From Desulfotignum sp. (GTDB taxonomy: Bacteria; Desulfobacterota; Desulfobacteria; Desulfobacterales; Desulfobacteraceae), in assembly GCA_011390635.1 (NCBI GenBank), contig JAABSA010000005.1, positions 1-64,000 on the forward strand: a DNA stretch of 64,000 nt, in the 5' to 3' direction. The first letter of the stretch is position 1. Every line of letters begins with the position of its first letter. The notes under the pieces are model-generated. The model saw nothing but the letters and a program-made list of their open reading frames with translations, did not search any database and was not told the origin of the DNA. Of the stretch, positions 1-64,000 are shown piece by piece. The position numbers and the translations under genes are program-made.

Positions 1-182
1 TGAGCAGGGAAAATTTGAGTTTTTTTGTTGATTGTTTTTGACCATCAGTAACCCTGGACTATTATTAAAAGTCCTGGGATTACAATTAAAGCCAAAAGGT
101 TGTGTTGGGGAATTCCATCCATCGATAACAGTCAAGATTATCCACTGCATGGTGCAGACCATTCCCTGAACCGTCCTGTGCA

Positions 183-1673
183 CTAAATATCTGACAGATC
201 CGGCAGCATGGCCCCGGTTCTCATCAGGTTCCGATGCATTTCGTAACACCGGGAAAGATCATGACAGATGTGCCCCCTGGGGCTTTGTTTCAGGTAATCG
301 GTCAGAAAGGGGCGATAGGCCGGATGGGCGCAGGTGTTGATGATTTTTTTCGCCCGCTCCATGGGTCCCAGGCCCCGCAGGTCAGCCAGGCCCTGTTCCG
401 TGACCACGATCTGCACGGAATGTTCGTTGTTGTCCACATGAGGTGTCATGGGCACCACCGAAGAGATTTTACCTCCTTTTGCCACGGACGGGGTCATGAA
501 GATGGACAGATGGCTGTTCCGGGTAAACTCGCCACTGCCCCCTACCCCGTTCACGACATGCGTGCCGAAAACATGGGAGGAGTTGACATTGCCGTATATG
601 TCCATTTCCAGGGCCGTGTTCATGGCAATCACCCCTAAGCGCCGGATAATGCCGGGGTGGTTGGATATCTCCTGGGGCCGAAGCACGATGCGGCTTCCGA
701 AAAAATCCATATTATCCGTGATCCGGATCAATTTTTCCGGCACAACAGTCAGGGCTGTGGCGGATGCTCCCAGCAGTTTGCCCTCTGACATCAGGTCCAC
801 CATGGCATCCTGGAACACCTCGGAATACATATAAAACGGCGGGATATCAGGATGATGCCCCAGCCCGGCCAGCACGGCATTGGCTGTATTGCCCACCCCG
901 GCCTGGAACGGGAAAAATTGTTCAGGGATCCGGCCGGCCTGTTTTTCTTCCAGCAGAAACCGGATCACATGATCTGCGATCTTTCGGCTCACCACATCTT
1001 CAGACCCAAAGGCCCCCACCTGATCTGGCTGATTATTTTCAACGATTCCCACCACTTTTTTCGGGTCAACCTGGGAATAGGGCCACCCGATCCGGGTCAG
1101 GGGCGTATGCACATTGATGGGAGAACGCCTGGGGGGCGGAGGGATGATGAAAATATCCGCCAGTTCCCGCAACCGGTGGGAATGGTGATGGTTGATCTCG
1201 ATAATCACCTTGTCCGCACAGATCAGCCAGGTGGGGGAGGCACCGATGGAAGTGGTCAGGTACACCCGCCCGTCAGGGGTGATCTCCGTGGCTTCCACCA
1301 CGGCCACATCCACTTTGCCGAAAAAACCGGCACTCACGGTCTGGGCCAGGTGGGACAGGTGCATATCCACATATTCCACTTCCTGGCGGTTAATCTGGTC
1401 CCGCAGCTCCCTGCCGCCCTGGTAAGGAGCCCGCCACTGAATGGCCCTGGCCTTTGCCAGATCATTGTCTATGGAATCTCCGGCCGATGCCCCGGTCAGT
1501 ACCCTGATCCGGAAATCTCTGCCCTGACTGTGTTCCGCCACTGCATGTTCCGCCAGCATTCCGGGGACCACCTTGGCACCGCCGGCAGGGGAAAATCCGG
1601 AAAATGCCACGGTATCCCCATTTTTGATCAATGAAAGCACCTTATTTTTGTCCAGAATTTCATATTTTCTCAT
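183..1673 (-). CDS. Acetyl-CoA hydrolase/transferase family protein, probable succinyl-CoA:acetate CoA-transferase
   Basis: This 496-residue protein is a cytoplasmic class I CoA-transferase that would move CoA between acyl donors and acetate, most likely succinyl-CoA + acetate to acetyl-CoA + succinate. The length matches the AarC/ScpC/Cat1 group (about 490-505 residues). The conserved glycine-rich segment GVGNTANAVL and the following segment YSEVFQDAM with a candidate catalytic Glu at residue 285 are present, as is a late GVGGSGEF motif. In acetate-oxidising sulfate reducers such an enzyme activates acetate and closes the citric acid cycle; that role is inferred from the family and the neighbouring acetate/carboxylate genes. 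It is a single-gene unit with a sigma-54-like promoter about 70 bases upstream. 4-hydroxybutyrate or propionate CoA-transfer are alternatives that sequence alone cannot exclude. Confidence 0.9.
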   Translation of the reverse strand: MRKYEILDKNKVLSLIKNGDTVAFSGFSPAGGAKVVPGMLAEHAVAEHSQGRDFRIRVLTGASAGDSIDNDLAKARAIQWRAPYQGGRELRDQINRQEVEYVDMHLSHLAQTVSAGFFGKVDVAVVEATEITPDGRVYLTTSIGASPTWLICADKVIIEINHHHSHRLRELADIFIIPPPPRRSPINVHTPLTRIGWPYSQVDPKKVVGIVENNQPDQVGAFGSEDVVSRKIADHVIRFLLEEKQAGRIPEQFFPFQAGVGNTANAVLAGLGHHPDIPPFYMYSEVFQDAMVDLMSEGKLLGASATALTVVPEKLIRITDNMDFFGSRIVLRPQEISNHPGIIRRLGVIAMNTALEMDIYGNVNSSHVFGTHVVNGVGGSGEFTRNSHLSIFMTPSVAKGGKISSVVPMTPHVDNNEHSVQIVVTEQGLADLRGLGPMERAKKIINTCAHPAYRPFLTDYLKQSPRGHICHDLSRCYEMHRNLMRTGAMLPDLSDI

Positions 1674-1743
1674 GTTCTGATTCCATTCTGATTGATTTGG
1701 TTAACACACCTGTTTGCATGACATTGTCCTGATAAAACAATTT

Positions 1744-1759
1744 AGCAATTTTTATGCCT
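1744..1759 (-). promoter_or_regulatory. Candidate sigma-54 promoter for the CoA-transferase gene
   Basis: Read on the minus strand this is AGGCATAAAAATTGCT. It keeps the invariant GG-N10-GC spacing and a perfect -12 TTGCT; the -24 element differs from TGGCAC at two positions. It lies about 70 bases before the start codon, a normal leader length. It resembles the other sigma-54 elements in this window. Confidence 0.6.
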
Positions 1760-2051
1760 TTTTACAAAATATTACCAAAAAGCCGGTCTTTCTTATTGGA
1801 TGAAAGACAGGACCGGTTCGGTATGGAACCGTTCATTTCACAATGCCGTCCGACAGCCCCATGCTTACGGACACTCGTAACCCGCCATCCCTGAAGTGGA
1901 CCACACTGAAACATTCCATGCCCACCGGGTGTCCACCAGAAATTGACATTCCTTGCCGTTGTGCTGCACCGGCCGGACCAACCGTCTCTATAATAGATTA
2001 CATAGCATATAATTACAGCATGTTATAACCATTTACAAATCATGGGCCACA

Positions 2052-2067
2052 TGGCACGTTTTTTGAT
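2052..2067 (+). promoter_or_regulatory. Weak candidate sigma-54 promoter for kinase-receiver operon
   Basis: The sequence TGGCACGTTTTTTGAT has a perfect -24 TGGCAC but the -12 reads TTGAT where TTGCW is expected, so the invariant GC is broken. It sits about 70 bases before the kinase start codon, in the right orientation. Supported only by position and the strong -24 half. Confidence 0.35.
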
Positions 2068-2136
2068 TATCTGTATTGGTAACCACTTGATGACCCGTAA
2101 CTTGTGACACGATACTGCCGATACAGGAAAAAACCA

Positions 2137-3921
2137 ATGAACGGCCATGACACCAATACCATAACCCCGGACACTACCTTGAACCCGCCGGAAAAAAATT
2201 CATACCGGTATCTTTTCCGGCGGTTCACCCTGCTCACCGTTGTCTGCTCCATTGTGCCCCTCCTGCTGGTGGGGTGGGGCCTGAATATCCATTATTCCTA
2301 TTTTGCCGAAACCCGCATTGTCAAATCTTTCAAGGAACAGGTCGCCAATCACGGGCGGTTCATCGAACAGTTTCTCCGGGAACAGAGCACCAAACTCCGT
2401 CTGGTGGCCTATACCCACTCAAAGAAAGACCTGCAGCAATCCGGCAACCTCATGAACATATTTGAAAACATGAACCGGGAGCAACCCTACATCATGGATC
2501 TGGGGGTCATCGATCAACACGGCAATCACCTGGCCTATATCGGCCCCTATGACCTGCTGGATAAGGTCTATAAAGATGAAAAATGGTTCAAAGAGGTGAT
2601 GCAGAAAGGGCTTTACATCAGTGACATGTTCATGGGTTTCCGCCAGGAACCGCATTTCATCATTGCCGTACTCCGCCGGGAAGGGGATGAAAAATGGATT
2701 CTGCGGGCCACGATCAATACCCAGGTGTTCCGTGCCCTGGTGGAAAATATGCGCATCGGTGAAACCGGCGAGGTCTACCTGGTCAACACCCAGGGGCTTT
2801 ATCAGACTACCCCCCGGTTTGGCGGATCGATCATGGACCGGGCTGACATGGCTGTTGACCCATTTAAGGACCTGGTAACTGTTGATGTTTACAAAAAAAA
2901 CGAACCCGGCCGATTTTCCGGTCAGGTGGTGGGCAAGTTCTGGCTGACCCACCCGGAATGGATGCTGGTGGTCAAGCAGGCCGGTTCTGAAACCTTTGAG
3001 GAGATGGATCATGCCCGGTTTGTCAATCTCCTTTTTCTGCACCTGAGCGCTCTAAGCATTCTGGTGGCCGCCATCTTCATCACCCGCCATATGGTGGGGA
3101 TCATCCGGAAACGGGATGAACATGCGGCCCGGTTGAACAACCAGCTGATGCAGGCCAGCAAACTGGCCTCCATCGGGGAGCTGTCCGCTGGTGTGGCCCA
3201 TGAAATCAACAATCCGGTGGCTATTATCATGACCGAACGTCAGCTGCTTATAGACCAGTATCAGCAGACAATGATAGAAGATCCGGCATTCAAAGAGCAG
3301 TTTCTTTCTTCCATGGATCAGATTGCCTTGCAGTCCCAGCGGTGCAAACGCATCACCCACAATCTGCTGCGGTTTTCCAGGCGGACCCGGTCCATGATCG
3401 AATCCGTCGATCTGAACCGGTTCGTTACCGAGGTGGTAGATCTGATGGAGCGGGAGACCAAAACCAGCGGGATCAGACTGCTGGCTGAACTGGATCCCAA
3501 CCTGCCCGCCATTCAGTCCGACCCCTCCCAGCTGCAGCAGGTATTTTTGAATCTGATCACCAACGCCGTGGATGCCCACGAAGGCAAGCCCTACGGATCC
3601 ATCCGGATCAGTACCCGGTACGACAATGACACCGAAGGTATTTTTCTTTCCATTGCCGATACCGGTACCGGTATTGACCCGAAGCATCTGGACCGCATCT
3701 TTGATCCGTTCTTCACCACCAAGCCGGTGGGAAAAGGCACGGGCTTAGGACTTTCCATCTGCTACAGTATCATCCGACAACTAAAAGGCAACATCACCGT
3801 GAAAAGTGAACCAGGGGAAGGCACTGAATTTATGATCTTCCTGCCCCTGACCCTGTCGGAAAAAGAGAACAGGGGATCCGGTCCATCCGGCCCTGATAAC
3901 ACATCAGAACCATCACTGTAA
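2137..3921 (+). CDS. Sensor histidine kinase with periplasmic Cache-type domain
   Basis: Membrane-bound sensor kinase of 594 residues that would phosphorylate the receiver encoded next to it. The order is a cytoplasmic N-terminus, a first membrane helix at about residues 30-50, a periplasmic Cache-type sensor containing [16 protein letters not shown], a second helix at about 292-318, a short coiled linker without an obvious HAMP domain, a HisKA dimerisation domain with phospho-acceptor His355 in GVAHEINNP, and a HATPase domain ([28 protein letters not shown]). I chose the ATG at 2137 over an upstream GTG at 2104 because AGGA sits 8 bases before it. The sensor is paralogous to those of the two other long kinases in this window. 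Cache kinases next to DASS-type transporters usually sense carboxylates, but the ligand here is unknown. Confidence 0.92.
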
Positions 3922-3951
3922 CCGGATGAGACCATCCGGAAGGAGGCTGTT

Positions 3952-4419
3952 ATGAAAGGAAGCAAAATCTTACTGGTAGACGATGAAATGGTTTTCACCA
4001 CCAATATGTCCAGACTGCTGGCCAACCGGGGGTATCAGGTTACCGCTGTAAACAGCGGGGATGCGGCGGTCCAGGAGCTGGAAAAGGATGATTTTGACGT
4101 GTTGGTGCTTGACCTGAAGATGCCGGGCATGGACGGCATTGCCACACTCAAGGAGATCAAGAAACTGGATCTATTCACCCAGACACTTATTCTGACGGGG
4201 CACGGTTCCATTGACAGCGCACTGGATGCGGTCCGTCTGGGGGCGTATGACTACCTGACCAAACCCTGCGAGATCGATGACCTGGTGAGCAAAATCGAGT
4301 GCGCCTGGCAGAAAAAAGAGGAACATGTCAAAGAAGAAATGCAGGAAAATGTTCAGAAAATTATCGAATCCCCCCATTCGGTATTCGACCTGTATCCATC
4401 CAAGACCAAGAAAAAATGA
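3952..4419 (+). CDS. Single-domain response regulator
   Basis: A 155-residue CheY-like receiver with no output domain. It has the acidic pair in LLVDDE, the phospho-acceptor Asp in VLDLKMPGMDG, the switch Thr in LTGHGS and the conserved Lys in LTKPCE. About 30 further residues at the C-terminus are charged and lysine-rich. It follows the Cache kinase by 30 bases with a strong AAGGAGG ribosome site, so it is the likely cognate partner. Without a DNA-binding domain it must act by protein contact or as a phosphate relay. Confidence 0.93.
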   Translation: MKGSKILLVDDEMVFTTNMSRLLANRGYQVTAVNSGDAAVQELEKDDFDVLVLDLKMPGMDGIATLKEIKKLDLFTQTLILTGHGSIDSALDAVRLGAYDYLTKPCEIDDLVSKIECAWQKKEEHVKEEMQENVQKIIESPHSVFDLYPSKTKKK

Positions 4420-4433
4420 CCCGCTATCATGGC

Positions 4434-4481
4434 AAAAAAATCCGGAGCGCAGGAGAAAATTCCCTGCGCTCCGGATTTTTT
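4434..4481. terminator. Bidirectional rho-independent terminator
   Basis: A near-perfect stem (ATCCGGAGCGCAGG pairing with CCTGCGCTCCGGAT, loop of about 7 bases) is flanked by an A-run on the left and a T-run on the right. It lies between two convergent genes and can end transcripts from both sides. Confidence 0.92.
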
Positions 4482-4513
4482 CTGATAAAACCTTTGACCG
4501 TCGAACGGCTGGT

Positions 4514-5416
4514 TCAGCTTTTCAGTATTTTTTCCATTTCAAAAAACAGATCCTGCTCCCGGATGATACCCACAATTTTTCCCGCCAATGTCACCAGCAG
4601 ACGCCGCTCGTTTTCATGGAGCATGCGGTAGGCAGCCTCCATAAGATTGGCATTGCCGTCGATGAAGGCGGGCAAGGGAGACATGGCCTCGGTGATCTGT
4701 TTCTTTTTTATCTCCTTGACCCCCTGGGTGAACATCCCGGTCCAGAACATGGGGGAATACTCGATACTGTCGGCCAGAAAAGGTTTGGGCGCCGACAGAT
4801 ACTGCGGCATCAGCATCTCCAGCAGGTCCCGGATAGTCAGGATTCCTTTGATCTGATCATGACGGTCCACGATGAGAATGGACCGGTGCCCGGTTTCCAT
4901 CAAATGATCCGTGGCCATTTTGGTCTCAAAAGATGCTTTTAGCTCGAAAATCGCATCCTGGATGGTTTTGGTTTCAGAGATCTTGGTATACTCGGTGACG
5001 GGAATCATTACCGCCGTCACCCGCCGTTCCTTGTGGGCCGGCAGTTTGTCGTTCAGGCTATAGGCCTCCTTTATTTTGGAGGACAACAGCCCGATGTCAC
5101 AGGGTTTGTTCAGGTAATCGAACGCCCCTTCCACCAGGGCTTCTCTAGCCGATGGTCTGGCTCCGTGGCCGGTGAGCATGATCACCGGCAGATCCGGTTT
5201 GCTCTTCTTGATCCGGCTCAATGTTTCATGCCCGTCCATTCCCGGCATTTTGATATCCAGGATCACCACATCCGGGTTTAGTTTGATTTTTTCCAGGGCC
5301 TGTTCTCCATTTTCCGCCAGAATGACGTCAAATCCCTTTTTCTCCAGAATTTTGCGGGTGGTTTCCCTGAACCGTTTTTCATCATCCACCATCAATACTT
5401 TTATCTGATCGGTCAT
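4514..5416 (-). CDS. Response regulator: receiver fused to a CBS-domain pair
   Basis: A 300-residue protein. Residues 1-120 are a complete receiver (VLMVDDE, phospho-acceptor in VILDIKMPGMDG, LTGHGA, LNKPCD). Residues about 130-298 hold two CBS motifs: the first around TAVMIPVTEYTKISE with SILIVDRHDQIKGILTIRDLL, the second around ITEAMSPLPAFID with RLLVTLAGKIVGIIREQDLF. CBS pairs bind adenine nucleotides in other proteins, so this regulator could combine phosphorylation with energy state; that is inference. It is the last gene of the leftward operon that runs from the uspA gene at 10792 through kinase, receiver and DASS transporter, unless an internal break exists. No DNA-binding domain is present. 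Confidence 0.9.
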   Translation of the reverse strand: MTDQIKVLMVDDEKRFRETTRKILEKKGFDVILAENGEQALEKIKLNPDVVILDIKMPGMDGHETLSRIKKSKPDLPVIMLTGHGARPSAREALVEGAFDYLNKPCDIGLLSSKIKEAYSLNDKLPAHKERRVTAVMIPVTEYTKISETKTIQDAIFELKASFETKMATDHLMETGHRSILIVDRHDQIKGILTIRDLLEMLMPQYLSAPKPFLADSIEYSPMFWTGMFTQGVKEIKKKQITEAMSPLPAFIDGNANLMEAAYRMLHENERRLLVTLAGKIVGIIREQDLFFEMEKILKS

Positions 5417-5439
5417 TGAATGTTCTCCTTAATCTATAT

Positions 5440-5967
5440 TTAATTTTTAACGAATGCCAGATGCGCTGAATACACCAAAAAAAACAGCACAATTATGGAA
5501 ATTGCCACAATCAGGATGGATTTTTTCCACGACAGGTTGCATGTATGTTTCAGGCCGGTGCATATGAGCCACCATTTCCACGGTTCGGTAATCCAGACCA
5601 GAAACGGCAGCCAGGACAAAAAAAGCGTCACCCCGGATGAAAACGCGTAAATGCTGAACACAACGGCAAAGGGTGCTTTTTTCCCGACGATCATCACCAT
5701 GGCCAAATATCCCAGGGTGGTTGAGATCAGGATCATGCCGGCCGCGTTCAAAAAAAAGATGGGCGCCATGATCCGGACCGGCTGTGAATACGCCCCGGTC
5801 AACAAACTTGCCAGGGCATAGAACAGGCAGCAGATCACCATGAATTCCACTGCCCGGCGGGGCCTGGTTTTTTCCACAAGCTCCCTGAAAAACAGGCCCG
5901 GTTCGATCAGCAGCTGGATCAGTGCATAGGCATGAAACCGGCCGGCTTGTAATGCAGCGGTGACCAT
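5440..5967 (-). CDS. Yip1-family-like integral membrane protein
   Basis: A protein of about 175 residues with roughly five hydrophobic segments and an amphipathic N-terminus (IQLLIEPGLFFREL). The layout of a short cytoplasmic head followed by a helix bundle resembles Yip1/YIPF-domain proteins (PF04893), whose bacterial function is unknown. I chose the ATG at 5967 because GGGGAGG lies 8 bases upstream; an earlier ATG has no such site. It sits between the DASS transporter/small protein and the receiver-CBS gene, so it may be an accessory membrane subunit of the transport system. Family placement is by overall look rather than by a diagnostic motif. Confidence 0.7.
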   Translation of the reverse strand: MVTAALQAGRFHAYALIQLLIEPGLFFRELVEKTRPRRAVEFMVICCLFYALASLLTGAYSQPVRIMAPIFFLNAAGMILISTTLGYLAMVMIVGKKAPFAVVFSIYAFSSGVTLFLSWLPFLVWITEPWKWWLICTGLKHTCNLSWKKSILIVAISIIVLFFLVYSAHLAFVKN

Positions 5968-6025
5968 CACAGCGCCCTCCCCTTCATTGTGATCCAAAAA
6001 TCCATGAACACATGCGCCACCTTTC

Positions 6026-6184
6026 CTATAACAGCTTCATCACGGCACCGGATGCCAGCATGATCAGGGTCATGAAGAAAAAGATCCGGCGTTCGGTCTC
6101 TTTGGTGAAATACAATTTTCCGTCCTTGAAAATGGTTTTTTTGAGTTGTCGTTTCGTCTGTTTCAAGTGTCGTTTTCTTTTCAT
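6026..6184 (-). CDS. Small membrane protein, 52 residues, downstream of DASS transporter
   Basis: A short gene with a strong ribosome site (AAAGGAGAGAAGC before ATG at 6184). The product starts with a very basic stretch (MKRKRHLKQTKRQLKK), followed by a charged region and one C-terminal hydrophobic helix (IFFFMTLIMLASGAVMKLL) ending at the last residue. It starts 27 bases after the transporter stop codon. I do not recognise a family. Its place suggests a small transporter-associated subunit; the evidence is the ribosome site, spacing and clean helix. Confidence 0.65.
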   Translation of the reverse strand: MKRKRHLKQTKRQLKKTIFKDGKLYFTKETERRIFFFMTLIMLASGAVMKLL

Positions 6185-6211
6185 GATGCTTCTCTCCTTT
6201 TAGTATCTGCA

Positions 6212-8059
6212 TCAGAATCCGGGCAGGGTGCCGAATCCCCGGAAGCTCCAGTAAATGCCGGTAAAAAGCAGCAGCAGCACGTTGGCGATAAAAAACATGG
6301 GAATGCCCACCCGCAGGTAATCCTTGGGCTCCAGGTATCCGCTGGCATACACAATGGCATTGGGCGGGGTGCCGATAATCAGGCAGTAGGCAAACGAGGA
6401 AGCCACTGCAGTGGACATGGCCATGAACGGCAGATAGGTGGATCCCGGATGCACCATGCCTGCCATGTTGAGGGCGATGGGGCCCACGGACGCGGCTGCC
6501 GGGCCGTCTGCCATCAGGTTGGTGATCACTGATGTCATGCCGTTGCTGACCATCAGCAGGGGCAGGCCCGATTCCATGCCGAACTGGGCCAGAAAATCGA
6601 TCACCGACCGGGCCAGCCAATAGGCGGCTCCGGTACTGTCCAGGGTCCGGCCGAAGATGATGGCACCGGCATACAGCCAGATAACCCCCCAGTCCACTTT
6701 TTCCTGGTAATCCCGCCAGTTGACCACCCCGGAGATAATATAGGCCATGGCACCGGCCACGGCGATCACCCCGATGCCCAGCCGAAAGGGAAAAATTCCC
6801 ATCTGGTAGAACGATTTTTCCGTAAACCACCCGAACACCATGATGACAAAAATGATCAACGCCCAGATCTGCTGTTTGTTCCACCCCCCCATTTTATCGA
6901 TTTCAGATCTCAGATGGTCCATGGCCGGGGCCAGAGAAACGATTTTCGGCCGGAACCGCAGGTTGGTGAGGAACCAGGTAATGGGAATCATCACGATGAC
7001 AATGGGAAAGCAGTAGGTCACCCATTGAAAAAAACCGATATCGATGCCGAACATGTCCGACAGATAGGTCATCATGATCACGTTTCTGGCCCCGCCGGAA
7101 GGGGCACCGGGCCCGCCGATGTTACAGGCCATGGCAATGGTGATCATAAGCAGCTTGGCCAGTTCCTTGTCCTCGGGCACCTCGTCGGTGAGGCTGTTCT
7201 GATACAGCAACATACCGATGGGCAGGAACATGGCGGCCAGGGCATGGTCGGAAATGAAAGCGGCCAGCGGTGCGATGATCACAAAGAAAATCAGCGTGAT
7301 CCACTTGGTGTTGGGCACGGCCAGTTTTTTGAACATGGCCAGGCACACCCGTTTGTCCACCCCGGTTTTGACAAAGGCGGCGGCAAACATCAGGCTGCCC
7401 ATGATAAACCAGCAGGCATCGCTCCAGTACAGCATGGTCACGGCCTCCCGGGAGAGCACCCCGGTGAACACATACATCAGGCCGATGCAGAATGCCACGG
7501 CAGGCAAGGGGATACACTCGGTCAGAAAACACAACACCACAAACGCTCCCACGGCAACGGCCACCTGGATATGCCAGCCCCCTTTGTCTGCGGCTGCCTT
7601 GTCTTTTCCGGTCAGTTCCTCATATTTCAATCCCTGTTTTCTCAAGTCCAGTGCCCCGGTCATGACCGACTGGAACCGGTCCTCATCCACATCATCCTTG
7701 ATATAATTATAAGCAAGGTCAAAATTTTTCTGGTCTGCATCGATCTTGTTCGTTTTACACCATTTCAGGTCCCTTGCCAGATACCGGGCTTTTTTCAACG
7801 CCCCCATCTGCATGTTGGTTTCCATGACCCGGGCGGCGAGCAGCTGCCACTGGGCCGCATCCACACTGTCCACATCAAACAGTTCTTTGGTGATATGGTT
7901 CACAACCGCCTTGGGCCCCACCTGGTACTGGGTACCCACATCCTTCATGCCCCTGGGGGTGGGGATGAGCAGCAGGACCGCCATTGCCAGGACCGGAAAG
8001 ATAAACACCTTCCAGTTGATATATTTGTCATACCCCGTGACTTTTTTTTCTTTTTTCAT
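6212..8059 (-). CDS. DASS/SLC13-family anion:Na+ symporter with long soluble insertion
   Basis: A 615-residue secondary transporter of the divalent anion:Na+ symporter family, expected to import di- or tricarboxylates (or sulfate) with sodium. After a first helix (KVFIFPVLAMAVLLLIPT) comes an unusual soluble segment of about 130 residues rich in Lys and Asp, then the normal helix bundle starting at WHIQVAVAVGAFVVL. The two half-site motifs are visible as FISDHALAAMFLPIG and VITNLMADGPAAA, followed by the late IIGTPPNAIVY motif. I chose the ATG at 8059 because GGAGGGG precedes it closely. It lies downstream of a kinase and receiver in the same operon, which suggests it carries or co-senses the ligand of that kinase. 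Substrate not determinable from sequence. Confidence 0.9.
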   Translation of the reverse strand: MKKEKKVTGYDKYINWKVFIFPVLAMAVLLLIPTPRGMKDVGTQYQVGPKAVVNHITKELFDVDSVDAAQWQLLAARVMETNMQMGALKKARYLARDLKWCKTNKIDADQKNFDLAYNYIKDDVDEDRFQSVMTGALDLRKQGLKYEELTGKDKAAADKGGWHIQVAVAVGAFVVLCFLTECIPLPAVAFCIGLMYVFTGVLSREAVTMLYWSDACWFIMGSLMFAAAFVKTGVDKRVCLAMFKKLAVPNTKWITLIFFVIIAPLAAFISDHALAAMFLPIGMLLYQNSLTDEVPEDKELAKLLMITIAMACNIGGPGAPSGGARNVIMMTYLSDMFGIDIGFFQWVTYCFPIVIVMIPITWFLTNLRFRPKIVSLAPAMDHLRSEIDKMGGWNKQQIWALIIFVIMVFGWFTEKSFYQMGIFPFRLGIGVIAVAGAMAYIISGVVNWRDYQEKVDWGVIWLYAGAIIFGRTLDSTGAAYWLARSVIDFLAQFGMESGLPLLMVSNGMTSVITNLMADGPAAASVGPIALNMAGMVHPGSTYLPFMAMSTAVASSFAYCLIIGTPPNAIVYASGYLEPKDYLRVGIPMFFIANVLLLLFTGIYWSFRGFGTLPGF

Positions 8060-8101
8060 GTAACCCCCCTCCATAGCTTCAGTTTGAGATTCCGATCATT
8101 T

Positions 8102-8536
8102 TTATTTTTCAAGGTGTACGTCCGTCTCAGTGCCGGATGTCAGCCCCCTGATTTTATCCTCGAGCCGCTGTCTTTTTTCAAATGCCTCATATGCCTTGGT
8201 CACGATGACATCGATATCCGCCGGTTTCATCACGTAGTCAAACGCCCCGAATTGAAGGCCCTCGACGGCGGAATCCATGGTTGCATGACCGGTGAGAAAA
8301 ATCACCTCCACCGGCGGATACAGGGTCTTGATGGCCCGCAGGGTTTTAAATCCGTCCATACCCGGCATCTTGATATCCAGAATCACCACATGGACATCAT
8401 GGGTTTTAAGCAGTTCCAGGGCCTGGACACCGCTTTGGGCCGTGACGACATCGATCCCTTTTTTTTCCATCAGTTTGGCGGTGGTCAGAAGATACCTTTC
8501 CTCATCATCCACCAGCATCACTTTCAATTTTTCCAA
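8102..8536 (-). CDS. Single-domain response regulator
   Basis: A 144-residue CheY-like receiver: VMLVDDE, phospho-acceptor in VVILDIKMPGMDG, switch Thr in FLTGHAT, Lys in VMKPAD. About 20 residues of charged helix follow. No output domain. It is encoded between its likely kinase (8582-10309) and the DASS transporter in one operon, with CTTTTGG-type ribosome-site complement ahead of the start (AAAGGAGAG on the coding strand). Confidence 0.92.
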   Translation of the reverse strand: MEKLKVMLVDDEERYLLTTAKLMEKKGIDVVTAQSGVQALELLKTHDVHVVILDIKMPGMDGFKTLRAIKTLYPPVEVIFLTGHATMDSAVEGLQFGAFDYVMKPADIDVIVTKAYEAFEKRQRLEDKIRGLTSGTETDVHLEK

Positions 8537-8581
8537 AGCACCTCTCCTTTTGGTTCAAAATCCCCTCCAAAAATCAGATTC

Positions 8582-10309
8582 TCATTGATCCCGTTTCTCT
8601 GTTTCCGCCCCGGGCAGGGTGATGATAAAGGTGGTACCTTCATTCACCCGGCTGGTCACATCCATGGTGCCCCCGAAATTCTCGATAATGCCGTAACACA
8701 CGGACAACCCTAAACCGGTGCCTTTTCCCACCGGCTTTGTGGTGAAAAACGGAGAAAATACTTTTTCAATATGTTCCGGCTGGATACCGGCACCGTTGTC
8801 AGTAACACGGATCTCAACCCACTTTTCATCCTTCAATTGTGCCTGGATATCCAGCCGCCCCCCGGCATCCGGATGCTGTTCCATGATCGCGTCAATGGCA
8901 TTGTTGAACAGATTGAGCATCACCTGCTGAAACTGGGAGGCATCCCCCATGAATCCGGGCAGATGCTCAGGGATGTGGTGAAACAGGGCAATACCTTCCA
9001 CACTGGCTTTTTGTTCGATCATCTTGAGAATCTCGGGAATCTCCTCGGCGGGATGCAGCAGCTGCACACGGGTTTCATTTTTCCGTCCGAATTTCAATAT
9101 GGCCCGGGTAATATCTGAACATCTTGATACCTGCAGTTCAATCTGGGAAAGGGAATCCTGCAGTTCCAGGATCTCTTCAACCTCCCGGTCTATCTTTTTA
9201 TTTTCAAACAGATCCTCAAAAATGGAGGCCATCAGGGCATGTTCACTTTTGATGATCTGCAGCGGATTGTTGATCTCATGGGCAAACCCGGCCGCCATTT
9301 CGCCTACCTCCGCCAGCTGGGTGGCCCGGATCAGCTGATTGCCGAGGTCTTTTTTATCTCTCCCCAGCTGTTCCATGCGTGTGAACAGTTTTTCCGTCAT
9401 GAAAAAAGACATGCTGACGATAATGGCAATACCCAGCACCATGATCACCAGGCTGGCATACAGGGCATAATAAAAAAACCGGAACGCATCCTTTTTTTCC
9501 TGCCTCACCACCAAAAGCCATTCCTGGTCTTTGAGCCAGATGGTGGCATACAGATATTTGAGCCCCTGGGGATCTGATTTGAGAAAGGTGTGAATGGTGC
9601 TGTCTGACGATGGAAACGCTGAAAATTCCGGATCTTCCGCCATAACATTGACAACGCCGGACCGCCGTCCGGTTTGGGCGATGCCGTTTTTGTTCAGGAT
9701 ATAGGCTTCTCCGGAAGTGCCGATTCTCACACTGGAAACCAGCCTGTCGAAATACAGGGTGTCAATGGTGGCCCGGAGAATCCAGGCATTTTCCCCTTCC
9801 CCTTTTTTCACGGCAATGATGAAATGGGGCACATTCCGATATCCCAAAAACACATCACTGATATACCGGCCTTTTTCCATGACCTCCCGAAACCAGAGTT
9901 CATCTTTGTACAATTTTCCGGTCAACTGGTACTGGCCGGAGTACTTTACATGAAGTCCCCGGGAATCAAACAATCCCAGATCTATAAACGCTCCGGATTT
10001 GATTTTCAGGATCTCAAACATGTCGTCTATGACCTGGTTGCGGCTGATAGATTCAAAATCAAACAGGTTGGTCACCAGTTCAAGGTCTGATTTGCGCTCC
10101 AGAAGAAAGGATTCGATCATGTCCCGGTGGTCCCCCACAATGCGTTTCAGGCTTTGGGTGGAGCTGTTTTCCAGGGCCGTGGTAAAATAGTAGAAACTGA
10201 TGCCCACGGCCAGGAAAAGCGGGATCAGGGGAATGACAATCATATTGGTCAGGATGTTGCGCTTGACCCGTCTGGCCCGGGTATTTTCCGTCACGTTTTT
10301 TTTGTCCAT
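8582..10309 (-). CDS. Sensor histidine kinase with periplasmic Cache-type domain
   Basis: A 575-residue sensor kinase, paralogue of the one at 2137. It has a basic N-terminus, membrane helix at about residues 20-45, periplasmic Cache-type domain containing YISDVFLGYRNVPHFI, second helix at about 280-305, then HisKA with phospho-acceptor His344 in GFAHEINNP and HATPase with NAIDAI, DNGAGI and [16 protein letters not shown]. No HAMP domain is evident. Its start codon abuts the stop codon of the uspA gene (TAAATG), so translation is coupled. The partner is probably the receiver at 8102-8536 in the same operon. Confidence 0.92.
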   Translation of the reverse strand: MDKKNVTENTRARRVKRNILTNMIVIPLIPLFLAVGISFYYFTTALENSSTQSLKRIVGDHRDMIESFLLERKSDLELVTNLFDFESISRNQVIDDMFEILKIKSGAFIDLGLFDSRGLHVKYSGQYQLTGKLYKDELWFREVMEKGRYISDVFLGYRNVPHFIIAVKKGEGENAWILRATIDTLYFDRLVSSVRIGTSGEAYILNKNGIAQTGRRSGVVNVMAEDPEFSAFPSSDSTIHTFLKSDPQGLKYLYATIWLKDQEWLLVVRQEKKDAFRFFYYALYASLVIMVLGIAIIVSMSFFMTEKLFTRMEQLGRDKKDLGNQLIRATQLAEVGEMAAGFAHEINNPLQIIKSEHALMASIFEDLFENKKIDREVEEILELQDSLSQIELQVSRCSDITRAILKFGRKNETRVQLLHPAEEIPEILKMIEQKASVEGIALFHHIPEHLPGFMGDASQFQQVMLNLFNNAIDAIMEQHPDAGGRLDIQAQLKDEKWVEIRVTDNGAGIQPEHIEKVFSPFFTTKPVGKGTGLGLSVCYGIIENFGGTMDVTSRVNEGTTFIITLPGAETEKRDQ

Positions 10310-10792
10310 TTATTGTCTTCCCTTGAAGGTATCAGGAGCCCTGACACTGAGGACGGGTACCGGAGAATGCCGGAACACCTTTTCCGCCGCACTGCCGAAC
10401 AGCACCCGGGACAAATTACCCCGGCCTTTGTTGGCCATGACGATCAGATTCGCTCCGTGGGTTTTGGCCGCCCGGATAATGCTCTCCCAGGGAATTCCCA
10501 CATCGATGCTGATGGACATCCGTTTTTTTTCATCCGGAAAACTGGTTTTGATGAACAGGCCCAGTTTTTCGTGGCGTTCTTTTGTCATAACCTGCACATA
10601 GGCATCTGCATCGATCTTGCCGGGATAAAATTGACTGAGGCTTTCCACACTGTTCACATCCCGCTGGTTGATGGCATTGAACACCACGATCTGCGCATCA
10701 CTGCCCCTGGCAATAGCCACGGCGGATTCCAGTGTCATCAGGGAATATTCAGAAAAATCCACACAAGCCAGAATCTTTTCGATCTTTTTCAT
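10310..10792 (-). CDS. Universal stress protein (UspA family)
   Basis: A 160-residue cytoplasmic UspA-fold protein. It starts KIEKILACVDFSEYS and carries the ATP-binding loop near the end (ANKGRGN...LFGSAAEKV), so it is probably of the nucleotide-binding type. The ATG at 10792 is chosen because AAAGGAG lies just before it; an upstream in-frame extension has no ribosome site. It opens an operon uspA-kinase-receiver-transporter under a strong sigma-54-like promoter. It closely resembles the UspA protein at 24420, pointing to recent duplication. UspA proteins beside transporters are known to modulate them, for example TeaD; such a role here is inference. Confidence 0.93.
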   Translation of the reverse strand: MKKIEKILACVDFSEYSLMTLESAVAIARGSDAQIVVFNAINQRDVNSVESLSQFYPGKIDADAYVQVMTKERHEKLGLFIKTSFPDEKKRMSISIDVGIPWESIIRAAKTHGANLIVMANKGRGNLSRVLFGSAAEKVFRHSPVPVLSVRAPDTFKGRQ

Positions 10793-10862
10793 TTTGCTGC
10801 TCCTTTCTGTTTTTTTTTCAGAAACATGTTCCTTCAAAAGAGCTCCTGGTAATGAGCGGATC

Positions 10863-10878
10863 AGCAATTAGCATGCCA
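10863..10878 (-). promoter_or_regulatory. Sigma-54 promoter for uspA-kinase-receiver-DASS operon
   Basis: Read on the minus strand this is TGGCATGCTAATTGCT: -24 TGGCAT, N5, -12 TTGCT, with the invariant GG-N10-GC. Start of transcription would be near 10852, giving a leader of about 60 bases before the ATG at 10792. Confidence 0.78.
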
Positions 10879-11089
10879 TTTCAATTCCAGGTGGTCCCAC
10901 CCCCTATTTCAGCCATTTTCACCAGCTATATCCTTTTGCCGGGTGTCAGATATTTTTACGGGTTGATAAATTTTTCAAAACAGACCAGGGGAGTTGTCCG
11001 GGGTTCTGGACTTTGAAAACCGCAGACATACCCGCACCATCTGTTCATCCGGCGGGTGGATGGACGGACAAATACGATCAACCGTTTAC

Positions 11090-11105
11090 CGGTATAAAAT
11101 TTGCA
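11090..11105 (+). promoter_or_regulatory. Candidate sigma-54 promoter for CBS-receiver-DASS operon
   Basis: CGGTATAAAATTTGCA has a perfect -12 TTTGCA and keeps GG-N10-GC; the -24 half matches TGGCAC at three of six bases. It lies about 140 bases before the CBS gene in the right direction. Confidence 0.55.
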
Positions 11106-11245
11106 TTCCTACATACGAGACATGAACGCATTTGAAGAAATCAGCTTTGGGGAACAGGTAAATCGAAAACATTTTACAGGCATTACCGTATCTGATAAAA
11201 AAACAATTCAATTGTCTTTATAGATATGACTTTGGAGGCGAAAAC

Positions 11246-11839
11246 ATGAAAACCACATTGGTAAAAGAGATAATGGTTCCTCTGGCAGATTATGCCACAG
11301 TGGATGAAAACGCCACCATGGCGGAAGCGGTTCTGGCACTGGAGCGGGCCCGGGACCGATTTGACAAAGAAAAACTCAAACATCGGGCCATCCTTGTCAC
11401 CAACAGCCGGAACCAGGTGGTGGGGCGGATCAGCTACCTTGATTTTCTCCAGGGACTTGAGCCCAAATACAATGAAATCGAAGAGCTGTACAATACCATC
11501 AACCGGAAACTGGAATCCAGGTATCACCTGGCAGCTGATTATTCCCCGGACCGGTTTCAGGCACAGATTCGAAAGTACAATCTGTGGGAAAAACCCCTGA
11601 ACAACCTGTGCGGCAAGGCGGCCGCCTGTCATGCCAAAGACTTCATGCACACTCCCGCGGAATCGGATTACATAAAGGAAGATGCCACCCTGGACCAGGC
11701 CATTCACCAGTTCGTGCTGGTCCGAACCCAGTCTCTGCTGGTGAAAAACACCCGGGACATCACCGGTATCCTGCGGCTCAGCGATGTGGTGGAGGCCATA
11801 TTCAGCATGATAAAACAATGCCCGGTCCAAGATCGGTAG
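11246..11839 (+). CDS. CBS-domain pair protein
   Basis: A 197-residue soluble protein made of two CBS motifs with a longer middle segment. The first covers residues 1-75 (VKEIMVPLADYATVDENAT with VVGRISYLDFL), the second about 130-190 (KDFMHTPAESDYIKEDAT with ITGILRLSDVV). Such Bateman modules bind AMP/ATP-type ligands and regulate partner proteins. A GGAGG ribosome site precedes the ATG. It opens the rightward operon CBS-receiver-DASS-DASS, parallel to the receiver-CBS fusion in the leftward operon, so the same two modules occur fused on one side and separate on the other. Confidence 0.88.
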   Translation: MKTTLVKEIMVPLADYATVDENATMAEAVLALERARDRFDKEKLKHRAILVTNSRNQVVGRISYLDFLQGLEPKYNEIEELYNTINRKLESRYHLAADYSPDRFQAQIRKYNLWEKPLNNLCGKAAACHAKDFMHTPAESDYIKEDATLDQAIHQFVLVRTQSLLVKNTRDITGILRLSDVVEAIFSMIKQCPVQDR

Positions 11840-11937
11840 AAAACAATCAAAAATCTATTCATCCGGTCATTCAGGCGTGAATGGGGGCGGATGATCAACA
11901 ACAGAATGGATGCTGTCATACATCAAAGGAGATCAAA

Positions 11938-12369
11938 ATGGTAACCATGGTTAAAATGCGGCTCATGCTGGTGGATGATGAAGAGCGGTTTCTTCAGACC
12001 ACCGGTAAAATGATCCGCAGGAAAGGTTATGATGTGAGCACTGCGGTCAGCGGTGAAGAATGTCTTGAAAAACTGGAACAGGAACTGGTGCATGTGGTGA
12101 TCCTGGATGTAAAAATGCCGGGCATGGACGGGGTGGAAACCCTGAAAAAGATCAAGCAGCGTCACCCCAGAATCGAGGTGATCATGCTCACCGGCCATGC
12201 CACGGCGGACTCAGCCGTGGAAGGATTGAAATCCGGGGCCACGGACTATCTTCAGAAGCCCACCAGTGTGGAAGACCTGGTTGCAAAAGCGGAACAGGCC
12301 TTTGCCCGGCACCTGGACATTGAAGAAAAAATCCGACTGGCCGAAGCGTTCAAGCAATCCAGTATTTGA
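11938..12369 (+). CDS. Single-domain response regulator
   Basis: A 143-residue receiver: LMLVDDEERF, phospho-acceptor in VVILDVKMPGMDG, MLTGHAT, LQKPTS. The ATG at 11938 is supported by AAAGGAG seven bases upstream; an in-frame extension further upstream is not. No output domain. It is close in sequence to the receivers at 8102 and 17543. It is placed directly before the first of two DASS transporter genes, as the receiver at 8102 is placed before the DASS gene on the other strand. Confidence 0.92.
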   Translation: MVTMVKMRLMLVDDEERFLQTTGKMIRRKGYDVSTAVSGEECLEKLEQELVHVVILDVKMPGMDGVETLKKIKQRHPRIEVIMLTGHATADSAVEGLKSGATDYLQKPTSVEDLVAKAEQAFARHLDIEEKIRLAEAFKQSSI

Positions 12370-12452
12370 TTATACCGTTGTCTGAATCAAGGATATATAT
12401 ACCATGATAACATGAACAATAACCATTCAAATGTATTTGGAGTAATTGTGTT

Positions 12453-13859
12453 ATGGCTGAAGTTGAATCTCTTAAAGAACCGGCAAGTACCAAGTCGATC
12501 ATCATAAAGTTTTGTATTTCCCTGGCCCTGGGCATTCTGGTCATCCTGCTGCCCCGGCCAGAAACCCTGACCCCGGAAGGCCACCGGCTTCTGGCCCTGT
12601 TGACCACCATTGTTTTTCTGTGGGTGAGCGAGGCGGTCCCCATCGGCGCAACAGCGCTTCTGGCCGGGGCCGGCCTGATTTTTCTGAACATCCAGCCGGC
12701 CCAGGCTGCCTGGGCACCCTTTGCCAGCCCAGCCGTCATGTTCGTGCTCATGATCATCATGTTCGGGGTGGTGCTCAACGAAGTGGGGCTGGCCAACCGC
12801 ATCATGTTCTATCTGCTCAAGTTTGCCGGCACCAAAGTCAAGCGGTTGAGCCTGTTTCTGGCTATCGGATGCACCATTACCTCGTCGGTGTTCCATGACG
12901 CCACCATCACGGTCATCATGGTCTTTGCCTTTGTGCCGGTGTTCATGAGCATGGGCATGAAACCGGGTCAGGGACACCGGCTGCCGCTGTTTTTCATGCT
13001 GCTGATCCCCCTGGCATCATCTGCCGGCGGGTTCGGCACCCTGCTGGGCGGCGGGCGAAACCCTCTGGCACTGGAAATTCTGAGCACTTTCAGCGGCGGC
13101 ACCATTTCCGTGGGGTTTCTGGAATATATCTTCATCATGCTGCCCATCTGTATACTGACAGCCGTAGCCACCTGGGCCGTATTATGGGTGCTGCTCCGGC
13201 CCAAAGAAAAAGAACTGACCGGGGTGGAGCTGGCTGACCCGGGTCCCATGAAAACGGCGGAGATCGGCGTACTGATCATTTTCATCATCACTTTTGTACT
13301 CTGGTTCATGGGGGACCTGACCGGGTGGCACTACAGTGTACCGGCCGCCTTTGCCATTCTGGGGTTCTGCGGACCCGGATGGATAACCTTCAGGACCATC
13401 TGTGACAAATTTCCCTGGGAATCCTGGATCGTTTTCGGTGCCGGGGTCTCTTTGGGGGTAGCCATGCTGGAAAGCGGGGCCGGACGATACCTGGCCGGGG
13501 TATGCCTGCCGCTTCTGGACGGCAAACCGGAATTTGTGGTGTATTACGGGATGAGCTTTTTTGGCTCTTTTCTGTCCAGCCTGATGTCCAACTCGGCCGC
13601 CGTGGCCCTGATGCTGCCCATCACCCTGCCCATGGCGGAGCTGATGGAAATGTCACCAAAATCCGTGGCCATGATGGCACCCATGACCACCTCGTTCATC
13701 ATGCTGGTCATTGGATGCCCGCCCACCATCATCGCATACAGCACCGGGTACTTTTCCCAGGTGGATTTCATGAAAATCGCCATCCCCTGGTGTCTCATAC
13801 TCCTGGTGGTCTGTGTAATCAGCATGCTGGTGTACTGGCCCTTGATCGGATTTATTTAA
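12453..13859 (+). CDS. DASS/SLC13-family anion:Na+ symporter, copy 1
   Basis: A 468-residue sodium-coupled anion transporter with 11-12 predicted helices. It has early SEAVPIGATALL, a first half-site around TSSVFHDATITVIM, the glycine-rich SSAGGFGTLLGGGRNP, and a second half-site around SLMSNSAAVALMLP, followed by IGCPPTIIAYSTGYF. These are typical of the family that carries succinate, malate, citrate, tartrate or sulfate. It lacks the long soluble insertion of the DASS protein at 6212. The next gene, 19 bases on, encodes a nearly identical protein. Substrate unknown. Confidence 0.92.
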   Translation: MAEVESLKEPASTKSIIIKFCISLALGILVILLPRPETLTPEGHRLLALLTTIVFLWVSEAVPIGATALLAGAGLIFLNIQPAQAAWAPFASPAVMFVLMIIMFGVVLNEVGLANRIMFYLLKFAGTKVKRLSLFLAIGCTITSSVFHDATITVIMVFAFVPVFMSMGMKPGQGHRLPLFFMLLIPLASSAGGFGTLLGGGRNPLALEILSTFSGGTISVGFLEYIFIMLPICILTAVATWAVLWVLLRPKEKELTGVELADPGPMKTAEIGVLIIFIITFVLWFMGDLTGWHYSVPAAFAILGFCGPGWITFRTICDKFPWESWIVFGAGVSLGVAMLESGAGRYLAGVCLPLLDGKPEFVVYYGMSFFGSFLSSLMSNSAAVALMLPITLPMAELMEMSPKSVAMMAPMTTSFIMLVIGCPPTIIAYSTGYFSQVDFMKIAIPWCLILLVVCVISMLVYWPLIGFI

Positions 13860-13878
13860 GAAAAGGAAAACCCATACT

Positions 13879-15285
13879 ATGGCTGACATTGCAAGTGTAA
13901 AGGAGCCGGTAACCACCCGGTCCATCCTTATTAAAGTTACCATTGCGCTGGTCCTGGGGATTGCGGTCATGCTGCTGCCCCGGCCGGAAAATTTGACCCC
14001 GGAAGGCCAGCGCCTTCTGGGGCTGCTGGCGGTGGTGGTATTTTTGTGGGTCAGTGAGGCCGTGCCCATCGGTGCCACCGCCCTTTTATCCGGGGCCGGC
14101 TTGATTTTTCTCAACATCCAGCCGGCCCAGGCTGCCTGGGCACCATTTGCCAGTCCGGCGGTCATGTTCGTGCTCATGATCATTATGTTCGGAGTGGTGC
14201 TCAATGAAGTGGGGCTGGCCAACCGCATCATGTACAACCTGCTCAAATTCGCAGGCACACGGATCAAGCGATTGAGCCTGATTCTGGCCATCGGCTGCAC
14301 CATGACCTCCACCGTTTTCCATGATGCCACCATCACGGTGATCATGGTGTTTGCCTTTGTGCCGGTGTTCATGAGCATGGGCATGCAGCCGGGACAGGGA
14401 CACCGGCTGCCGATGTTTTTCATGCTCCTGATTCCTTTGGCCTCTTCGGCCGGCGGTTTCGGCACCCTGCTGGGCGGCGGGCGGAACCCACTGGCTTTGG
14501 AAATCCTGAGCAAATTCAGTGAAGGCACCCTTTCCATCGGGTTTTTACAGTACATCATCATCCAGTTCCCCATCTGCATTCTGACGGCCGTGGCCACCTG
14601 GGCCATTCTCTGGGTCCTGATACGACCGAAGGAAACAGAACTGGAAGGAGTGGAGCTAACAAAGCCGGGTCCCATGAAAACAGCGGAAACCGGTGTGCTG
14701 GTAGTGTTTGTGGCCACCTTTATCCTCTGGTTCATGGGGGATCTTACCGGATGGCACTACAGCGTGCCGGCGGCTTTTGCCATCCTGGGTTTCTGCGGCC
14801 CGGGGTGGGTATCGTTCAGAACCATCTGCGACAAGTTTCCCTGGGAATCCTGGATCGTTTTCGGCGCCGGGGTCTCTTTGGGGGTGGCCATGCTGGACAG
14901 CGGTGCCGGCCGGTTCCTGGCAGAGGTGTGTCTGCCCCTTCTGGAAGGCAAACCCATGGCTGTGGTGTATTACGGCATGGGATTTTTCGGCTCATTTCTG
15001 TCGAGCATGATGTCCAACTCAGCTGCCGTGGCGTTGATGCTGCCCATCACCCTGCCCATGGCGGAACTGATGGAGATGTCACCCCAGTCCGTTGCCATGA
15101 TAGCACCCATGACCACCTCGTTCATCATGCTGGTCATTGGATGCCCGCCCACCATTATTGCTTACAGCACCGGTTATTTTTCTCAAAAAGACTTTATCAA
15201 GGTGGCGGTGCCCTGGTGTCTGATCCTGCTGGTGGTATGCGTAGCAAGCATGCTGGTGTATTGGCCCCTCATAGGGTTTGTATGA
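13879..15285 (+). CDS. DASS/SLC13-family anion:Na+ symporter, copy 2
   Basis: Same length (468 residues) and, by eye, close to nine in ten residues identical to copy 1, with all motifs kept (FHDATITVIM, LLGGGRNP, MSNSAAVALMLP, GCPPTIIAYSTGYF). Differences cluster at the N-terminus and in the loop around ILSKFSEGTLSIGFLQ, in the middle of the protein. Third positions have drifted, so the duplication is not brand new, but the proteins stay under selection. The copies could form a heterodimer, since family members work as dimers, or carry different substrates. Confidence 0.92.
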   Translation: MADIASVKEPVTTRSILIKVTIALVLGIAVMLLPRPENLTPEGQRLLGLLAVVVFLWVSEAVPIGATALLSGAGLIFLNIQPAQAAWAPFASPAVMFVLMIIMFGVVLNEVGLANRIMYNLLKFAGTRIKRLSLILAIGCTMTSTVFHDATITVIMVFAFVPVFMSMGMQPGQGHRLPMFFMLLIPLASSAGGFGTLLGGGRNPLALEILSKFSEGTLSIGFLQYIIIQFPICILTAVATWAILWVLIRPKETELEGVELTKPGPMKTAETGVLVVFVATFILWFMGDLTGWHYSVPAAFAILGFCGPGWVSFRTICDKFPWESWIVFGAGVSLGVAMLDSGAGRFLAEVCLPLLEGKPMAVVYYGMGFFGSFLSSMMSNSAAVALMLPITLPMAELMEMSPQSVAMIAPMTTSFIMLVIGCPPTIIAYSTGYFSQKDFIKVAVPWCLILLVVCVASMLVYWPLIGFV

Positions 15286-15410
15286 TAAAAAACTTTTTAT
15301 CCGGCAGCAGGCGGGGTATGATGGTATCATTACAACATACACTTTCATAAAAATTTTGCCTTCCCGAAACGGAAGGTATATATACAATAATTTAGAAACA
15401 GGAGATCATC

Positions 15411-15848
15411 GTGTATAAAACATCAAGTTACATCATGCTGGTTGATGATGAAAAAGATTTTGTGGAAATGCTGGGCCTCCGGCTCAAGGAAAATGGCGAG
15501 AACGTCATTGCTGCCTATAACGGGAAAGAATGCCTGGACACGCTGGAAAAAAAACAGATTGATGTTATTATTCTGGATGTTAAAATGCCGGGTATGGACG
15601 GGATTGAAACCCTGCAGAAAATCAAGGCCCAGCACCCCCTGATTGAGGTCATTCTCCTGACAGGCCATGGTACGATACAATCGGCTGTTGAAGGTATGAA
15701 ACTGGGTGCGTTTGATTTTCTGCTCAAACCGGCTGATTTTCAAGAATTGACAAAAAAACTCAACAAGGCAAGGGAGCGCAAAAAAGAGCAGATGGAACGA
15801 ATACAGAAAGCGGAAGCAGCCATGCTGCTGCGTCAGAGCAAACTGTAA
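15411..15848 (+). CDS. Single-domain response regulator
   Basis: A 145-residue receiver starting with GTG, chosen because AGGAG lies six bases upstream. Motifs: IMLVDDE, phospho-acceptor in VIILDVKMPGMDG, LLTGHGT, LLKPAD, then a charged helix. It lies 125 bases after the transporter pair and 18 bases before a receiver-kinase hybrid, with which it probably forms a relay pair. Confidence 0.92.
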   Translation: MYKTSSYIMLVDDEKDFVEMLGLRLKENGENVIAAYNGKECLDTLEKKQIDVIILDVKMPGMDGIETLQKIKAQHPLIEVILLTGHGTIQSAVEGMKLGAFDFLLKPADFQELTKKLNKARERKKEQMERIQKAEAAMLLRQSKL

Positions 15849-15866
15849 AATCGGGATGCACACCCA

Positions 15867-17027
15867 TTGAATAATCTTGATATGGCAGAACACATAAACC
15901 TATTGCTGGTTGATGATGAAAACGACTTTCGTCAGATTCTTGCCAAGCGCCTGACCCGCAGGGGGATGTACGTCCGGGAAGCGGACCGGGGGGAAAAAGC
16001 GCTTCAAATGATGGAGGAGCAGCCGGTTGATATTGTCATACTGGACATCAAGATGCCGGGTCTGGATGGCATTGAGTGCCTGCAGCGCATCAAAGCAAAC
16101 CATGACATGACAGAAGTGATCATGCTCACCGGTCATGCGGATGTACATGGCGGTGTGACGGGCATAAAATCCGGTGCCTTTGACTATCTTACCAAACCGG
16201 TGGAACTGGAGCATCTGATCCGTAAGATCAAACAGGCCCATCACAAAATCCAGCGGATACTGGCGGAAAAAGAGGAGGCCGCATTCAAGGAACGGATCCA
16301 GCAGCAGATGGTGGTTGCGGAGCGGCTGGTAGCCCTGGGCACCATGGCAAGCGGTGTGGCCCATGAAATCAACAATCCTTTGGCGGTTATCCAGGATTCC
16401 GCCGGCTGGCTGCATCAGATTCTGGAAAAACCGGAAATGCAGAACATGCCCCGAATAGATGATTTTAAAAAAGGGCTGAACCGTATCAACACAGCCGTCA
16501 AACGTGCCGGTAAAATCACCCAGCAGCTTCTCCAGGCTGTCAAAACCCAGACCACGGAAATGGTTGACCCTTCCACCTTTGTGGAAGTCAGCCTTAAAAA
16601 ATTAACAGATGAAGCCATCACCCTGGTCGAACCGGAAGCATCCTTGAAAAATATTGGAATCACCCTGGAAAGCTGCGAACCTCATCCTATTGCCTGGACA
16701 GATCCCCTGCAGTTACTACAGGTCCTGCTCAACCTGCTGTCCAATGCGATCCAGGCAACAGATGCCGGGGGCCGGGTCACTATGATTTTGGCCGCTTCTT
16801 TGGAAGAGGCCAAAATCATAGTGAAAGACACCGGTTGCGGTATCTCCAAGGAGAATATTTCCCGGATTTTTGAGCCTTTTTTCACCACCAAAGAGGCGGA
16901 TCAGGGCACCGGCATGGGGCTTTATGTTTCCTGGGGCATCATCACCGGTCTTGGGGGATTGATTTCAGTGGAAAGTGAAATTGACAAGGGAACAACCTTC
17001 ACCATCACCCTGCCGGTTAAAAAATAA
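15867..17027 (+). CDS. Hybrid protein: N-terminal receiver followed by histidine kinase
   Basis: A soluble 386-residue protein. Residues 1-125 are a receiver (LLLVDDE, phospho-acceptor in VILDIKMPGLDG, MLTGHAD, LTKPVE). A short coiled coil follows, then HisKA with His166 in GVAHEINNP and HATPase with NAIQAT, DTGCGI, FFTTKEADQGTGMGLY. There is no membrane segment. The receiver may gate the kinase, making it a phosphorelay node between membrane kinases and the free receivers. Start choice is uncertain: TTG at 15867 or ATG at 15882; neither has a strong ribosome site, and translation may be coupled to the preceding gene. Confidence 0.88.
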   Translation: MNNLDMAEHINLLLVDDENDFRQILAKRLTRRGMYVREADRGEKALQMMEEQPVDIVILDIKMPGLDGIECLQRIKANHDMTEVIMLTGHADVHGGVTGIKSGAFDYLTKPVELEHLIRKIKQAHHKIQRILAEKEEAAFKERIQQQMVVAERLVALGTMASGVAHEINNPLAVIQDSAGWLHQILEKPEMQNMPRIDDFKKGLNRINTAVKRAGKITQQLLQAVKTQTTEMVDPSTFVEVSLKKLTDEAITLVEPEASLKNIGITLESCEPHPIAWTDPLQLLQVLLNLLSNAIQATDAGGRVTMILAASLEEAKIIVKDTGCGISKENISRIFEPFFTTKEADQGTGMGLYVSWGIITGLGGLISVESEIDKGTTFTITLPVKK

Positions 17028-17042
17028 AGAATAGGATTCAAT

Positions 17043-17474
17043 ATGACAGAAGCCCAAAAACAGCAAGCACCCAGGGACATTTCAAATCCCGGAAAATCAG
17101 ACCGGATACGGCTGCTGCTGGTGGATGACGAAGTAGCCTATGCAGATGTGCTGTCCAACCGGCTTGGCAAACGGGGGTTTGATGTTCAAAAAGCCTACTC
17201 CAGCCCTGAGGCACTTCTGGCTTTGCGCACACAGAAATTTGATGTGGCGGTCCTGGACCTGAAAATGCCGGATATGGATGGCATCGAAGTATTAAAGATC
17301 GCCAAACAGGAGGACCCTGATCTGCAGGTCATCATGCTTACCGGTCATGGCTCGGCCACTGCCTGTGAACAGGGACTGGCCCTTGGGGCGTTTGATTATC
17401 TGATGAAACCTTGTGAACTGGATACGCTGGTTGAAAAAATCCATGAAGCGTTCCAAAAAAAATCCGAGGACTGA
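17043..17474 (+). CDS. Single-domain response regulator
   Basis: A 143-residue receiver with a 20-residue polar N-terminal lead. Motifs: LLLVDDE, phospho-acceptor in VAVLDLKMPDMDG, MLTGHGS, LMKPCE. It follows the hybrid kinase by 15 bases and is its probable phospho-acceptor. No output domain. It is the last rightward gene of the signalling island and meets a leftward receiver gene head-on; I saw no terminator hairpin in the 68-base gap. Confidence 0.92.
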   Translation: MTEAQKQQAPRDISNPGKSDRIRLLLVDDEVAYADVLSNRLGKRGFDVQKAYSSPEALLALRTQKFDVAVLDLKMPDMDGIEVLKIAKQEDPDLQVIMLTGHGSATACEQGLALGAFDYLMKPCELDTLVEKIHEAFQKKSED

Positions 17475-17542
17475 ACGGAGCCGGCTTCTTAAATTTCACA
17501 TGCCTCCATCAGATCACACAACTGGTTACATACAATTGAAAA

Positions 17543-17974
17543 TCATCTGCCCCGGGTGGTTATCTTACGCATCTGGGCTTCAATGATTTTTTCTTCGTGG
17601 CGGCGCTTTTTGGCAGCCGCTTCCGTCACTTTCTCCACCAGAAGATCAATGTCACTGGGTTTCATCAGATAGTCAAATGCGCCCAGTTTCATGCCTTCAA
17701 TAGCCGATTCGACCGTTGCATGGCCGGTAAGCATAATAACCTCCACCAGGGGGTACTGTTTTTTGATCTCCTTGAGGGTCTCGATCCCATCCATGCCCGG
17801 CATCTTGACATCCAGGACCACCACCTCCACGCGTTTGTTTTCCCTTAGCTTTTCAAGGGATTCATCACCGCTGTATGCCGGCAGAACATCCATGTTTCTT
17901 TTGGTGAGCCGCTTGATCATGGTGTCCACAAACGGGGCTTCATCATCCACGAGTAAAATTTTTGCAATAGACAC
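17543..17974 (-). CDS. Single-domain response regulator
   Basis: A 143-residue receiver: ILLVDDEAPF, phospho-acceptor in VVVLDVKMPGMDG, MLTGHAT, LMKPSD, with a basic C-terminal helix. It lies 14 bases after the kinase at 17989-19875 in a two-gene leftward operon and is that kinase's likely partner. No output domain. Confidence 0.92.
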   Translation of the reverse strand: MSIAKILLVDDEAPFVDTMIKRLTKRNMDVLPAYSGDESLEKLRENKRVEVVVLDVKMPGMDGIETLKEIKKQYPLVEVIMLTGHATVESAIEGMKLGAFDYLMKPSDIDLLVEKVTEAAAKKRRHEEKIIEAQMRKITTRGR

Positions 17975-17988
17975 TTTGTATATTCTCC

Positions 17989-19875
17989 TTAGCTTTTGGG
18001 TGCTGATGTATCCAACGGCAGCACTATGGTAAATGTGGTTCCTTCATCCACCCTGCTTGCCACATCGATCCGGCCGCCCATTTTATTGATGATACCATAA
18101 CAGATGGAAAGACCAAGTCCGGTCCCTTTACCCACCGGTCTGGTGGTGAAAAACGGGTCGAAAATGCGTGCCAGATTGTCTTCAGGTATGCCGGGTCCGG
18201 TATCGTTGATGGATATGGAAATCGTTTCGTCATCCGCCCGGGTGATGATGGTAATTTTCCCCCCGGTTTTTTCCATGGCATATACCGCATTCTGCAGAAT
18301 GTTCATGAGCACCTGCTGAATCTCCGTGGCAGATGCCTGGATGGTGGGTAAGTCCGGAGCCATCTGCACATCCACATCGATATTGGCGTATTTGAATTTC
18401 TGGGACAGCAGATCCACCACTTCGGTAACAAACTCGTTCAGCTGCAGGGTTTCCACCCGGGAATCGGTTTTTCTGGCAAAGCTGAGCAGCTTGTGGGTGA
18501 TGCCTTTGCACCGGTGTCCCTGGGTCTCGATCTGATTCAATGCCCGCTTGAACTCCTCAAAATTGTCTGCTTTATCAATGCCTTCACTGAGCAGGTCCTG
18601 GATCCATCCGGCCTCTTCCACCATGATGGCAACGGGATTGTTGATTTCATGTGCGATGCCGGCGGCAAGCTCCCCTATGGATGCCAGTTTTCCGGTTTCA
18701 ACGATCTGCTGATTCATGACCTGTTTTTCAGAATCCAGCCGGGCAATGCGTTTGACCAGTTGCCCGGAAATAAAAAAAGCCATAAAAACAATGACCAGGG
18801 CACCTGACAGTGAAATAAGGATGGCGATGATCTGGGTTTCGTTGAGTTTGGCAAAGGCATCTTTGGTTTCCTGCTGAAAAATCAGCAGCCAGTCATCGTG
18901 TTTCAAAAATGCGGCAACAACCAGAAATTTTGTACCACTTTCAGCCATTTTTTCAACCGTAAAGGTCGCATATTTATGCACTGATTTATCACTATATCTG
19001 TTCTTATCAAATTCATATTCAAGGGCAATCTGGTACAGTTCATTTGCTTCGGCCATGGAATAGGTATTTTTTTTCCCGGGTATATTTCCCCGGGCACTTT
19101 CGCCCATTTTAAACAGGTTCATATACTGCTGCATGGTCAGTTTGGGGGTTCCCGTGGGGGGTCTTGTCTGGAATTCACCCTGGCGGTTCAAAATAAAGGC
19201 GGTACCTGTTTTGCCCATGGTGAAATCTTCCACCAGGGTATTGAAGGCAAGAAAATCGATAGTCGCACGCACCAGGTATTCACGCCCCTCCCATTGCCGT
19301 TTGACCGCCACAATAAAATGAGGATGCCCCCGCATGCCTGAGAACACATCACTGATGTAAGCCTCTGTGGCCCTGGCCTTTTGAAACCATTCAGAGCTGC
19401 TGTAATCCGCTCTGTCAAGGTCAAATGGACCGGCATAGGACACCTGCTGTCCGTTTTCATCAATCACTCCCAGATCAACAAAAACATAGCTGTAATCCGC
19501 CTGGAGTGCCCGCAGCCGCTGCTGGAGAAATGTTTTGTTCTGCAGCTGTGAAAAATCATGACTTCTTGCCAGATGACTGATATCACTGAGTTTTTGTTTA
19601 AGAAAATCATCAAGCTTCTGCCGGTGTTTCAGCACCAGTTCATCTAAATGGGCATGCACCATGTGATTGGAAAACACATGAAACTGATACAGAATAATAC
19701 CGGTTACCAGAATCATGGGAGCCAGGGAAACGATCACAATACGCAGTGCAATTTTCATTCTGAAGTCTGCATAGTATGCCGGCCCTGTATGTTTTATGGC
19801 TTGTTTATCAGTCACCTGTAATTTCCTGTTCCAGGGATACATATCCCCATATCGCTCAGATATTTTCAATATCAC
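17989..19875 (-). CDS. Sensor histidine kinase with periplasmic Cache-type domain
   Basis: A sensor kinase of about 628 residues, third member of the paralogous set. A first helix ([21 protein letters not shown]) is followed by a periplasmic Cache-type domain with [16 protein letters not shown], longer than in its paralogues because of a lysine-rich stretch around residues 260-290. A second helix ([21 protein letters not shown]), HisKA with His409 in GIAHEINNP and HATPase ([28 protein letters not shown]) follow. The start is unsure: GTG at 19875, ATG at 19842 or ATG at 19758 are possible and none has a good ribosome site. Confidence 0.9.
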
Positions 19876-20061
19876 AATTTCAGATCACTTTTATGCATTA
19901 ACACCTTTTTTGTCAAATAGAAATGCAACGAATGTATCGATGTCGGTTTTTTTTACAACCTGGAAAATGAATTCAACGTTATTTTAAAATCCCCCGGGTT
20001 TACCGCGGGCATCCGGACTGTCTTTTCAAATCCCACAGCTCTTTACAAAGAGTCTGTGATA

Positions 20062-20077
20062 TGGCACACCAATTGCA
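20062..20077 (+). promoter_or_regulatory. Sigma-54 promoter for CBM48-kinase-acuA operon
   Basis: TGGCACACCAATTGCA is a full consensus -24/-12 element (TGGCAC-N5-TTGCA). It lies 73 bases before the CBM48 gene start, giving a leader of about 60 bases. Confidence 0.85.
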
Positions 20078-20134
20078 TCAGTAGGGTTGCAAGAGTGACA
20101 CCACACCAACCCATTACCCAACCGGAGGTTTCCA

Positions 20135-20422
20135 ATGATCGAAAAAAAACAAAAAAATCATCGCAAAAAAATGGTGTTCTCATTGCATGCACCCCAGGCC
20201 GAAAAGGTAATTTTGACAGGCGACTTCAATCAATGGAATCTCAAGAAAAAAGGCATGAAAAAAGGCAGCTCAGGTGCCTGGGAGGCCACGTTGCTGCTGT
20301 CACCAGGCACCTATGAATACAAGTTTATTGTTGACGGTAAATGGCAGATGGATCCGGCCAACAGCCAGGTGTGCAAAAACTGCTTTGGCACGCACAATAA
20401 TCTGCTGGCAGTCACAGAATAA
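20135..20422 (+). CDS. Stand-alone CBM48 / AMPK-type glycogen-binding domain protein
   Basis: A 95-residue soluble protein that is little more than one early-set beta-sandwich domain. It shows the family signature: VFSLHAPQAEKVILTGDFNQW, then a loop, GAWEATLLLSPGTYEYKFIVDG and WQMDPAN. Such domains bind alpha-glucans in branching enzymes and in the AMPK beta subunit. GGAGG precedes the ATG. It is the first gene after a consensus sigma-54 promoter and is followed by a kinase-like gene. By analogy with AMPK it might tether a partner to glycogen or act as a regulatory beta-type subunit; this is speculation. Confidence 0.88.
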   Translation: MIEKKQKNHRKKMVFSLHAPQAEKVILTGDFNQWNLKKKGMKKGSSGAWEATLLLSPGTYEYKFIVDGKWQMDPANSQVCKNCFGTHNNLLAVTE

Positions 20423-20475
20423 TGATCAGGTTATGATTGGAAACAAACCAACCGGTTTATACAAAGGAATACGCC

Positions 20476-21219
20476 ATGAACGAAAAAATGAACAAAACAG
20501 TTTACCAGCCGGGGTTTTATGGAAAAAAAAGACAACGTCCAGATGAATGGGTGGAAGCGTATATCAAAAAATGGAACAAAGAGGAGTCTGATAAAAAACA
20601 GGCGCCGGCAAAATCCCGGGTGTTTCCCAGTATATGTTTTTCAAGGCAGATCGGTGTCGGGGCCCTGGAAATTGCAGATCTTTTGTCAGAGATTATCCAG
20701 TATCGGGTTGTTGACAGAGAAATCATGGAACATATGGCAAAAGATGCAAACCTGTCCTTAAAAATCATTGAACTGTTTGATGAACGCTACCCGGGAAGAA
20801 TGAGTGAGTTTTTTGCCATGCTCACCAGTGAAAAAACCTTCATTAAAACCGATTATGCCCGGCAACTGGCAAAAACCGTCACCGCACTGGCCACCACTGA
20901 ACCCACTATTTTTGTGGGGAGGGGAACCCATTTCATCCTGCCCCGGGATCTGATTTTATCCGTAAGGATTATCTGCAGCAAAGCATATCGGATTGAACGG
21001 CTGGCAAACATTTTGAACACGGAAAAATCTGACGCCGAAAAGCATCTGGACCGCTGTGACAGGGAACAGGAAAAATTTTTTACAACAGTTTACCAGAAAA
21101 AAGAAGATTCTCCCGAGGAATTTGATCTGGTTCTCAACAGAGATCATATCAAAAAGGCTTCTCATGCTGCACAGATAGTGGCCTGCGCATTTGAACAAAA
21201 ATTTGGCATAAAAAGATAA
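20476..21219 (+). CDS. Cytidylate-kinase-like family protein
   Basis: A 247-residue protein of the AAK/cytidylate-kinase-like group (PF13189-type). The normal P-loop region reads ICFSRQIGVGALEIADLLSE, matching the family's variant with SR..G.G....A. Further family landmarks are YRVVDREIM, TEPTIFVGRGTHFIL and, near the end, FDLVLNRDH. These proteins look like nucleoside monophosphate kinases, but their substrates are mostly unknown. The ATG at 20476 is chosen for its AAAGGA site; an earlier TTG is not supported. It sits between a glycogen-binding mini-protein and an AcuA-like acetyltransferase in one sigma-54 transcript, so a regulatory role is as likely as nucleotide metabolism. Confidence 0.8.
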   Translation: MNEKMNKTVYQPGFYGKKRQRPDEWVEAYIKKWNKEESDKKQAPAKSRVFPSICFSRQIGVGALEIADLLSEIIQYRVVDREIMEHMAKDANLSLKIIELFDERYPGRMSEFFAMLTSEKTFIKTDYARQLAKTVTALATTEPTIFVGRGTHFILPRDLILSVRIICSKAYRIERLANILNTEKSDAEKHLDRCDREQEKFFTTVYQKKEDSPEEFDLVLNRDHIKKASHAAQIVACAFEQKFGIKR

Positions 21220-21246
21220 AAACCAGCCTTGAAAAATGATTGTTCC

Positions 21247-21867
21247 ATGGCTGTCACAACCATAAAAACGACAAAAGGCATTGTTTTTATTCATGCTGGA
21301 TGGATGGCGGAAGGGTTTGAAAATATGGAATTTGGGTTTGATGTATCTGATCCCACATACAGACCCATATTCACCAGAAAACAAACCCTTGAACAATTTG
21401 CGGCCAGAGGGGAAAGTGTTTGCCTCGCCCTTCTGGAAAACAAAATTATTACAGGATTTGGCGTTCTTGTCTGTCCGAACGAAAACAGCCGGTGGGCAGG
21501 GACAGGTGGGGCAATCACAATGGAACTTGCGGCCATCGAGGTGGCCAGACAATTGCGGAACCATGGGATTGCACGTCTGCTGCTGTCCCATCTTTTTTCA
21601 GATCCCTGTCTGGAGGAAAAAATTGTATTTCTCAGTGCCTATTCCTGGCTATGGGACCTTGCATATTCAGGTCTGAACACTGCATCCTACAGGGAAATGC
21701 TCATCCGTCTGTATTCTGATTTCGGATTTGTGGAATATATGACAAACGAACCCAATATCTGCCTTTCACCTGAAAACATTTTCATGGCCAGGATCGGTGA
21801 GAATACCTCCCTGCAGGCCAGAGAAAATTTCAAATGGATGCGGTTCGGCATTACCCCTCAGCTGTAA
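21247..21867 (+). CDS. acuA: AcuA-like GNAT acetyltransferase
   Basis: A protein of about 206 residues resembling Bacillus AcuA, the lysine acetyltransferase that inactivates acetyl-CoA synthetase. The match is recalled, not computed: ELAAIEVARQLRNHGIARLLL resembles the acetyl-CoA binding A motif region, and the later block SWLWDLAYSGLNTASYREM with PNICLSPENIFMARIG follows the AcuA-specific C-terminal half. It lies in an operon with the CBM48 and cytidylate-kinase-like genes. An AcuB-like gene follows 1.8 kb on, but no AcuC deacetylase is present. The start is uncertain: ATG at 21247 or TTG at 21229, neither with a clear ribosome site. Confidence 0.75.
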   Translation: MAVTTIKTTKGIVFIHAGWMAEGFENMEFGFDVSDPTYRPIFTRKQTLEQFAARGESVCLALLENKIITGFGVLVCPNENSRWAGTGGAITMELAAIEVARQLRNHGIARLLLSHLFSDPCLEEKIVFLSAYSWLWDLAYSGLNTASYREMLIRLYSDFGFVEYMTNEPNICLSPENIFMARIGENTSLQARENFKWMRFGITPQL

Positions 21868-21873
21868 AGTAAG

Positions 21874-21922
21874 ACCGATACTCCTCCCATACAATAAAAC
21901 CGACACTCCCCCCCCATACAAT
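21874..21922 (+). repeat. Two tandem imperfect 22-25-base repeats upstream of the NtrC-type gene
   Basis: Two copies of ACCGAYACTCC(Y)nCCATACAAT lie side by side (about 21874-21895 and 21899-21922), differing in a C-tract length and one transition. They sit about 115-160 bases before the regulator gene. They may be operator sites or a replication-slippage product. Confidence 0.6.
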
Positions 21923-22036
21923 CAGTGTAAAAAACAATCTCCGGATATTGTATAGATCGGGTTATCATGATATGGCTGGTTGTTGTTTCCGCTTATATTT
22001 TGTACAGGCCATTGACTGCCGACAAAGGACAAAGCA

Positions 22037-23461
22037 ATGAATACCATTCTGGTGATAGATGACGATGACCAGCTGCGCATCAGTTTCTGTAAATTGTTAC
22101 GGGAAGAAACCTATTCAGTGATTGGTGCGGCCTCTGGTGAAGCAGGTATTGCAGTGGTTAAAGAGCAGCCTCTGGATCTGGTGATTCTGGATATGCGCCT
22201 GCCCGGAATGGATGGGATGGAAACCTTTACGCATATCAAAGCCATAGATCCCAAGCTCCCGGTTATCATTGTCACCGCATATGGAACAACCGAAACTGCC
22301 ATTGAAGCCACCAAAATGGGGGCCTATGATTATGTTTTGAAACCCTTTGAGGTGCAGGAAATGCTGAACCTGATTACCCAGGCCATTGAGGCAGGGTATT
22401 TTATGCGATCCCCGGTTGCCGTGGATGCAGTTCCGGGTAAACAATCAGGCGATGCCATCATCGGCCAGAGCCGGGCCATGCAGAATGTCTATAAAGCAAT
22501 CGGCAGAGTATCCCAGACCGATGCCACCATTCTGATCAGAGGGGAATCCGGCACCGGCAAGGAATTGGTGGCACGGGCGGTGTATCAGCACGGAACGCGT
22601 TCCGGCAAACCCTTTCTGATCATCAATTGCGTGGCCATCCCCGAAACCCTGCTGGAAAGTGAATTGTTCGGCTATGAAAAAGGAGCATTCACAGGAGCGT
22701 CCCAGAAACATATCGGGAAAATAGAACAGGCCAACCGCGGCACCGTGTTTCTGGATGAAATCGGAGACATGCCCGTAAGCATCCAGGCCAAAATCCTTCG
22801 CCTGCTGCAGGAAAAAAGCATTGAACGCTTAGGCGGAGAAGAAACCATTCCCGTGGATGTACGCATCATTGCCGCCACCCACCAGAATCTGGAACAGTCC
22901 ATTGCAGATGGCAAATTCAGAGAAGACCTGTACTTCCGGCTCAAAGTCGTCACCATTGAACTGCCGCCCTTACGGGACAGAAAAGAAGATATCCACAGCT
23001 TGATTGCCTATTATCTGTATAAATTCTCCAATGAATTGAAAATAGACAATCCCGGGATTCAAGAAGAGGCACTGGCACTTTTGACCACCTATGAATGGCC
23101 GGGCAATGTCAGGGAACTGGAAAACCTGATCCAGAAGGTGCTGATTTTCAACCGTGGGGCACCCATTGCTGTGACAGATCTGGAACCGATCATTGAAAAG
23201 ACTGATTGCAATGAAGACAGTCCAAAAATCGGGCTTGATGCCGTCAGACAGTGGGTAAGGCAAATGATGGCCAGTGAATCCGGAAAATACAGGTTTGATG
23301 ATTTTGTGGATATCCTGTCGGGCATCGTCATTGCCGAAGCGCTGCAATCAACCGATGGCAACCGTACCCAGGCGGCAAAGCTTTTGGGCATGTCACGGCC
23401 CACCCTGCATGCCAAAATTGAAAAGCACAATATCAGGATGAAAACACAGATTTCCGATTGA
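22037..23461 (+). CDS. Sigma-54-dependent NtrC-family response regulator
   Basis: A 474-residue transcription activator. Residues 1-120 are a receiver (ILVIDDDDQL, phospho-acceptor in VILDMRLPGMDG, VTAYGT, LKPFE). Residues about 143-370 are the AAA+ sigma-54 interaction domain with Walker A GESGTGKE at 169-176, the sigma-54 contact loop GAFTGA at 216-221 and the Walker B region GTVFLDEIGDM. The C-terminus is a Fis-type helix-turn-helix (NRTQAAKLLGMSRPTLHAKI). It is flanked by two consensus sigma-54 promoters (20062 and 23631), the obvious first targets. No kinase is adjacent; the orphan kinase at 31373 or the phosphorelay upstream are candidates. Confidence 0.95.
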   Translation: MNTILVIDDDDQLRISFCKLLREETYSVIGAASGEAGIAVVKEQPLDLVILDMRLPGMDGMETFTHIKAIDPKLPVIIVTAYGTTETAIEATKMGAYDYVLKPFEVQEMLNLITQAIEAGYFMRSPVAVDAVPGKQSGDAIIGQSRAMQNVYKAIGRVSQTDATILIRGESGTGKELVARAVYQHGTRSGKPFLIINCVAIPETLLESELFGYEKGAFTGASQKHIGKIEQANRGTVFLDEIGDMPVSIQAKILRLLQEKSIERLGGEETIPVDVRIIAATHQNLEQSIADGKFREDLYFRLKVVTIELPPLRDRKEDIHSLIAYYLYKFSNELKIDNPGIQEEALALLTTYEWPGNVRELENLIQKVLIFNRGAPIAVTDLEPIIEKTDCNEDSPKIGLDAVRQWVRQMMASESGKYRFDDFVDILSGIVIAEALQSTDGNRTQAAKLLGMSRPTLHAKIEKHNIRMKTQISD

Positions 23462-23478
23462 ATACAAACCAGGTGCGT

Positions 23479-23519
23479 AAACCTGTGTGCCGTTCTTTTT
23501 TCCTGGTGTCAGGTTTTTT
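23479..23519 (+). terminator. Possible weak terminator after the NtrC-type gene
   Basis: AAACCTG pairs with CAGGTTT across a 24-base loop and is followed by a T-run. The stem is short, with a second pairing ACCAGG/CCTGGT competing, so confidence is low. Confidence 0.35.
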
Positions 23520-23630
23520 CACACCTTGAAAAAAAGTTTGTTTGTCTGATCTTTCCGCCATTAACTTTTCCCCCCTTGTCTGAAATGAAACGCCCTGTAG
23601 AACAAGGATTTACCCCGGACATTCACCCGG

Positions 23631-23646
23631 TGGCACAACAATTGCT
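23631..23646 (+). promoter_or_regulatory. Sigma-54 promoter for acuB-usp-usp-acyl-CoA synthetase operon
   Basis: TGGCACAACAATTGCT is a full consensus -24/-12 element, 79 bases before the AcuB-like gene. It is nearly the same sequence as the element at 20062. Confidence 0.87.
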
Positions 23647-23709
23647 GATATCTTTGCCAACTGCATGAAATTTATGTACAGATCAACCCCAACCCTGTGG
23701 AGGTGCCCC

Positions 23710-24387
23710 ATGTTGATAAAAGAGTGGATGAGCAAACCCGTCATTACCATAAACCATAATGAATCCTTGAATGATGCGGCAAAACTGTTTCGCACCCGGG
23801 TGATTTCCATGCTCCCGGTGCTCAAAGATGATGATCTGGCAGGCATCCTGACCGACGGCGATCTGAAAAAAGCAATGCCGTCGGAAGCTACCACCCTGGA
23901 CCGGTTTGAACTGCCGGCACTGCTGGATTCCATTAGAGTGGAATCTGTCATGTCCCGGCCGGTTATCACTATTGGATCAGACCATACCGTGGATGAAGCT
24001 GCCAGCATCATGCTGCAAAAAGGAATTTCCGGCATGCCGGTGAAAAAGCATACCGGGGATATGGAAGGCATTATCACAAAAAGCGATATATTCCGGTGTT
24101 TTGTCTCTTTTACAGGCGTGTCTACCAAAGGACAGATTTTTGCTTCCAGACTCCAGGACAGGCCGGGACTCATTAAAAAATTCACCGATATGATCCGCAA
24201 AAAAGGCGGCCGGATCTGCAGCATCATGACATCCTATGATGATATTGAATATGGGTACAGAAAGGTGTTTTTCCATACCTTTGATATTGATCGGGAGGGT
24301 TTTGACAGCCTGGTGGATGTATTCAACGACCTCGGCCAATTGTATTATGCAGCGGATCTGTCCCGGGGATACAGGAAAATTTTCTGA
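23710..24387 (+). CDS. acuB: AcuB-like CBS-CBS-ACT protein
   Basis: A 225-residue protein with two CBS motifs followed by an ACT domain, the architecture of AcuB. CBS1 is residues 1-65 (IKEWMSKPVITINHNES, LAGILTDGDLKKA), CBS2 about 78-140 (VESVMSRPVITIGSDHT, MEGIITKSDIFR), and the ACT domain starts near 155 (FASRLQDRPGLIKKFTDMI). The ATG at 23710 has GGAGG upstream. CBS and ACT modules bind nucleotides and amino acids, so this is a likely metabolite sensor. It opens an operon with two UspA proteins and the Pat-like enzyme. The role of AcuB even in Bacillus is not settled. Confidence 0.85.
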   Translation: MLIKEWMSKPVITINHNESLNDAAKLFRTRVISMLPVLKDDDLAGILTDGDLKKAMPSEATTLDRFELPALLDSIRVESVMSRPVITIGSDHTVDEAASIMLQKGISGMPVKKHTGDMEGIITKSDIFRCFVSFTGVSTKGQIFASRLQDRPGLIKKFTDMIRKKGGRICSIMTSYDDIEYGYRKVFFHTFDIDREGFDSLVDVFNDLGQLYYAADLSRGYRKIF

Positions 24388-24419
24388 TCCGCAACAAAAG
24401 AATGAACAGGAGATGACCA

Positions 24420-24920
24420 ATGAATACAAAAATACATAAAATTCTGGCATGCGTTGATTTTTCAGAATACTCGTTAATGGTGTTACAACATGCGGTGGCG
24501 CTGGCATCGGCACCGGATATGCAGATCATCGTTTTGAATGTCATCCACCAGAGGGATATCAACGGTATGAAAATGGCTGTGGGATATTTTCCAGTCGACG
24601 GGCCTGTTTTAGTAAACATCGACGACTATGTCGAGGACTTGAAAAAAGACCGGATGAACCAGTTGAAACACCTCGTAAAAGAACATTTTTTTACCGAAAA
24701 ATCAAAGATGCACCTGATGGTTGATACCGGCATTCCTTATGCATGTATTTTGAAAACCGCGGAAACAGAAAATGCCGATCTGATTGTCATTGCCAACAAG
24801 GGACGGGGAAATCTGTCGCGGGTGTTATTGGGCAGTGCGGCTGAAAAGGTCTTCCGGCATTCTCCGGTTCCGGTTGTCTGTGTCAGGGATCCCAAAAAAT
24901 TCATCCGGGGGGAAAAATAA
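24420..24920 (+). CDS. Universal stress protein (UspA family)
   Basis: A 166-residue UspA protein, strongly similar to the one at 10310-10792: KILACVDFSEYSLM at the start and ANKGRGNLSRVLLGSAAEKVFRHSPVPV near the end, which includes the ATP-binding G-x2-G-x9-G(S/T)-like loop. CAGGAG lies seven bases before the ATG. It is the second gene of the acuB operon. Two similar UspA proteins under two sigma-54 promoters suggest they serve the same physiological state. Confidence 0.93.
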   Translation: MNTKIHKILACVDFSEYSLMVLQHAVALASAPDMQIIVLNVIHQRDINGMKMAVGYFPVDGPVLVNIDDYVEDLKKDRMNQLKHLVKEHFFTEKSKMHLMVDTGIPYACILKTAETENADLIVIANKGRGNLSRVLLGSAAEKVFRHSPVPVVCVRDPKKFIRGEK

Positions 24921-24921
24921 C

Positions 24922-25398
24922 ATGAAAAAACAACCAAAGAAAATCTCAAAGCTGCTTGTGGCAATTGATTTGAGCCATTATTCACGGCCCACACTGGAAT
25001 ATGCTGTTGAAACCGCAAAACTGACCGATGCCCGGATGGTGATTATCAATATCATCAACCAGAAAAAAATTGATGCCATGGAAAAAGCGGTCAATGCGGA
25101 TCATCCAGGCAAATTTGTGTTGTCCAAACATCTTGGTGAAGAAATGGACCGGTGCAAATTAAAAGTAAAAACCCTCATAAAAGGGATTCCCATGATGGAT
25201 GATGTACCGGTGAAAATCCGCATCGGCCATGGTGTACCCCATGTGGAGATCCTGGAGGCAGTGAAAAGGGAGAACGCGGATCTTTTGCTGTTCGGGCCCA
25301 AAGGCCAAACCAATCTTAAAGAATTTCTATTCGGCTCTGTGGCGGAAAAACTGTTCCGGCACTCTCCTGTGCCTGTGATGAGCATCAGATCCAGATAA
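24922..25398 (+). CDS. Universal stress protein (UspA family), divergent
   Basis: A 158-residue UspA-fold protein starting KISKLLVAIDLSHYS. The nucleotide loop is altered: GPKGQTNLKEFLFGSVAEKLFRHSPVPV keeps the last half but the first glycine region reads GPKGQTN, not the GxxG of its neighbour. It may bind nucleotide differently. It begins one base after the stop of the previous uspA gene, with the GGGGGGAAAAATAAC stretch as ribosome site, so the two are translationally coupled and may heterodimerise. Confidence 0.92.
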   Translation: MKKQPKKISKLLVAIDLSHYSRPTLEYAVETAKLTDARMVIINIINQKKIDAMEKAVNADHPGKFVLSKHLGEEMDRCKLKVKTLIKGIPMMDDVPVKIRIGHGVPHVEILEAVKRENADLLLFGPKGQTNLKEFLFGSVAEKLFRHSPVPVMSIRSR

Positions 25399-25478
25399 TA
25401 CAAAAAACTTCTTGTAAATGGACGTTATGGATATGTTGAAAAACAAAAACAGATCGCCCTGGCCATAAGGATGGTGCC

Positions 25479-28166
25479 ATGATGAGTACCTATAATTTGA
25501 ACAAAATGTTTAACCCTAAAGGTGTGGCCATTATAGGAGCCAGTGAAAAACCGGGTTCGGTCGGATGTACGATTATGAAAAATCTTTTTGCCGGCAGGGA
25601 CAAATATCCTCTTTTTCCGGTGAATCCCCACCACAAAAAGGTGTTTGATCTCACATCATATGCCGCGGTTTCTGATATTGGGTCACCGGTTGATATGGCT
25701 GTTATTGCCACCCCCATTCATATCGTACCGCAAATTATCGACGCTTGTGGAAAAGCCGGGGTCGCTGGTGCTGTTATTGTATCATCCGGAGGAAGGGAAA
25801 TCGGGGAACCGGGATGTGAAATAGAAAAACAAATTATAGAAAATGCCCGAAAATATGACCTGAGAATCATCGGACCCAATTGCCTTGGCATTGTCAATAC
25901 CGCCCTGTCTTTAAATGCCAGTTTCGCCCACCTGTCTCCGTTGCCGGGAAACATTGCATTTTTATCCCAGAGCGGTGCGGTGTGCACCTCGGTGCTGGAC
26001 CTGGCCAACCGGGAAAATGTGGGGTTCAGCCATTTTGTAAGCCTTGGGTCCATGGCAGACGTTGATTTTGCAGATATGATTGATTATTTCGGCTCTGTAA
26101 GAACAGTGGGAAGCATTGTCATGTATATGGAAAACATCTCCAATGTGCGCAATTTCATGAGTGCTGCCCGGGCGGTATCCCGCATCAAACCCATTATTGT
26201 GCTCAAATCCGGCAGATCTTTTGCCGGAGCCAGGGCAGCCGCATCCCACACCGGTGCTATGGCAAAAGAGGATGCATTGTATGACACGGCCTTTCAACGT
26301 GCCGGCATTTTACGGGTAAGTGAGTTTGAAGAATTATTCGACTGCGCGGAATTTTTGGCCAAGCAGCGCCGTCCCGCCGGCCCGGGCCTGACCATCCTCT
26401 CCAATGCCGGCGGCCCCGGGGTCATGGCAGCCGATGCCCTGGCATCCCACGGTTTGGAACCTGCCCGGTTGGGCACTGCAACCCTTGACCAGCTCAATCA
26501 GCTGCTTCCTGAGAACTGGAGCAAGGGCAATCCCATTGACATTTTAGGCGATACACCCCCGGAAATATATATTGAAGCCGCAAAAATCACTGCCGCCGCA
26601 CCTGAAACCGATGCCCTGCTGTTGATCTGTTCACCTGCCGGTACTATGGATACCCATGACCTGGCCACTTCCCTTATGGCCCATATAAAAACCTTTCCCT
26701 GTTCTGTTTTTACCGCATGGATCGGCGGCGATAATGTGGCAAAAGCCAGACAGGTGTTCAACCAGGCCGGCATTGTAACCTATGAATCAGCTGAACGTGC
26801 TGTCAGGGCATTTAAAAACCTTTATGAATACGGCAAAAATATTGAACGGCTCACCCAGATCCCCATCAGAACAGATACCATATTGACTATTCACCGGGAA
26901 ACCGCCCGGAAAATTATTGATAGTGCTGTTGGCGCAAAAAACAACTGCCTTCTGGAAAACAACGCCAAAGAATTGCTCAATGCCTATGGCATTCCCGTCA
27001 ATGAGACAAAAATAGCCGGCACAGAAGAGATGGCATTGAAAATGGCTGAACAGACGGGATTTCCAGTGGTTTTGAAAATATGTTCCAAAGATATTCCCCA
27101 TAAATCAGACTGCAACGGGGTAGCCCTCGATCTCAAGACAGGCCGGGATGTGACAGACGCCTATACCAAAATTATGGAAAACGCCAAAACTTTTTTTCCA
27201 GAAGCCGATATCACCGGTGTATCTGTCCAGGCAATGCACGATGCAGCAGATTATGAGCTGATTATCGGTGCCAGAAAAGATGAGCAGTTCGGCCCGGTTA
27301 TTTTATTTGGCATGGGGGGTATTTTCACCGAAGTGTTCAAAGACATATCCATGGGTCTTCCGCCCCTCAACCGTATGCTCGCACGGCACTTGATTGAAAA
27401 AACAAAAATTTCAGCCGTGCTCAAAGGCTTCAGGAACATACCAAAAATCAACATGGAACAACTGGAGGAATTGCTGATACGTATCGGACGGATGGTGACC
27501 GATTTTCCGGAAATCCAGGCATTGGATATCAACCCGTTGATGGTGAAAAACGGTATTATTACTGCCGTTGATGCAAGGGTCTTTTTGGGACCGGCCCCAA
27601 TTGCCTCCCCCATGCACCTGATTATCAGTTCCTACCCCTGGCAATTTGAATCACAGGGCACCACCGTGGATGGGCAGCAATTTCATATCCGCCCCATCAG
27701 GCCAAGTGATGCAGACCTGCTCATAGATCATTTTCATTCTTTGTCTCCCAGAAGCATTTATATGCGATTTTTCTCCCCCTTAAAACAATTGTCCAAAGAG
27801 ATGCTCATCAAACTGACCCAGATAGATTATGACCGGGAAATCGCTCTTGTGGCCTTGATGGGAAAAGACAAGGAGGTGAAAATGATCGGTGTATCCAGGA
27901 TTATTTTTTATCCGGATAAGATCCAGTCGGAATTTGCCCTTGCCATCAGTGATGACTGGCAGGGAAAAGGAATTGGCGCATCCCTTTTGACCCAATGCAT
28001 AAAAGCTGCGCAACAGATGAAAATTAAGCGTATCATCGGTGTGGTCCTGGCGGAAAACAGCCAGATGCTCAAGCTTGGCAGAAAGCTGGGGTTTCAAATA
28101 AACCGGGTGCCCGGAGCCGGAGAGTATGAATTGATTATAGAATGTGATGACTTGACTATTGCATAG
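25479..28166 (+). CDS. NDP-forming acyl-CoA synthetase fused to GNAT domain (Pat/PatZ-like)
   Basis: An 895-residue protein with the domain order of the protein acetyltransferase Pat: CoA-binding Rossmann domain (GVAIIGASEKPGSVG, residues 10-130), succinyl-CoA-synthetase-like domains with ASHTGA containing His257, ATP-grasp domain around 490-700 (VVLKICSKDIPHKSD with His541), and a C-terminal GNAT domain from about 730 (HIRPIRPSDADLLIDHF, ALAISDDWQGKGIGASLL). His257 and the HKSD histidine correspond to the phospho-histidines of active ADP-forming acetyl-CoA synthetases, so ligase activity may be retained alongside, or instead of, protein acetylation. It lies in the operon with acuB. With AcuA this gives two protein acetyltransferase candidates in 7 kb. 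Confidence 0.92.
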   Translation: MMSTYNLNKMFNPKGVAIIGASEKPGSVGCTIMKNLFAGRDKYPLFPVNPHHKKVFDLTSYAAVSDIGSPVDMAVIATPIHIVPQIIDACGKAGVAGAVIVSSGGREIGEPGCEIEKQIIENARKYDLRIIGPNCLGIVNTALSLNASFAHLSPLPGNIAFLSQSGAVCTSVLDLANRENVGFSHFVSLGSMADVDFADMIDYFGSVRTVGSIVMYMENISNVRNFMSAARAVSRIKPIIVLKSGRSFAGARAAASHTGAMAKEDALYDTAFQRAGILRVSEFEELFDCAEFLAKQRRPAGPGLTILSNAGGPGVMAADALASHGLEPARLGTATLDQLNQLLPENWSKGNPIDILGDTPPEIYIEAAKITAAAPETDALLLICSPAGTMDTHDLATSLMAHIKTFPCSVFTAWIGGDNVAKARQVFNQAGIVTYESAERAVRAFKNLYEYGKNIERLTQIPIRTDTILTIHRETARKIIDSAVGAKNNCLLENNAKELLNAYGIPVNETKIAGTEEMALKMAEQTGFPVVLKICSKDIPHKSDCNGVALDLKTGRDVTDAYTKIMENAKTFFPEADITGVSVQAMHDAADYELIIGARKDEQFGPVILFGMGGIFTEVFKDISMGLPPLNRMLARHLIEKTKISAVLKGFRNIPKINMEQLEELLIRIGRMVTDFPEIQALDINPLMVKNGIITAVDARVFLGPAPIASPMHLIISSYPWQFESQGTTVDGQQFHIRPIRPSDADLLIDHFHSLSPRSIYMRFFSPLKQLSKEMLIKLTQIDYDREIALVALMGKDKEVKMIGVSRIIFYPDKIQSEFALAISDDWQGKGIGASLLTQCIKAAQQMKIKRIIGVVLAENSQMLKLGRKLGFQINRVPGAGEYELIIECDDLTIA

Positions 28167-28237
28167 ATCCCGGTGTCAGGATATGATATTCAATATGTGC
28201 AGGCGCCATCATTATTTTCCAATATCCAGGGATATTT

Positions 28238-31200
28238 TTGAACGGATTTGAATCCATATTTTTTGACCCGCGGGATCATGACCTGATCAGGATTGTCAAT
28301 TCTGTTTATGACACAGAGGCCAGACTGGGATATATCCGAAAGCTGTACTACCCTTTTTTTCATCCCCTGGGCATCAAGGAAATGGCCGAATCCAAGGGGC
28401 TTCACACAGCTTATGCCATTGTCAGTCTGCTGGAGTCCATGGAAAGGGGTGTCATTGAAAACCGTCTGGCAGCACTCAAAGCCTTAAAAGGCGAAGTCCT
28501 GGATACAGCTGACGGTCCCATGCCAAAAAATACCGCCCGGGTGCTTCTCCAGATCATGAAAGAGCTGGTGCGGGCCAAAGGCAATGATGCGCTTCAGCTG
28601 CAGCTGGCCCACAGCTTCCGGCTGGCGGCTTTCGGCAAACCCAGAGAGATCAGAAAACTGCTGTCACACTACCATCTTCTGGAAATGCCTGAAGAATGGA
28701 ACCAGATCACCTTTGATGATCATGTGCATGATGCCAACACTTCGGGAAGAAAATCACCCACCCATCTTATCATGGATGCATGGATAAAAGGCATCCGCAG
28801 ACTGCGGGTAATATATTACCATTACATTGAACCCAGGTTTGCCATTGAACTCATGGAAGCCGCCAGGATAATGGAAATCGATCTGCGCATCGGCATTGAA
28901 TTCAAAACACGATACCGGGATCGTTATATTTCTTTTATCTGGGTGGCACGGGGCCTTCCCGATGCTGAGGCGTTTTTGTGTTTCCTGGCTGAGCCCCATG
29001 TGGTGAAGTTCATGGAACAGGGAAAAGCGGTTTTACAATTCCAGAAAAAATATGTGCTGGATCTTTTGGAAACGTTTAACCAGAAGCACCTGGATGACAT
29101 GTGCCGCAATCTGGATATTACAATGACAACGCTTCGTCCGGATGATTTTCTGCAGTTTTCTTTTCCCGGACAGCCCTCTGTCCCCCATCTTGCAGAATAT
29201 ATTCACATGATGGCAGTTCAGGCCATGCGCCACCGCATTGAGACGCTTCATGAGATCTTCAGCAAAGCTGATGGACCAGAGCAGCAGAAAATAACAACAC
29301 TGATAGAAAAAATGGACTGTTTTACCGCCAGGGATATCATTGAAACCTATTTGAATCCTGAGAAGCACCATGACATATTTCAGCCAATGGCTGTCAGGGA
29401 TGACCCTGAAATTCCCGACAGATTGAAACTGACCCATACACAATTTCTGCAAAACATCGGATTGCTGCATCATGCTTTCCGCCTCACCCTTAAACTGGAG
29501 AATATGCAGCCCGAAGATGTTCTTGAACTTCTGTATGACGCAAACGGGTTGATCACCCGGCTTGAGATCATCAATCTAAAGGCGTTCTCTTCGGGAAAAA
29601 CCGAACCTGTTTTTTTTATCAATGAGCTGCAGAAAGCCATTAACGGCGGAAGTCTGTTAAAATTAAAACGCACGGTCCGACAGATCATATCATGTGTGGA
29701 AAAAACAGATTACCCGGACAGGTCCGACCGGCTGAAAAAACTTTTCAATATTCTGTATGACATCAATGCCCTGAAAACCATGTATGCAACATATCCCCTT
29801 AAATCACGGATCGGCAGTGACTCCACAGGCAAAGCGCACCAGGCATATGGCATGGGATTCGGTATTGTGCCCACCCTGCCGTTTCGGGTTCGAAAAAATA
29901 TCCGCACCCAACAAAATGACCGGCTGATCCTGCCGGCCAACATCCATGTAAACCAGCGGATGACAGCCTTTTCAACGGCACATATGAACCCGGTTTTCCA
30001 GTGGATGCTGGCTGTTTTACAGTGGCTGCCCGGCCTGGATCAGATCAGGTTTGTGAAAAAAAAGGAATGGGTGTTTGAATCCTTTGTTCTGGACATGAAA
30101 AAAAAAGGAAATATCGTCACCCTGGGCGGCATCCAAAAGCAGAACACAAACCGTCTCGGACTTGATTTGACCAAAACGAAAAAAACCGGCATAGAAAAAT
30201 CATGGAAAAACCTGAACACCAAAGGTAAAAACTGTCTTAAAATCGCCATCGGATTTGTTCCGGCATTTGTCTGTTTTTTTCTTACCAAAGACTGGTGGTT
30301 TCTGGCATATTTCGGTGCATTCATCTGGTTCGGGATCACCGGTTTCAGGGTCATTTTACAGTCGGTCCTCGGGGGTGGCGGCATCAAGCGGTCCTCTTTG
30401 ACCAAGTGGAACAATTATGTGAGCTGGGACAGATTCACTGATGCCCTGTTGTTCACAGGATTTTCCGTGCCCCTGCTGGATTATCTGGTGAAAACCTTAT
30501 TGCTGGACAACACCCTTGGTATCAATATGAGCACAAGCCCGGTTGCACTGTATTCCGTAATGGGGCTTGCCAACGGGATATATCTGTCAGCCCACAATGC
30601 TTTTCGCGGACTTCCCAAGGCAATGGTAACCGGCAACTTTTTCAGAAGCATTATTTCCATTCCTGTGGCGCTGGTTTTCAACATGATGATCGGCGGCATA
30701 CTGGTTTTTTTCAATGTTCCGGCAATTGATACGGTACTGCAAAAATGGGCGGCCATCATTTCCAAGGCAGCTTCGGATACGGTTGCCGGGATCATTGAAG
30801 GTACGGTGGATCGGTTCCAGAACCTGAAACTGCGGCAGCGGGATGTGAAAAAGAAATTTTCAGATCTTTTTGACACCTATGCCAGACTGGAACTGCTGTT
30901 TCCCGAGACCGAAGAGCTCAAGATTCTTGAAAAGCCTGAAGCCCTTTTTTCCAGCAGAAATTCGGAGGCAAATGACCTGGCGGTTCTGATGATTATCAAT
31001 ACCCTGGACCTGTTTTATTTCTGGATGTACCAGCCTAGGGCAAGGATGACCATTCTGGAAATGGTTTCACGGCTGACCCCGGAAGAAAAAACCATATTTT
31101 TTCAATCACAAAAAATTCTGGAACATGAACAATATATCAGCAGGCTTTTTGTGGACGGCATTCTTGGGAGAAACTTTTCACGGCCATTATCTTTTTACCT

Positions 31201-31291
31201 GACAACGTATCAAAAATACCTGGCATCCATTAATCAATTTGCATCCATTGACCATAAGAACCATGGGATAACCTGCACAAGCCCTGGATAA
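28238..31291 (+). CDS. Large membrane protein of unknown function with degenerate PHP-like motifs
   Basis: A 1017-residue protein I do not recognise. An N-terminal helical region leads to DDHVHDANTSGRKSP (His162 and His164), GIRRLRVIYYHYI and RIGIEF (Glu221), which follow the first three motifs of PHP phosphoesterases (HxH, A..G...TDH, GxE) but with the central TDH changed. A long helical middle follows. The C-terminal third has hydrophobic segments near 665-710 (IAIGFVPAFVCFFL and FLAYFGAFIWFGITGFRVIL), 740-760 and 780-830, then a soluble tail. The start is TTG with AGGG upstream. It lies 71 bases after the Pat-like gene, probably in the same operon, followed by an orphan kinase. Confidence 0.8.
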   Translation: MNGFESIFFDPRDHDLIRIVNSVYDTEARLGYIRKLYYPFFHPLGIKEMAESKGLHTAYAIVSLLESMERGVIENRLAALKALKGEVLDTADGPMPKNTARVLLQIMKELVRAKGNDALQLQLAHSFRLAAFGKPREIRKLLSHYHLLEMPEEWNQITFDDHVHDANTSGRKSPTHLIMDAWIKGIRRLRVIYYHYIEPRFAIELMEAARIMEIDLRIGIEFKTRYRDRYISFIWVARGLPDAEAFLCFLAEPHVVKFMEQGKAVLQFQKKYVLDLLETFNQKHLDDMCRNLDITMTTLRPDDFLQFSFPGQPSVPHLAEYIHMMAVQAMRHRIETLHEIFSKADGPEQQKITTLIEKMDCFTARDIIETYLNPEKHHDIFQPMAVRDDPEIPDRLKLTHTQFLQNIGLLHHAFRLTLKLENMQPEDVLELLYDANGLITRLEIINLKAFSSGKTEPVFFINELQKAINGGSLLKLKRTVRQIISCVEKTDYPDRSDRLKKLFNILYDINALKTMYATYPLKSRIGSDSTGKAHQAYGMGFGIVPTLPFRVRKNIRTQQNDRLILPANIHVNQRMTAFSTAHMNPVFQWMLAVLQWLPGLDQIRFVKKKEWVFESFVLDMKKKGNIVTLGGIQKQNTNRLGLDLTKTKKTGIEKSWKNLNTKGKNCLKIAIGFVPAFVCFFLTKDWWFLAYFGAFIWFGITGFRVILQSVLGGGGIKRSSLTKWNNYVSWDRFTDALLFTGFSVPLLDYLVKTLLLDNTLGINMSTSPVALYSVMGLANGIYLSAHNAFRGLPKAMVTGNFFRSIISIPVALVFNMMIGGILVFFNVPAIDTVLQKWAAIISKAASDTVAGIIEGTVDRFQNLKLRQRDVKKKFSDLFDTYARLELLFPETEELKILEKPEALFSSRNSEANDLAVLMIINTLDLFYFWMYQPRARMTILEMVSRLTPEEKTIFFQSQKILEHEQYISRLFVDGILGRNFSRPLSFYLTTYQKYLASINQFASIDHKNHGITCTSPG

Positions 31292-31372
31292 AAAAGGCAA
31301 CCAGTCTGAACAGATAAACTGCCTGTAAAAAAAATGCACCCATACAATACAAAAAAATAATATGGCAATATC

Positions 31373-32836
31373 ATGATTCAATTGAGCCTTAAAAACAGAA
31401 TTTACCTGGTGAACACCATCCTGGTGAGTATTACGGTCATCGGCGGTATACTGATGATCTGGTATACCTTTAAGATCGAAAAAATCTTCAACACCATCAT
31501 TGATAAAAATATTATTGTGTATCAGTCAGCTGAAAGTCTTGCTTCATCCCTTATAAAACACAAAGGGTTTGTCTCCTATTATCTTCTGGATAGAAATTCC
31601 AACTGGATTGACCAGCTGCATCAGAACAGAATTGATTTTAACAACCATCTTACCCGGGTAAAATCACTGGTGGAAGCGGAATGGGAGAAAAATGCCATTG
31701 CCCAGATTGAAACCAGATATGCGGATTACAGCACAACCAAAAATATGGTCATTGAATTGTACACATCCGGTAATTTTGAAAAAGGCTATGCCATACATGA
31801 AACAACACGTGAGCATTTTGCGCAAATCCTTGCATTGTGCGAACAGTTTAAAGTTTTCCATAAAAACAAAATATCAAAAGCCATTGAAACCAGTCAGAAA
31901 GAATCCAATCGACTGCGCTATATGGCGTTGATGGCCATTGTTATCGTGATTATTCTGTCGCTTTTAATCAATTATATCTTTGCCCGGCATATCCTGGAAC
32001 CTATTCGAAAACTGGCAGTGGAAGCTTACAATCAGGGAGATTCCCCTTCTTCTGCAAATGAAGTCACGGCCCTGGAGTTAAGTGTTCACGGCCTGATCAA
32101 AAATTCGGAACAGGTGCACAAGGATCTGAAACGCAGTCAGGAAACACTTTTGCAATCAGAAAAAATGGCCCTGCTGGGAAAACTTGCGGCCGGCACCGCC
32201 CACAGCATCAGAAATCCTTTGACATCTGTCAAAATGCGGCTTTTTTCCTTGAACCGGTCCTGCAATTTCACCAGTGACCAGCAGGAAGATTTCACGGTTA
32301 TTTCCAGTGAAATCCAACAGATCAATAAAACAGTGGACAATTTCCTTGAATTTTCCCGCCCCCCCAGGCTGCGCACCAAAACAATGAGCCCGTCAGCCAT
32401 TGTGGACAGTGCGCTTCATCTCATGGAACAACGGCTCAAATCCTACGGGGTGTCTATCAAATTAGTCAGAAAAAATCCCCTGTCCCGGGCACAGATAGAT
32501 CCTGAACAGCTCAAGGAGGTTATCGTTAATATTATCATTAACGCATGTGAAGCCATAAAACAGAACGGCCGGATCATCATAAGTGAAGAAGAAAAATTCA
32601 TCCCGCCATTGAAAAAAGTGGTTATCATCCGAATTATGGATGATGGACCCGGTATTCCCCAAGACATTCAAAACGACATATTCAACCCTTTTTTCACCAC
32701 CAAGGAACATGGTACCGGCCTTGGATTGAGCATTGCCTATAACATCATAGCCGAACATGGGGGATGGCTGGATCTGTCCAGCAGGGAAGGCCAGGGCGCA
32801 GCCTTTGTCATCACCCTTCCTGCAGAAGATGGGTAA
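31373..32836 (+). CDS. Orphan membrane sensor histidine kinase
   Basis: A 487-residue kinase, not a paralogue of the Cache set. A first helix (ILVSITVIGGILMIWYTF) is followed by a mostly helical periplasmic domain of about 150 residues that resembles a four-helix-bundle sensor, a second helix at about 185-205, a HAMP-like linker (FARHILEPIRKLAVEA), HisKA with His277 in GTAHSIRNPLTSV and HATPase (NACEAI, DDGPGI, FFTTKEHGTGLGLS). The HSIRNPL form of the H-box is typical of kinases paired with NtrC-type regulators. No receiver gene is adjacent; the NtrC-type regulator at 22037 is the nearest unpaired candidate. Confidence 0.9.
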   Translation: MIQLSLKNRIYLVNTILVSITVIGGILMIWYTFKIEKIFNTIIDKNIIVYQSAESLASSLIKHKGFVSYYLLDRNSNWIDQLHQNRIDFNNHLTRVKSLVEAEWEKNAIAQIETRYADYSTTKNMVIELYTSGNFEKGYAIHETTREHFAQILALCEQFKVFHKNKISKAIETSQKESNRLRYMALMAIVIVIILSLLINYIFARHILEPIRKLAVEAYNQGDSPSSANEVTALELSVHGLIKNSEQVHKDLKRSQETLLQSEKMALLGKLAAGTAHSIRNPLTSVKMRLFSLNRSCNFTSDQQEDFTVISSEIQQINKTVDNFLEFSRPPRLRTKTMSPSAIVDSALHLMEQRLKSYGVSIKLVRKNPLSRAQIDPEQLKEVIVNIIINACEAIKQNGRIIISEEEKFIPPLKKVVIIRIMDDGPGIPQDIQNDIFNPFFTTKEHGTGLGLSIAYNIIAEHGGWLDLSSREGQGAAFVITLPAEDG

Positions 32837-32878
32837 ATACAAACCGCTGTCTGACGGCCCCGCCCGCAGAAAAGGTCA

Positions 32879-34678
32879 TCACAAAGGATCGGTCCGGGCT
32901 TCAAGCCAGGATCTGACGTTTGTGTCCAGATGGGGGCCAAGGGAGTCAAACACCTTGTGGTGATACTGGTTGATCCAGTCAATTTCCGCTTTTGTGAGCA
33001 GGGATGTGTCCATAAGTTCTTTTTCAAAATGGCACAGGGTCATGTTCTCAAAGGCCAGAAACATGCCGAACGGGGTTTGTTTTTCCGCAGTCACCAGGAT
33101 CATGTTCTCCAGGCGGATGCCGTATTCCCCTTCCCGGTAAAGCCCGGGTTCGTTGGTCAGCAGCATGCCGGGTTCCAGGGCTACATCCACGGGATGTGGG
33201 CTGATCCGGGCCGGTCCCTCGTGGACACACAGAAAAAACCCTACCCCATGGCCTGTGCCGTGCCCGAAATTCATCCCATGCTGCCATAAAAACTGCCGGG
33301 CCAGGGTGTCAATCTGAAACCCTTTGGTGCCTTTGGGAAAAAAGGCGGTGGCCACAGCGATATGCCCCTTGAGTACCAGGGTATAGTCCTGGATCTGTTG
33401 CGGAGTCGGACTGCCCAGGCAGATGGTGCGGGTAATATCGGTTGTGCCGGTCAGGTAATTGCCTCCGGAATCGGTTAAGAACATGCCGCCATTGCGAATC
33501 TGAACATCAGTTTCACTGGTGGCACAATAATGACACATGGCGGAATGGTCTTCATAGGCCATGATGGGGGCGAAGCTGTTGTCCACAAAATCGGTCTGCC
33601 GGCTGCGCAGCTCAAGCAGTTTTTGGGCGGCACTGGTTTCACAGACAGGTTCATGGGGGTTCCGGGTGGCCAGCCAGTGGAGAAACCGGGTGACCGCCAC
33701 CCCGTCTTTTACCGCAGTATCCCGCAGATGATGAATCTGTGTATCATTTTTCACCGCCTTGAACCGGGTTGCCGGGCCGGGTTTTTCAATGATACGGCAC
33801 GCCGGATTAATGGCGGCACAAAGCGCGGCCGAAACCATGTCAGGATCCAGCAATACACCGTCCTGGTCCGGCAGTTTTTCCAGAGCTGTATACATATCAT
33901 GATAATCCGCTATCTGGATACCGTCTGCTGCAAGGACAGCTGCAAGGTCTGTGTCCACCTTGGCCGGATGGATAAACAGCTGCGTCTGTTCCAGTCCCAG
34001 GAGGGCAAAGGCGATGTTCACCGGGTTGTTGGGTACATCCGATCCCCGCAGGTTACATGTCCAGGCAATATCCTCCAGGCCGGCCATGACATACCAGCGG
34101 GCATCGGATGCGGCCATGGCTTCTGTGATTTTAGCCATCTTTTCCACCCGGGACTGCCCGGAAAACCTGGTGGAAAAATCCCATGCTTTTGTGACCGGCA
34201 AAGGAGGCCTGTTCTGCCAGACACTGCCGATCAGATCCAGATCGGTCCTCAAGCTTATCTGCCGCCTGTCCCAAAGGTTTTTGTATTTTTTTTCCTGGTT
34301 TCCGGTGATCACCTGTCCGTCAATGGCCACTACATCCCTGGGGGATACATTTTCAAAAATCCAGTCATGAAATTCCGGAATTTCAGGCTCTCCGGACTTG
34401 AACAAGGTAAATTCGGTATCCCGGATCTGGGAGAGGGCCTGGATCCAATATCTGAAATCTGTCCAGAGGATGGCCCTGTCTTCCGTAACCACGGCAACAC
34501 CGGCAGATCCGGTAAAGCCTGTGAGCCATGCTCTTGCCTGCCAGTGGCCGGTGACATATTCACTCTGGTGGGGATCGGCACTGGGTACCACCAGGGCGGC
34601 AATGTTGTGTTCCGCCATAATCTGTCTGACGGCGGTAAGTTTTTCAGAAGTGTTCACCATATGTTCCCGACCATCCAT
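32879..34678 (-). CDS. Xaa-Pro aminopeptidase (aminopeptidase P, M24B family)
   Basis: A cytoplasmic metallopeptidase of about 599 residues that releases N-terminal residues preceding proline. Two creatinase-like N-terminal domains precede the pita-bread catalytic domain. Metal ligands are visible as the aspartates in LTDSGGNYLTGTTDITRT, the His in GTGHGVGFFLCVHEGP, and the glutamates in NEPGLYREGEYGIRLENM. Length fits the large (about 600-residue) bacterial/eukaryotic type. Possible starts are 34678 and 34660; a further upstream extension to 34777 looks unlikely because it is very basic and lacks a ribosome site. It is a single gene convergent with the orphan kinase. Role: peptide turnover or peptide-derived carbon supply. 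Confidence 0.92.
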   Translation of the reverse strand: MDGREHMVNTSEKLTAVRQIMAEHNIAALVVPSADPHQSEYVTGHWQARAWLTGFTGSAGVAVVTEDRAILWTDFRYWIQALSQIRDTEFTLFKSGEPEIPEFHDWIFENVSPRDVVAIDGQVITGNQEKKYKNLWDRRQISLRTDLDLIGSVWQNRPPLPVTKAWDFSTRFSGQSRVEKMAKITEAMAASDARWYVMAGLEDIAWTCNLRGSDVPNNPVNIAFALLGLEQTQLFIHPAKVDTDLAAVLAADGIQIADYHDMYTALEKLPDQDGVLLDPDMVSAALCAAINPACRIIEKPGPATRFKAVKNDTQIHHLRDTAVKDGVAVTRFLHWLATRNPHEPVCETSAAQKLLELRSRQTDFVDNSFAPIMAYEDHSAMCHYCATSETDVQIRNGGMFLTDSGGNYLTGTTDITRTICLGSPTPQQIQDYTLVLKGHIAVATAFFPKGTKGFQIDTLARQFLWQHGMNFGHGTGHGVGFFLCVHEGPARISPHPVDVALEPGMLLTNEPGLYREGEYGIRLENMILVTAEKQTPFGMFLAFENMTLCHFEKELMDTSLLTKAEIDWINQYHHKVFDSLGPHLDTNVRSWLEARTDPL

Positions 34679-34878
34679 TTTATATGCATCCCTTACGATT
34701 TTATATGTACCCTTACGGTTGTTTTTATGCTTTCTGGCATACACTGTTTGAACGGGTTTCTCAATCTTTTTCGGCAAACTCCCGCCCCCCTCTTTTTAAA
34801 TTCCGATGTTTGGTGTATATCCTGACCAGAAATTGTACTCTATAAAATCACCGATATACCAGGAGAAGAAACATCTTG

Positions 34879-36021
34879 ATGAACCCCTTATTTGATACCA
34901 TTATTGATCGGACCCATACCCATTCCATGAAATGGGAAAAATACGAAGGCACGGATATTTTGCCCATGTGGGTGGCGGACATGGATTTCAAGGCACCGCA
35001 GCCGGTGCTGGCGGCCCTGGAAAAAATCATCACCCATGGTGTTCTGGGATACACCCTGGTTCCCCATGACCTGAACCAGATTGTGGTATCGCGCCTCAAG
35101 GCTCTGTACAACTGGGATGTTGAACCAGACTGGCTGGTGTGGATACCGGGCGTGGTGTCCGGGTTGAATGCCGTATGCCGGGCCTTTGGCAGCCGGGATC
35201 AGGCCATTGTCACCACCACCCCCATTTATCCGCCGTTTTTATCGGTATCAGACCATTGCGGCAAACCCTTGAAAACCCTTCCCATGATCCAGAAGGCCGG
35301 CCGTGCCACCCTGGATTTTGAAGGACTTGAACGGCTCTTTCAAAAAAAACCCGCCCTGTTTTTGTTCTGCAGTCCCTATAACCCCTGCGGTACCCTGTTT
35401 ACCAGGGCAGAGCTTGTCCGTCTGGCAGACCTGTGCAAAGCCTATGACGTGATCCTGTGCAGCGATGAAATCCACAGTGATTTTGTGCTGGATCCGCAGA
35501 ATCAACATATCCCTGCCGCTACGGTTTCTCCGAGTGCAGCCGACCGCACCGTCACCCTGATGGCGCCTTCCAAAACCTACAATATTCCGGGCCTGGGATG
35601 TTCCTTTGCCGTAATTTCCGACCCTGACCTGCGCAAACGGTTTACGGCTGCCTGCAAAGGTACCCTGCCGACAGTGAACCTCATGGGGTTTGCAGCGGCA
35701 AAAGCAGCCTATGCATCCTGTGACGACTGGCTGGCACAGTTGATCACCTATCTGGGACACAACAGAGACAAGGTGGTGGAACAGGTCAACAAGATGCCGG
35801 GCTGCAGGGTGGATCCCATCCAGGCCACCTATCTTGCCTGGATAGATATCAGGGAAACAGAACTTTTCGACCCGGTGGGCTTTTTTGAACAGGCCGGAGT
35901 AGGACTTTCCGACGGTAAATTTTTCGGCACCAGAGGATTTGTCCGCCTCAATTTCGGCTGTCCTGCAGCCGTCCTGGACAAAGGACTGAACAGAATGAAA
36001 CAGGCCCTGGAAAACCGGTAA
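34879..36021 (+). CDS. PatB/MalY-type PLP-dependent C-S lyase / aminotransferase
   Basis: A 381-residue fold-type I PLP enzyme of the MalY/PatB group. Diagnostic points: LPMWVADMDFKAP near the start, SPYNPCGTLFTRAEL, the internal Asp in CSDEIHSDFV and the PLP lysine in APSKTYNIPGL. These enzymes cleave cystathionine or cysteine to pyruvate, ammonia and a thiol, and some transaminate. AGGAG lies upstream; TTG at 34876 directly before the ATG is an alternative start. It is followed by tryptophanase, so the pair may degrade cysteine, methionine-related and aromatic amino acids for energy. Confidence 0.88.
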   Translation: MNPLFDTIIDRTHTHSMKWEKYEGTDILPMWVADMDFKAPQPVLAALEKIITHGVLGYTLVPHDLNQIVVSRLKALYNWDVEPDWLVWIPGVVSGLNAVCRAFGSRDQAIVTTTPIYPPFLSVSDHCGKPLKTLPMIQKAGRATLDFEGLERLFQKKPALFLFCSPYNPCGTLFTRAELVRLADLCKAYDVILCSDEIHSDFVLDPQNQHIPAATVSPSAADRTVTLMAPSKTYNIPGLGCSFAVISDPDLRKRFTAACKGTLPTVNLMGFAAAKAAYASCDDWLAQLITYLGHNRDKVVEQVNKMPGCRVDPIQATYLAWIDIRETELFDPVGFFEQAGVGLSDGKFFGTRGFVRLNFGCPAAVLDKGLNRMKQALENR

Positions 36022-36132
36022 CATAACTGTTTGCCATGCATCATTTTACCATGCATCACCCTAAACTGTCTGACCGCACCGGTGAAAACAATGCACCAGA
36101 CAACCAATATATGTCATTATTTGGAGACACCC

Positions 36133-37512
36133 ATGAAGACCATAATAGAACCTTTCCGCATTAAAACCACGGAACCCATCCATATCATTTCCAGAGAAGA
36201 GCGTATCCAGGCGCTGGCAAATGCACACCAGAATGTATTTTTACTGGATGCGGAAGACTGCTGCATCGACCTGCTCACTGATTCCGGCACCGGGGCCATG
36301 TCCACCCGGCAGTGGGCCGCCATGATGCTCGGGGATGAATCCTATGCCGGCAGCCGGTCCTGGAAACATTTTGAAGCCACTGTCAAGGACATCACCGGTA
36401 TTACCCATGTATTTCCCACCCACCAGGGCCGGGCTGCCGAAGGTATCCTGGCCCAGACCCTTATCAAAAAAGGGGACATCATTCCCAACAACTCCCATTT
36501 TGACACCACCCGGGCCAATATAGAATATGTGGGCGGGGTGGCGGTAAATCTGCTGTGCCCCGAAGGCACGGACACATCAGACCGGTCTCCGTTCAAAGGG
36601 AACATGGACATTCAAAAGCTTGAACAATGCATTACCGCCAACGGCAAAGAAAAGATCCCCTTTGCCATGATAACGGTCACCAACAACACCGGGGGCGGCC
36701 AGCCGGTTTCCATGAAAAATATCCAAAGGGTCAAATCGGTGCTGGCCCAGCATGGGATACCCCTTGTCATTGATGCCTGCCGGTTTGCGGAAAATGCCTA
36801 TTTCATAAAGCACCGGGAACCGGGCTATGAAAACAAAACCCTGCTGGAAATTGCAAGAGAGATCTTTTCCTATGCAGACGGTGCCACCATGAGCTGCAAA
36901 AAAGACGGTCTGGCAAATATCGGCGGATTTCTCATCTGCAACAGCGATGACTGGGCTGAAAAATTTCGGACCCTGCTGATCATCCGGGAAGGATTTCCCA
37001 CCTATGGGGGCCTTGCAGGAAGGGACCTGGAAGCCATTGCCGTGGGACTGCAAGAAGCCCTGGAATATGACTACCAGGTATACCGCCATGCCACGGTCCA
37101 GTATCTGAGCAAAAGCCTCACTGAGATCGGGGTTCCCATAGTCCGTCCCGCCGGCGGCCATGCCGTATTTATAGATGCAAAAAAAATGCTGCCCCATATG
37201 CCGCCCCTGCAATATCCGGGCATCGGTATTGTCAATGCCCTGTATATTGAAGGCGGGATCCGGGGTGTTGAGTTGGGATCGGTCATGTTTGCAAGCATTG
37301 ATGAAAACGGCAGGGAAACCGCATCGCCTTTGGAACTGGTACGTCTGGCATTTCCCAGGCGGGTGTATACCCAGAGCCATTTTGATTATCTCATTGAGGT
37401 GATCCGGGAGGTGTGGGAGAACAGACAGGATATCCCCGGGTATAAAATCACCTACCAGGCACCGTTTCTGCGCCATTTTACCTGCCGTTTTGAATCATTG
37501 CCCAAGGAATAA
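36133..37512 (+). CDS. tnaA: Tryptophanase (L-tryptophan indole-lyase)
   Basis: A 459-residue PLP enzyme that splits L-tryptophan into indole, pyruvate and ammonia. The family core is clear: DLLTDSGTGAMS, PTHQGRAAE, GGQPVSMKN, and the PLP lysine Lys257 in MSCKKDGLANIGG. To choose between tryptophanase and tyrosine phenol-lyase I compared remembered signatures: the protein has FDTT (tyrosine phenol-lyase has a Thr there), GVELGS without the substrate-binding Arg, and RHFT near the C-terminus where the phenol-lyase has RFFT. All three favour tryptophanase. GGAG lies seven bases before the ATG. It precedes a Liv-type importer that could bring in aromatic amino acids. Confidence 0.9.
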   Translation: MKTIIEPFRIKTTEPIHIISREERIQALANAHQNVFLLDAEDCCIDLLTDSGTGAMSTRQWAAMMLGDESYAGSRSWKHFEATVKDITGITHVFPTHQGRAAEGILAQTLIKKGDIIPNNSHFDTTRANIEYVGGVAVNLLCPEGTDTSDRSPFKGNMDIQKLEQCITANGKEKIPFAMITVTNNTGGGQPVSMKNIQRVKSVLAQHGIPLVIDACRFAENAYFIKHREPGYENKTLLEIAREIFSYADGATMSCKKDGLANIGGFLICNSDDWAEKFRTLLIIREGFPTYGGLAGRDLEAIAVGLQEALEYDYQVYRHATVQYLSKSLTEIGVPIVRPAGGHAVFIDAKKMLPHMPPLQYPGIGIVNALYIEGGIRGVELGSVMFASIDENGRETASPLELVRLAFPRRVYTQSHFDYLIEVIREVWENRQDIPGYKITYQAPFLRHFTCRFESLPKE

Positions 37513-37536
37513 AACAAAGGGGATATTACTTTTTGC

Positions 37537-37565
37537 TTGACTAAAAACACCTATATTTTTATAGT
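37537..37565 (+). promoter_or_regulatory. Sigma-70 promoter of the Liv-type ABC transporter
   Basis: TTGACT, a 17-base spacer and TATAGT form a near-consensus housekeeping promoter. It lies about 70 bases before the binding-protein gene, which has an AAAGGAG ribosome site. Confidence 0.75.
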
Positions 37566-37635
37566 TGCCCATTTACAATTAAAATTGTAGCGTTAGCAGG
37601 GACCCAGAATCTAACCTAAACAAAAGGAGTAGAGC

Positions 37636-38754
37636 ATGAAATCATTATTCAAGGTAATAGCAGTTGCAGTATTCTCCATGATCGTATTTGCAGCACCCGG
37701 CTTTGCCGCCGACACAGTCAAAGTCGCCAGTGCCGGTGTTATTTCCGGTGACCTGGCACCCTATGGCATTTCCGCCCTCAGGGGCGCTGAAATCGCTGTT
37801 GAGGACCTCAATGCCAAGGGCGGTATTTTGGGCAAAAAAATTGAATTGCTGGTGGGTGATGATGTGTGCAAGCCGGAAGTTGCCGTGAATATCGCCACCA
37901 AACTGGTATCTGACGGCGCTCAGATGATCGTGGGCCATGTGTGCTCCGGCGCCACCATTGCTGCCAACAAAATTTACAAAGATGCCAATCTTCTCATTGC
38001 CTCAGCCGCCTCCACCAGTGATGCCCTGACCTTTACCGGTGAACATCCCAATTTTTTCAGAACCATTGCCAATGACGGCGCCCAGGCCATTTTGATGACC
38101 GATTTCGTCAAAAATGAACTCAAAGCCAAAAAAGTGGCCCTGATCCATGACAAAGGCGATTACGGCAAAGGCCAGATGGAACTGGTCAGAGACAACTTTG
38201 AAAAAATGGGAGGGGTTGAAATTGTCCTGTTTGAAGGGGTGACCACGGGTGCGGTGGATTATTCCGCCATTGTCCAGAAAATCAAACGTTCCGATGCTGA
38301 AGTCACCATGTGGGGCGGTTATCACTCAGATGCCTCCAAAATCGTCCAGCTGCTGGAAAAGAAACGGGTGGATACCACTTTCTTCGGTGCTGACGGCATC
38401 ATCGGCGACAACTTCACCAACCTGGCCGGAAAATATGCAGAAGGCGTATATGCCACAGGTCCCAATGACACGTCCGGCAACGCCCTGTACCAGGAGTTGT
38501 CTGAAAAACACCAGAAAAAATACGGCGAAGATCCCGGCACTTTCTTTCACAATGGGTATGCCTGTATGCAGGCCCTTGCTGCTGCTGCTGAAAAAGCCGG
38601 ATCCCTGGACTATGATGCCATGCGGGCCGCCATGTTTGAAATCACGGTGGACTCTCCTCTGGGTCCCATCGGGTTTGATGAAAAAGGGGATGTTGTGGGT
38701 GCAGGTTTCTCCGTATACAAGGTGATTGACGGAAAATACCAGCAGGTTAATTAA
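37636..38754 (+). CDS. livK: Branched-chain amino-acid type ABC transporter, periplasmic binding protein
   Basis: A 372-residue secreted binding protein with a classic Sec signal peptide (KSLFKVIAVAVFSMIVFAAPGFAA, cleavage after FAA near residue 24; quoted here only as landmarks at residues 2-25). The mature part has the Peripla_BP_6 / LivJ fold: VKVASAGVISGDLAPYGI, GGILGKKIELLVGDD and the hinge segment VALIHDKGDYGKGQ. It delivers leucine/isoleucine/valine or other amino acids to the LivHM channel. A near-consensus sigma-70 promoter precedes it and a strong hairpin follows it, as expected for a gene needed in excess over the permease. Confidence 0.93.
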   Translation: MKSLFKVIAVAVFSMIVFAAPGFAADTVKVASAGVISGDLAPYGISALRGAEIAVEDLNAKGGILGKKIELLVGDDVCKPEVAVNIATKLVSDGAQMIVGHVCSGATIAANKIYKDANLLIASAASTSDALTFTGEHPNFFRTIANDGAQAILMTDFVKNELKAKKVALIHDKGDYGKGQMELVRDNFEKMGGVEIVLFEGVTTGAVDYSAIVQKIKRSDAEVTMWGGYHSDASKIVQLLEKKRVDTTFFGADGIIGDNFTNLAGKYAEGVYATGPNDTSGNALYQELSEKHQKKYGEDPGTFFHNGYACMQALAAAAEKAGSLDYDAMRAAMFEITVDSPLGPIGFDEKGDVVGAGFSVYKVIDGKYQQVN

Positions 38755-38770
38755 GATTTGAGACATTTGA

Positions 38771-38813
38771 AAAACAAGAGCGCAATCCATAAATGGTGTT
38801 GCGCTCTTGTTTT
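38771..38813 (+). terminator. Intercistronic terminator/attenuator between livK and livH
   Basis: A perfect 15-base stem (AAAACAAGAGCGCAA with TTGCGCTCTTGTTTT) and a 13-base loop, ending in a T-run. It would cut most transcripts after the binding-protein gene and let a fraction read into the permease genes. Confidence 0.9.
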
Positions 38814-38861
38814 GTCCACACCGATTTCACCAAAATTTACCAAAGTTCAGGATTAATTACC

Positions 38862-39845
38862 ATGCGATGGATCAGTATAGGATTGGGTCTGGCTGTCACC
38901 GGCGTCATCGGTTTTTTTGCCGTCCGGGAGCTTCTCATCGACCCCTTGTATTTTTTTGAGCTGTTTTTGGGAGGCCTTACCCGGGGCAGTATTTACGCGC
39001 TTATCGCCCTGGGATACACCATGGTGTACGGCATCATTCAGCTGATCAATTTTGCCCATGGTGAAATCTACATGATCGGTGCCATGACCGCCCTTATCGT
39101 TGCCAGCGTACTGGGTTTATGGGGCTGGAATACCGCTGTCATAGCCATCCTGGCTTTTGTGTTTGCCATTGTCTATTCCTGTGCATACGGATTCACGGTG
39201 GAAAAGATCGCTTACAAACCGCTGCGGCACGCCCCCAGACTGTCCGCCCTGATTTCCGCCATCGGCATGAGCCTGTTTCTGCAGAACTATGTGATGCTGG
39301 CCCAGACACCGGAGTATCTGCCTTTCAGAACCCTGATACCGGATTTTCACTTCTGGGAACCCTATGCCCATATCATCACCTCGGTGGAACTTACCATCAT
39401 TATCACCACGGTAATTGTCATGATCCTGCTGGGAATCCTCATTAAATTCACCCGCATCGGCAAAGCCATGCGGGCCACGGCCCAGGACAAGGTCATGGCC
39501 GCACTGCTGGGCATCAATGTCAACAATGTCATTTCCGCCACCTTTGTGGTAGGGTCTGCCACCGCTGCCATCGGCGGGGTGCTTATTGCCTGTCATGTGG
39601 GACAGATCAACTTTTTTATCGGTTTTCTGGCCGGGCTCAAAGCCTTTATCGCAGCAGTTCTGGGCGGTATAGGCTCTATTCCGGGCGCAGTGCTGGGATC
39701 GCTGGTACTGGGTATTTCCGAAAGCTATTTTACCGGTTATTTCTGGAGCGAATATGAAGATGTATTTGCCTTTTCCATCCTGGTGCTGATCCTGATCTTC
39801 CGTCCATCCGGTATTTTGGGAAAACATGATGCCCAGAAAGTGTAA
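38862..39845 (+). CDS. livH: Branched-chain amino-acid ABC transporter permease LivH
   Basis: A 327-residue inner-membrane permease with about eight helices. Family landmarks: GSIYALIALGYTMVYGIIQLINFAHGE near the start (shown here only as positions about 40-66), the EAA-like region RIGKAMRATAQDKVMAALLGIN and GIGSIPGAVLGSL. The ATG at 38862 has AGGA at the right distance; an earlier start would overlap the preceding hairpin and lacks support. It pairs with LivM. Confidence 0.93.
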   Translation: MRWISIGLGLAVTGVIGFFAVRELLIDPLYFFELFLGGLTRGSIYALIALGYTMVYGIIQLINFAHGEIYMIGAMTALIVASVLGLWGWNTAVIAILAFVFAIVYSCAYGFTVEKIAYKPLRHAPRLSALISAIGMSLFLQNYVMLAQTPEYLPFRTLIPDFHFWEPYAHIITSVELTIIITTVIVMILLGILIKFTRIGKAMRATAQDKVMAALLGINVNNVISATFVVGSATAAIGGVLIACHVGQINFFIGFLAGLKAFIAAVLGGIGSIPGAVLGSLVLGISESYFTGYFWSEYEDVFAFSILVLILIFRPSGILGKHDAQKV

Positions 39846-39867
39846 TCTGGAATGTAGGGTGTAAATT

Positions 39868-41070
39868 ATGCCGATTAAAAATCAAATCAAACAATCTTTG
39901 ATCATTGCCTTCTGGTTCATGATTCTGACCTTTCCCATCATGGTCATAAAAGTCAACACCATCAGGCACACCATTGATTTCAGATGGGCAAACTTTTTGT
40001 GGGTGGGTATTGTCACCTTTTTTGCGTCCATGATATGGAACTATTTTTTACGGCGCAACGAAGAGCAGAAAAAAACTGATATTGCAGATGACATCCCGCT
40101 GATACACAAACTGCTGCAGAACGACCGGTTCCGAAGACCTTTTCTGGGTCTGGTGGCCGCATTTTTCATTGCCTACCCGTTTGTATTTCCCATGTACCAT
40201 ACCTCCATCATGATATCTGCTCTGGTATATGTCATGCTGGGGCTGGGACTCAATATCGTGGTGGGTCTGGCCGGGCTGCTGGATCTGGGATATGTTGCGT
40301 TCTATGCGGTGGGGGCCTATGCCTATGCCCTTTTGAATCTGCATTTCGGGCTCAGCTTCTGGGTGGTGCTGCCCATGTCCGCCTTTCTGGGCACCCTTTT
40401 CGGTGTGCTGCTGGGGTATCCGGTGCTGCGGCTGAGAGGGGATTACCTGGCCATTGTGACCCTGGGATTCGGGGAGATCATCCGGATTGTCCTGGAAAAC
40501 TGGGATGACTTTTCCAACGGCCCCAGGGGCATAGGGGATATTCCTGCCCCGAGTTTTTTCGGACACCAGTTCGGCCAGCATGATGCCATGATTTATATGT
40601 ATTTTATCGTGATCGGCCTGGTGCTCATGACCATTTTCTTTGTCCACAGGCTGGAACATTCCAAAATCGGCCGGGCCTGGATTGCGCTGCGGGATGATGA
40701 GATCGCCTGCCAGGCAATGGGCATAGACAAGTTCAAGACAAAGCTCACCGCATTTGCCCTGGGGGCGACCTGGGCAGCCATGGGCGGGGTGGTGTTTGCT
40801 GCAAAAACATCGTTCATCAACCCCATGTCCTTTACCATATGGGAATCCATAACCATCTTGTGCGTGGTGGTCATCGGCGGCATGGGATCCGCCATAGGTG
40901 TCATTGCCGGGGCGTTGGTGCTGATCCTTCTGCCGGAATATCTGCGGGCGGTGGCGGAATACAGAATGCTGGTATTTGGTGCGCTCCAGGTCATCGTCAT
41001 GGTGTTCAAACCGGATGGGCTGATCAAGAGCGTCCGCAAAGTGTATACATTTAAAGCCCGGGAAGAATAA
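39868..41070 (+). CDS. livM: Branched-chain amino-acid ABC transporter permease LivM
   Basis: A 400-residue permease with an extra N-terminal hydrophobic region of about 90 residues before the core, as in many LivM proteins. Landmarks: GLGLNIVVGLAGLLDLGYVAF, GYPVLRLRGDYLAIVTLGFGE, the cytoplasmic EAA-like loop SKIGRAWIALRDDEIACQAMG and GGMGSAIGVIAGA. It forms the channel with LivH and is energised by LivG and LivF, whose genes follow at once. Confidence 0.93.
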   Translation: MPIKNQIKQSLIIAFWFMILTFPIMVIKVNTIRHTIDFRWANFLWVGIVTFFASMIWNYFLRRNEEQKKTDIADDIPLIHKLLQNDRFRRPFLGLVAAFFIAYPFVFPMYHTSIMISALVYVMLGLGLNIVVGLAGLLDLGYVAFYAVGAYAYALLNLHFGLSFWVVLPMSAFLGTLFGVLLGYPVLRLRGDYLAIVTLGFGEIIRIVLENWDDFSNGPRGIGDIPAPSFFGHQFGQHDAMIYMYFIVIGLVLMTIFFVHRLEHSKIGRAWIALRDDEIACQAMGIDKFKTKLTAFALGATWAAMGGVVFAAKTSFINPMSFTIWESITILCVVVIGGMGSAIGVIAGALVLILLPEYLRAVAEYRMLVFGALQVIVMVFKPDGLIKSVRKVYTFKAREE

Positions 41071-41074
41071 ACCT

Positions 41075-41866
41075 ATGGAACCGATACTCAACGTTACCAA
41101 TCTCACCATGAATTTCGGCGGTCTCAAGGCCCTGGATGATGTGACCATCCGTCTTGAGAAAGGGCAGATCGCAGCACTCATCGGTCCCAACGGCGCCGGA
41201 AAAACCACGTTTTTCAACTGTATTACCGGTATTTATGAACCCACCACAGGAGAGGTCCAGATTACGCCACCTGGAAAAAACACCCAGAGTCTTAAGGGAC
41301 TTAAACCCAATTATGTGACGGAACGGGGCATTGCCAGAACCTTTCAGAATATCCGGCTGTTTCATGGCATGACAGTTTTGGAAAATGTCCTTATCGGCCG
41401 CCATTGCAGACTGTCATCCGGTATCATAAAGGCCATGCTGCAGCCGCCAAGCCAGAAAAAAGAAGAAAAAAAAGCCGTATTTGACAGTTACGAGATCCTG
41501 GAAAAAATCGGCCTGGCAAAATATGTGAATGACATGGCCGTCAACCTGCCCTATGGTGCCCAGCGGCGCCTGGAGATTGCCAGGGCCCTTGCCACGGATC
41601 CTTTTCTGCTGCTGCTGGATGAACCCGCCGCCGGTATGAATCCACAGGAAACAAAGGAGCTGGATGATCTGATCCTCTGGCTGCGGGACAACGAAAATGT
41701 GTCCATCCTGCTCATCGAACATGACATGAAGCTGGTCATGAGCCTTTCGGACTGGATCCATGTGGTGGATTACGGCAAGAAAATTGCCGAAGGCACGCCT
41801 GCAGATATCAAAGCCAATCCAGATGTCATCAAAGCCTACCTGGGAGAAGAATCCGACGATGCTTAA
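41075..41866 (+). CDS. livG: Branched-chain amino-acid ABC transporter ATPase LivG
   Basis: A 263-residue ABC ATPase. Walker A is GPNGAGKTT near residues 37-45, the Q-loop region is RTFQNIRLF (typical of LivG), the signature is LPYGAQRRLEIARA (a variant of LSGGQ seen in LivG), Walker B is LLLLDEPAAGMNP, and the H-loop His is in IEHDMKLVM. It starts four bases after livM and overlaps livF by eight bases. Confidence 0.95.
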   Translation: MEPILNVTNLTMNFGGLKALDDVTIRLEKGQIAALIGPNGAGKTTFFNCITGIYEPTTGEVQITPPGKNTQSLKGLKPNYVTERGIARTFQNIRLFHGMTVLENVLIGRHCRLSSGIIKAMLQPPSQKKEEKKAVFDSYEILEKIGLAKYVNDMAVNLPYGAQRRLEIARALATDPFLLLLDEPAAGMNPQETKELDDLILWLRDNENVSILLIEHDMKLVMSLSDWIHVVDYGKKIAEGTPADIKANPDVIKAYLGEESDDA

Positions 41867-42566
41867 ACTGACGAATATCCATACCTATTACGGAAATATC
41901 CATGCCCTCAAGGGAATTGACATTGAAGTGGAAGAGGGAGAGGTCATTTCCCTTATCGGTGCCAATGGGGCCGGCAAATCCACCACCTTGATGACCACCT
42001 GCGGTATCGTGCCGGCCAAAAAGGGACGTATTGAACTCAATGGCGAGGATATCACCTACCTGCCCCCGGACGAGATTGTAAAAAAAGGGATCTGCCAGGT
42101 ACCGGAAGGCCGCCGGATATTTCCCTACCTCACGGTGGCTGAAAACCTGGACATGGGCGCGTTTTTGCGCAATGACACCGAAAAAATCAAGCAGGACCTG
42201 GAGTATGTATATGAATTGTTTCCCATCCTGGCCAACCGGAAAAATCAGGCCGGCGGCACCTTAAGCGGCGGGGAACAGCAGATGCTGGCCATATCCCGGG
42301 CACTTATGTCCCGGCCCAAAATATTGCTGCTGGATGAACCGTCCCTGGGACTGGCCCCCATCATCGTGAAACAGATTTTTGCCATCATCGGAAAAATCAA
42401 CCAGGAAAACAAGACCACCATCTTTATCGTGGAACAGAATGCCAACCTGGCCCTGAAGGCTGCCCACCGGGGATATGTCATGGAAACCGGACAGATCACC
42501 ATGACCGATACCGGCGCAAACCTGCTGGTCAACGAAGATGTAAAAAAAGCATATCTGGGGATATAG
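41859..42566 (+). CDS. livF: Branched-chain amino-acid ABC transporter ATPase LivF
   Basis: A 235-residue ABC ATPase: Walker A GANGAGKST, GICQVPEGRRIFPYLTV (the LivF hallmark), signature LSGGEQQMLAISRAL, Walker B ILLLDEPSLGLAP, H-loop segment FIVEQNANLAL. The ATG at 41859 is inside the end of livG; an earlier in-frame start would run deep into livG. Last gene of the liv operon. Confidence 0.95.
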   Translation: MLKLTNIHTYYGNIHALKGIDIEVEEGEVISLIGANGAGKSTTLMTTCGIVPAKKGRIELNGEDITYLPPDEIVKKGICQVPEGRRIFPYLTVAENLDMGAFLRNDTEKIKQDLEYVYELFPILANRKNQAGGTLSGGEQQMLAISRALMSRPKILLLDEPSLGLAPIIVKQIFAIIGKINQENKTTIFIVEQNANLALKAAHRGYVMETGQITMTDTGANLLVNEDVKKAYLGI

Positions 42567-42598
42567 CCTTTTTTTGCAATCGGGTCGTGAAATCTTCC

Positions 42599-44044
42599 TT
42601 AATGCTGCATTACCAGAAAATCTCTCAGGTAGCTCGGCAAAACATTGTATACCTCTTTGGGAGATATGACACTTTTTCTGTTATCCACTGCATACAAATG
42701 ATCGGTATATGCAAAATCAGCGATGACAGGGTCTGGTTTGTATTTTAACGTCCTCCCTTTTTCATCGGTAAACGGCAGCACCAGGGGCCCATCGCTTTCA
42801 AGCACATATGCCATCTGCCCGTTCTGCAGAAAAACAATGCTGCCAGGCGGATAAATGCCGATGCTTTTGACGAACGCGTGAAGAATGTACTGCAGCAGGC
42901 GGTCTTTTTTCGCATAGGTCCTGAATATCTGGGTCACCACATTGACCGGGTTGATTGCCTCTTTATAACACCGCCTGGATGTCATGGCATCGTAAATATC
43001 GGCCAGTTTGCATATCCGGGTGTAAATGGGGATGGTGGTATGATCCTCAACCACTGGATAGACATTTTCTTCACCGACATGCAGCGGAGCATGGTGAAAA
43101 CACACAATATTCTTTACAGTGGCATTCCTGATCTGATTATTTTCCATCAGGGTCATCCCGTATTCATAGGAATGTTTTTTAACTTCCGTATACTCAAGGC
43201 CTGTCAACCGTCCTTTTTTGTTTATAATATGATCTTCCACCAGTGTTTTGCCGATATCATGGAGAAAAAATCCCAGGGAAATATCATCTATTTCATGGGG
43301 ATAGTAACAGGTAAACCCATGGGCGCCCTGCATTGTTTCCCCGGCAAAGGGATTGTATATATCAGTTGCAATCCCTCCTTTTATATGATCATTGACAATC
43401 TTTGAAAATTGCTGATTAAACCGATGAAGAACAGCGGTGCCGATGGCACACACATTGATGGAATGATTGTAGAGATATTCATCATATGAAAAAATTTCCT
43501 GGGTCAGATATGAAAAGGGATTTTCACCAATAATCAAAAATTCAGCCAGGTCTGATACGGTTCTTTCAACCTCACTGTAATCAAATTGTCCACCGGTTCT
43601 CTGAATATCTTTTAATACATTTTTAATGCATTGTTTGGCCACGGCATGTTTCTGCATGGCCTGCCGTCTTTTTTCCTCAATTTCAACCAGTCTAACTTCA
43701 ATTTCATTGGTGGCGATGGCGGGAAATATGGAATTCATCCTGACCGACCGGTTATTGACAGGCATTGCAGTGACAGGCAGCACCCTGTCTTCAGGCATAA
43801 CATCTGCATCCAGGCTGATCTCATTACCGTCACTATCCAGCAGCGCACCATTCAGATCTGTATCAACCGGCACAGAACCTATGCCGGTTTTTTTAATTAT
43901 CTCCAAAGGTTTCAGTGTGTCAACACATATGTCTCCGGCCAGCAGCAGAACACCGCCGGCATTATACACATCCACCCCTGTTGTAACTTTCCCCCCGGCT
44001 TTTACAATTTCCATCAAAACATCAATGGATACGTTTGATTCCAT
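42599..44044 (-). CDS. HD-GYP-like domain protein with degenerate GYP motif
   Basis: A 481-residue soluble protein. Residues 1-165 are an unassigned N-terminal region with a coiled segment (EIEEKRRQAMQKH). The HD domain follows: HSINVC near 200, the metal-binding HD in FLHDIGKT, then HHAPLHVGEENVYP, KLADIYDAMTSRR and a C-terminal beta domain with LQNGQMAYVLE. In active cyclic-di-GMP phosphodiesterases the second block reads HHExxDGxGYP; here it is HHAPLHVGEENVYP, so the GYP signature is degraded though the metal histidines remain. Activity on cyclic di-GMP is therefore uncertain. Single gene with GGGGGTG ribosome site. Confidence 0.85.
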   Translation of the reverse strand: MESNVSIDVLMEIVKAGGKVTTGVDVYNAGGVLLLAGDICVDTLKPLEIIKKTGIGSVPVDTDLNGALLDSDGNEISLDADVMPEDRVLPVTAMPVNNRSVRMNSIFPAIATNEIEVRLVEIEEKRRQAMQKHAVAKQCIKNVLKDIQRTGGQFDYSEVERTVSDLAEFLIIGENPFSYLTQEIFSYDEYLYNHSINVCAIGTAVLHRFNQQFSKIVNDHIKGGIATDIYNPFAGETMQGAHGFTCYYPHEIDDISLGFFLHDIGKTLVEDHIINKKGRLTGLEYTEVKKHSYEYGMTLMENNQIRNATVKNIVCFHHAPLHVGEENVYPVVEDHTTIPIYTRICKLADIYDAMTSRRCYKEAINPVNVVTQIFRTYAKKDRLLQYILHAFVKSIGIYPPGSIVFLQNGQMAYVLESDGPLVLPFTDEKGRTLKYKPDPVIADFAYTDHLYAVDNRKSVISPKEVYNVLPSYLRDFLVMQH

Positions 44045-44272
44045 TCAATCACCCCCGCATTACAGGCGTAAGCAGGTGTAATTACAAGGGCTAACATATT
44101 TTACCAGAATTTTTCAGCCTGTTGAAATTCACCCACCATGCCGCAGTGTATTATGTAAATACGCGTATTTTAATAAAATAATTATTCACATAACACAATA
44201 GGTATAAACCCCTATTTTAGGGCAATATTGAGCACTTTTTTTGAAAAAAAAGGGAAAATTGAATGAAATGTG

Positions 44273-44710
44273 TCACAGATCCTTTTTCAGGTTGATAAAT
44301 TCACTGCGTTTGAATCCGAGCTTCTTGAAAAAGGACAACACATCAATGGAATCCCACATCACTGACGAATAAATGGATGTCACCCCTTTTTCCTTGTATA
44401 TGTCACATATCCGGTTGGCCAGTTTCAGGCCGATCCCCTGACCCATATAATCGGGATGAACTCCGATGGCCATTATCCAGCCGCTTTTGCGGATACCGAA
44501 TCCCGCATATAAGGTAGTGGAGATCATATATCCCACCACTGTATTATTCACCTGGGCCACAAGACTGGTGGCACCGTTACCATCGGAAACATGCTGTTTC
44601 ACCAGTTTCAAAAAATCGACATCGGCATCCTGCCGGGAAATGGCCACCCTTATATCTTCTATTGCCTGGGCATCTTCCAGGCGAATTTCTCTGATGATCA
44701 AATCTTGCAC
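44273..44710 (-). CDS. GNAT-family N-acetyltransferase
   Basis: A 145-residue protein with the GNAT fold: IIREIRLEDAQAIEDI at the start, the acetyl-CoA loop in MAIGVHPDYMGQGIGLKLANRI and a C-terminal SFFKKLGFKRSEF. It probably starts at GTG 44710, because GGGAGG lies five bases before it; an upstream TTG overlaps the previous stop codon without a ribosome site. It forms a two-gene unit with the DUF2080 gene. RimI-like acceptors are possible; substrate unknown. Confidence 0.85.
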   Translation of the reverse strand: MQDLIIREIRLEDAQAIEDIRVAISRQDADVDFLKLVKQHVSDGNGATSLVAQVNNTVVGYMISTTLYAGFGIRKSGWIMAIGVHPDYMGQGIGLKLANRICDIYKEKGVTSIYSSVMWDSIDVLSFFKKLGFKRSEFINLKKDL

Positions 44711-44723
44711 ATGATCCTCCCTG

Positions 44724-44918
44724 TTATTCAACTTTTATGATTTTAACTGTGTGACCGACCCAGTTGGGCGGAAGATAAATCCGGCCGCTGTTTCCCGAAG
44801 ATTTCACCTCTTTTTCAATCATTTCCTCTCCATACACTTCAAATTTCACCCTGGCCCTGGGAGGGGATTTTTTCTCTTCCTGCTCCGGAAGATTGTCTGT
44901 TTTTACTTTATCAGCCAT
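44724..44918 (-). CDS. DUF2080-family small protein
   Basis: A 64-residue protein: an acidic/lysine-rich N-terminal tail and a C-terminal module FEVYGEEMIEKEVKSSGNSGR...YLPPNWVGHTVKIIKVE-like (key residues GNSGR, LPPNWVG). This matches the DUF2080 pattern, described as transposon-associated, and recalls swapped-hairpin AbrB-type DNA-binding folds. It may be an autoregulator of the GNAT gene that follows 13 bases on. Whether it came with a mobile element cannot be seen here. Confidence 0.7.
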   Translation of the reverse strand: MADKVKTDNLPEQEEKKSPPRARVKFEVYGEEMIEKEVKSSGNSGRIYLPPNWVGHTVKIIKVE

Positions 44919-45062
44919 ACAATATCCTATCGTTTAAATAACCAAACATATCTTGGTACCGGTGTTTGTCCAATTATCACTGCATACCACAGTTTGTGGC
45001 GTACTTATATCTATTTTATAGCCAGATTATATCCTTCAACAGATTTTTTCAACCTAAAACAA

Positions 45063-45095
45063 CGGCAGGGCAGCCAATAAATGACTGCCCTGCCG
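45063..45095 (-). terminator. Terminator of the leftward oxidoreductase operon
   Basis: A perfect 11-base GC-rich stem (CGGCAGGGCAG / CTGCCCTGCCG) with an 11-base loop, followed on the minus strand by TTGTTTT. It lies 27 bases after the stop of the last gene. Confidence 0.85.
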
Positions 45096-45121
45096 GATAT
45101 GGAAATTTACAAAAAATTATG

Positions 45122-46027
45122 TTAAATCAGGGGTCTGTACACCGCACTTTTCATAATCAGGTACCGGATGGCCAGATCCCCTGCACACACAGAAACCAGG
45201 CGCAGAAAAATCAAAAACCCGTTGGTGCTGCCGCCCCACATAATCAGGGTAAGGATCAGGGGTACCAGAATGGCCAGAACCCCCACGCCGACATGGGTGA
45301 TCTGTTTGAGTTCCCCTGCCATCATTCTTTTTACGGAGGCTTTGGCGGTTTCACTGCTGTGCCAGGTCCCCCAGGCATAGAGCAGCATGCACAGAAAATA
45401 GATCAGAAAAAACGCTGCTGCCCAGACTTCCATCCCCGAAACAACCGCGGCATTTCCGGATAGTGCAAACATGAGCTGGAGCAGCTGGTGCCCCACCCAG
45501 ATCCCTGAAATAATGGACAGGGGCAGCACTATGGTGGAGTTCCATGCCGGCAAAGCCTTGATCACGTTCATGGTGGCAAATCCATGGGAAATGATCAACA
45601 GACACAAAATGCCCATGATCACATTAAATACGGCGTTGAATCCGCCCGGGGTTACCATCTGCAAAAATCCCATGGCGGCAAAGATGCCGATGATCCAGAT
45701 CCCCCGGGACAATTCCGAGGTATTGGGCTTCATGATCATGCGCCAGGCACGTTTGGGATTGCCCAGGTACAGCATATGGATCACACCTCCCAGCACCAGC
45801 GTGATGAGCCAGCCCAGGACAAGCCCTGGTTTGTAACTGTAAAACAGGGACATGAAATACAGGCCGGCCCCTATCTCGGAAAAAAAGAAGGCCAGCCACA
45901 GAAAAATGCCTTTTTCATCAATCCACTGCCGCTGGCGGGTGGGACTGATCATCCATTCATAGGGTTTGATCCCGGAGCCGTCGGACGGGAACATGGTCTG
46001 TACCAGATCTTGGTGTTTATCATTCAT
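45122..46027 (-). CDS. NrfD/DmsC-type membrane anchor subunit (PadD-like)
   Basis: A 301-residue integral membrane protein with about eight helices, the quinone-interacting subunit of a molybdopterin oxidoreductase. Landmarks of the NrfD/DmsC group: IFLWLAFFFSEIGAGLYFMSL, HMLYLGNPKRAWRMI and ISHGFATMNVIKALPAWNS. The ATG at 46027 has AGGAGGG seven bases upstream. It starts 17 bases after the catalytic subunit gene. It would hand electrons from the FeS subunit to menaquinone, or in the reverse direction. The name PadD is by operon context only. Confidence 0.85.
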   Translation of the reverse strand: MNDKHQDLVQTMFPSDGSGIKPYEWMISPTRQRQWIDEKGIFLWLAFFFSEIGAGLYFMSLFYSYKPGLVLGWLITLVLGGVIHMLYLGNPKRAWRMIMKPNTSELSRGIWIIGIFAAMGFLQMVTPGGFNAVFNVIMGILCLLIISHGFATMNVIKALPAWNSTIVLPLSIISGIWVGHQLLQLMFALSGNAAVVSGMEVWAAAFFLIYFLCMLLYAWGTWHSSETAKASVKRMMAGELKQITHVGVGVLAILVPLILTLIMWGGSTNGFLIFLRLVSVCAGDLAIRYLIMKSAVYRPLI

Positions 46028-46044
46028 GGGTATACCCTCCTGTT

Positions 46045-48660
46045 TCACGCTTTGTAAATTTTGACGGCAACAGCAGTTTCCATGTTGCCGGCAACCGGGT
46101 CAAAATATTTGAGTTTGGATGGCAGAAGTTTGCAGAAATTGGAGCCTTTGCCCTTGGCAACGGGTCGGCCATCCGCCCATAAACCTCCCTGACCGGCGAT
46201 GCCGATCACTTTCGGACTCTGGGCCTGCATGGTTTTGACAATGCCTTTTTCTTTGACACCATATTTGTTTTCAATCCAGATGATATCCCCGTCTTTGAAA
46301 CCCCTTTGCTTTGCCATGGTAGTATTCAGTGTGATGGTAAAGGTGTAGGGGCACATCTGGGACACCTCATCCACATAAGGATTCTGGAACGTGGTGTTGT
46401 TGGTATGCAGAATATCTCTGTAGGAGAATGCCAGAAGGTCAAACTCATTGTCCAGGTCCTTGTGGGATTCCGGCCAGAACCAGGAAGGAAGCGGCGTATA
46501 CTGATCCATATCCATTTCAAGCTTTTTATAATCAAACCCTGTTTCCTCAAATATCTTTTCCATATTCCGTCTGTCATGGATCAGATATTCCATGTATACC
46601 GGGCATCTGGAATCAATGTTCCAACGCCAGTAGACATCCTCGATGGGTTTGTGCCAGGTGGCATATCCCTGTTTCTGGATCTTTTCCTTGTCATCGCCAT
46701 ACACCCATTTCAACACCCGTTCACCGATCTGCTTCCAGTCCAGGACCTCCCCTGGTTTAATCTGCAGTTCCGGGTCTTTAATGCCGTAATAATCGTTGAG
46801 TTTGGCGTTGAATTTATCCAGCACGCCTACCCGGTTGGCCACATCAATATAGACATCCATAAAAAATCTGGATTCACCGATGGGTTTGGCCACGGGCTGC
46901 TGCAGGTGCACATACCAGTCTTCATAGGACGGGGAACCGGAAAAGAAAAACGCGTCAATTTCAGATGACCAGCAATCTTTTTCCAGATAGGAGACATCCG
47001 GCAGAATCAGATCACCGATTGCCTGATCGGTTTCATTCACCCACAGGTCCATCTGCACCACAAAGCAGTCCTTGAAGTTTTTGACTGCCACATCCCAGTC
47101 GGAGTTGCTGATCACAAAGTTGGCGGAAATACCGAAAATCATTTCCGGTTTGGATTTCATACCCAGTTTTTCATGAATGTAATCCACCTCGTTCACATAC
47201 GGGATGTGGGACAGGGTGCAGTGGGTCCATATATCCACACAACCCATATTGGTAGCCGGGTAACTCGGGGCATGGACCGGCCAGGGATCATGGGAGTAAA
47301 AAACTGAGGGTACAATCACCCCGTCCGTTCCCACAGTGCAGGTCTGTTCATAATGACCGCCCGGATAGGCCCGGCGAATGGCCGGCCATCCCAAAGTACC
47401 GCCGGGCACATCTTCGGCCCCTACCAACTGGGCCATCAGGTCAATGGCAGCCACCTGGTGGATTCCGTTGGTATGGCCCTGGGACCCTCTGAAGGTAACA
47501 GAAGATACCGGCCGGTAGGGAAAGGTTTTGCCTTCAATGGTGATGGTGGAACCGATCTGGGCGTTGTCCACCCAGCCCTTGGCCACTTCCAGGATCTTGG
47601 CAGCCGGCACCGTGGATATGTCGGCAGCCCATTCCACGGTAAACTGTTTCAGGTGTTCCTTGAACGGCACAAAGCAGGGCCGGACCGTCTCACCGTTGTA
47701 TTCGTATTCGCCGTCCAGGGCCAGATCCTCCCATGCGGCCGACGTGTCGTCATATTCTTTGACCTTGCCGTCTTTGGTATCATACACCAGCGGTTTATCG
47801 CTTTTTTCATGGCGCATGTAGGTCCCGTCATCTTTGATCAGGTACACGAAATTGGTCTTGGCCTTGAGGTACAGTTCATCCATTTCTCCCCGGATGTTCA
47901 CGATATAGTTGGCAATGGCAAGCCCCACTGCCGCATCCGTGCCCGGTAAAATGGCCAGCCACTCCGTGGCCTTGCCCCCGGCAAAGTTGCCCATGGGATC
48001 GAACACGATCTCCTTGATGCCCCGGCGAACCGCATCGGCCCGCAGCCTCGCATTGGTCATGGCAGAATGTCCGGAACCCGTGCCTTTGCTGGAACCCCAT
48101 TTGAGCACATATTTGGTGTACCGCCAGTCCGGTGCAATGGACCAGGCACCATGGATCAGGCCACCGAGCATGTGGCAGGCATTGCCGCAGTGCAGGCTGC
48201 CGCCTCCGATGATGAAGTTGCCGTTGTTTTTCACCCCGTATGCCTGGGCATAAAAATAGGGATGGTTGTGGGGACCGTCTGACGCCCGCATGGTCTGGTT
48301 GGTAAAAAGGATCTTGTTGGGATCGTCTTCCATGATTTTTTTCATCTTGGTGGCGATCATATCCAATGCCTCATCCCATTCAATCTCTTTCCATTTGGGA
48401 TCAACCCCGATCCCTTTTTCCGGATTGGTTCTAAGGAGCGGTTTTTTAATGCGGTTGGGGTCGTGGTAATACATGAGTCCCGCTACACCTTTGCCGCAAA
48501 GGCCGGCACCGGTGCCGCCCATGGTGCTTTCCTTTATGCCCTCGATCTTCACCGGCACGCCGTTCACCACCCGGACCTTTGCACCACAGCCGCAATAGCA
48601 TACGCCACAGGTGGTATTTACCCATTTGTCTTCCCAAATTTCATCTGTTTTATAGGTCAT
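46045..48660 (-). CDS. Molybdopterin oxidoreductase catalytic subunit (PadB-like)
   Basis: An 871-residue DMSO-reductase-family enzyme. The N-terminus binds a 4Fe-4S cluster (Cys18, Cys21, Cys25 and Cys55 in CGVCYCGC and GLCGKG). Further on are SLHCGNACHMLGG, where a cysteine could ligate Mo or W, VFDPMGNFAGGKATEWLAILPGTDAA and the C-terminal molydopterin-dinucleotide-binding domain. There is no twin-arginine signal, so it acts in the cytoplasm, unlike polysulfide, thiosulfate or DMSO reductases of similar size. The membrane-bound, cytoplasm-facing phenylacetyl-CoA:acceptor oxidoreductase (about 93, 27 and 26 kDa subunits) fits this layout, and the same operon carries an enzyme fit for its product, phenylglyoxylate. 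Substrate remains inferred. Confidence 0.85.
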   Translation of the reverse strand: MTYKTDEIWEDKWVNTTCGVCYCGCGAKVRVVNGVPVKIEGIKESTMGGTGAGLCGKGVAGLMYYHDPNRIKKPLLRTNPEKGIGVDPKWKEIEWDEALDMIATKMKKIMEDDPNKILFTNQTMRASDGPHNHPYFYAQAYGVKNNGNFIIGGGSLHCGNACHMLGGLIHGAWSIAPDWRYTKYVLKWGSSKGTGSGHSAMTNARLRADAVRRGIKEIVFDPMGNFAGGKATEWLAILPGTDAAVGLAIANYIVNIRGEMDELYLKAKTNFVYLIKDDGTYMRHEKSDKPLVYDTKDGKVKEYDDTSAAWEDLALDGEYEYNGETVRPCFVPFKEHLKQFTVEWAADISTVPAAKILEVAKGWVDNAQIGSTITIEGKTFPYRPVSSVTFRGSQGHTNGIHQVAAIDLMAQLVGAEDVPGGTLGWPAIRRAYPGGHYEQTCTVGTDGVIVPSVFYSHDPWPVHAPSYPATNMGCVDIWTHCTLSHIPYVNEVDYIHEKLGMKSKPEMIFGISANFVISNSDWDVAVKNFKDCFVVQMDLWVNETDQAIGDLILPDVSYLEKDCWSSEIDAFFFSGSPSYEDWYVHLQQPVAKPIGESRFFMDVYIDVANRVGVLDKFNAKLNDYYGIKDPELQIKPGEVLDWKQIGERVLKWVYGDDKEKIQKQGYATWHKPIEDVYWRWNIDSRCPVYMEYLIHDRRNMEKIFEETGFDYKKLEMDMDQYTPLPSWFWPESHKDLDNEFDLLAFSYRDILHTNNTTFQNPYVDEVSQMCPYTFTITLNTTMAKQRGFKDGDIIWIENKYGVKEKGIVKTMQAQSPKVIGIAGQGGLWADGRPVAKGKGSNFCKLLPSKLKYFDPVAGNMETAVAVKIYKA

Positions 48661-48672
48661 AACGCCTCCTGT

Positions 48673-49329
48673 TTAATCAATATAATAAACGGCTGGTTCC
48701 GTGCCGAATTCTTTTCTGAGCTGTTTGCCTTTTTTCTCCATGATCAACCGGTTGATCTCGCTGCTGGGATCATCCAGGTCACCAAAGATTCGTGCTCCCA
48801 CCGGGCAGATATTGACACAGGCAGGAGAAGCATCTTCATCCTTGCCAGGGGTAAGGCCTTTTTTCATGCCGTCTTCCAGCCGTTCCGAGCAGAAATTGCA
48901 CTTGATCACGGTGCCCAGTTTAAAGGGATACAGTTTTTCCCCGATAATTTCCATTTCGGTCTTGCCCTGGCCGGGAAAATATTCCCGCTTTGTCACATTT
49001 TCATCATAATAGGTTCTCTGCTGGTAGGGGCAGGACACCATACAGGCCCGGCACCCCACGCATTTTTCATCATCAATGGCCACAATACCGTCTTCTCTCA
49101 CATAGGTGGCACCGGTGGGACACGCTTCCACACAGGCGGCATCAGAACAGTGGTTGCACAGGATCGGATAGATCAGCTTGGAAGAGGTGGGAAATTTTCC
49201 GCTTTCTCCGATCAATACCCGGTTAAAGAACACACCGGGGGGCAGAAAATGCTCTTCCTTGCATGCAATGGTGCATCCCCAGCAGGCAATACACCGCTTT
49301 ACGTCGATTACCATTCCCCATCTAGGCAT
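48673..49329 (-). CDS. Four-cluster ferredoxin-like electron transfer subunit (PadC-like)
   Basis: A 218-residue DmsB/PhsB-type protein with the usual four 4Fe-4S cluster motifs: CIACWGCTIACK, CNHCSDAACVEACP, CVGCRACMVSCP and CNFCSE...CVNICP. It wires the molybdopterin subunit to the membrane anchor. AAAGGAG lies just before the ATG. No signal peptide, in line with a cytoplasmic complex. Twelve bases separate it from the catalytic subunit gene. Confidence 0.9.
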   Translation of the reverse strand: MPRWGMVIDVKRCIACWGCTIACKEEHFLPPGVFFNRVLIGESGKFPTSSKLIYPILCNHCSDAACVEACPTGATYVREDGIVAIDDEKCVGCRACMVSCPYQQRTYYDENVTKREYFPGQGKTEMEIIGEKLYPFKLGTVIKCNFCSERLEDGMKKGLTPGKDEDASPACVNICPVGARIFGDLDDPSSEINRLIMEKKGKQLRKEFGTEPAVYYID

Positions 49330-49387
49330 AACAGCTCCTTTGTATCTTATTTACATTATCCTTTACATTGACCCTGGTACAATTGCC

Positions 49388-49939
49388 CTACAGATCAACT
49401 ATGCGCACTTCATCAAACCCTCTTTTGGCACATATCTCATTGGCTGCCAGTTTTTTGCCGGAAAAATAATCCGCCAGCGCTTCCAGTACCGGCGCAATAT
49501 CCAGCAGGCCGGACATTTTGGCAAACGCCCCCACAACCACAGTATTGGGGATGGGCAGCCCGATTTCCGCCATGGCGATGCCGTTGGCATCCACCACTGC
49601 CAGTTTTCTCAAATTTTCATGGCGGACATCGTCGGTATTTTTCTTGTCGTTGAGCAGCATCATGCCCCCGGGCAGCAGTCCGTCAAACACATTGGCCGCT
49701 TTTTTCTGGGACGGGTCCAGCACCACCAGGATGTTGGGGTTGTAGATCTGGGTTTTTTCCCGCACCGGTTTGTCGGAAAACCGGCCGAATGCCGTCACCG
49801 GTGCCCCGCGGCGCTCAAATCCGAACATGGGAAAGCTGGCCCCGTACTGCCCGGTCCTGGCAAATGCATTGGCCAGAATCTTGGAGGTGGTCACCACCCC
49901 CTGGCCCCCTCTGCCATGGAATCTGACTTCACTCATCAT
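49388..49939 (-). CDS. 2-oxoacid:ferredoxin oxidoreductase, gamma subunit
   Basis: A 183-residue subunit with the signature VRFHGRGGQGVVTTSKILA, the CoA-interacting domain of pyruvate/2-oxoacid:ferredoxin oxidoreductases, followed by FPMFGFERRGAPVTAFGR. The ATG at 49939 has AAGGAG upstream and overlaps the beta-subunit stop codon by three bases. In a Pad-type system this would be the PadE counterpart. Confidence 0.9.
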   Translation of the reverse strand: MMSEVRFHGRGGQGVVTTSKILANAFARTGQYGASFPMFGFERRGAPVTAFGRFSDKPVREKTQIYNPNILVVLDPSQKKAANVFDGLLPGGMMLLNDKKNTDDVRHENLRKLAVVDANGIAMAEIGLPIPNTVVVGAFAKMSGLLDIAPVLEALADYFSGKKLAANEICAKRGFDEVRIVDL

Positions 49940-50910
49940 GATGTTTCTCCTTGGTCTTTTACAGATACCGGCAGCTGACATTCCGCTTCCAGAACACTCA
50001 AACCGCCCAGCAGGCAATATTCATAATCCACATCATCCTGGAGGATGACATGGTCCGCTTCGGTCATGTGATTGAATTTTTTCATCAATTTTGTGTAGGT
50101 ATTCACGGGTTTTGGTTTTTTCACGGTTTTGGTCATACGGATTCTGCCGTTTTCCGCTTCCCACAACGGGAAATAATTGGTTTTCACCGCCTGCCGGCAA
50201 ATTTCAATGGTATCGGCCGGATCAGCGCCCCATCCTGTAGGACAGGGGGCAAACACATGAAGAAAGCAGAATCCCCGCTCTTTGGCTTCCTTGGCCTTTA
50301 GCAGCTTTCTGGCCAGATCATCCAGGTCGCTGAGGGTGGCGGTGGCGGTATAGGGTATCTTGTTCATGGCCATTTTAAGCCCCAGGTTCATGCGCCGCAG
50401 GTTTTTACCTCTGGAAACCGTGCCATAGGGTGTTGTGGTGGTGGTGGCCCCGAAAGGGGTGGTACCGCTTTTCTGGATACCGGTGTTCATATACCCTTCA
50501 TTGTCATAGCAGATATAGATAAAGGGTTCATTACGTTCCGCAGCCCCGGACAGGTTCCCGAAACCGATGTCATTTGCAGTGCCGTCCCCGTTGAAACACA
50601 CCACGGTGTTGTCGATCCCGGCCTTGCGGTAATACCGCACAAGACCCGTAGCATTGGCGGCCGCCCCGGTCATGAGGGTCCCGAAATAGGACAGGGTATG
50701 CCAGGACTGATTGTTCTGCCCCAGCAGCACCGGTGCGGAGCAGGACGGGGTCCCGGTGATAACGATATCATTGCCCAGCACCCGGGGAATAAAGCGCAGC
50801 AGAAGCTCCAGGCCGCAGCCCGGGCAGAATGCCACTCCTTTTGAAAACGGATCATCATGTTTGAGGTAATCCAGTACCTTGGTCAGTCGACCTTTTTTTT
50901 TCTCCGCCAT
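49936..50910 (-). CDS. 2-oxoacid:ferredoxin oxidoreductase, beta (TPP-binding) subunit
   Basis: A 324-residue thiamine-diphosphate subunit: FCPGCGLELLLR carries cluster cysteines, GDGTANDIGFGNLSGAAERN is the TPP/Mg site, and YDNEGYMNTGIQKSGTTPFGA is the conserved segment of the four-subunit PorB/VorB type. It decarboxylates a 2-oxoacid to an acyl-CoA with ferredoxin reduction. ATG 50910 follows the alpha stop by one base. Residue length is the same as the archaeal/Thermotoga PorB class. Confidence 0.92.
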   Translation of the reverse strand: MAEKKKGRLTKVLDYLKHDDPFSKGVAFCPGCGLELLLRFIPRVLGNDIVITGTPSCSAPVLLGQNNQSWHTLSYFGTLMTGAAANATGLVRYYRKAGIDNTVVCFNGDGTANDIGFGNLSGAAERNEPFIYICYDNEGYMNTGIQKSGTTPFGATTTTTPYGTVSRGKNLRRMNLGLKMAMNKIPYTATATLSDLDDLARKLLKAKEAKERGFCFLHVFAPCPTGWGADPADTIEICRQAVKTNYFPLWEAENGRIRMTKTVKKPKPVNTYTKLMKKFNHMTEADHVILQDDVDYEYCLLGGLSVLEAECQLPVSVKDQGETS

Positions 50911-50911
50911 G

Positions 50912-52135
50912 TTATTTTTCCCCCTTTGTATTGGCATCCGGATAAGACACCCAGGTGACCTCCGGCACATCTTTGCCGTCTGCCAGATCACCGGTCATCC
51001 GGATCATCTTTTCCACATTGGTTTTGGTGATATCGGTATTGGCGATGCCATCGATGAAACTGATGAGCTGTGCTCCGTCAAGCCGGGTTTCAAAGGCCTT
51101 GAGCTCCGTATAAATCGGTCCGCCGTCAAATCCGAACGCAAGGCTTCTGTCCACCACGCCGATGGCTTTTTTGCCCTTGAGGGCCGCCACCAGGGCCTGA
51201 TGGGGAAAAGGTCTGTACATGCGGATCTTTACCAGGCCGATGCGCACCCCTTTTTCCCGCTGGTCGTCAATCACTGATTTGATGGTGCCGCACATGGAGC
51301 CGGATCCCACCAGCACCATATCTGCATCATCTGTCCGGTATTCTTCCACCTGTCCGCCATAGGTTCTGCCGAAAATACCGTCAAATTCCCTGTCGATCTC
51401 TTCAAACTTGGCCTTGGACCGTTCCATGGCAGTCACATGTTTGTGCCGCAGTTCCATATATCCCCCGAGAATGCCGTGGGAACCAACTCCCAGCTTCCGG
51501 CCCGGGGTCAGCACGGTGCGCTTGGGCTGGTCTTTGAGGACCGACAGAAACCGATCCACTGTTTCCTGCTCCGGAATATCCACGCCTTCGGACAGATAGG
51601 ACAAAAAGAATCCGTCATAGTGGACCATGACCGGCAGCTGGATATCATAATCCTCAGCCAGGCGGTATGCCTGGAGCACCAGATCCAGCACTTCCTGACA
51701 GTCTTCGGCGATCAGAAAAATCCAGCCTGCATCCCGGGTGGAGATCATGTCCTGCTGCCCGGAAGATACGGCAATAATACCCGGGGTTTCTCTGTTCACA
51801 TTGACCATGACCACCGGTGCCCTGGCACCGGCCACAGCCAGGACAGCGTCATACATGAACACCAGACCCCAGGAAGAGGATGCGGTAAACACCCTTCCTC
51901 CGGCCAGAGATGCAGCCATCACCGCGTTCATGGCTGAGTTTTCCCCTTCCACGGTGATCAGTTCACAGTCCATTTCTCCGGATGCATGGAAGGTGGAAAT
52001 CTGCTCAATAACCTCGGTCTGGGGGGTGATGGGATAGGCAGCCACCACATCCGGCCGGGCCAGTTTGGCGGCGATGGCGGCTGCGGCATTTCCGGTGATA
52101 ACCTTGATCCGTTTCGGTGCTGTGGTGGTATTCAT
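50912..52135 (-). CDS. 2-oxoacid:ferredoxin oxidoreductase, alpha subunit
   Basis: A 407-residue subunit with AAYPITPQTEVIEQI near the start (the alpha-subunit hallmark), VEGENSAMNAVMAASLAGGRVFTASSS and the domain II region VLVGSGSMCGTI. Length fits PorA and PadG. The start at 52135 has AAGGGGAG upstream and overlaps the delta-subunit stop (ATGA). It could act on pyruvate, 2-oxoisovalerate, arylpyruvates or phenylglyoxylate; operon context favours an aromatic substrate. Confidence 0.92.
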   Translation of the reverse strand: MNTTTAPKRIKVITGNAAAAIAAKLARPDVVAAYPITPQTEVIEQISTFHASGEMDCELITVEGENSAMNAVMAASLAGGRVFTASSSWGLVFMYDAVLAVAGARAPVVMVNVNRETPGIIAVSSGQQDMISTRDAGWIFLIAEDCQEVLDLVLQAYRLAEDYDIQLPVMVHYDGFFLSYLSEGVDIPEQETVDRFLSVLKDQPKRTVLTPGRKLGVGSHGILGGYMELRHKHVTAMERSKAKFEEIDREFDGIFGRTYGGQVEEYRTDDADMVLVGSGSMCGTIKSVIDDQREKGVRIGLVKIRMYRPFPHQALVAALKGKKAIGVVDRSLAFGFDGGPIYTELKAFETRLDGAQLISFIDGIANTDITKTNVEKMIRMTGDLADGKDVPEVTWVSYPDANTKGEK

Positions 52136-52419
52136 GATACAAACTCCCCTTCTGAAATCATGATTATGGCGCCTTTGGGACATTCTTTTGCACAGATGCC
52201 GCACCCTTTGCAAAAATCCAGATCTGCTTCAAAATGGGTGTCCCCCTGCATTACCATGACCCCGATAGGGCAGTAAATGGCGCAGAACCCACAAAAAATA
52301 CATTTTTCTTTGTCCACCACCGGCCGTTTGGTGCGCCAGTCACCGGTGTCTGTACACATCAGTGGATCTGCGGCATCCGACCATGGTCCCTGGTGTTTAA
52401 AATAGCGATTTGATGACAT
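52132..52419 (-). CDS. 2-oxoacid:ferredoxin oxidoreductase, delta (ferredoxin) subunit
   Basis: A 95-residue 2[4Fe-4S] ferredoxin subunit with CIFCGFCAIYCPIGV and CKGCGICAKECPKGAI, preceded by a 35-residue lead typical of PorD (GDWRTKRPVVD). It is the first gene of the seven-gene leftward operon, with GGGGGAGGG before its ATG and a sigma-70-like promoter about 70-100 bases upstream. Confidence 0.92.
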   Translation of the reverse strand: MSSNRYFKHQGPWSDAADPLMCTDTGDWRTKRPVVDKEKCIFCGFCAIYCPIGVMVMQGDTHFEADLDFCKGCGICAKECPKGAIIMISEGEFVS

Positions 52420-52489
52420 ATACCCTCCCCCTTTTTGCGAATAAAATGACCCTGAACAGGCTGCTTTATCGTATCTACTTCATAGCCAT

Positions 52490-52519
52490 TAAATAGCGAC
52501 ACTTCGATTGCATTGTCAA
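52490..52519 (-). promoter_or_regulatory. Sigma-70-like promoter of the oxidoreductase operon
   Basis: On the minus strand TTGACA is followed after 18 bases by TATTTA. The leader to the delta-subunit ATG at 52419 would be about 65 bases. The -35 is perfect, the -10 is fair. Confidence 0.5.
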
Positions 52520-52603
52520 GTAAAAAATTATGACTTCAGTAAAAATTTATCTGAATTGAATAGTAACAAATAGTACTTACCCCATCAGACAGGCATTTCA
52601 AAA

Positions 52604-52637
52604 TTTTTATATAGTTGACAAATCAACTATATAAAAA
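52604..52637. repeat. Perfect 15-base AT-rich palindrome
   Basis: TTTTTATATAGTTGA and its exact reverse complement TCAACTATATAAAAA flank a four-base loop CAAA. Arms start with T and end with A, so it is not a usual rho-independent terminator. It could be an operator or the end hairpin of a small mobile element. Confidence 0.75.
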
Positions 52638-52806
52638 TCAGCAGATTGTTTGTTGGTTTAGCATGGCTGCGTTCGACCTCTTCATGGATCGGGGTCCGGG
52701 AAAAGACCTTCTGGTTCCCCGCAGCGAAGAGCAGCACCGGATGGAACCTGTCCGATGATGTTTGTTTTTTTCGTGAGATGACCCTGATCGGGTCTATTCT
52801 TATCCC

Positions 52807-52835
52807 TTGACAAACAAAAATCAGTAAATTAAGTT
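52807..52835 (+). promoter_or_regulatory. Possible sigma-70 promoter of the Hyf-like operon
   Basis: TTGACA, 17-base spacer, TAAGTT. The -35 is perfect and the -10 weak. It lies 55 bases before the first gene of the operon. Confidence 0.45.
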
Positions 52836-52889
52836 GACCCATTTATGTGTGTCACTGGTCTATTTGTCTGGGTAACATTTGGAAAAACG

Positions 52890-54860
52890 ATGGGAAATTC
52901 TATGAATCAATTTTTTGCAGCCCTTGTTTTGATCGTAGCCGGCGGATTTTTATCCCTTGTATGTGCCCGGCAGCAGACATTTTCCAAGGGGATCGCCGTA
53001 CTGCTGATCAGCGCCGGTTGTTTGTGGGGTCTTGTTTATGCGATGACACAACTGCTGGGGGCACACAACCATTTTACAACGTTTCAGTATCTGAATATAT
53101 TTGCGCTGACATGTAAAATTGATGGCCTGTCTGCATTTTTTCTGGTTGTCATTTTTATGGTTTGCCTGCTGGCGGCCATTTACAGTTTTCATTATATGGG
53201 CCATTCTTTATCACCTGTCAAAGATGCGGCCAACTATTTTTTCTTTGGCCTTCTCATTGCCTCCATGGCCCTGGTGGTAACAGCGGCCAATATGATCACC
53301 TTCATGCTGTCCTGGGAAATCATGTCTTTGTCCTCTTTTTTTCTGGTGATCTACAATTATCACCTGCCGGAAAACAGACGAGCCGGGTACCTGTATTTTG
53401 TGTTTTCCCATGTAGGAGCCATGTTCATTTTTGCCGGATTCGGCATCATCTATAAATATACCGGCAATTTCGGTTTCGGTGCAATGACCGCCCTTCCGGA
53501 AACGGCAAAGGTTTGGGCATTTTTTCTTTTTTTTGTGGGTTTCGGGTCCAAGGCCGGGATGTTTCCCTTTCACGTATGGCTGCCCCATGCCCACCCGGCC
53601 GCTCCCAGCCATATTTCAGCGGTCATGTCCGGCGTAATGATAAAGACAGGGATTTACGGCATTTTGCGCATCTATATGCTCCTGGATCTTCCCGCCCCTG
53701 TTTTCGGCTATTTTGTGGTGGCGGCCGGGGTGGTTTCCGGTATCCTCGGGGTGGTGTATGCCCTGGGCCAGACCGATATCAAACGGCTGCTGGCTTACAG
53801 CAGTGTTGAAAACATCGGTATCATTCTTATCGGCATGGGCATGGGCATGGTCGGGGTATCTTCACATAATCCGCTGATGGCGGTGCTGGGATTTTCAGGT
53901 GCCGTTTTTCATGTGCTGAACCACGCCATGTTTAAATCCCTTTTATTCATGGGTGCCGGTATGGTATTGCATAAAACCGGCACCCGGTCCATTGATGCTT
54001 TGGGCGGATTGCTCAAATCCATGAAAATAACCGGTATGGCTTTTATTATCGGATCTTTGGCCATTTGCGGCCTGCCCCCTTTCAATGGATTTGCCGGTGA
54101 ATTTTTCATTTACATGGGCAGTTTTAAAGGCATCGGCCTGGATCAGGCGCCCTTTGCCATGAGCATTGTCGCCATCGTCAGTCTGGCGGTCATCGGCGGC
54201 CTGGCCCTGGCCTGTTTCACCCGGGTGGTGGGGATCGTATTTCAAGGTGAACCCAGGACAAAGGCGGCCCAGAATGTAAAAGAAACCGGCAGCACCATGC
54301 TGTTTTCCATGGGGATGCTAGCGGCCGGCTGCATCATCATCGGGATATTTCCCCGGTTTTTTTTCACCATGTGCCTGACAGCTGTTTCCGCCCTGAATCT
54401 GGGGTATGCAAGAATTCCCGTGACTCCGTTTGAACTGATGACCGGTCATATCACCTTTGCCGCCTTTGTTTTTCTTCTCGTGGTACTGGTGGTGGCAGGT
54501 GTGCGCTCTTTTTTTTACAGAAACAAACCCGTCTTTCGATCAGGCACCTGGGGATGCGGGTTTACCCAGCCCACGGTGAAAATGCAGTATACCGGATCTT
54601 CCTATGCATTTGACATCATCGGATTTTTCCGGCCGGCAGCCCCGCTGACGGAATACCATCCCCCTGTCACAGGCAGATTTCCCCAAAAGACCCATTATAA
54701 AAGTCATGTTGCTGATATTGCGGAACGTCATATGGACTCCGCAGTGGTCCGGCCGGTACTGTACCTGTTCGATAAACTCCGGTGGATACAGCACGGGGAT
54801 ATTCACCTGTATATCGGATATATCTTACTGGCCATTATATTGCTGTTGTTTTTCATATAA
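52890..54860 (+). CDS. hyfB: Hydrogenase-4 component B-like proton-translocating subunit
   Basis: A 656-residue antiporter-like membrane protein of the NuoL/HyfB/MrpA group with about 16 helices. Landmarks: the key lysine/glutamate helix region MSWEIMSLSSFFLVIYN, FGSKAGMFPFHVWLPHAHPAAPSHISAVMSGVMIK and RLLAYSSVENIGIILIGMG. It would pump ions in a membrane redox complex. ATG 52890 has GGA upstream; 52902 is an alternative. The C-terminal cytoplasmic tail of about 110 residues contains FRSGTWGCGFTQPTVKMQYTGSS, as in HyfB/HycC. Confidence 0.88.
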   Translation: MGNSMNQFFAALVLIVAGGFLSLVCARQQTFSKGIAVLLISAGCLWGLVYAMTQLLGAHNHFTTFQYLNIFALTCKIDGLSAFFLVVIFMVCLLAAIYSFHYMGHSLSPVKDAANYFFFGLLIASMALVVTAANMITFMLSWEIMSLSSFFLVIYNYHLPENRRAGYLYFVFSHVGAMFIFAGFGIIYKYTGNFGFGAMTALPETAKVWAFFLFFVGFGSKAGMFPFHVWLPHAHPAAPSHISAVMSGVMIKTGIYGILRIYMLLDLPAPVFGYFVVAAGVVSGILGVVYALGQTDIKRLLAYSSVENIGIILIGMGMGMVGVSSHNPLMAVLGFSGAVFHVLNHAMFKSLLFMGAGMVLHKTGTRSIDALGGLLKSMKITGMAFIIGSLAICGLPPFNGFAGEFFIYMGSFKGIGLDQAPFAMSIVAIVSLAVIGGLALACFTRVVGIVFQGEPRTKAAQNVKETGSTMLFSMGMLAAGCIIIGIFPRFFFTMCLTAVSALNLGYARIPVTPFELMTGHITFAAFVFLLVVLVVAGVRSFFYRNKPVFRSGTWGCGFTQPTVKMQYTGSSYAFDIIGFFRPAAPLTEYHPPVTGRFPQKTHYKSHVADIAERHMDSAVVRPVLYLFDKLRWIQHGDIHLYIGYILLAIILLLFFI

Positions 54861-54887
54861 AAAAAATAACCAACACGGGAAGGTGTT

Positions 54888-55808
54888 ATGATTGACTCCA
54901 TTTTACTGTGGCTGACGGCCATTCTGACAGCCCCCTTTTTCTCGGCCGTGATTCTCAAGGTCAAGGCATTTTTCGCCGGGAAAAAAGGACCGCCCCTGCT
55001 GATCAATTATTATACCCTGATCAAACTGTTTAAAAAAGGATCGGTTTACAGCACCAGCACCACGGTTATGTTCAAGCTGGGTCCTGTCGTTTCCTGTGCC
55101 ACCGCCCTGACGGTTCTGCTGTTTTTACCCATTGCCGGCCATAACCCTGTTTTTTCATTCAACGGGGATGTGATCCTTATTTTATATCTCATGGGGCTGG
55201 GCCGATTTTTCACCATTGCCGCAGCCATGGATACGGCATCTCCTTTTGAAGGCATGGGCGCGGCAAGAGAAGCATATTTTCCCATCATCTGTGAAGCCGC
55301 CATGTTCATGATTCTTATCTTTTTTTTCCGCATGACAGGCGAACTTTCCCTGTCAGCCTATTTTTCCGGTACCGGCAGCCTTGCTCTATGGCAGCTGGCA
55401 GGTGCGCCCCTGCTGTTCATTGTCATTGCCTTTTTCATTATTCTGCTGACGGAAAATTCACGGGTGCCGGTGGATGATCCTGCCACCCACCTGGAGTTGA
55501 CCATGATCCACGAAGTCATGGTCCTGGACCACAGCGGACCCGATTTTGCCCTGATTGAACTGGGATCTTTCTGCAAGCTTTTTTTCTATGCCGCCATTAC
55601 CACACAGCTGATGCTTCCTCTTGATGCAGGCATCCCCGGTCTGGGCCTGGTTGTATTTTTTGCGGGCCTGATCATTGTTTACATGGTTGTGGGTGCGGTG
55701 GAATCAGCGATTGCCAGATACCGCATGGACAAGGTGCCGCAGTTTGTGCTGATATCTTTTGCTCTGGCCTTTTTTGCAACCATCATTACCCTGGAGTTGA
55801 TCACATGA
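54888..55808 (+). CDS. hyfC: Hydrogenase-4 component C-like subunit (NuoH family)
   Basis: A 306-residue membrane protein with about eight helices, homologous to NuoH/HycD/HyfC. Landmarks: AGKKGPPLLINYYTLIKLFKKGSV near the N-terminus (quinone-cavity side), SPFEGMGAAREAYFP, and ENSRVPVDDPATHLELTMIHE with the charged loop residues of the family. It connects the soluble module to the antiporter subunits. GGGAAGG precedes the ATG. It overlaps the next gene by four bases. Confidence 0.92.
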   Translation: MIDSILLWLTAILTAPFFSAVILKVKAFFAGKKGPPLLINYYTLIKLFKKGSVYSTSTTVMFKLGPVVSCATALTVLLFLPIAGHNPVFSFNGDVILILYLMGLGRFFTIAAAMDTASPFEGMGAAREAYFPIICEAAMFMILIFFFRMTGELSLSAYFSGTGSLALWQLAGAPLLFIVIAFFIILLTENSRVPVDDPATHLELTMIHEVMVLDHSGPDFALIELGSFCKLFFYAAITTQLMLPLDAGIPGLGLVVFFAGLIIVYMVVGAVESAIARYRMDKVPQFVLISFALAFFATIITLELIT

Positions 55809-56449
55809 TATTAGATACGGTTGATACCCTGTCATCGCTGGTATTGCTTTCGGTATTGTTTGCCTTTGGTTCCAGCCGGATTCCGGCATTGATCAAGGTA
55901 ATTGCTTTTCAGGGCGTTGTGGTTTCCATAGTCCCGTTTTTCATCGGCCATGACATGGGAACCGGCGGCATGGTTTTTACTGCAGCCACCCTGGTTATCC
56001 GGGGCATTCTTATCCCCTTGAGTCTTCATATCGCCATCAAAAAAGTAGCCATCCAGAGAGATGTTTCCCCTGTTATCGGGTACCATGCCTCCATTTTCTG
56101 CGGTCTGGCATTGATTGTTGCCGCCACCGTCATCAGCCGCCGGCTGAATATTCCCTCCATCAGTGATGCACAGCTCCTGTTCCCCACCGCCATTTCATTG
56201 CTGGTCACCGGCATGTTTCTGCTGATGGCCAGGAGAAATGCCATAGCCATGGTCATCGGCTACATCATGCTGGAAAACGGCATCTATCTCATGGGTACCA
56301 CTTTTTCTGTGAGGGCTTTGCACATTGTTGAGTTCGGCATCCTGCTGGATGTACTGGCAGGGGTCATGATCATGGCCATTATCCTTCAAAATATCAAACA
56401 GACCTTTGATGATGTTGATACGACGCTTTTGAGAACCTTAAAGGAATAG
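55805..56449 (+). CDS. hyfE: Hydrogenase-4 component E-like subunit
   Basis: A 214-residue membrane protein with about seven helices, of the HyfE group (an N-terminal extra part plus a NuoK-like region). The segment ARRNAIAMVIGYIMLENGIYLMG carries the conserved Glu of NuoK-type helices, and VEFGILLDVLAGVMIMAIIL follows. Translationally coupled to hyfC through an ATGA overlap. Confidence 0.88.
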   Translation: MILDTVDTLSSLVLLSVLFAFGSSRIPALIKVIAFQGVVVSIVPFFIGHDMGTGGMVFTAATLVIRGILIPLSLHIAIKKVAIQRDVSPVIGYHASIFCGLALIVAATVISRRLNIPSISDAQLLFPTAISLLVTGMFLLMARRNAIAMVIGYIMLENGIYLMGTTFSVRALHIVEFGILLDVLAGVMIMAIILQNIKQTFDDVDTTLLRTLKE

Positions 56450-56459
56450 GGGCTTTCCC

Positions 56460-57896
56460 ATGGTTGAAATTGTATTTCTCACACCTTTCATAACCGGCCT
56501 TCTGGCCTTTGTTCTGCCCAGAACCCTTGGGCGGCAGCTGCTGGTTCTGACAGGTGTTGTCCATCTTGTATTGTCACTGCTGCTGTGGAAAAACAAACCG
56601 GATGCCTTTTTTACCGGCTATTTTTCGGTTACCCCCGAAGGAATGCTGTCTCTTCTGGTGATCTCTTTGCTGTTCTTTTTGATTTCCATTTATACCAAAA
56701 CCTACCTGGAACACAGCAACCTTCCGTCTGAGAACATTTTTACAGGCTTTATGCTGTTGTTTTTATCCACCATGACCATGGTGACCCTCTCCGACCACAT
56801 CATGGTCCTGTGGATTGCCATTGAGGCCACGACCCTTGCCAGCGCACCCTTGATATATACCCACAGGTCCGGTGCTTCCCTTGAAGCCACCTGGAAATAT
56901 GTGCTCATCTGTTCCGTGGGCATTGCCATGGCCCTGCTGGGCTCGTTATTTCTCACCCTGGCCATGGACATGGCAAAGGTGGATGTGCCCATGTCTTTTT
57001 CCGCTTTAACACCGGTGGCTGAACTGCTGGATCCCTTGTGGCTCAAGGCGGGATTCGTCTTTATTCTGGTGGGATACGGAACAAAGATGGGGCTGGCCCC
57101 CATGCACACCTGGCTGCCCGATGCCCACAGTGAAGCTCCGAGCCCGGCATCTGCTTTATTATCCGGGGTGTTACTAAACTGTGCATATCTGGGGATCTTT
57201 AAAACCAACAAGATTATGGTGGCAGCAGGCTTACATGATTTTTCCGGCACCATCCTCATTGTATTCGGGTTGATATCCATCCTGGCGGCTGCCACCTTTA
57301 TTCTCAAACAGAACGAATACAAACGCATGCTGGCCTACTCCAGCATTGAAAACATGGGAATCATCGCCTTTGGAACCGGCATAGGGGGTATCGGTATATA
57401 CGGGGCCGTGATCTGCATGATCCACCACAGCCTGATAAAATCGTCTTTGTTTCTGTCATCCGGCAATATTCTGATGGGATACAAAGACCGTCTGATTGCA
57501 AACACAGGCAACATGGCACAGCATATGCCCAAAACATTTGTAGCGTTTTTTGCCGGATTTGCCGGCATATCGGGGTTTCCGCCATTTGGTATTTTCATCG
57601 GAGAACTGTTTATTATTGTGGGTGCCTTTCGGGCAGGTCATTATGTGGCCGCAGGTATTTTTATCGCGAGCCTGTGTGTGATATTTGCCGGGTTTGCCAA
57701 CCAGGTCATGAAAATCTGTTTTGACCCGTCTGCCGCTGCAGCACCGGAACCTGCACGATTTTCTGAAAAAGCCAGTCTTGTCTGGCCCCAGTATATTCTT
57801 TTGCTTACATCCCTGATACTGTGCTTTTTTATTCCCGATGCATTGTATCAAACCATTGTTGATGCCGTGAATGCCATCGGCGGAGGACTGCAATGA
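56460..57896 (+). CDS. hyfF: Hydrogenase-4 component F-like proton-translocating subunit
   Basis: A 478-residue antiporter-like protein of the NuoN/HyfF group with 13-14 helices: LWIAIEATTLASAPLIYTHR, GYGTKMGLAPMHTWLPDAHSEAPSPASALLSGVLLN and RMLAYSSIENMGIIAFGTGI. The operon therefore has two large antiporter-type subunits (B and F); the third found in Hyf (HyfD) is absent. It overlaps the next gene by four bases. Confidence 0.9.
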   Translation: MVEIVFLTPFITGLLAFVLPRTLGRQLLVLTGVVHLVLSLLLWKNKPDAFFTGYFSVTPEGMLSLLVISLLFFLISIYTKTYLEHSNLPSENIFTGFMLLFLSTMTMVTLSDHIMVLWIAIEATTLASAPLIYTHRSGASLEATWKYVLICSVGIAMALLGSLFLTLAMDMAKVDVPMSFSALTPVAELLDPLWLKAGFVFILVGYGTKMGLAPMHTWLPDAHSEAPSPASALLSGVLLNCAYLGIFKTNKIMVAAGLHDFSGTILIVFGLISILAAATFILKQNEYKRMLAYSSIENMGIIAFGTGIGGIGIYGAVICMIHHSLIKSSLFLSSGNILMGYKDRLIANTGNMAQHMPKTFVAFFAGFAGISGFPPFGIFIGELFIIVGAFRAGHYVAAGIFIASLCVIFAGFANQVMKICFDPSAAAAPEPARFSEKASLVWPQYILLLTSLILCFFIPDALYQTIVDAVNAIGGGLQ

Positions 57897-59398
57897 CACC
57901 GTTTTTAGAAATTACAAATGGCAAAAATGTCCCCAGGGACACTGTGCCGCACCTTGATTTTGACACATTTTGTGACAATGCCCTTCACATCGTAAAAAAC
58001 GGCGGGAAAGTGGTGCATTTTTTTGCCTATGAAGATCAGGGCACGACCAAATTTCTGGCGGTGCTGCGCACGGATATCCTGCTTGCTGCAGTCTGTGACG
58101 CACCGGACAGCTATCCGTCCCTGACCAAAACATGCGAACCCTTTCATATGTTTGAAAGGGAGATCGCAGAACAATTCGGTATCCGGCCCCAGGGCCATCC
58201 CTGGCTGAAAATGGTCCGGTATCATGAAAATATGCGCAAGGTGCCGGATGTGTTCAACAATGATTACACAAAAGAGATCCCGGGCAATTATCCATACTAC
58301 CAGGTGGATGGAGATGAAATCCATGAAGTGGCGGTGGGACCGGTGCATGCCGGTGTCATCGAACCAGGCCATTTCCGGTTCAACTGCATTGGTGAACGGG
58401 TGCTGCACCTGGAAATTCAGCTGGGATACCAGCACAGGGGAGTGGAAAACCTTTTTCACAAGGCCGCTGCCAAACGCCTTCCCATCCTGGCGGAGAATAT
58501 TGCGGGCGATACCACCATCGGCCATGGCCTGTGCATGGCCCAGGCAGTGGAAGCCCTTGCATCACTGCAGGTGGATGACGGGGCAAAAATCATTCGCACC
58601 ATTGCACTGGAACTGGAGCGGCTGGCCAACCATATCGGTGATTTAGGGGCGTTGTGCATGGATGTGGCATTCCAGGTACCGGCCAATTATTTCGGCAGGA
58701 TACGGGGGGATTTTTTAAATTTGTCCCTGCTGCTGTGCGGCAACCGTTTTGGCAAGGGTCTTGTGAGGCCGGGCGGGGTCCGGTTTTCTCTGGATGATGA
58801 TGTCAGAAAAATCCTGGATGAACGGATCAGGGAATTAAAACCCCAGGTGGAACACGTGCTGGCCCTTATTTTCGGTGCATCCACAGTCCGGGCCAGGTTT
58901 GAAGGCTGCGGCCGGGTCAGTAAAAAAGATGCCGACCACCTGGGTCTTGTGGGACCTGCAGGACGTGCAAGCGGCCTGGTATATGATGCCCGGCGCTGTT
59001 TTCCCACAGAACAGTATCCCCATCTGACGATTGGTGAAAATGCAAAACCTTCGGGCGATGTCTATGACCGGGCACGGGTCCGGTATGATGAGGTTTTGCA
59101 GTCCATTGATATCATCCAGTCGCTGATTGACAAACCCATAGACACACTAACAGTGGAAGGAGACATCCCTGTGCTGCCGCCATCCTGCTTTGTGGTAACT
59201 GTCAATGAAGGCTGGCGCGGAGAAATTTCCCATGCCCTGTTGACCGATGAGACCGGCGGTATTCTTCGGTACAAGGTGAAAGACCCTTCCTTTCACAACT
59301 GGAACGGACTGGCCATGGCACTGCGGGACACGGGAATCTCAGATTTTCCCTTGAACAATAAGAGTTTTAACCTTTCCTATTGCGGATTTGATCTTTGA
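57893..59398 (+). CDS. hyfG: HyfG/NuoCD-like large subunit lacking nickel ligands
   Basis: A 501-residue peripheral subunit. Residues 1-125 resemble the NuoC/30-kDa domain (EREIAEQFGIRPQGHPWLKMVRY), the rest the NuoD/hydrogenase large subunit (LGYQHRGVENLF, LELERLANHIGDLGALC). In NiFe enzymes the first site reads ERxCGxC; here it is ENIAGDTTIGHG, with neither cysteine. The C-terminal DPCxxC is replaced by NLSYCGFDL. It therefore cannot bind the NiFe centre and should not be called a hydrogenase. This matches the energy-converting-hydrogenase-related (Ehr) complexes described from other anaerobes. Its redox partner is unknown. Confidence 0.9.
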   Translation: MTPFLEITNGKNVPRDTVPHLDFDTFCDNALHIVKNGGKVVHFFAYEDQGTTKFLAVLRTDILLAAVCDAPDSYPSLTKTCEPFHMFEREIAEQFGIRPQGHPWLKMVRYHENMRKVPDVFNNDYTKEIPGNYPYYQVDGDEIHEVAVGPVHAGVIEPGHFRFNCIGERVLHLEIQLGYQHRGVENLFHKAAAKRLPILAENIAGDTTIGHGLCMAQAVEALASLQVDDGAKIIRTIALELERLANHIGDLGALCMDVAFQVPANYFGRIRGDFLNLSLLLCGNRFGKGLVRPGGVRFSLDDDVRKILDERIRELKPQVEHVLALIFGASTVRARFEGCGRVSKKDADHLGLVGPAGRASGLVYDARRCFPTEQYPHLTIGENAKPSGDVYDRARVRYDEVLQSIDIIQSLIDKPIDTLTVEGDIPVLPPSCFVVTVNEGWRGEISHALLTDETGGILRYKVKDPSFHNWNGLAMALRDTGISDFPLNNKSFNLSYCGFDL

Positions 59399-59412
59399 AA
59401 AGGGTGTAAACC

Positions 59413-60156
59413 ATGCTCACCATAATAAAAAACAGACTGGAACAAGGGTATCGCACCTGTAATTATCCAAAGGAAAAGCCGGCGGTTTTTCCCCGGTACA
59501 GGGGCAGACCCTTGATTCAAAAAACAGCTGATCCCGATATGGTCAAAACCTGTGCCGATGCCTGCCCCCAGAATGCCATTGATGTGGAAAAAAAGAAAAT
59601 TGACATGGGCCGCTGCATCTTCTGCGGCACCTGTGAACGTATCTCCAAGGGTGAATTTGTCCAGTTCACAGGTGATTTTGAAATTTCAACCGCCACCAAA
59701 GCAGATCTTGTAACAGACGGGAACCTGCCGTCTCTTGCCCAACATGCCAAACAGCATTTTAAAAAATTGTTCGGCCGTTCCCTGCAGCTGCGTCAGGTGT
59801 CAGCTGCAGGGTGTAATGCCTGTGAAGCAGACCTGAATGTGTTGGCCACCCCTTTTTTTGATCTGGCTCGGTTCGGCATCAATTTTGTTGCCTCGCCGCG
59901 TCATGCAGATGCCATTGTAGTGACAGGTCCGGTTTCCAGAAACATGAAAACCGCTTTATTACAGACCTATGAGGCTGTTCCTGAACCAAAGGCCGTGATC
60001 GCCGTAGGCAGCTGTACCCTGACCGGGGGACCCTTTTATGAGAGTCCTGAAATTACACCCGGTCTGGATACTATTCTGCCGGTTGATCTGTTTATTCCCG
60101 GATGTCCTCCCCATCCTTTGACCAACCTCCATGGTTTGCTGACTTTTTTTAAATAA
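59413..60156 (+). CDS. Fused ferredoxin / NuoB-like small subunit of the Hyf-related complex
   Basis: A 247-residue protein joining a HyfH-like ferredoxin half and a HyfI/NuoB-like half. The ferredoxin half has CADACP and CIFCGTC, enough for one 4Fe-4S cluster (CxxCxxC plus the distal CP cysteine) but not two. The C-terminal half has the N2-type ligands in GCNACEADLN, GSCTLTGGPF and PGCPPHP. It passes electrons between a soluble donor and the large subunit. Last gene of the operon. Confidence 0.88.
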   Translation: MLTIIKNRLEQGYRTCNYPKEKPAVFPRYRGRPLIQKTADPDMVKTCADACPQNAIDVEKKKIDMGRCIFCGTCERISKGEFVQFTGDFEISTATKADLVTDGNLPSLAQHAKQHFKKLFGRSLQLRQVSAAGCNACEADLNVLATPFFDLARFGINFVASPRHADAIVVTGPVSRNMKTALLQTYEAVPEPKAVIAVGSCTLTGGPFYESPEITPGLDTILPVDLFIPGCPPHPLTNLHGLLTFFK

Positions 60157-60185
60157 CACCCATGCCCTGGCGGGCACAACAAAAC

Positions 60186-60220
60186 ATGAAAGAATTCAAT
60201 GGATTTCCCAGTTCTTTCAT
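60186..60220. repeat. Hairpin after the DUF4168 lipoprotein gene
   Basis: ATGAAAGAA pairs with TTCTTTCAT across an 17-base loop. On the minus strand GTTTTGTT follows, so it may act as terminator of the leftward gene. It shares its outer stem with the hairpin at 60721-60755. Confidence 0.55.
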
Positions 60221-60234
60221 ATAAAACACTATTG

Positions 60235-60675
60235 CTATTGCAGGGCCTTCCGCTTTTGCTGAAACAGTATTTCCATCTGTTGGTCGGAACGGACCGCCTG
60301 CATGATACGGTTATAGGTTCCAAAATCAAGGCCGGCATTTTCAGCGGCCTGAACCATTTTTTCATTTGCCGTAAGCTGCAGTTCCTGACGTTCTGCCGCA
60401 TCCTGGGTCTGCTGCACCGATTGCTGCAGATCCTCATTGATACGGGTGATTTCATTATAGGCAATTGCCGCTTTTTCCAGGTCTATCTCGCTGACAGGCG
60501 GCAAAGAAGACGTCATGCCCTCTGAACCGGCCGGCTGGTCAGCGGGATCTACCGGCATGGTGGTTGTCTGTTCCTGGCGGTCTCCTGTATCACACCCCAG
60601 GGTTCCGGTCATGAATACCAGTGCCGCCATCACAAGCAGAGCAGATAATATGTATAGTGGTAGATATTTTCTCAT
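60235..60675 (-). CDS. DUF4168-type secreted protein, possible lipoprotein
   Basis: A 146-residue protein with an N-terminal hydrophobic signal (LYILSALLVMAALVF) and a Cys after GTLG at about residue 28 that could be lipidated, though the lipobox is imperfect. A Pro/Thr-rich linker follows, then a helical DUF4168-like domain: AAIAYNEITRINEDLQQSVQQTQ, ANEKMVQAAENAGLDFGTYNRIM. It is a paralogue of the gene 110 bases upstream. Function unknown; the fold is a periplasmic helical bundle. Confidence 0.78.
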   Translation of the reverse strand: MRKYLPLYILSALLVMAALVFMTGTLGCDTGDRQEQTTTMPVDPADQPAGSEGMTSSLPPVSEIDLEKAAIAYNEITRINEDLQQSVQQTQDAAERQELQLTANEKMVQAAENAGLDFGTYNRIMQAVRSDQQMEILFQQKRKALQ

Positions 60676-60720
60676 AGGGGTGAAAGCCTCCTTATATCAT
60701 TGCGTGCCGGTTTTTTTTGT

Positions 60721-60755
60721 ATGAAAGAATTCGGCAACCAGCCGAATTCTTTCAT
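60721..60755. repeat. Hairpin after the second DUF4168 gene
   Basis: A perfect 15-base stem ATGAAAGAATTCGGC / GCCGAATTCTTTCAT with loop AACCA, between the two DUF4168 genes. No T-run follows on the minus strand, so it may stabilise or process the transcript rather than end it. Confidence 0.75.
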
Positions 60756-60784
60756 TATCTGTTGTTCCCGGCAGAACATGGCAG

Positions 60785-61168
60785 TTACTGGGTAGTTTGG
60801 ATTTTTTCTATGAATGTTTCCCTTAGCTGCTCATCTGATTGCACCTGGGCCATGATATGGTTATAGGTTTCAACATCAAGGTCTTCTTTTTCGATAGCGC
60901 TGATCAGTTCTGCATTGGCCTGATCCTGCAGCAGCTGCCGTTCCTTTTGATCTTCTGTCTGCTGGACTGACTGCTGGAACTCTTGATGAATCACCTGCAT
61001 CCGGGTATATGCCCGGGCTGCATTATCCAGTTCTGCATCGGTGATTGTCGCTTGTGCGCCGGATTCCTGTGATGCAGCTTCCTGGGCTGTTCCAGACAAA
61101 GCCGTAAAGATCAGAAAGGTTATGGCAGCAATAAAAATAACCAGATACTGTTGTTTGAATGATGTCAT
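60785..61168 (-). CDS. DUF4168-type secreted protein
   Basis: A 127-residue protein with a Sec signal (YLVIFIAAITFLIFTALSGTAQ, cleavage probably after TAQ or GTA) and a helical DUF4168-like domain: AARAYTRMQVIHQEFQQSVQQTE, ANAELISAIEKEDLDVETYNHIM. The shared phrase QQSVQQT and the closing helix show it is a paralogue of the downstream protein. GGAG-type site before the ATG. Likely periplasmic; function unknown. Confidence 0.8.
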   Translation of the reverse strand: MTSFKQQYLVIFIAAITFLIFTALSGTAQEAASQESGAQATITDAELDNAARAYTRMQVIHQEFQQSVQQTEDQKERQLLQDQANAELISAIEKEDLDVETYNHIMAQVQSDEQLRETFIEKIQTTQ

Positions 61169-61469
61169 TTTTTTCTCCTTGTAACATAAAATTTACGTTG
61201 TGTGCTTCATACATTTTTTCCTGGGAACCGGAGCGTAACCGGACCCATACGCTGGTATTTGAACAAAGCCAAAACCATGCCCAATTGTGCATTATTTTTT
61301 TTCATGGAAAAATTTACTGATTATCTCTTTGAAATAATTATATTTTTTTTTAAAAAAATATAATCCCACGTGTCAAAAGATGTCCAACAGTAGCTGGCAA
61401 TGGTTGTATCCAAATGACACATGTGTTATGTTTGTGGGACATTTTCACAGTGTTTTCGGAGAAAGAAAG
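61169..61469. other. Divergent intergenic region, DUF4168 / histidine kinase
   Basis: About 300 bases without a supported gene. AT-rich tracts occur around 61310-61360. No consensus sigma-54 element was found for the kinase gene; a poor GG-N10-GC match occurs on the minus strand near 61273-61290. Confidence 0.4.
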
Positions 61470-62972
61470 ATGTCCTTTACCATGTTTCCAAAAACGTTTC
61501 ATTCCCGCACGGCTCTGCTGGTGTATGTTATGCTGCCCATGGTGCTGACCCTGGGGCTTGTGGGATATATTGCCCTCAACTCCATTGAAAAACAGGTGGA
61601 AAAACAGATGCAAAAAGACCTGGAGCTTGTGGCCCGGGCTGTGCAGCTGCCGTTGAGTTATGCATTGGAAAAAGACCGCATGGGAAGTATACAGCAGTCA
61701 TTGGAATCTGTTTTTGCCATTGGCCGGGTTTACAGTGCCTATGTGTTTGACAGCAGGGGCAAACGCATTCTAACCCTTGGCCTGACCGAACCTGAAAACC
61801 AGCGCAAAAGATTGACCGAACTGGCGGCTGATGGTCGAAAGCGGGGAGAATATGAACAGATTGCCGGCCGGCAGGTATATTCATATTTTCTGCCCCTGAC
61901 AAATACAGGGGGCCGTATCAACGGGCTGTTGCAACTGACCCGGAAGGAAAGCGAGTTTAGTGACAATTTTCACACCCTGCGGGTCCATGGTGCCCTTTTG
62001 CTGACACTGCTTATGGTGCTGCTTTCCGGCGTGGTTCTGTATGGGCATCACCAGGCCATCGGGATTCACCTGGGCCGCCTGACAGACAGTATGACCCGCA
62101 TAGCCGGAGGAGATCACAGGCACCGCTTTACATACAGCGGTCCCAAGGAGATTATCGCCCTGGGAAAAACATTCAACCATATGCTCAACAGCATGGATGA
62201 TGCCCAAAAAACCATTCTGTCACACCGCAGGAAACAAGATGAATTAAAAAAACAGGTGCGCCAAAACGAAAAACTGGCCGCCCTTGGTCGGTTTGCCGCA
62301 GGCACTGCCCATGAACTGGGCACACCCTTGAGTACCATCAGCGGCAGGGCGCAAAGAGCCCTTCGTGCAAAAGATCTGCACCATGACCTGAGACAGGGTC
62401 TGAACACCATCCGCCGGGAAGTTGACCGGATGGAATATATCATCAAGCTGCTGCTGGATTTCAGCCGCAGAAATCCGCTTCGGTGCTCTGCCGTTGATGT
62501 ATCATGGCTGGTAGAGTCCGCAGTGGCAACCATAGAAGAAGAGGCCCGGATGAACAAGGCGCATATCACCTGTATGACACCGGATGCCAAGACGGTTGTG
62601 CCGCTGGACAGCATGCGTGTACAGCAGGCCCTGGTCAATTTGTTGAAAAATGCCGTTCAAAGCACCCCCGGCGCTACTGTCTGCATCACCTGCCACCATG
62701 ATCACAACAAAATTTTGTTTTGTGTGGATGATGACGGTCCAGGGGTGAAGTCGGAAAACAGGGCCAAAATTTTTGATCCGTTTTTTACCACCAAATCCGC
62801 AGGAAAGGGGACCGGTCTCGGGTTGTCCGTGGTACATGCCGCAGCACAGGAGCACGGGGGAACCGTTGAATTAAAAGACAGCAACCTGGGCGGGGCCTGT
62901 TTTATACTGCACATCCCCTTACAGAAACCGGGAATACAAAAAGAAAAAGAGATCATCAATGAAAATGACTGA
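61470..62972 (+). CDS. Membrane sensor histidine kinase with HAMP domain
   Basis: A 500-residue kinase: first helix (LLVYVMLPMVLTLGLVGYIAL), periplasmic sensor of about 130 residues, second helix (GALLLTLLMVLLSGVVLYG), HAMP domain around residues 200-250 (LGRLTDSMTRIAGGDHRHRF), HisKA with His281 in GTAHELGTPLSTI, HATPase with [28 protein letters not shown]. The H-box HELGTPL is the NtrB/ZraS-like form. ATG 61470 has GGAGA upstream. It overlaps the NtrC-type gene by 14 bases, so they form a pair. Confidence 0.92.
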   Translation: MSFTMFPKTFHSRTALLVYVMLPMVLTLGLVGYIALNSIEKQVEKQMQKDLELVARAVQLPLSYALEKDRMGSIQQSLESVFAIGRVYSAYVFDSRGKRILTLGLTEPENQRKRLTELAADGRKRGEYEQIAGRQVYSYFLPLTNTGGRINGLLQLTRKESEFSDNFHTLRVHGALLLTLLMVLLSGVVLYGHHQAIGIHLGRLTDSMTRIAGGDHRHRFTYSGPKEIIALGKTFNHMLNSMDDAQKTILSHRRKQDELKKQVRQNEKLAALGRFAAGTAHELGTPLSTISGRAQRALRAKDLHHDLRQGLNTIRREVDRMEYIIKLLLDFSRRNPLRCSAVDVSWLVESAVATIEEEARMNKAHITCMTPDAKTVVPLDSMRVQQALVNLLKNAVQSTPGATVCITCHHDHNKILFCVDDDGPGVKSENRAKIFDPFFTTKSAGKGTGLGLSVVHAAAQEHGGTVELKDSNLGGACFILHIPLQKPGIQKEKEIINEND

Positions 62973-64000
62973 AACCCGTCCGGGAAAAAATGTGTGGATC
63001 ATAGAAGATGACCAGGCCCTTGGAAATCTTCTGAGCGAAGAAATTCAGGACGCAGGACTGGATGTCTGCTGGATGCCCAGTGCTGAAAAAGCGATGCAGG
63101 CTATGGAAGAAGTCCTGCCCGATCTGATCGTTTGTGATTTAAGACTTCCGGGAATGGACGGCCTTGCCTTTCTAAAAAAGGTGCGGAACCAGGCCCTGGA
63201 ATTTCCCCCCGGGTTTCTTATCATCACGGCATTCGGTACGATTTCACGGGCAGTGGAAGCGTTGAAGGCCGGCGCGGATGATTTTCTCGCCAAGCCCCTG
63301 GACCTGGAACATTTTATTCTGGCGGTAAATCGTACCCTGGAAAGAAAGCATCTGTCAAAAACCATTGCACGGATGCAGGGATTTTTGTCTTCAGAAGGAT
63401 TTCACGGAATCTACGGGCAGAGCGCACCCATGCAATATCTGTTCGGGCAGATCCGCCAGGTGGCCAAGGCCCGGGGGCCGATACTGATACTGGGGGAAAG
63501 CGGAACAGGAAAAGAACTGGTGGCAGGTGCGGTTCACAAAGAAAGTGAGCGTGCTGGCGGACCTTTTCTGCCGGTAAATTGCGCCGGCATCCCTGAAAAC
63601 CTTATGGAAACCGAGCTGTTCGGTCATGCGCAAGGGGCGTTCACCGGTGCCGGCAAAAGCCGCCGGGGAATTTTCGTGGAAGCCGGGGGCGGATCTTTGC
63701 TTCTGGATGAAATTTCAGAAATGCCGCTGTTTCTCCAGGCCAAACTCCTGCGGGTTCTTCAGGATGGAAAACTCCGGCGTGTGGGTGAAAACGTAGAAGA
63801 CCAGGTGGATGTCCGCATCCTGGCAGCCACCCATCGGGACATTGAAGAAGAGGTCCGGTCCGGACATTTTCGAGAAGATCTTTTTTTCCGTCTGGAAACC
63901 TTCACACTCAGGATACCGCCGCTCCGGGAGCGCGGAGAGGACATTGAAATCCTTGCGGACCGGTTTTTACAGCAATTTTCCCTCGGGCTGGGCAAAACGG
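62959..64000 (+). CDS. Sigma-54-dependent NtrC-family response regulator, cut by window end
   Basis: The first 347 residues of an activator. Receiver at about 10-125 (VWIIEDDQALG, phospho-acceptor in IVCDLRLPGMDG, ITAFGT, LAKPLD), then the AAA+ domain with Walker A GESGTGKE at 179-186, GAFTGA at 226-231 and the Walker B region GGSLLLDEISEM. The C-terminal DNA-binding part lies outside the window. It overlaps and pairs with the kinase gene upstream. Confidence 0.95.
   Translation, partial: MKMTETRPGKNVWIIEDDQALGNLLSEEIQDAGLDVCWMPSAEKAMQAMEEVLPDLIVCDLRLPGMDGLAFLKKVRNQALEFPPGFLIITAFGTISRAVEALKAGADDFLAKPLDLEHFILAVNRTLERKHLSKTIARMQGFLSSEGFHGIYGQSAPMQYLFGQIRQVAKARGPILILGESGTGKELVAGAVHKESERAGGPFLPVNCAGIPENLMETELFGHAQGAFTGAGKSRRGIFVEAGGGSLLLDEISEMPLFLQAKLLRVLQDGKLRRVGENVEDQVDVRILAATHRDIEEEVRSGHFREDLFFRLETFTLRIPPLRERGEDIEILADRFLQQFSLGLGKT

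What the first reader, a model, noticed from the sequence alone, without database searches (positions are those of the whole stretch)
2137..19875. Dense phosphorelay with six output-less receivers wrapped around three DASS transporters
In 18 kb there are three paralogous Cache kinases, one receiver-kinase hybrid, six single-domain receivers, one receiver-CBS fusion, one CBS protein, one UspA and three DASS-type transporters. None of the receivers has a DNA-binding domain. Seen directly: motifs and gene order. Inferred: the signal may end on transporters or CBS modules by protein contact, or be relayed to the NtrC-type protein at 22037. The repeated unit kinase-receiver-transporter, with CBS modules fused or free, looks like a transport-control system that I do not know as described.
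Basis: partly seen in the sequence, partly recalled or inferred. Interest (0 to 1): 0.75.

Follow-up and report, generated by a model that had tools for sequence, protein, structure and literature searches.

The report
Phospho-receivers wired directly to anion transporters
In this sulfate-reducing bacterium, sensor kinases and small switch proteins without a DNA-binding part are encoded around anion (probably sulfate) transporters, and in relatives switches of this kind are fused to the transporter itself, which suggests that the cell controls the transporter's activity directly rather than only its gene.

Summary
Pfam confirms three Cache kinases, one receiver-kinase, six single-domain receivers, one receiver-CBS, one CBS, one UspA and three DASS transporters; a Yip1 membrane protein was missed. 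The neighbourhood is conserved: of 79 loci found through receiver-CBS, 45 have 3 kb on both sides, and all 45 have a DASS gene within 4 kb on the same strand. The key new evidence is fusion: receivers fused N-terminally to DASS in at least 13 of 146 genomes of the order, and C-terminally to SulP-STAS permeases in the three genomes of one genus examined. Window receiver 15411-15848 groups with the SulP-fused ones (bootstrap 100). Best reading: kinase, receiver, transporter, by protein contact; CBS modules add an intracellular input. Sulfate is likely but unproven: 14 of 14 genomes with DASS1 carry dsrA, against 163 of 345. A related cluster was published in 2025 (PMC11887813) with WalR-type transcriptional regulators; receivers here and in Desulfosarcina widdelii show no DNA-binding domain. 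Cluster known; direct wiring to transporters not found in my ten paper searches. No biochemistry was seen.

The parts
2137..3921 (+). Cache histidine kinase HK1
   Evidence: Pfam dCache_1, HisKA, HATPase_c
3952..4419 (+). single-domain receiver REC1, 155 aa
   Evidence: Pfam Response_reg the only match over its cut-off; D,D,D,T,K intact
4514..5416 (-). receiver-CBS fusion, last gene of the DASS1 operon
   Evidence: Pfam Response_reg + CBS, two stretches; near-full-length relatives at E <= 2e-75 in 51 of 146 genomes of the order, own included; DASS within 4 kb in 45 of 45 judgeable loci
5440..5997 (-).
   Evidence: Pfam Yip1 1.1e-11; present in 37 of 45 loci
6212..8074 (-). DASS1 transporter, 620 aa, with a helical insertion (about residues 41-148) after the first helix
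   Evidence: Pfam Na_sulph_symp; model pLDDT 83; top fold matches NaS1 and VcINDY
8102..8536 (-). single-domain receiver REC2, between kinase and DASS1
   Evidence: Pfam; groups mainly with receivers upstream of DASS1 in relatives (10 of 15, support 0.80)
8582..10309 (-). Cache histidine kinase HK2
   Evidence: Pfam
10310..10867 (-). UspA protein, abuts HK2 (0 bp gap)
   Evidence: Pfam Usp; spacing
11246..11839 (+). free CBS protein
   Evidence: Pfam CBS; a relative is fused to a divergent receiver (L083)
11881..12369 (+). single-domain receiver REC3, directly upstream of DASS2
   Evidence: Pfam
12453..13859 (+). DASS2 transporter
   Evidence: Pfam
13879..15285 (+). DASS3 transporter, 85% identical to DASS2
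   Evidence: Pfam; identity
15411..15848 (+). single-domain receiver REC4, directly downstream of DASS3; groups with receivers fused to SulP permeases
   Evidence: Pfam; clade support 0.98, UFBoot 100
15867..17027 (+). receiver-histidine kinase hybrid without a sensor domain found
   Evidence: Pfam
17043..17474 (+). single-domain receiver REC5
   Evidence: Pfam; clade of 22 (support 1.0) in which 13 lie upstream of DASS2-type genes
17543..17974 (-). single-domain receiver REC6
   Evidence: Pfam
17989..19875 (-). Cache histidine kinase HK3
   Evidence: Pfam
20437..21219 (+). cytidylate-kinase-like protein, possible further member
   Evidence: Pfam Cytidylate_kin2; same domain fused to a receiver in L122 and L087
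22037..23461 (+). NtrC-type sigma-54 activator, outside the cluster, link uncertain
   Evidence: Pfam; S54 domains in 22 of 39 long relative loci

Best explanation
A transport-control phosphorelay. Cache kinases sense a periplasmic ligand (probably sulfate or a sulfate-linked signal) and phosphorylate single-domain receivers. The phosphorylated receivers dock on the cytoplasmic side of DASS transporters and change their activity, instead of binding DNA. Receiver-CBS and CBS proteins add an intracellular (energy or adenylyl-ligand) input to the same transporters. Shown here: genes, domains, intact phosphorylation residues, conserved operons, receiver-transporter fusions in relatives. Inferred: phosphotransfer, the contact itself for unfused receivers, the sign of the effect, the ligand and the substrate.
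For: (1) Pfam finds no DNA-binding domain in the eight receiver proteins; in the 79 relative loci my profiles give 141 stand-alone receivers under 200 aa (median 150) and 5 proteins of 200 aa or more with a receiver as the only labelled domain. (2) 45 of 45 judgeable receiver-CBS loci have DASS within 4 kb on the same strand, 38 a Cache kinase, 38 a solo receiver, 33 all three; two gene orders of the same five genes, in 23 and 12 of 79 loci. (3) Receiver-DASS single-frame proteins in at least 13 of 146 genomes of the order (14 ORFs; 12 families by the tool's labels), plus one cut by a contig end; Pfam-confirmed for the four that I sent; 19 of 19 checked keep D,D,D,T,K; fused DASS domains form one clade (19 sequences, support 1.0). 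The stand-alone receiver closest to the fused ones (node support 0.99) lies directly upstream of a DASS1 gene in L109. (4) SulP-STAS-receiver in the three genomes of one genus that I looked at. (5) REC4 groups with the SulP-fused receivers, UFBoot 100, and lies at the same 3' side of a transporter gene. (6) 14 of 14 DASS1 genomes have dsrA against 163 of 345 (P 2e-5). (7) PMC11887813 calls the homologous cluster's DASS transporters constitutively formed, which leaves room for control of activity.
Against: No fusion was seen in the window, nor in the own-genome stretches read (L091-L094). Fusion with DASS looks like one ancient event, not many. Outside the order it is rare: of 395 genomes drawn from the phylum only two matched over the whole fused query in one open frame, one of them from the order itself (2 candidates scored per genome, so a lower bound). 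No further SulP-receiver fusion among 297 phylum genomes (14 matches, none reaching the receiver; 3 candidates scored per genome). The node holding only the 20 fused receivers has support 0.52. Eight stand-alone receivers directly upstream of the unfused sister DASS type (530-600 aa) scatter over the tree instead of grouping with the fused ones, which a simple split-gene/fused-gene picture would not predict. By raw identity REC4 is hardly closer to the SulP-fused receiver (52%) than REC5 and REC6 are (50%). The model of the fusion is poor over the receiver, so no interface was seen. 23 sigma-54-type regulators occur in the 79 loci, and transcripts of D. autotrophicum DASS genes respond to sulfate (PMC5840216), so transcription also matters.
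Confidence: 0.62

Rival explanations
1. Transcriptional control: the kinases act through DNA-binding response regulators (the published WalR/PhoRB-like model, or the NtrC-type protein at 22037), and the single-domain receivers are only phosphate relays or sinks.
For: PMC11887813 proposes WalR-type regulators acting at promoters (section 14). S54-type activators occur in 22 of 39 loci of 15 kb or more. Sulfate-dependent transcription of DASS genes in D. autotrophicum is reported in PMC5840216, citing Tarpgaard 2017.
Against: Pfam finds no DNA-binding domain in the eight receiver proteins, nor in the five solo receivers of Desulfosarcina widdelii in L132. No sigma-54 sites in front of the operons. 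It does not explain why receivers are fused to transporters.
Confidence: 0.15
2. Direct receiver control is right, but the transported anion is an organic acid (acetate, dicarboxylate) and not sulfate.
For: Open frames that I read as acetyl-CoA hydrolase (183-1673), acetyl-CoA synthetase-GNAT (25479-28166) and CBS-ACT (23665-24387) flank the cluster (sequences; these names are my reading, not a database result). DASS is best known for dicarboxylates; the canonical SNT motifs are replaced.
Against: A receiver lineage of the same cluster is fused to SulP-STAS; all 14 DASS1 genomes carry dsrA; homologous clusters are treated as sulfate transporters in two papers, with expression that follows sulfate in D. 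autotrophicum. Homology of those exact genes to the window was not tested.
Confidence: 0.25
3. The receivers act on the kinases or on CBS/UspA proteins as feedback or branching elements; closeness to transporters reflects shared regulation of one uptake locus.
For: A receiver is fused to the N-terminus of the kinase in L228, L230, L234 and L235 (L228 by Pfam, where its Cache match is below the cut-off). Receiver-CBS fusions are frequent in the loci (84), but the loci were chosen by that protein.
Against: Fusions to two unrelated transporter families, at opposite ends of the protein.
Confidence: 0.15

Closest known systems
DASS sulfate-uptake gene cluster of Desulfosarcina variabilis 3be13 and relatives (PMC11887813; section 14, Fig. 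5 legend and passages seen)
   Same: DASS transporters with Cache sensor kinases, many two-component proteins and CBS proteins in one cluster; sulfate reducers; a second SulP cluster with two-component genes.
   Different: The paper calls the regulators WalR type acting at promoters; here and in D. widdelii they are single-domain receivers. In the passages seen, receiver-transporter fusions are not mentioned; the rest of the text and its supplements were not read.
Single-domain response regulators with protein targets, such as EpsW acting on EpsZ in Myxococcus (PMC12802240; abstract read), CheY (recalled)
   Same: Receiver without output domain; post-translational effect on a protein target.
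   Different: Target there is a glycosyl transferase (EpsZ) or the flagellar motor (CheY); here a secondary transporter, with natural fusions in relatives.
Transporter-linked sensors: DctA with DcuS and DauA (PMC5703999; start of abstract only); SLC5/STAC kinases (PMC9100948, PMC5715377; start of abstracts only)
   Same: Physical coupling between two-component proteins and transporters or transporter-like domains.
   Different: There the coupling is on the sensor kinase (input side). Here the receiver is on the transporter (output side).
DASS/SLC13 carriers of known structure: VcINDY, NaS1
   Same: Fold.
   Different: DASS1 has S-D-H and A-D-G where VcINDY has SNT and SNT, and an Arg in GGARN where VcINDY has GSPPN; helical insertion near the N-terminus.

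Membership tests
Canonical two-component system with DNA-binding regulator (WalR/PhoB type) | receiver fused to a DNA-binding output domain | tested here: not met
   Pfam finds no DNA-binding domain in the six solo receivers, the receiver-CBS or the receiver-kinase; same for five solo receivers of D. widdelii, one of them a weak receiver match of 39 bits
Single-domain response regulators | receiver alone, phosphorylation residues intact | tested here: met
   six proteins of 143-162 aa; D,D,D,T,K in all
Single-domain response regulators | phosphorylated form acts on a protein target | not testable with these tools
   needs biochemistry; fusions in relatives are indirect support
DASS/SLC13 transporters | Na_sulph_symp domain and DASS fold | tested here: met
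   Pfam for all three; Foldseek top hits NaS1, VcINDY for DASS1
DASS/SLC13 carriers with known structure | two SNT motifs at the substrate/Na+ site (role of the motif recalled) | tested here: not met
   DASS1: SDH and ADG; DASS2: DAT by alignment, and SNS
Sulfate-uptake cluster of PMC11887813 | DASS + Cache kinases + two-component proteins + CBS in one cluster | tested here: met
   D. widdelii (L132) has the same module, and D. cetonica (L123) too with its DASS frames broken into pieces
Sulfate-uptake cluster of PMC11887813 | regulators of WalR type | tested here: not met
Sulfate-uptake cluster of PMC11887813 | transports sulfate | not testable with these tools
   indirect only: dsrA in 14 of 14 DASS1 genomes

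The most novel reading that the evidence does not exclude
Sulfate reducers gate anion import at its first step by phosphorylation: two-component receivers are regulatory subunits, sometimes built-in domains, of two unrelated transporter families (DASS and SulP), so that outside sulfate sensed by Cache kinases and inside energy state sensed by CBS modules set transporter turnover within seconds, without transcription.
Probability: 0.5. Interest if true: 0.86.

Novelty: new variant of a known kind. Interest (0 to 1): 0.72.

Why it matters
Sulfate uptake costs an energy-limited sulfate reducer part of its small budget and is the first step of a globally important respiration; how it is controlled is open. 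If receivers are transporter subunits, a two-component system would have a secondary transporter as its direct output, and the receiver-DASS and SulP-receiver fusions make this testable with single proteins (change the phospho-Asp, measure uptake). It would also revise a published transcriptional reading of the cluster.

Tried and rejected
Tried without gain: sigma-54 promoter scan (not above chance); Rfam scan of 1-30000 (none); tRNA scan of the window (none); dsrA association inside the order (over the cut-off in 122 of 146 genomes, too common to discriminate), so it was repeated at phylum level; AlphaFold model of a receiver-DASS fusion (mean pLDDT 71, receiver largely under 60), so no interface was read from it. 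A larger IQ-TREE run timed out and was replaced by a 66-sequence run. I expected stand-alone receivers upstream of the unfused sister DASS type to be the split counterparts of the fused receivers; the tree does not show that. My ten paper searches listed nothing on receiver-transporter fusions; they cover the held library only, long result lists were shown in part, and supplements were not read.

Rejected readings: that the cluster is a chance crowd of signalling genes (conserved); that its receivers are degenerate (residues intact); that the SulP fusion is an assembly error (same architecture in three genomes).

Limits: domain labels in the gene-order tables come from profiles that I built from window proteins and enlarged by iteration, checked by Pfam only on selected proteins. 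Searches scored only 2-3 candidates per genome and at most 9, so their counts are lower bounds. In one search, 34 of the 79 loci were set aside (33 short flanks, 1 without a full receiver-CBS call). The 79 are the best matches of a capped scan, not a random sample. Searches report the same number of genomes under the same request; I take the draw to be the same. Relatedness was not corrected for in the dsrA test. The one script check that recounted fused-receiver residues left out the copy cut by a contig end (L234).
Full report
What is there. Two blocks stand out. On the minus strand, UspA, HK2, REC2, DASS1, Yip1 and receiver-CBS follow one another with gaps of 0, 45, 27, 214 and 23 bp. On the plus strand, CBS, REC3, DASS2, DASS3, REC4, receiver-kinase and REC5 follow with gaps of 41, 83, 19, 125, 18 and 15 bp. 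HK1-REC1 and HK3-REC6 are pairs at the two ends. All eight receiver domains have the five phosphorylation residues, and Pfam finds no DNA-binding domain in the eight proteins. The nearest named relatives by receiver-CBS are Desulfotignum MAGs (91-93% identical); the window's genome carries dsrA.

Conservation. The receiver-CBS protein has near-full-length relatives at E <= 2e-75 in 51 of 146 genomes of the order, own included. Anchoring on receiver-CBS, not on a transporter, 45 of the 79 loci had at least 3 kb on both sides: 45 of 45 have a DASS gene within 4 kb on the same strand, 38 a Cache kinase, 38 a solo receiver, 37 Yip1, 33 DASS plus Cache kinase plus receiver. The full operon occurs in two orders, kinase-receiver-DASS-Yip1-receiverCBS (23 of 79) and kinase-receiver-receiverCBS-DASS-Yip1 (12 of 79) (many loci are cut by contig ends). 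Named carriers include Desulfospira joergensenii, Desulfamplus magnetovallimortis, Desulfosarcina cetonica and widdelii, Desulfatitalea alkaliphila, two Desulfoluna species, NaphS2 and Pseudodesulfovibrio MAGs.

Fusions. In some relatives receiver and transporter are one protein. An open frame of 681-722 aa holds an N-terminal receiver, a linker and a DASS domain (Pfam on four). A search with linker plus DASS found it in at least 13 of 146 genomes of the order (14 ORFs, 12 families by the tool's labels), plus one copy cut by a contig end; others lie outside the order (G328, and Candidatus Abyssobacteria L173). In a phylum-wide draw of 395 genomes only G105 (of the order) and G328 matched over the whole fused query in one frame (lower bound). 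The fused DASS domains form one clade (19 sequences, support 1.0): one old fusion, kept. The 20 fused receivers also fall together, with support 0.52 alone and 0.99 when one stand-alone receiver is added; that receiver lies between a Cache kinase and a DASS1 gene in L109. Against a simple split/fused picture, eight stand-alone receivers upstream of the unfused sister DASS type scatter over the tree. In 19 fused loci a Cache-type kinase is directly upstream in 13 (2 more end there) and a solo receiver directly downstream in 16.

A second, unrelated transporter is fused too: SulP permease plus STAS plus C-terminal receiver, in the three genomes of one genus that I examined, but in none of 297 phylum genomes searched (3 candidates scored each). 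The window's REC4, which lies directly 3' of DASS3, belongs to the clade of these SulP-fused receivers (support 0.98; UFBoot 100 in a 66-sequence tree), and four other clade members lie directly 3' of a DASS gene (L084, L087, L088, L136). Raw identity alone would not show this (52% against 50% for REC5 and REC6). Further fusions in the same neighbourhoods are cytidylate-kinase-like plus receiver (L122, L087) and receiver plus kinase (L228).

Transporter. DASS1 has the DASS fold (model pLDDT 83; top Foldseek hits NaS1 and VcINDY). Its substrate site is unusual: where VcINDY has SNT twice, the DASS1 type has S-D-H-A (at least 89 of 92 sequences) and A-D-G (at least 87 of 92), the fused type S-E-H-A and S-D-G (18 of 19 each), and an Arg stands in G-A-R-N, A-A-R-N or G-G-R-N (at least 86 of 92; 19 of 19 fused) where VcINDY has GSPPN (which printed the four commonest forms). 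So its substrate or coupling need not match that of characterised carriers. For sulfate speak: 14 of 14 genomes with the DASS1 type have dsrA, against 163 of 345 (hypergeometric 2e-5; outside the order 8 of 8, about 0.0015; relatedness not corrected for); the link to SulP; and the literature below.

Literature. PMC11887813 (section 14, Fig. 5 legend and passages) describes a 30.5 kb DASS cluster in Desulfosarcina variabilis with related clusters in 26 species, calls its DASS transporters abundantly and constitutively formed, and proposes sulfate sensing by Cache kinases, regulators of the WalR type at promoters, and CBS proteins as a second level. PMC5840216 (passages and sections 20, 24) reports, citing Tarpgaard 2017, that DASS genes HRM2_38230 and HRM2_38300 of D. 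autotrophicum are highly expressed at low sulfate. That those exact genes are orthologues of the window's was not tested. The five solo receivers of D. widdelii in L132, same genus as D. variabilis, show only a receiver domain over the cut-off. None of my ten searches of the held library listed a receiver-DASS or SulP-receiver fusion.

Mechanism. The simplest account of all this is that receivers are regulatory subunits of the transporters: Cache kinase to receiver to transporter, with CBS modules reporting an internal state. In the fusions the receiver precedes the first membrane helix of DASS or follows the STAS domain of SulP; from the known topology of these families (recalled) both are cytoplasmic. 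Phosphotransfer, contact in the unfused case, sign of effect, ligand and substrate are inferred. A transcriptional layer through an NtrC-type protein may exist beside it (23 sigma-54-type regulators in the 79 loci); it is not supported by sigma-54 sites here.

Verdict. Observation confirmed; interpretation partly supported; cluster known since 2025, direct wiring of receivers to transporters not found in print by my searches. New variant of a known kind.

Noticed in passing
window 20437-21219; L122:18046-19272, L087:16882-18168: A cytidylate-kinase-like protein beside the cluster; in relatives the same domain is fused to a receiver, in L122 directly after a SulP gene.
   Followed up: partly
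L228, L230, L234, L235: A receiver is fused to the N-terminus of the kinase that sits upstream of the receiver-DASS fusion (L228 by Pfam, Cache match below its cut-off).
   Followed up: partly
L137, L138, L173: The receiver-CBS/DASS1 module appears in MAGs labelled Planctomycetota, Phycisphaera and Candidatus Abyssobacteria: horizontal transfer or mis-binning.
   Followed up: no
L091, L092 (own genome, contigs C23 and C32): Two further DASS clusters in the same genome: CBS + DASS + receiver, and DASS + kinase + NtrC-type + a divergent receiver-CBS.
   Followed up: partly
window 6212-8074, residues about 41-148: Confidently modelled helical insertion between the first helix and the DASS core; possibly periplasmic.
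   Followed up: no
L083:11391-12311: Relative of the free CBS protein (window 11246-11839) fused to a divergent receiver (45.8 bits) that by eye seems to lack one of the two acidic residues (sequence).
   Followed up: no
window 20135-20422: Free AMPK-type glycogen-binding (CBM48) domain protein of 95 aa just outside the cluster.
   Followed up: no
L123 (Desulfosarcina cetonica): The DASS frames of this locus are broken into pieces: real decay or sequencing errors.
   Followed up: no
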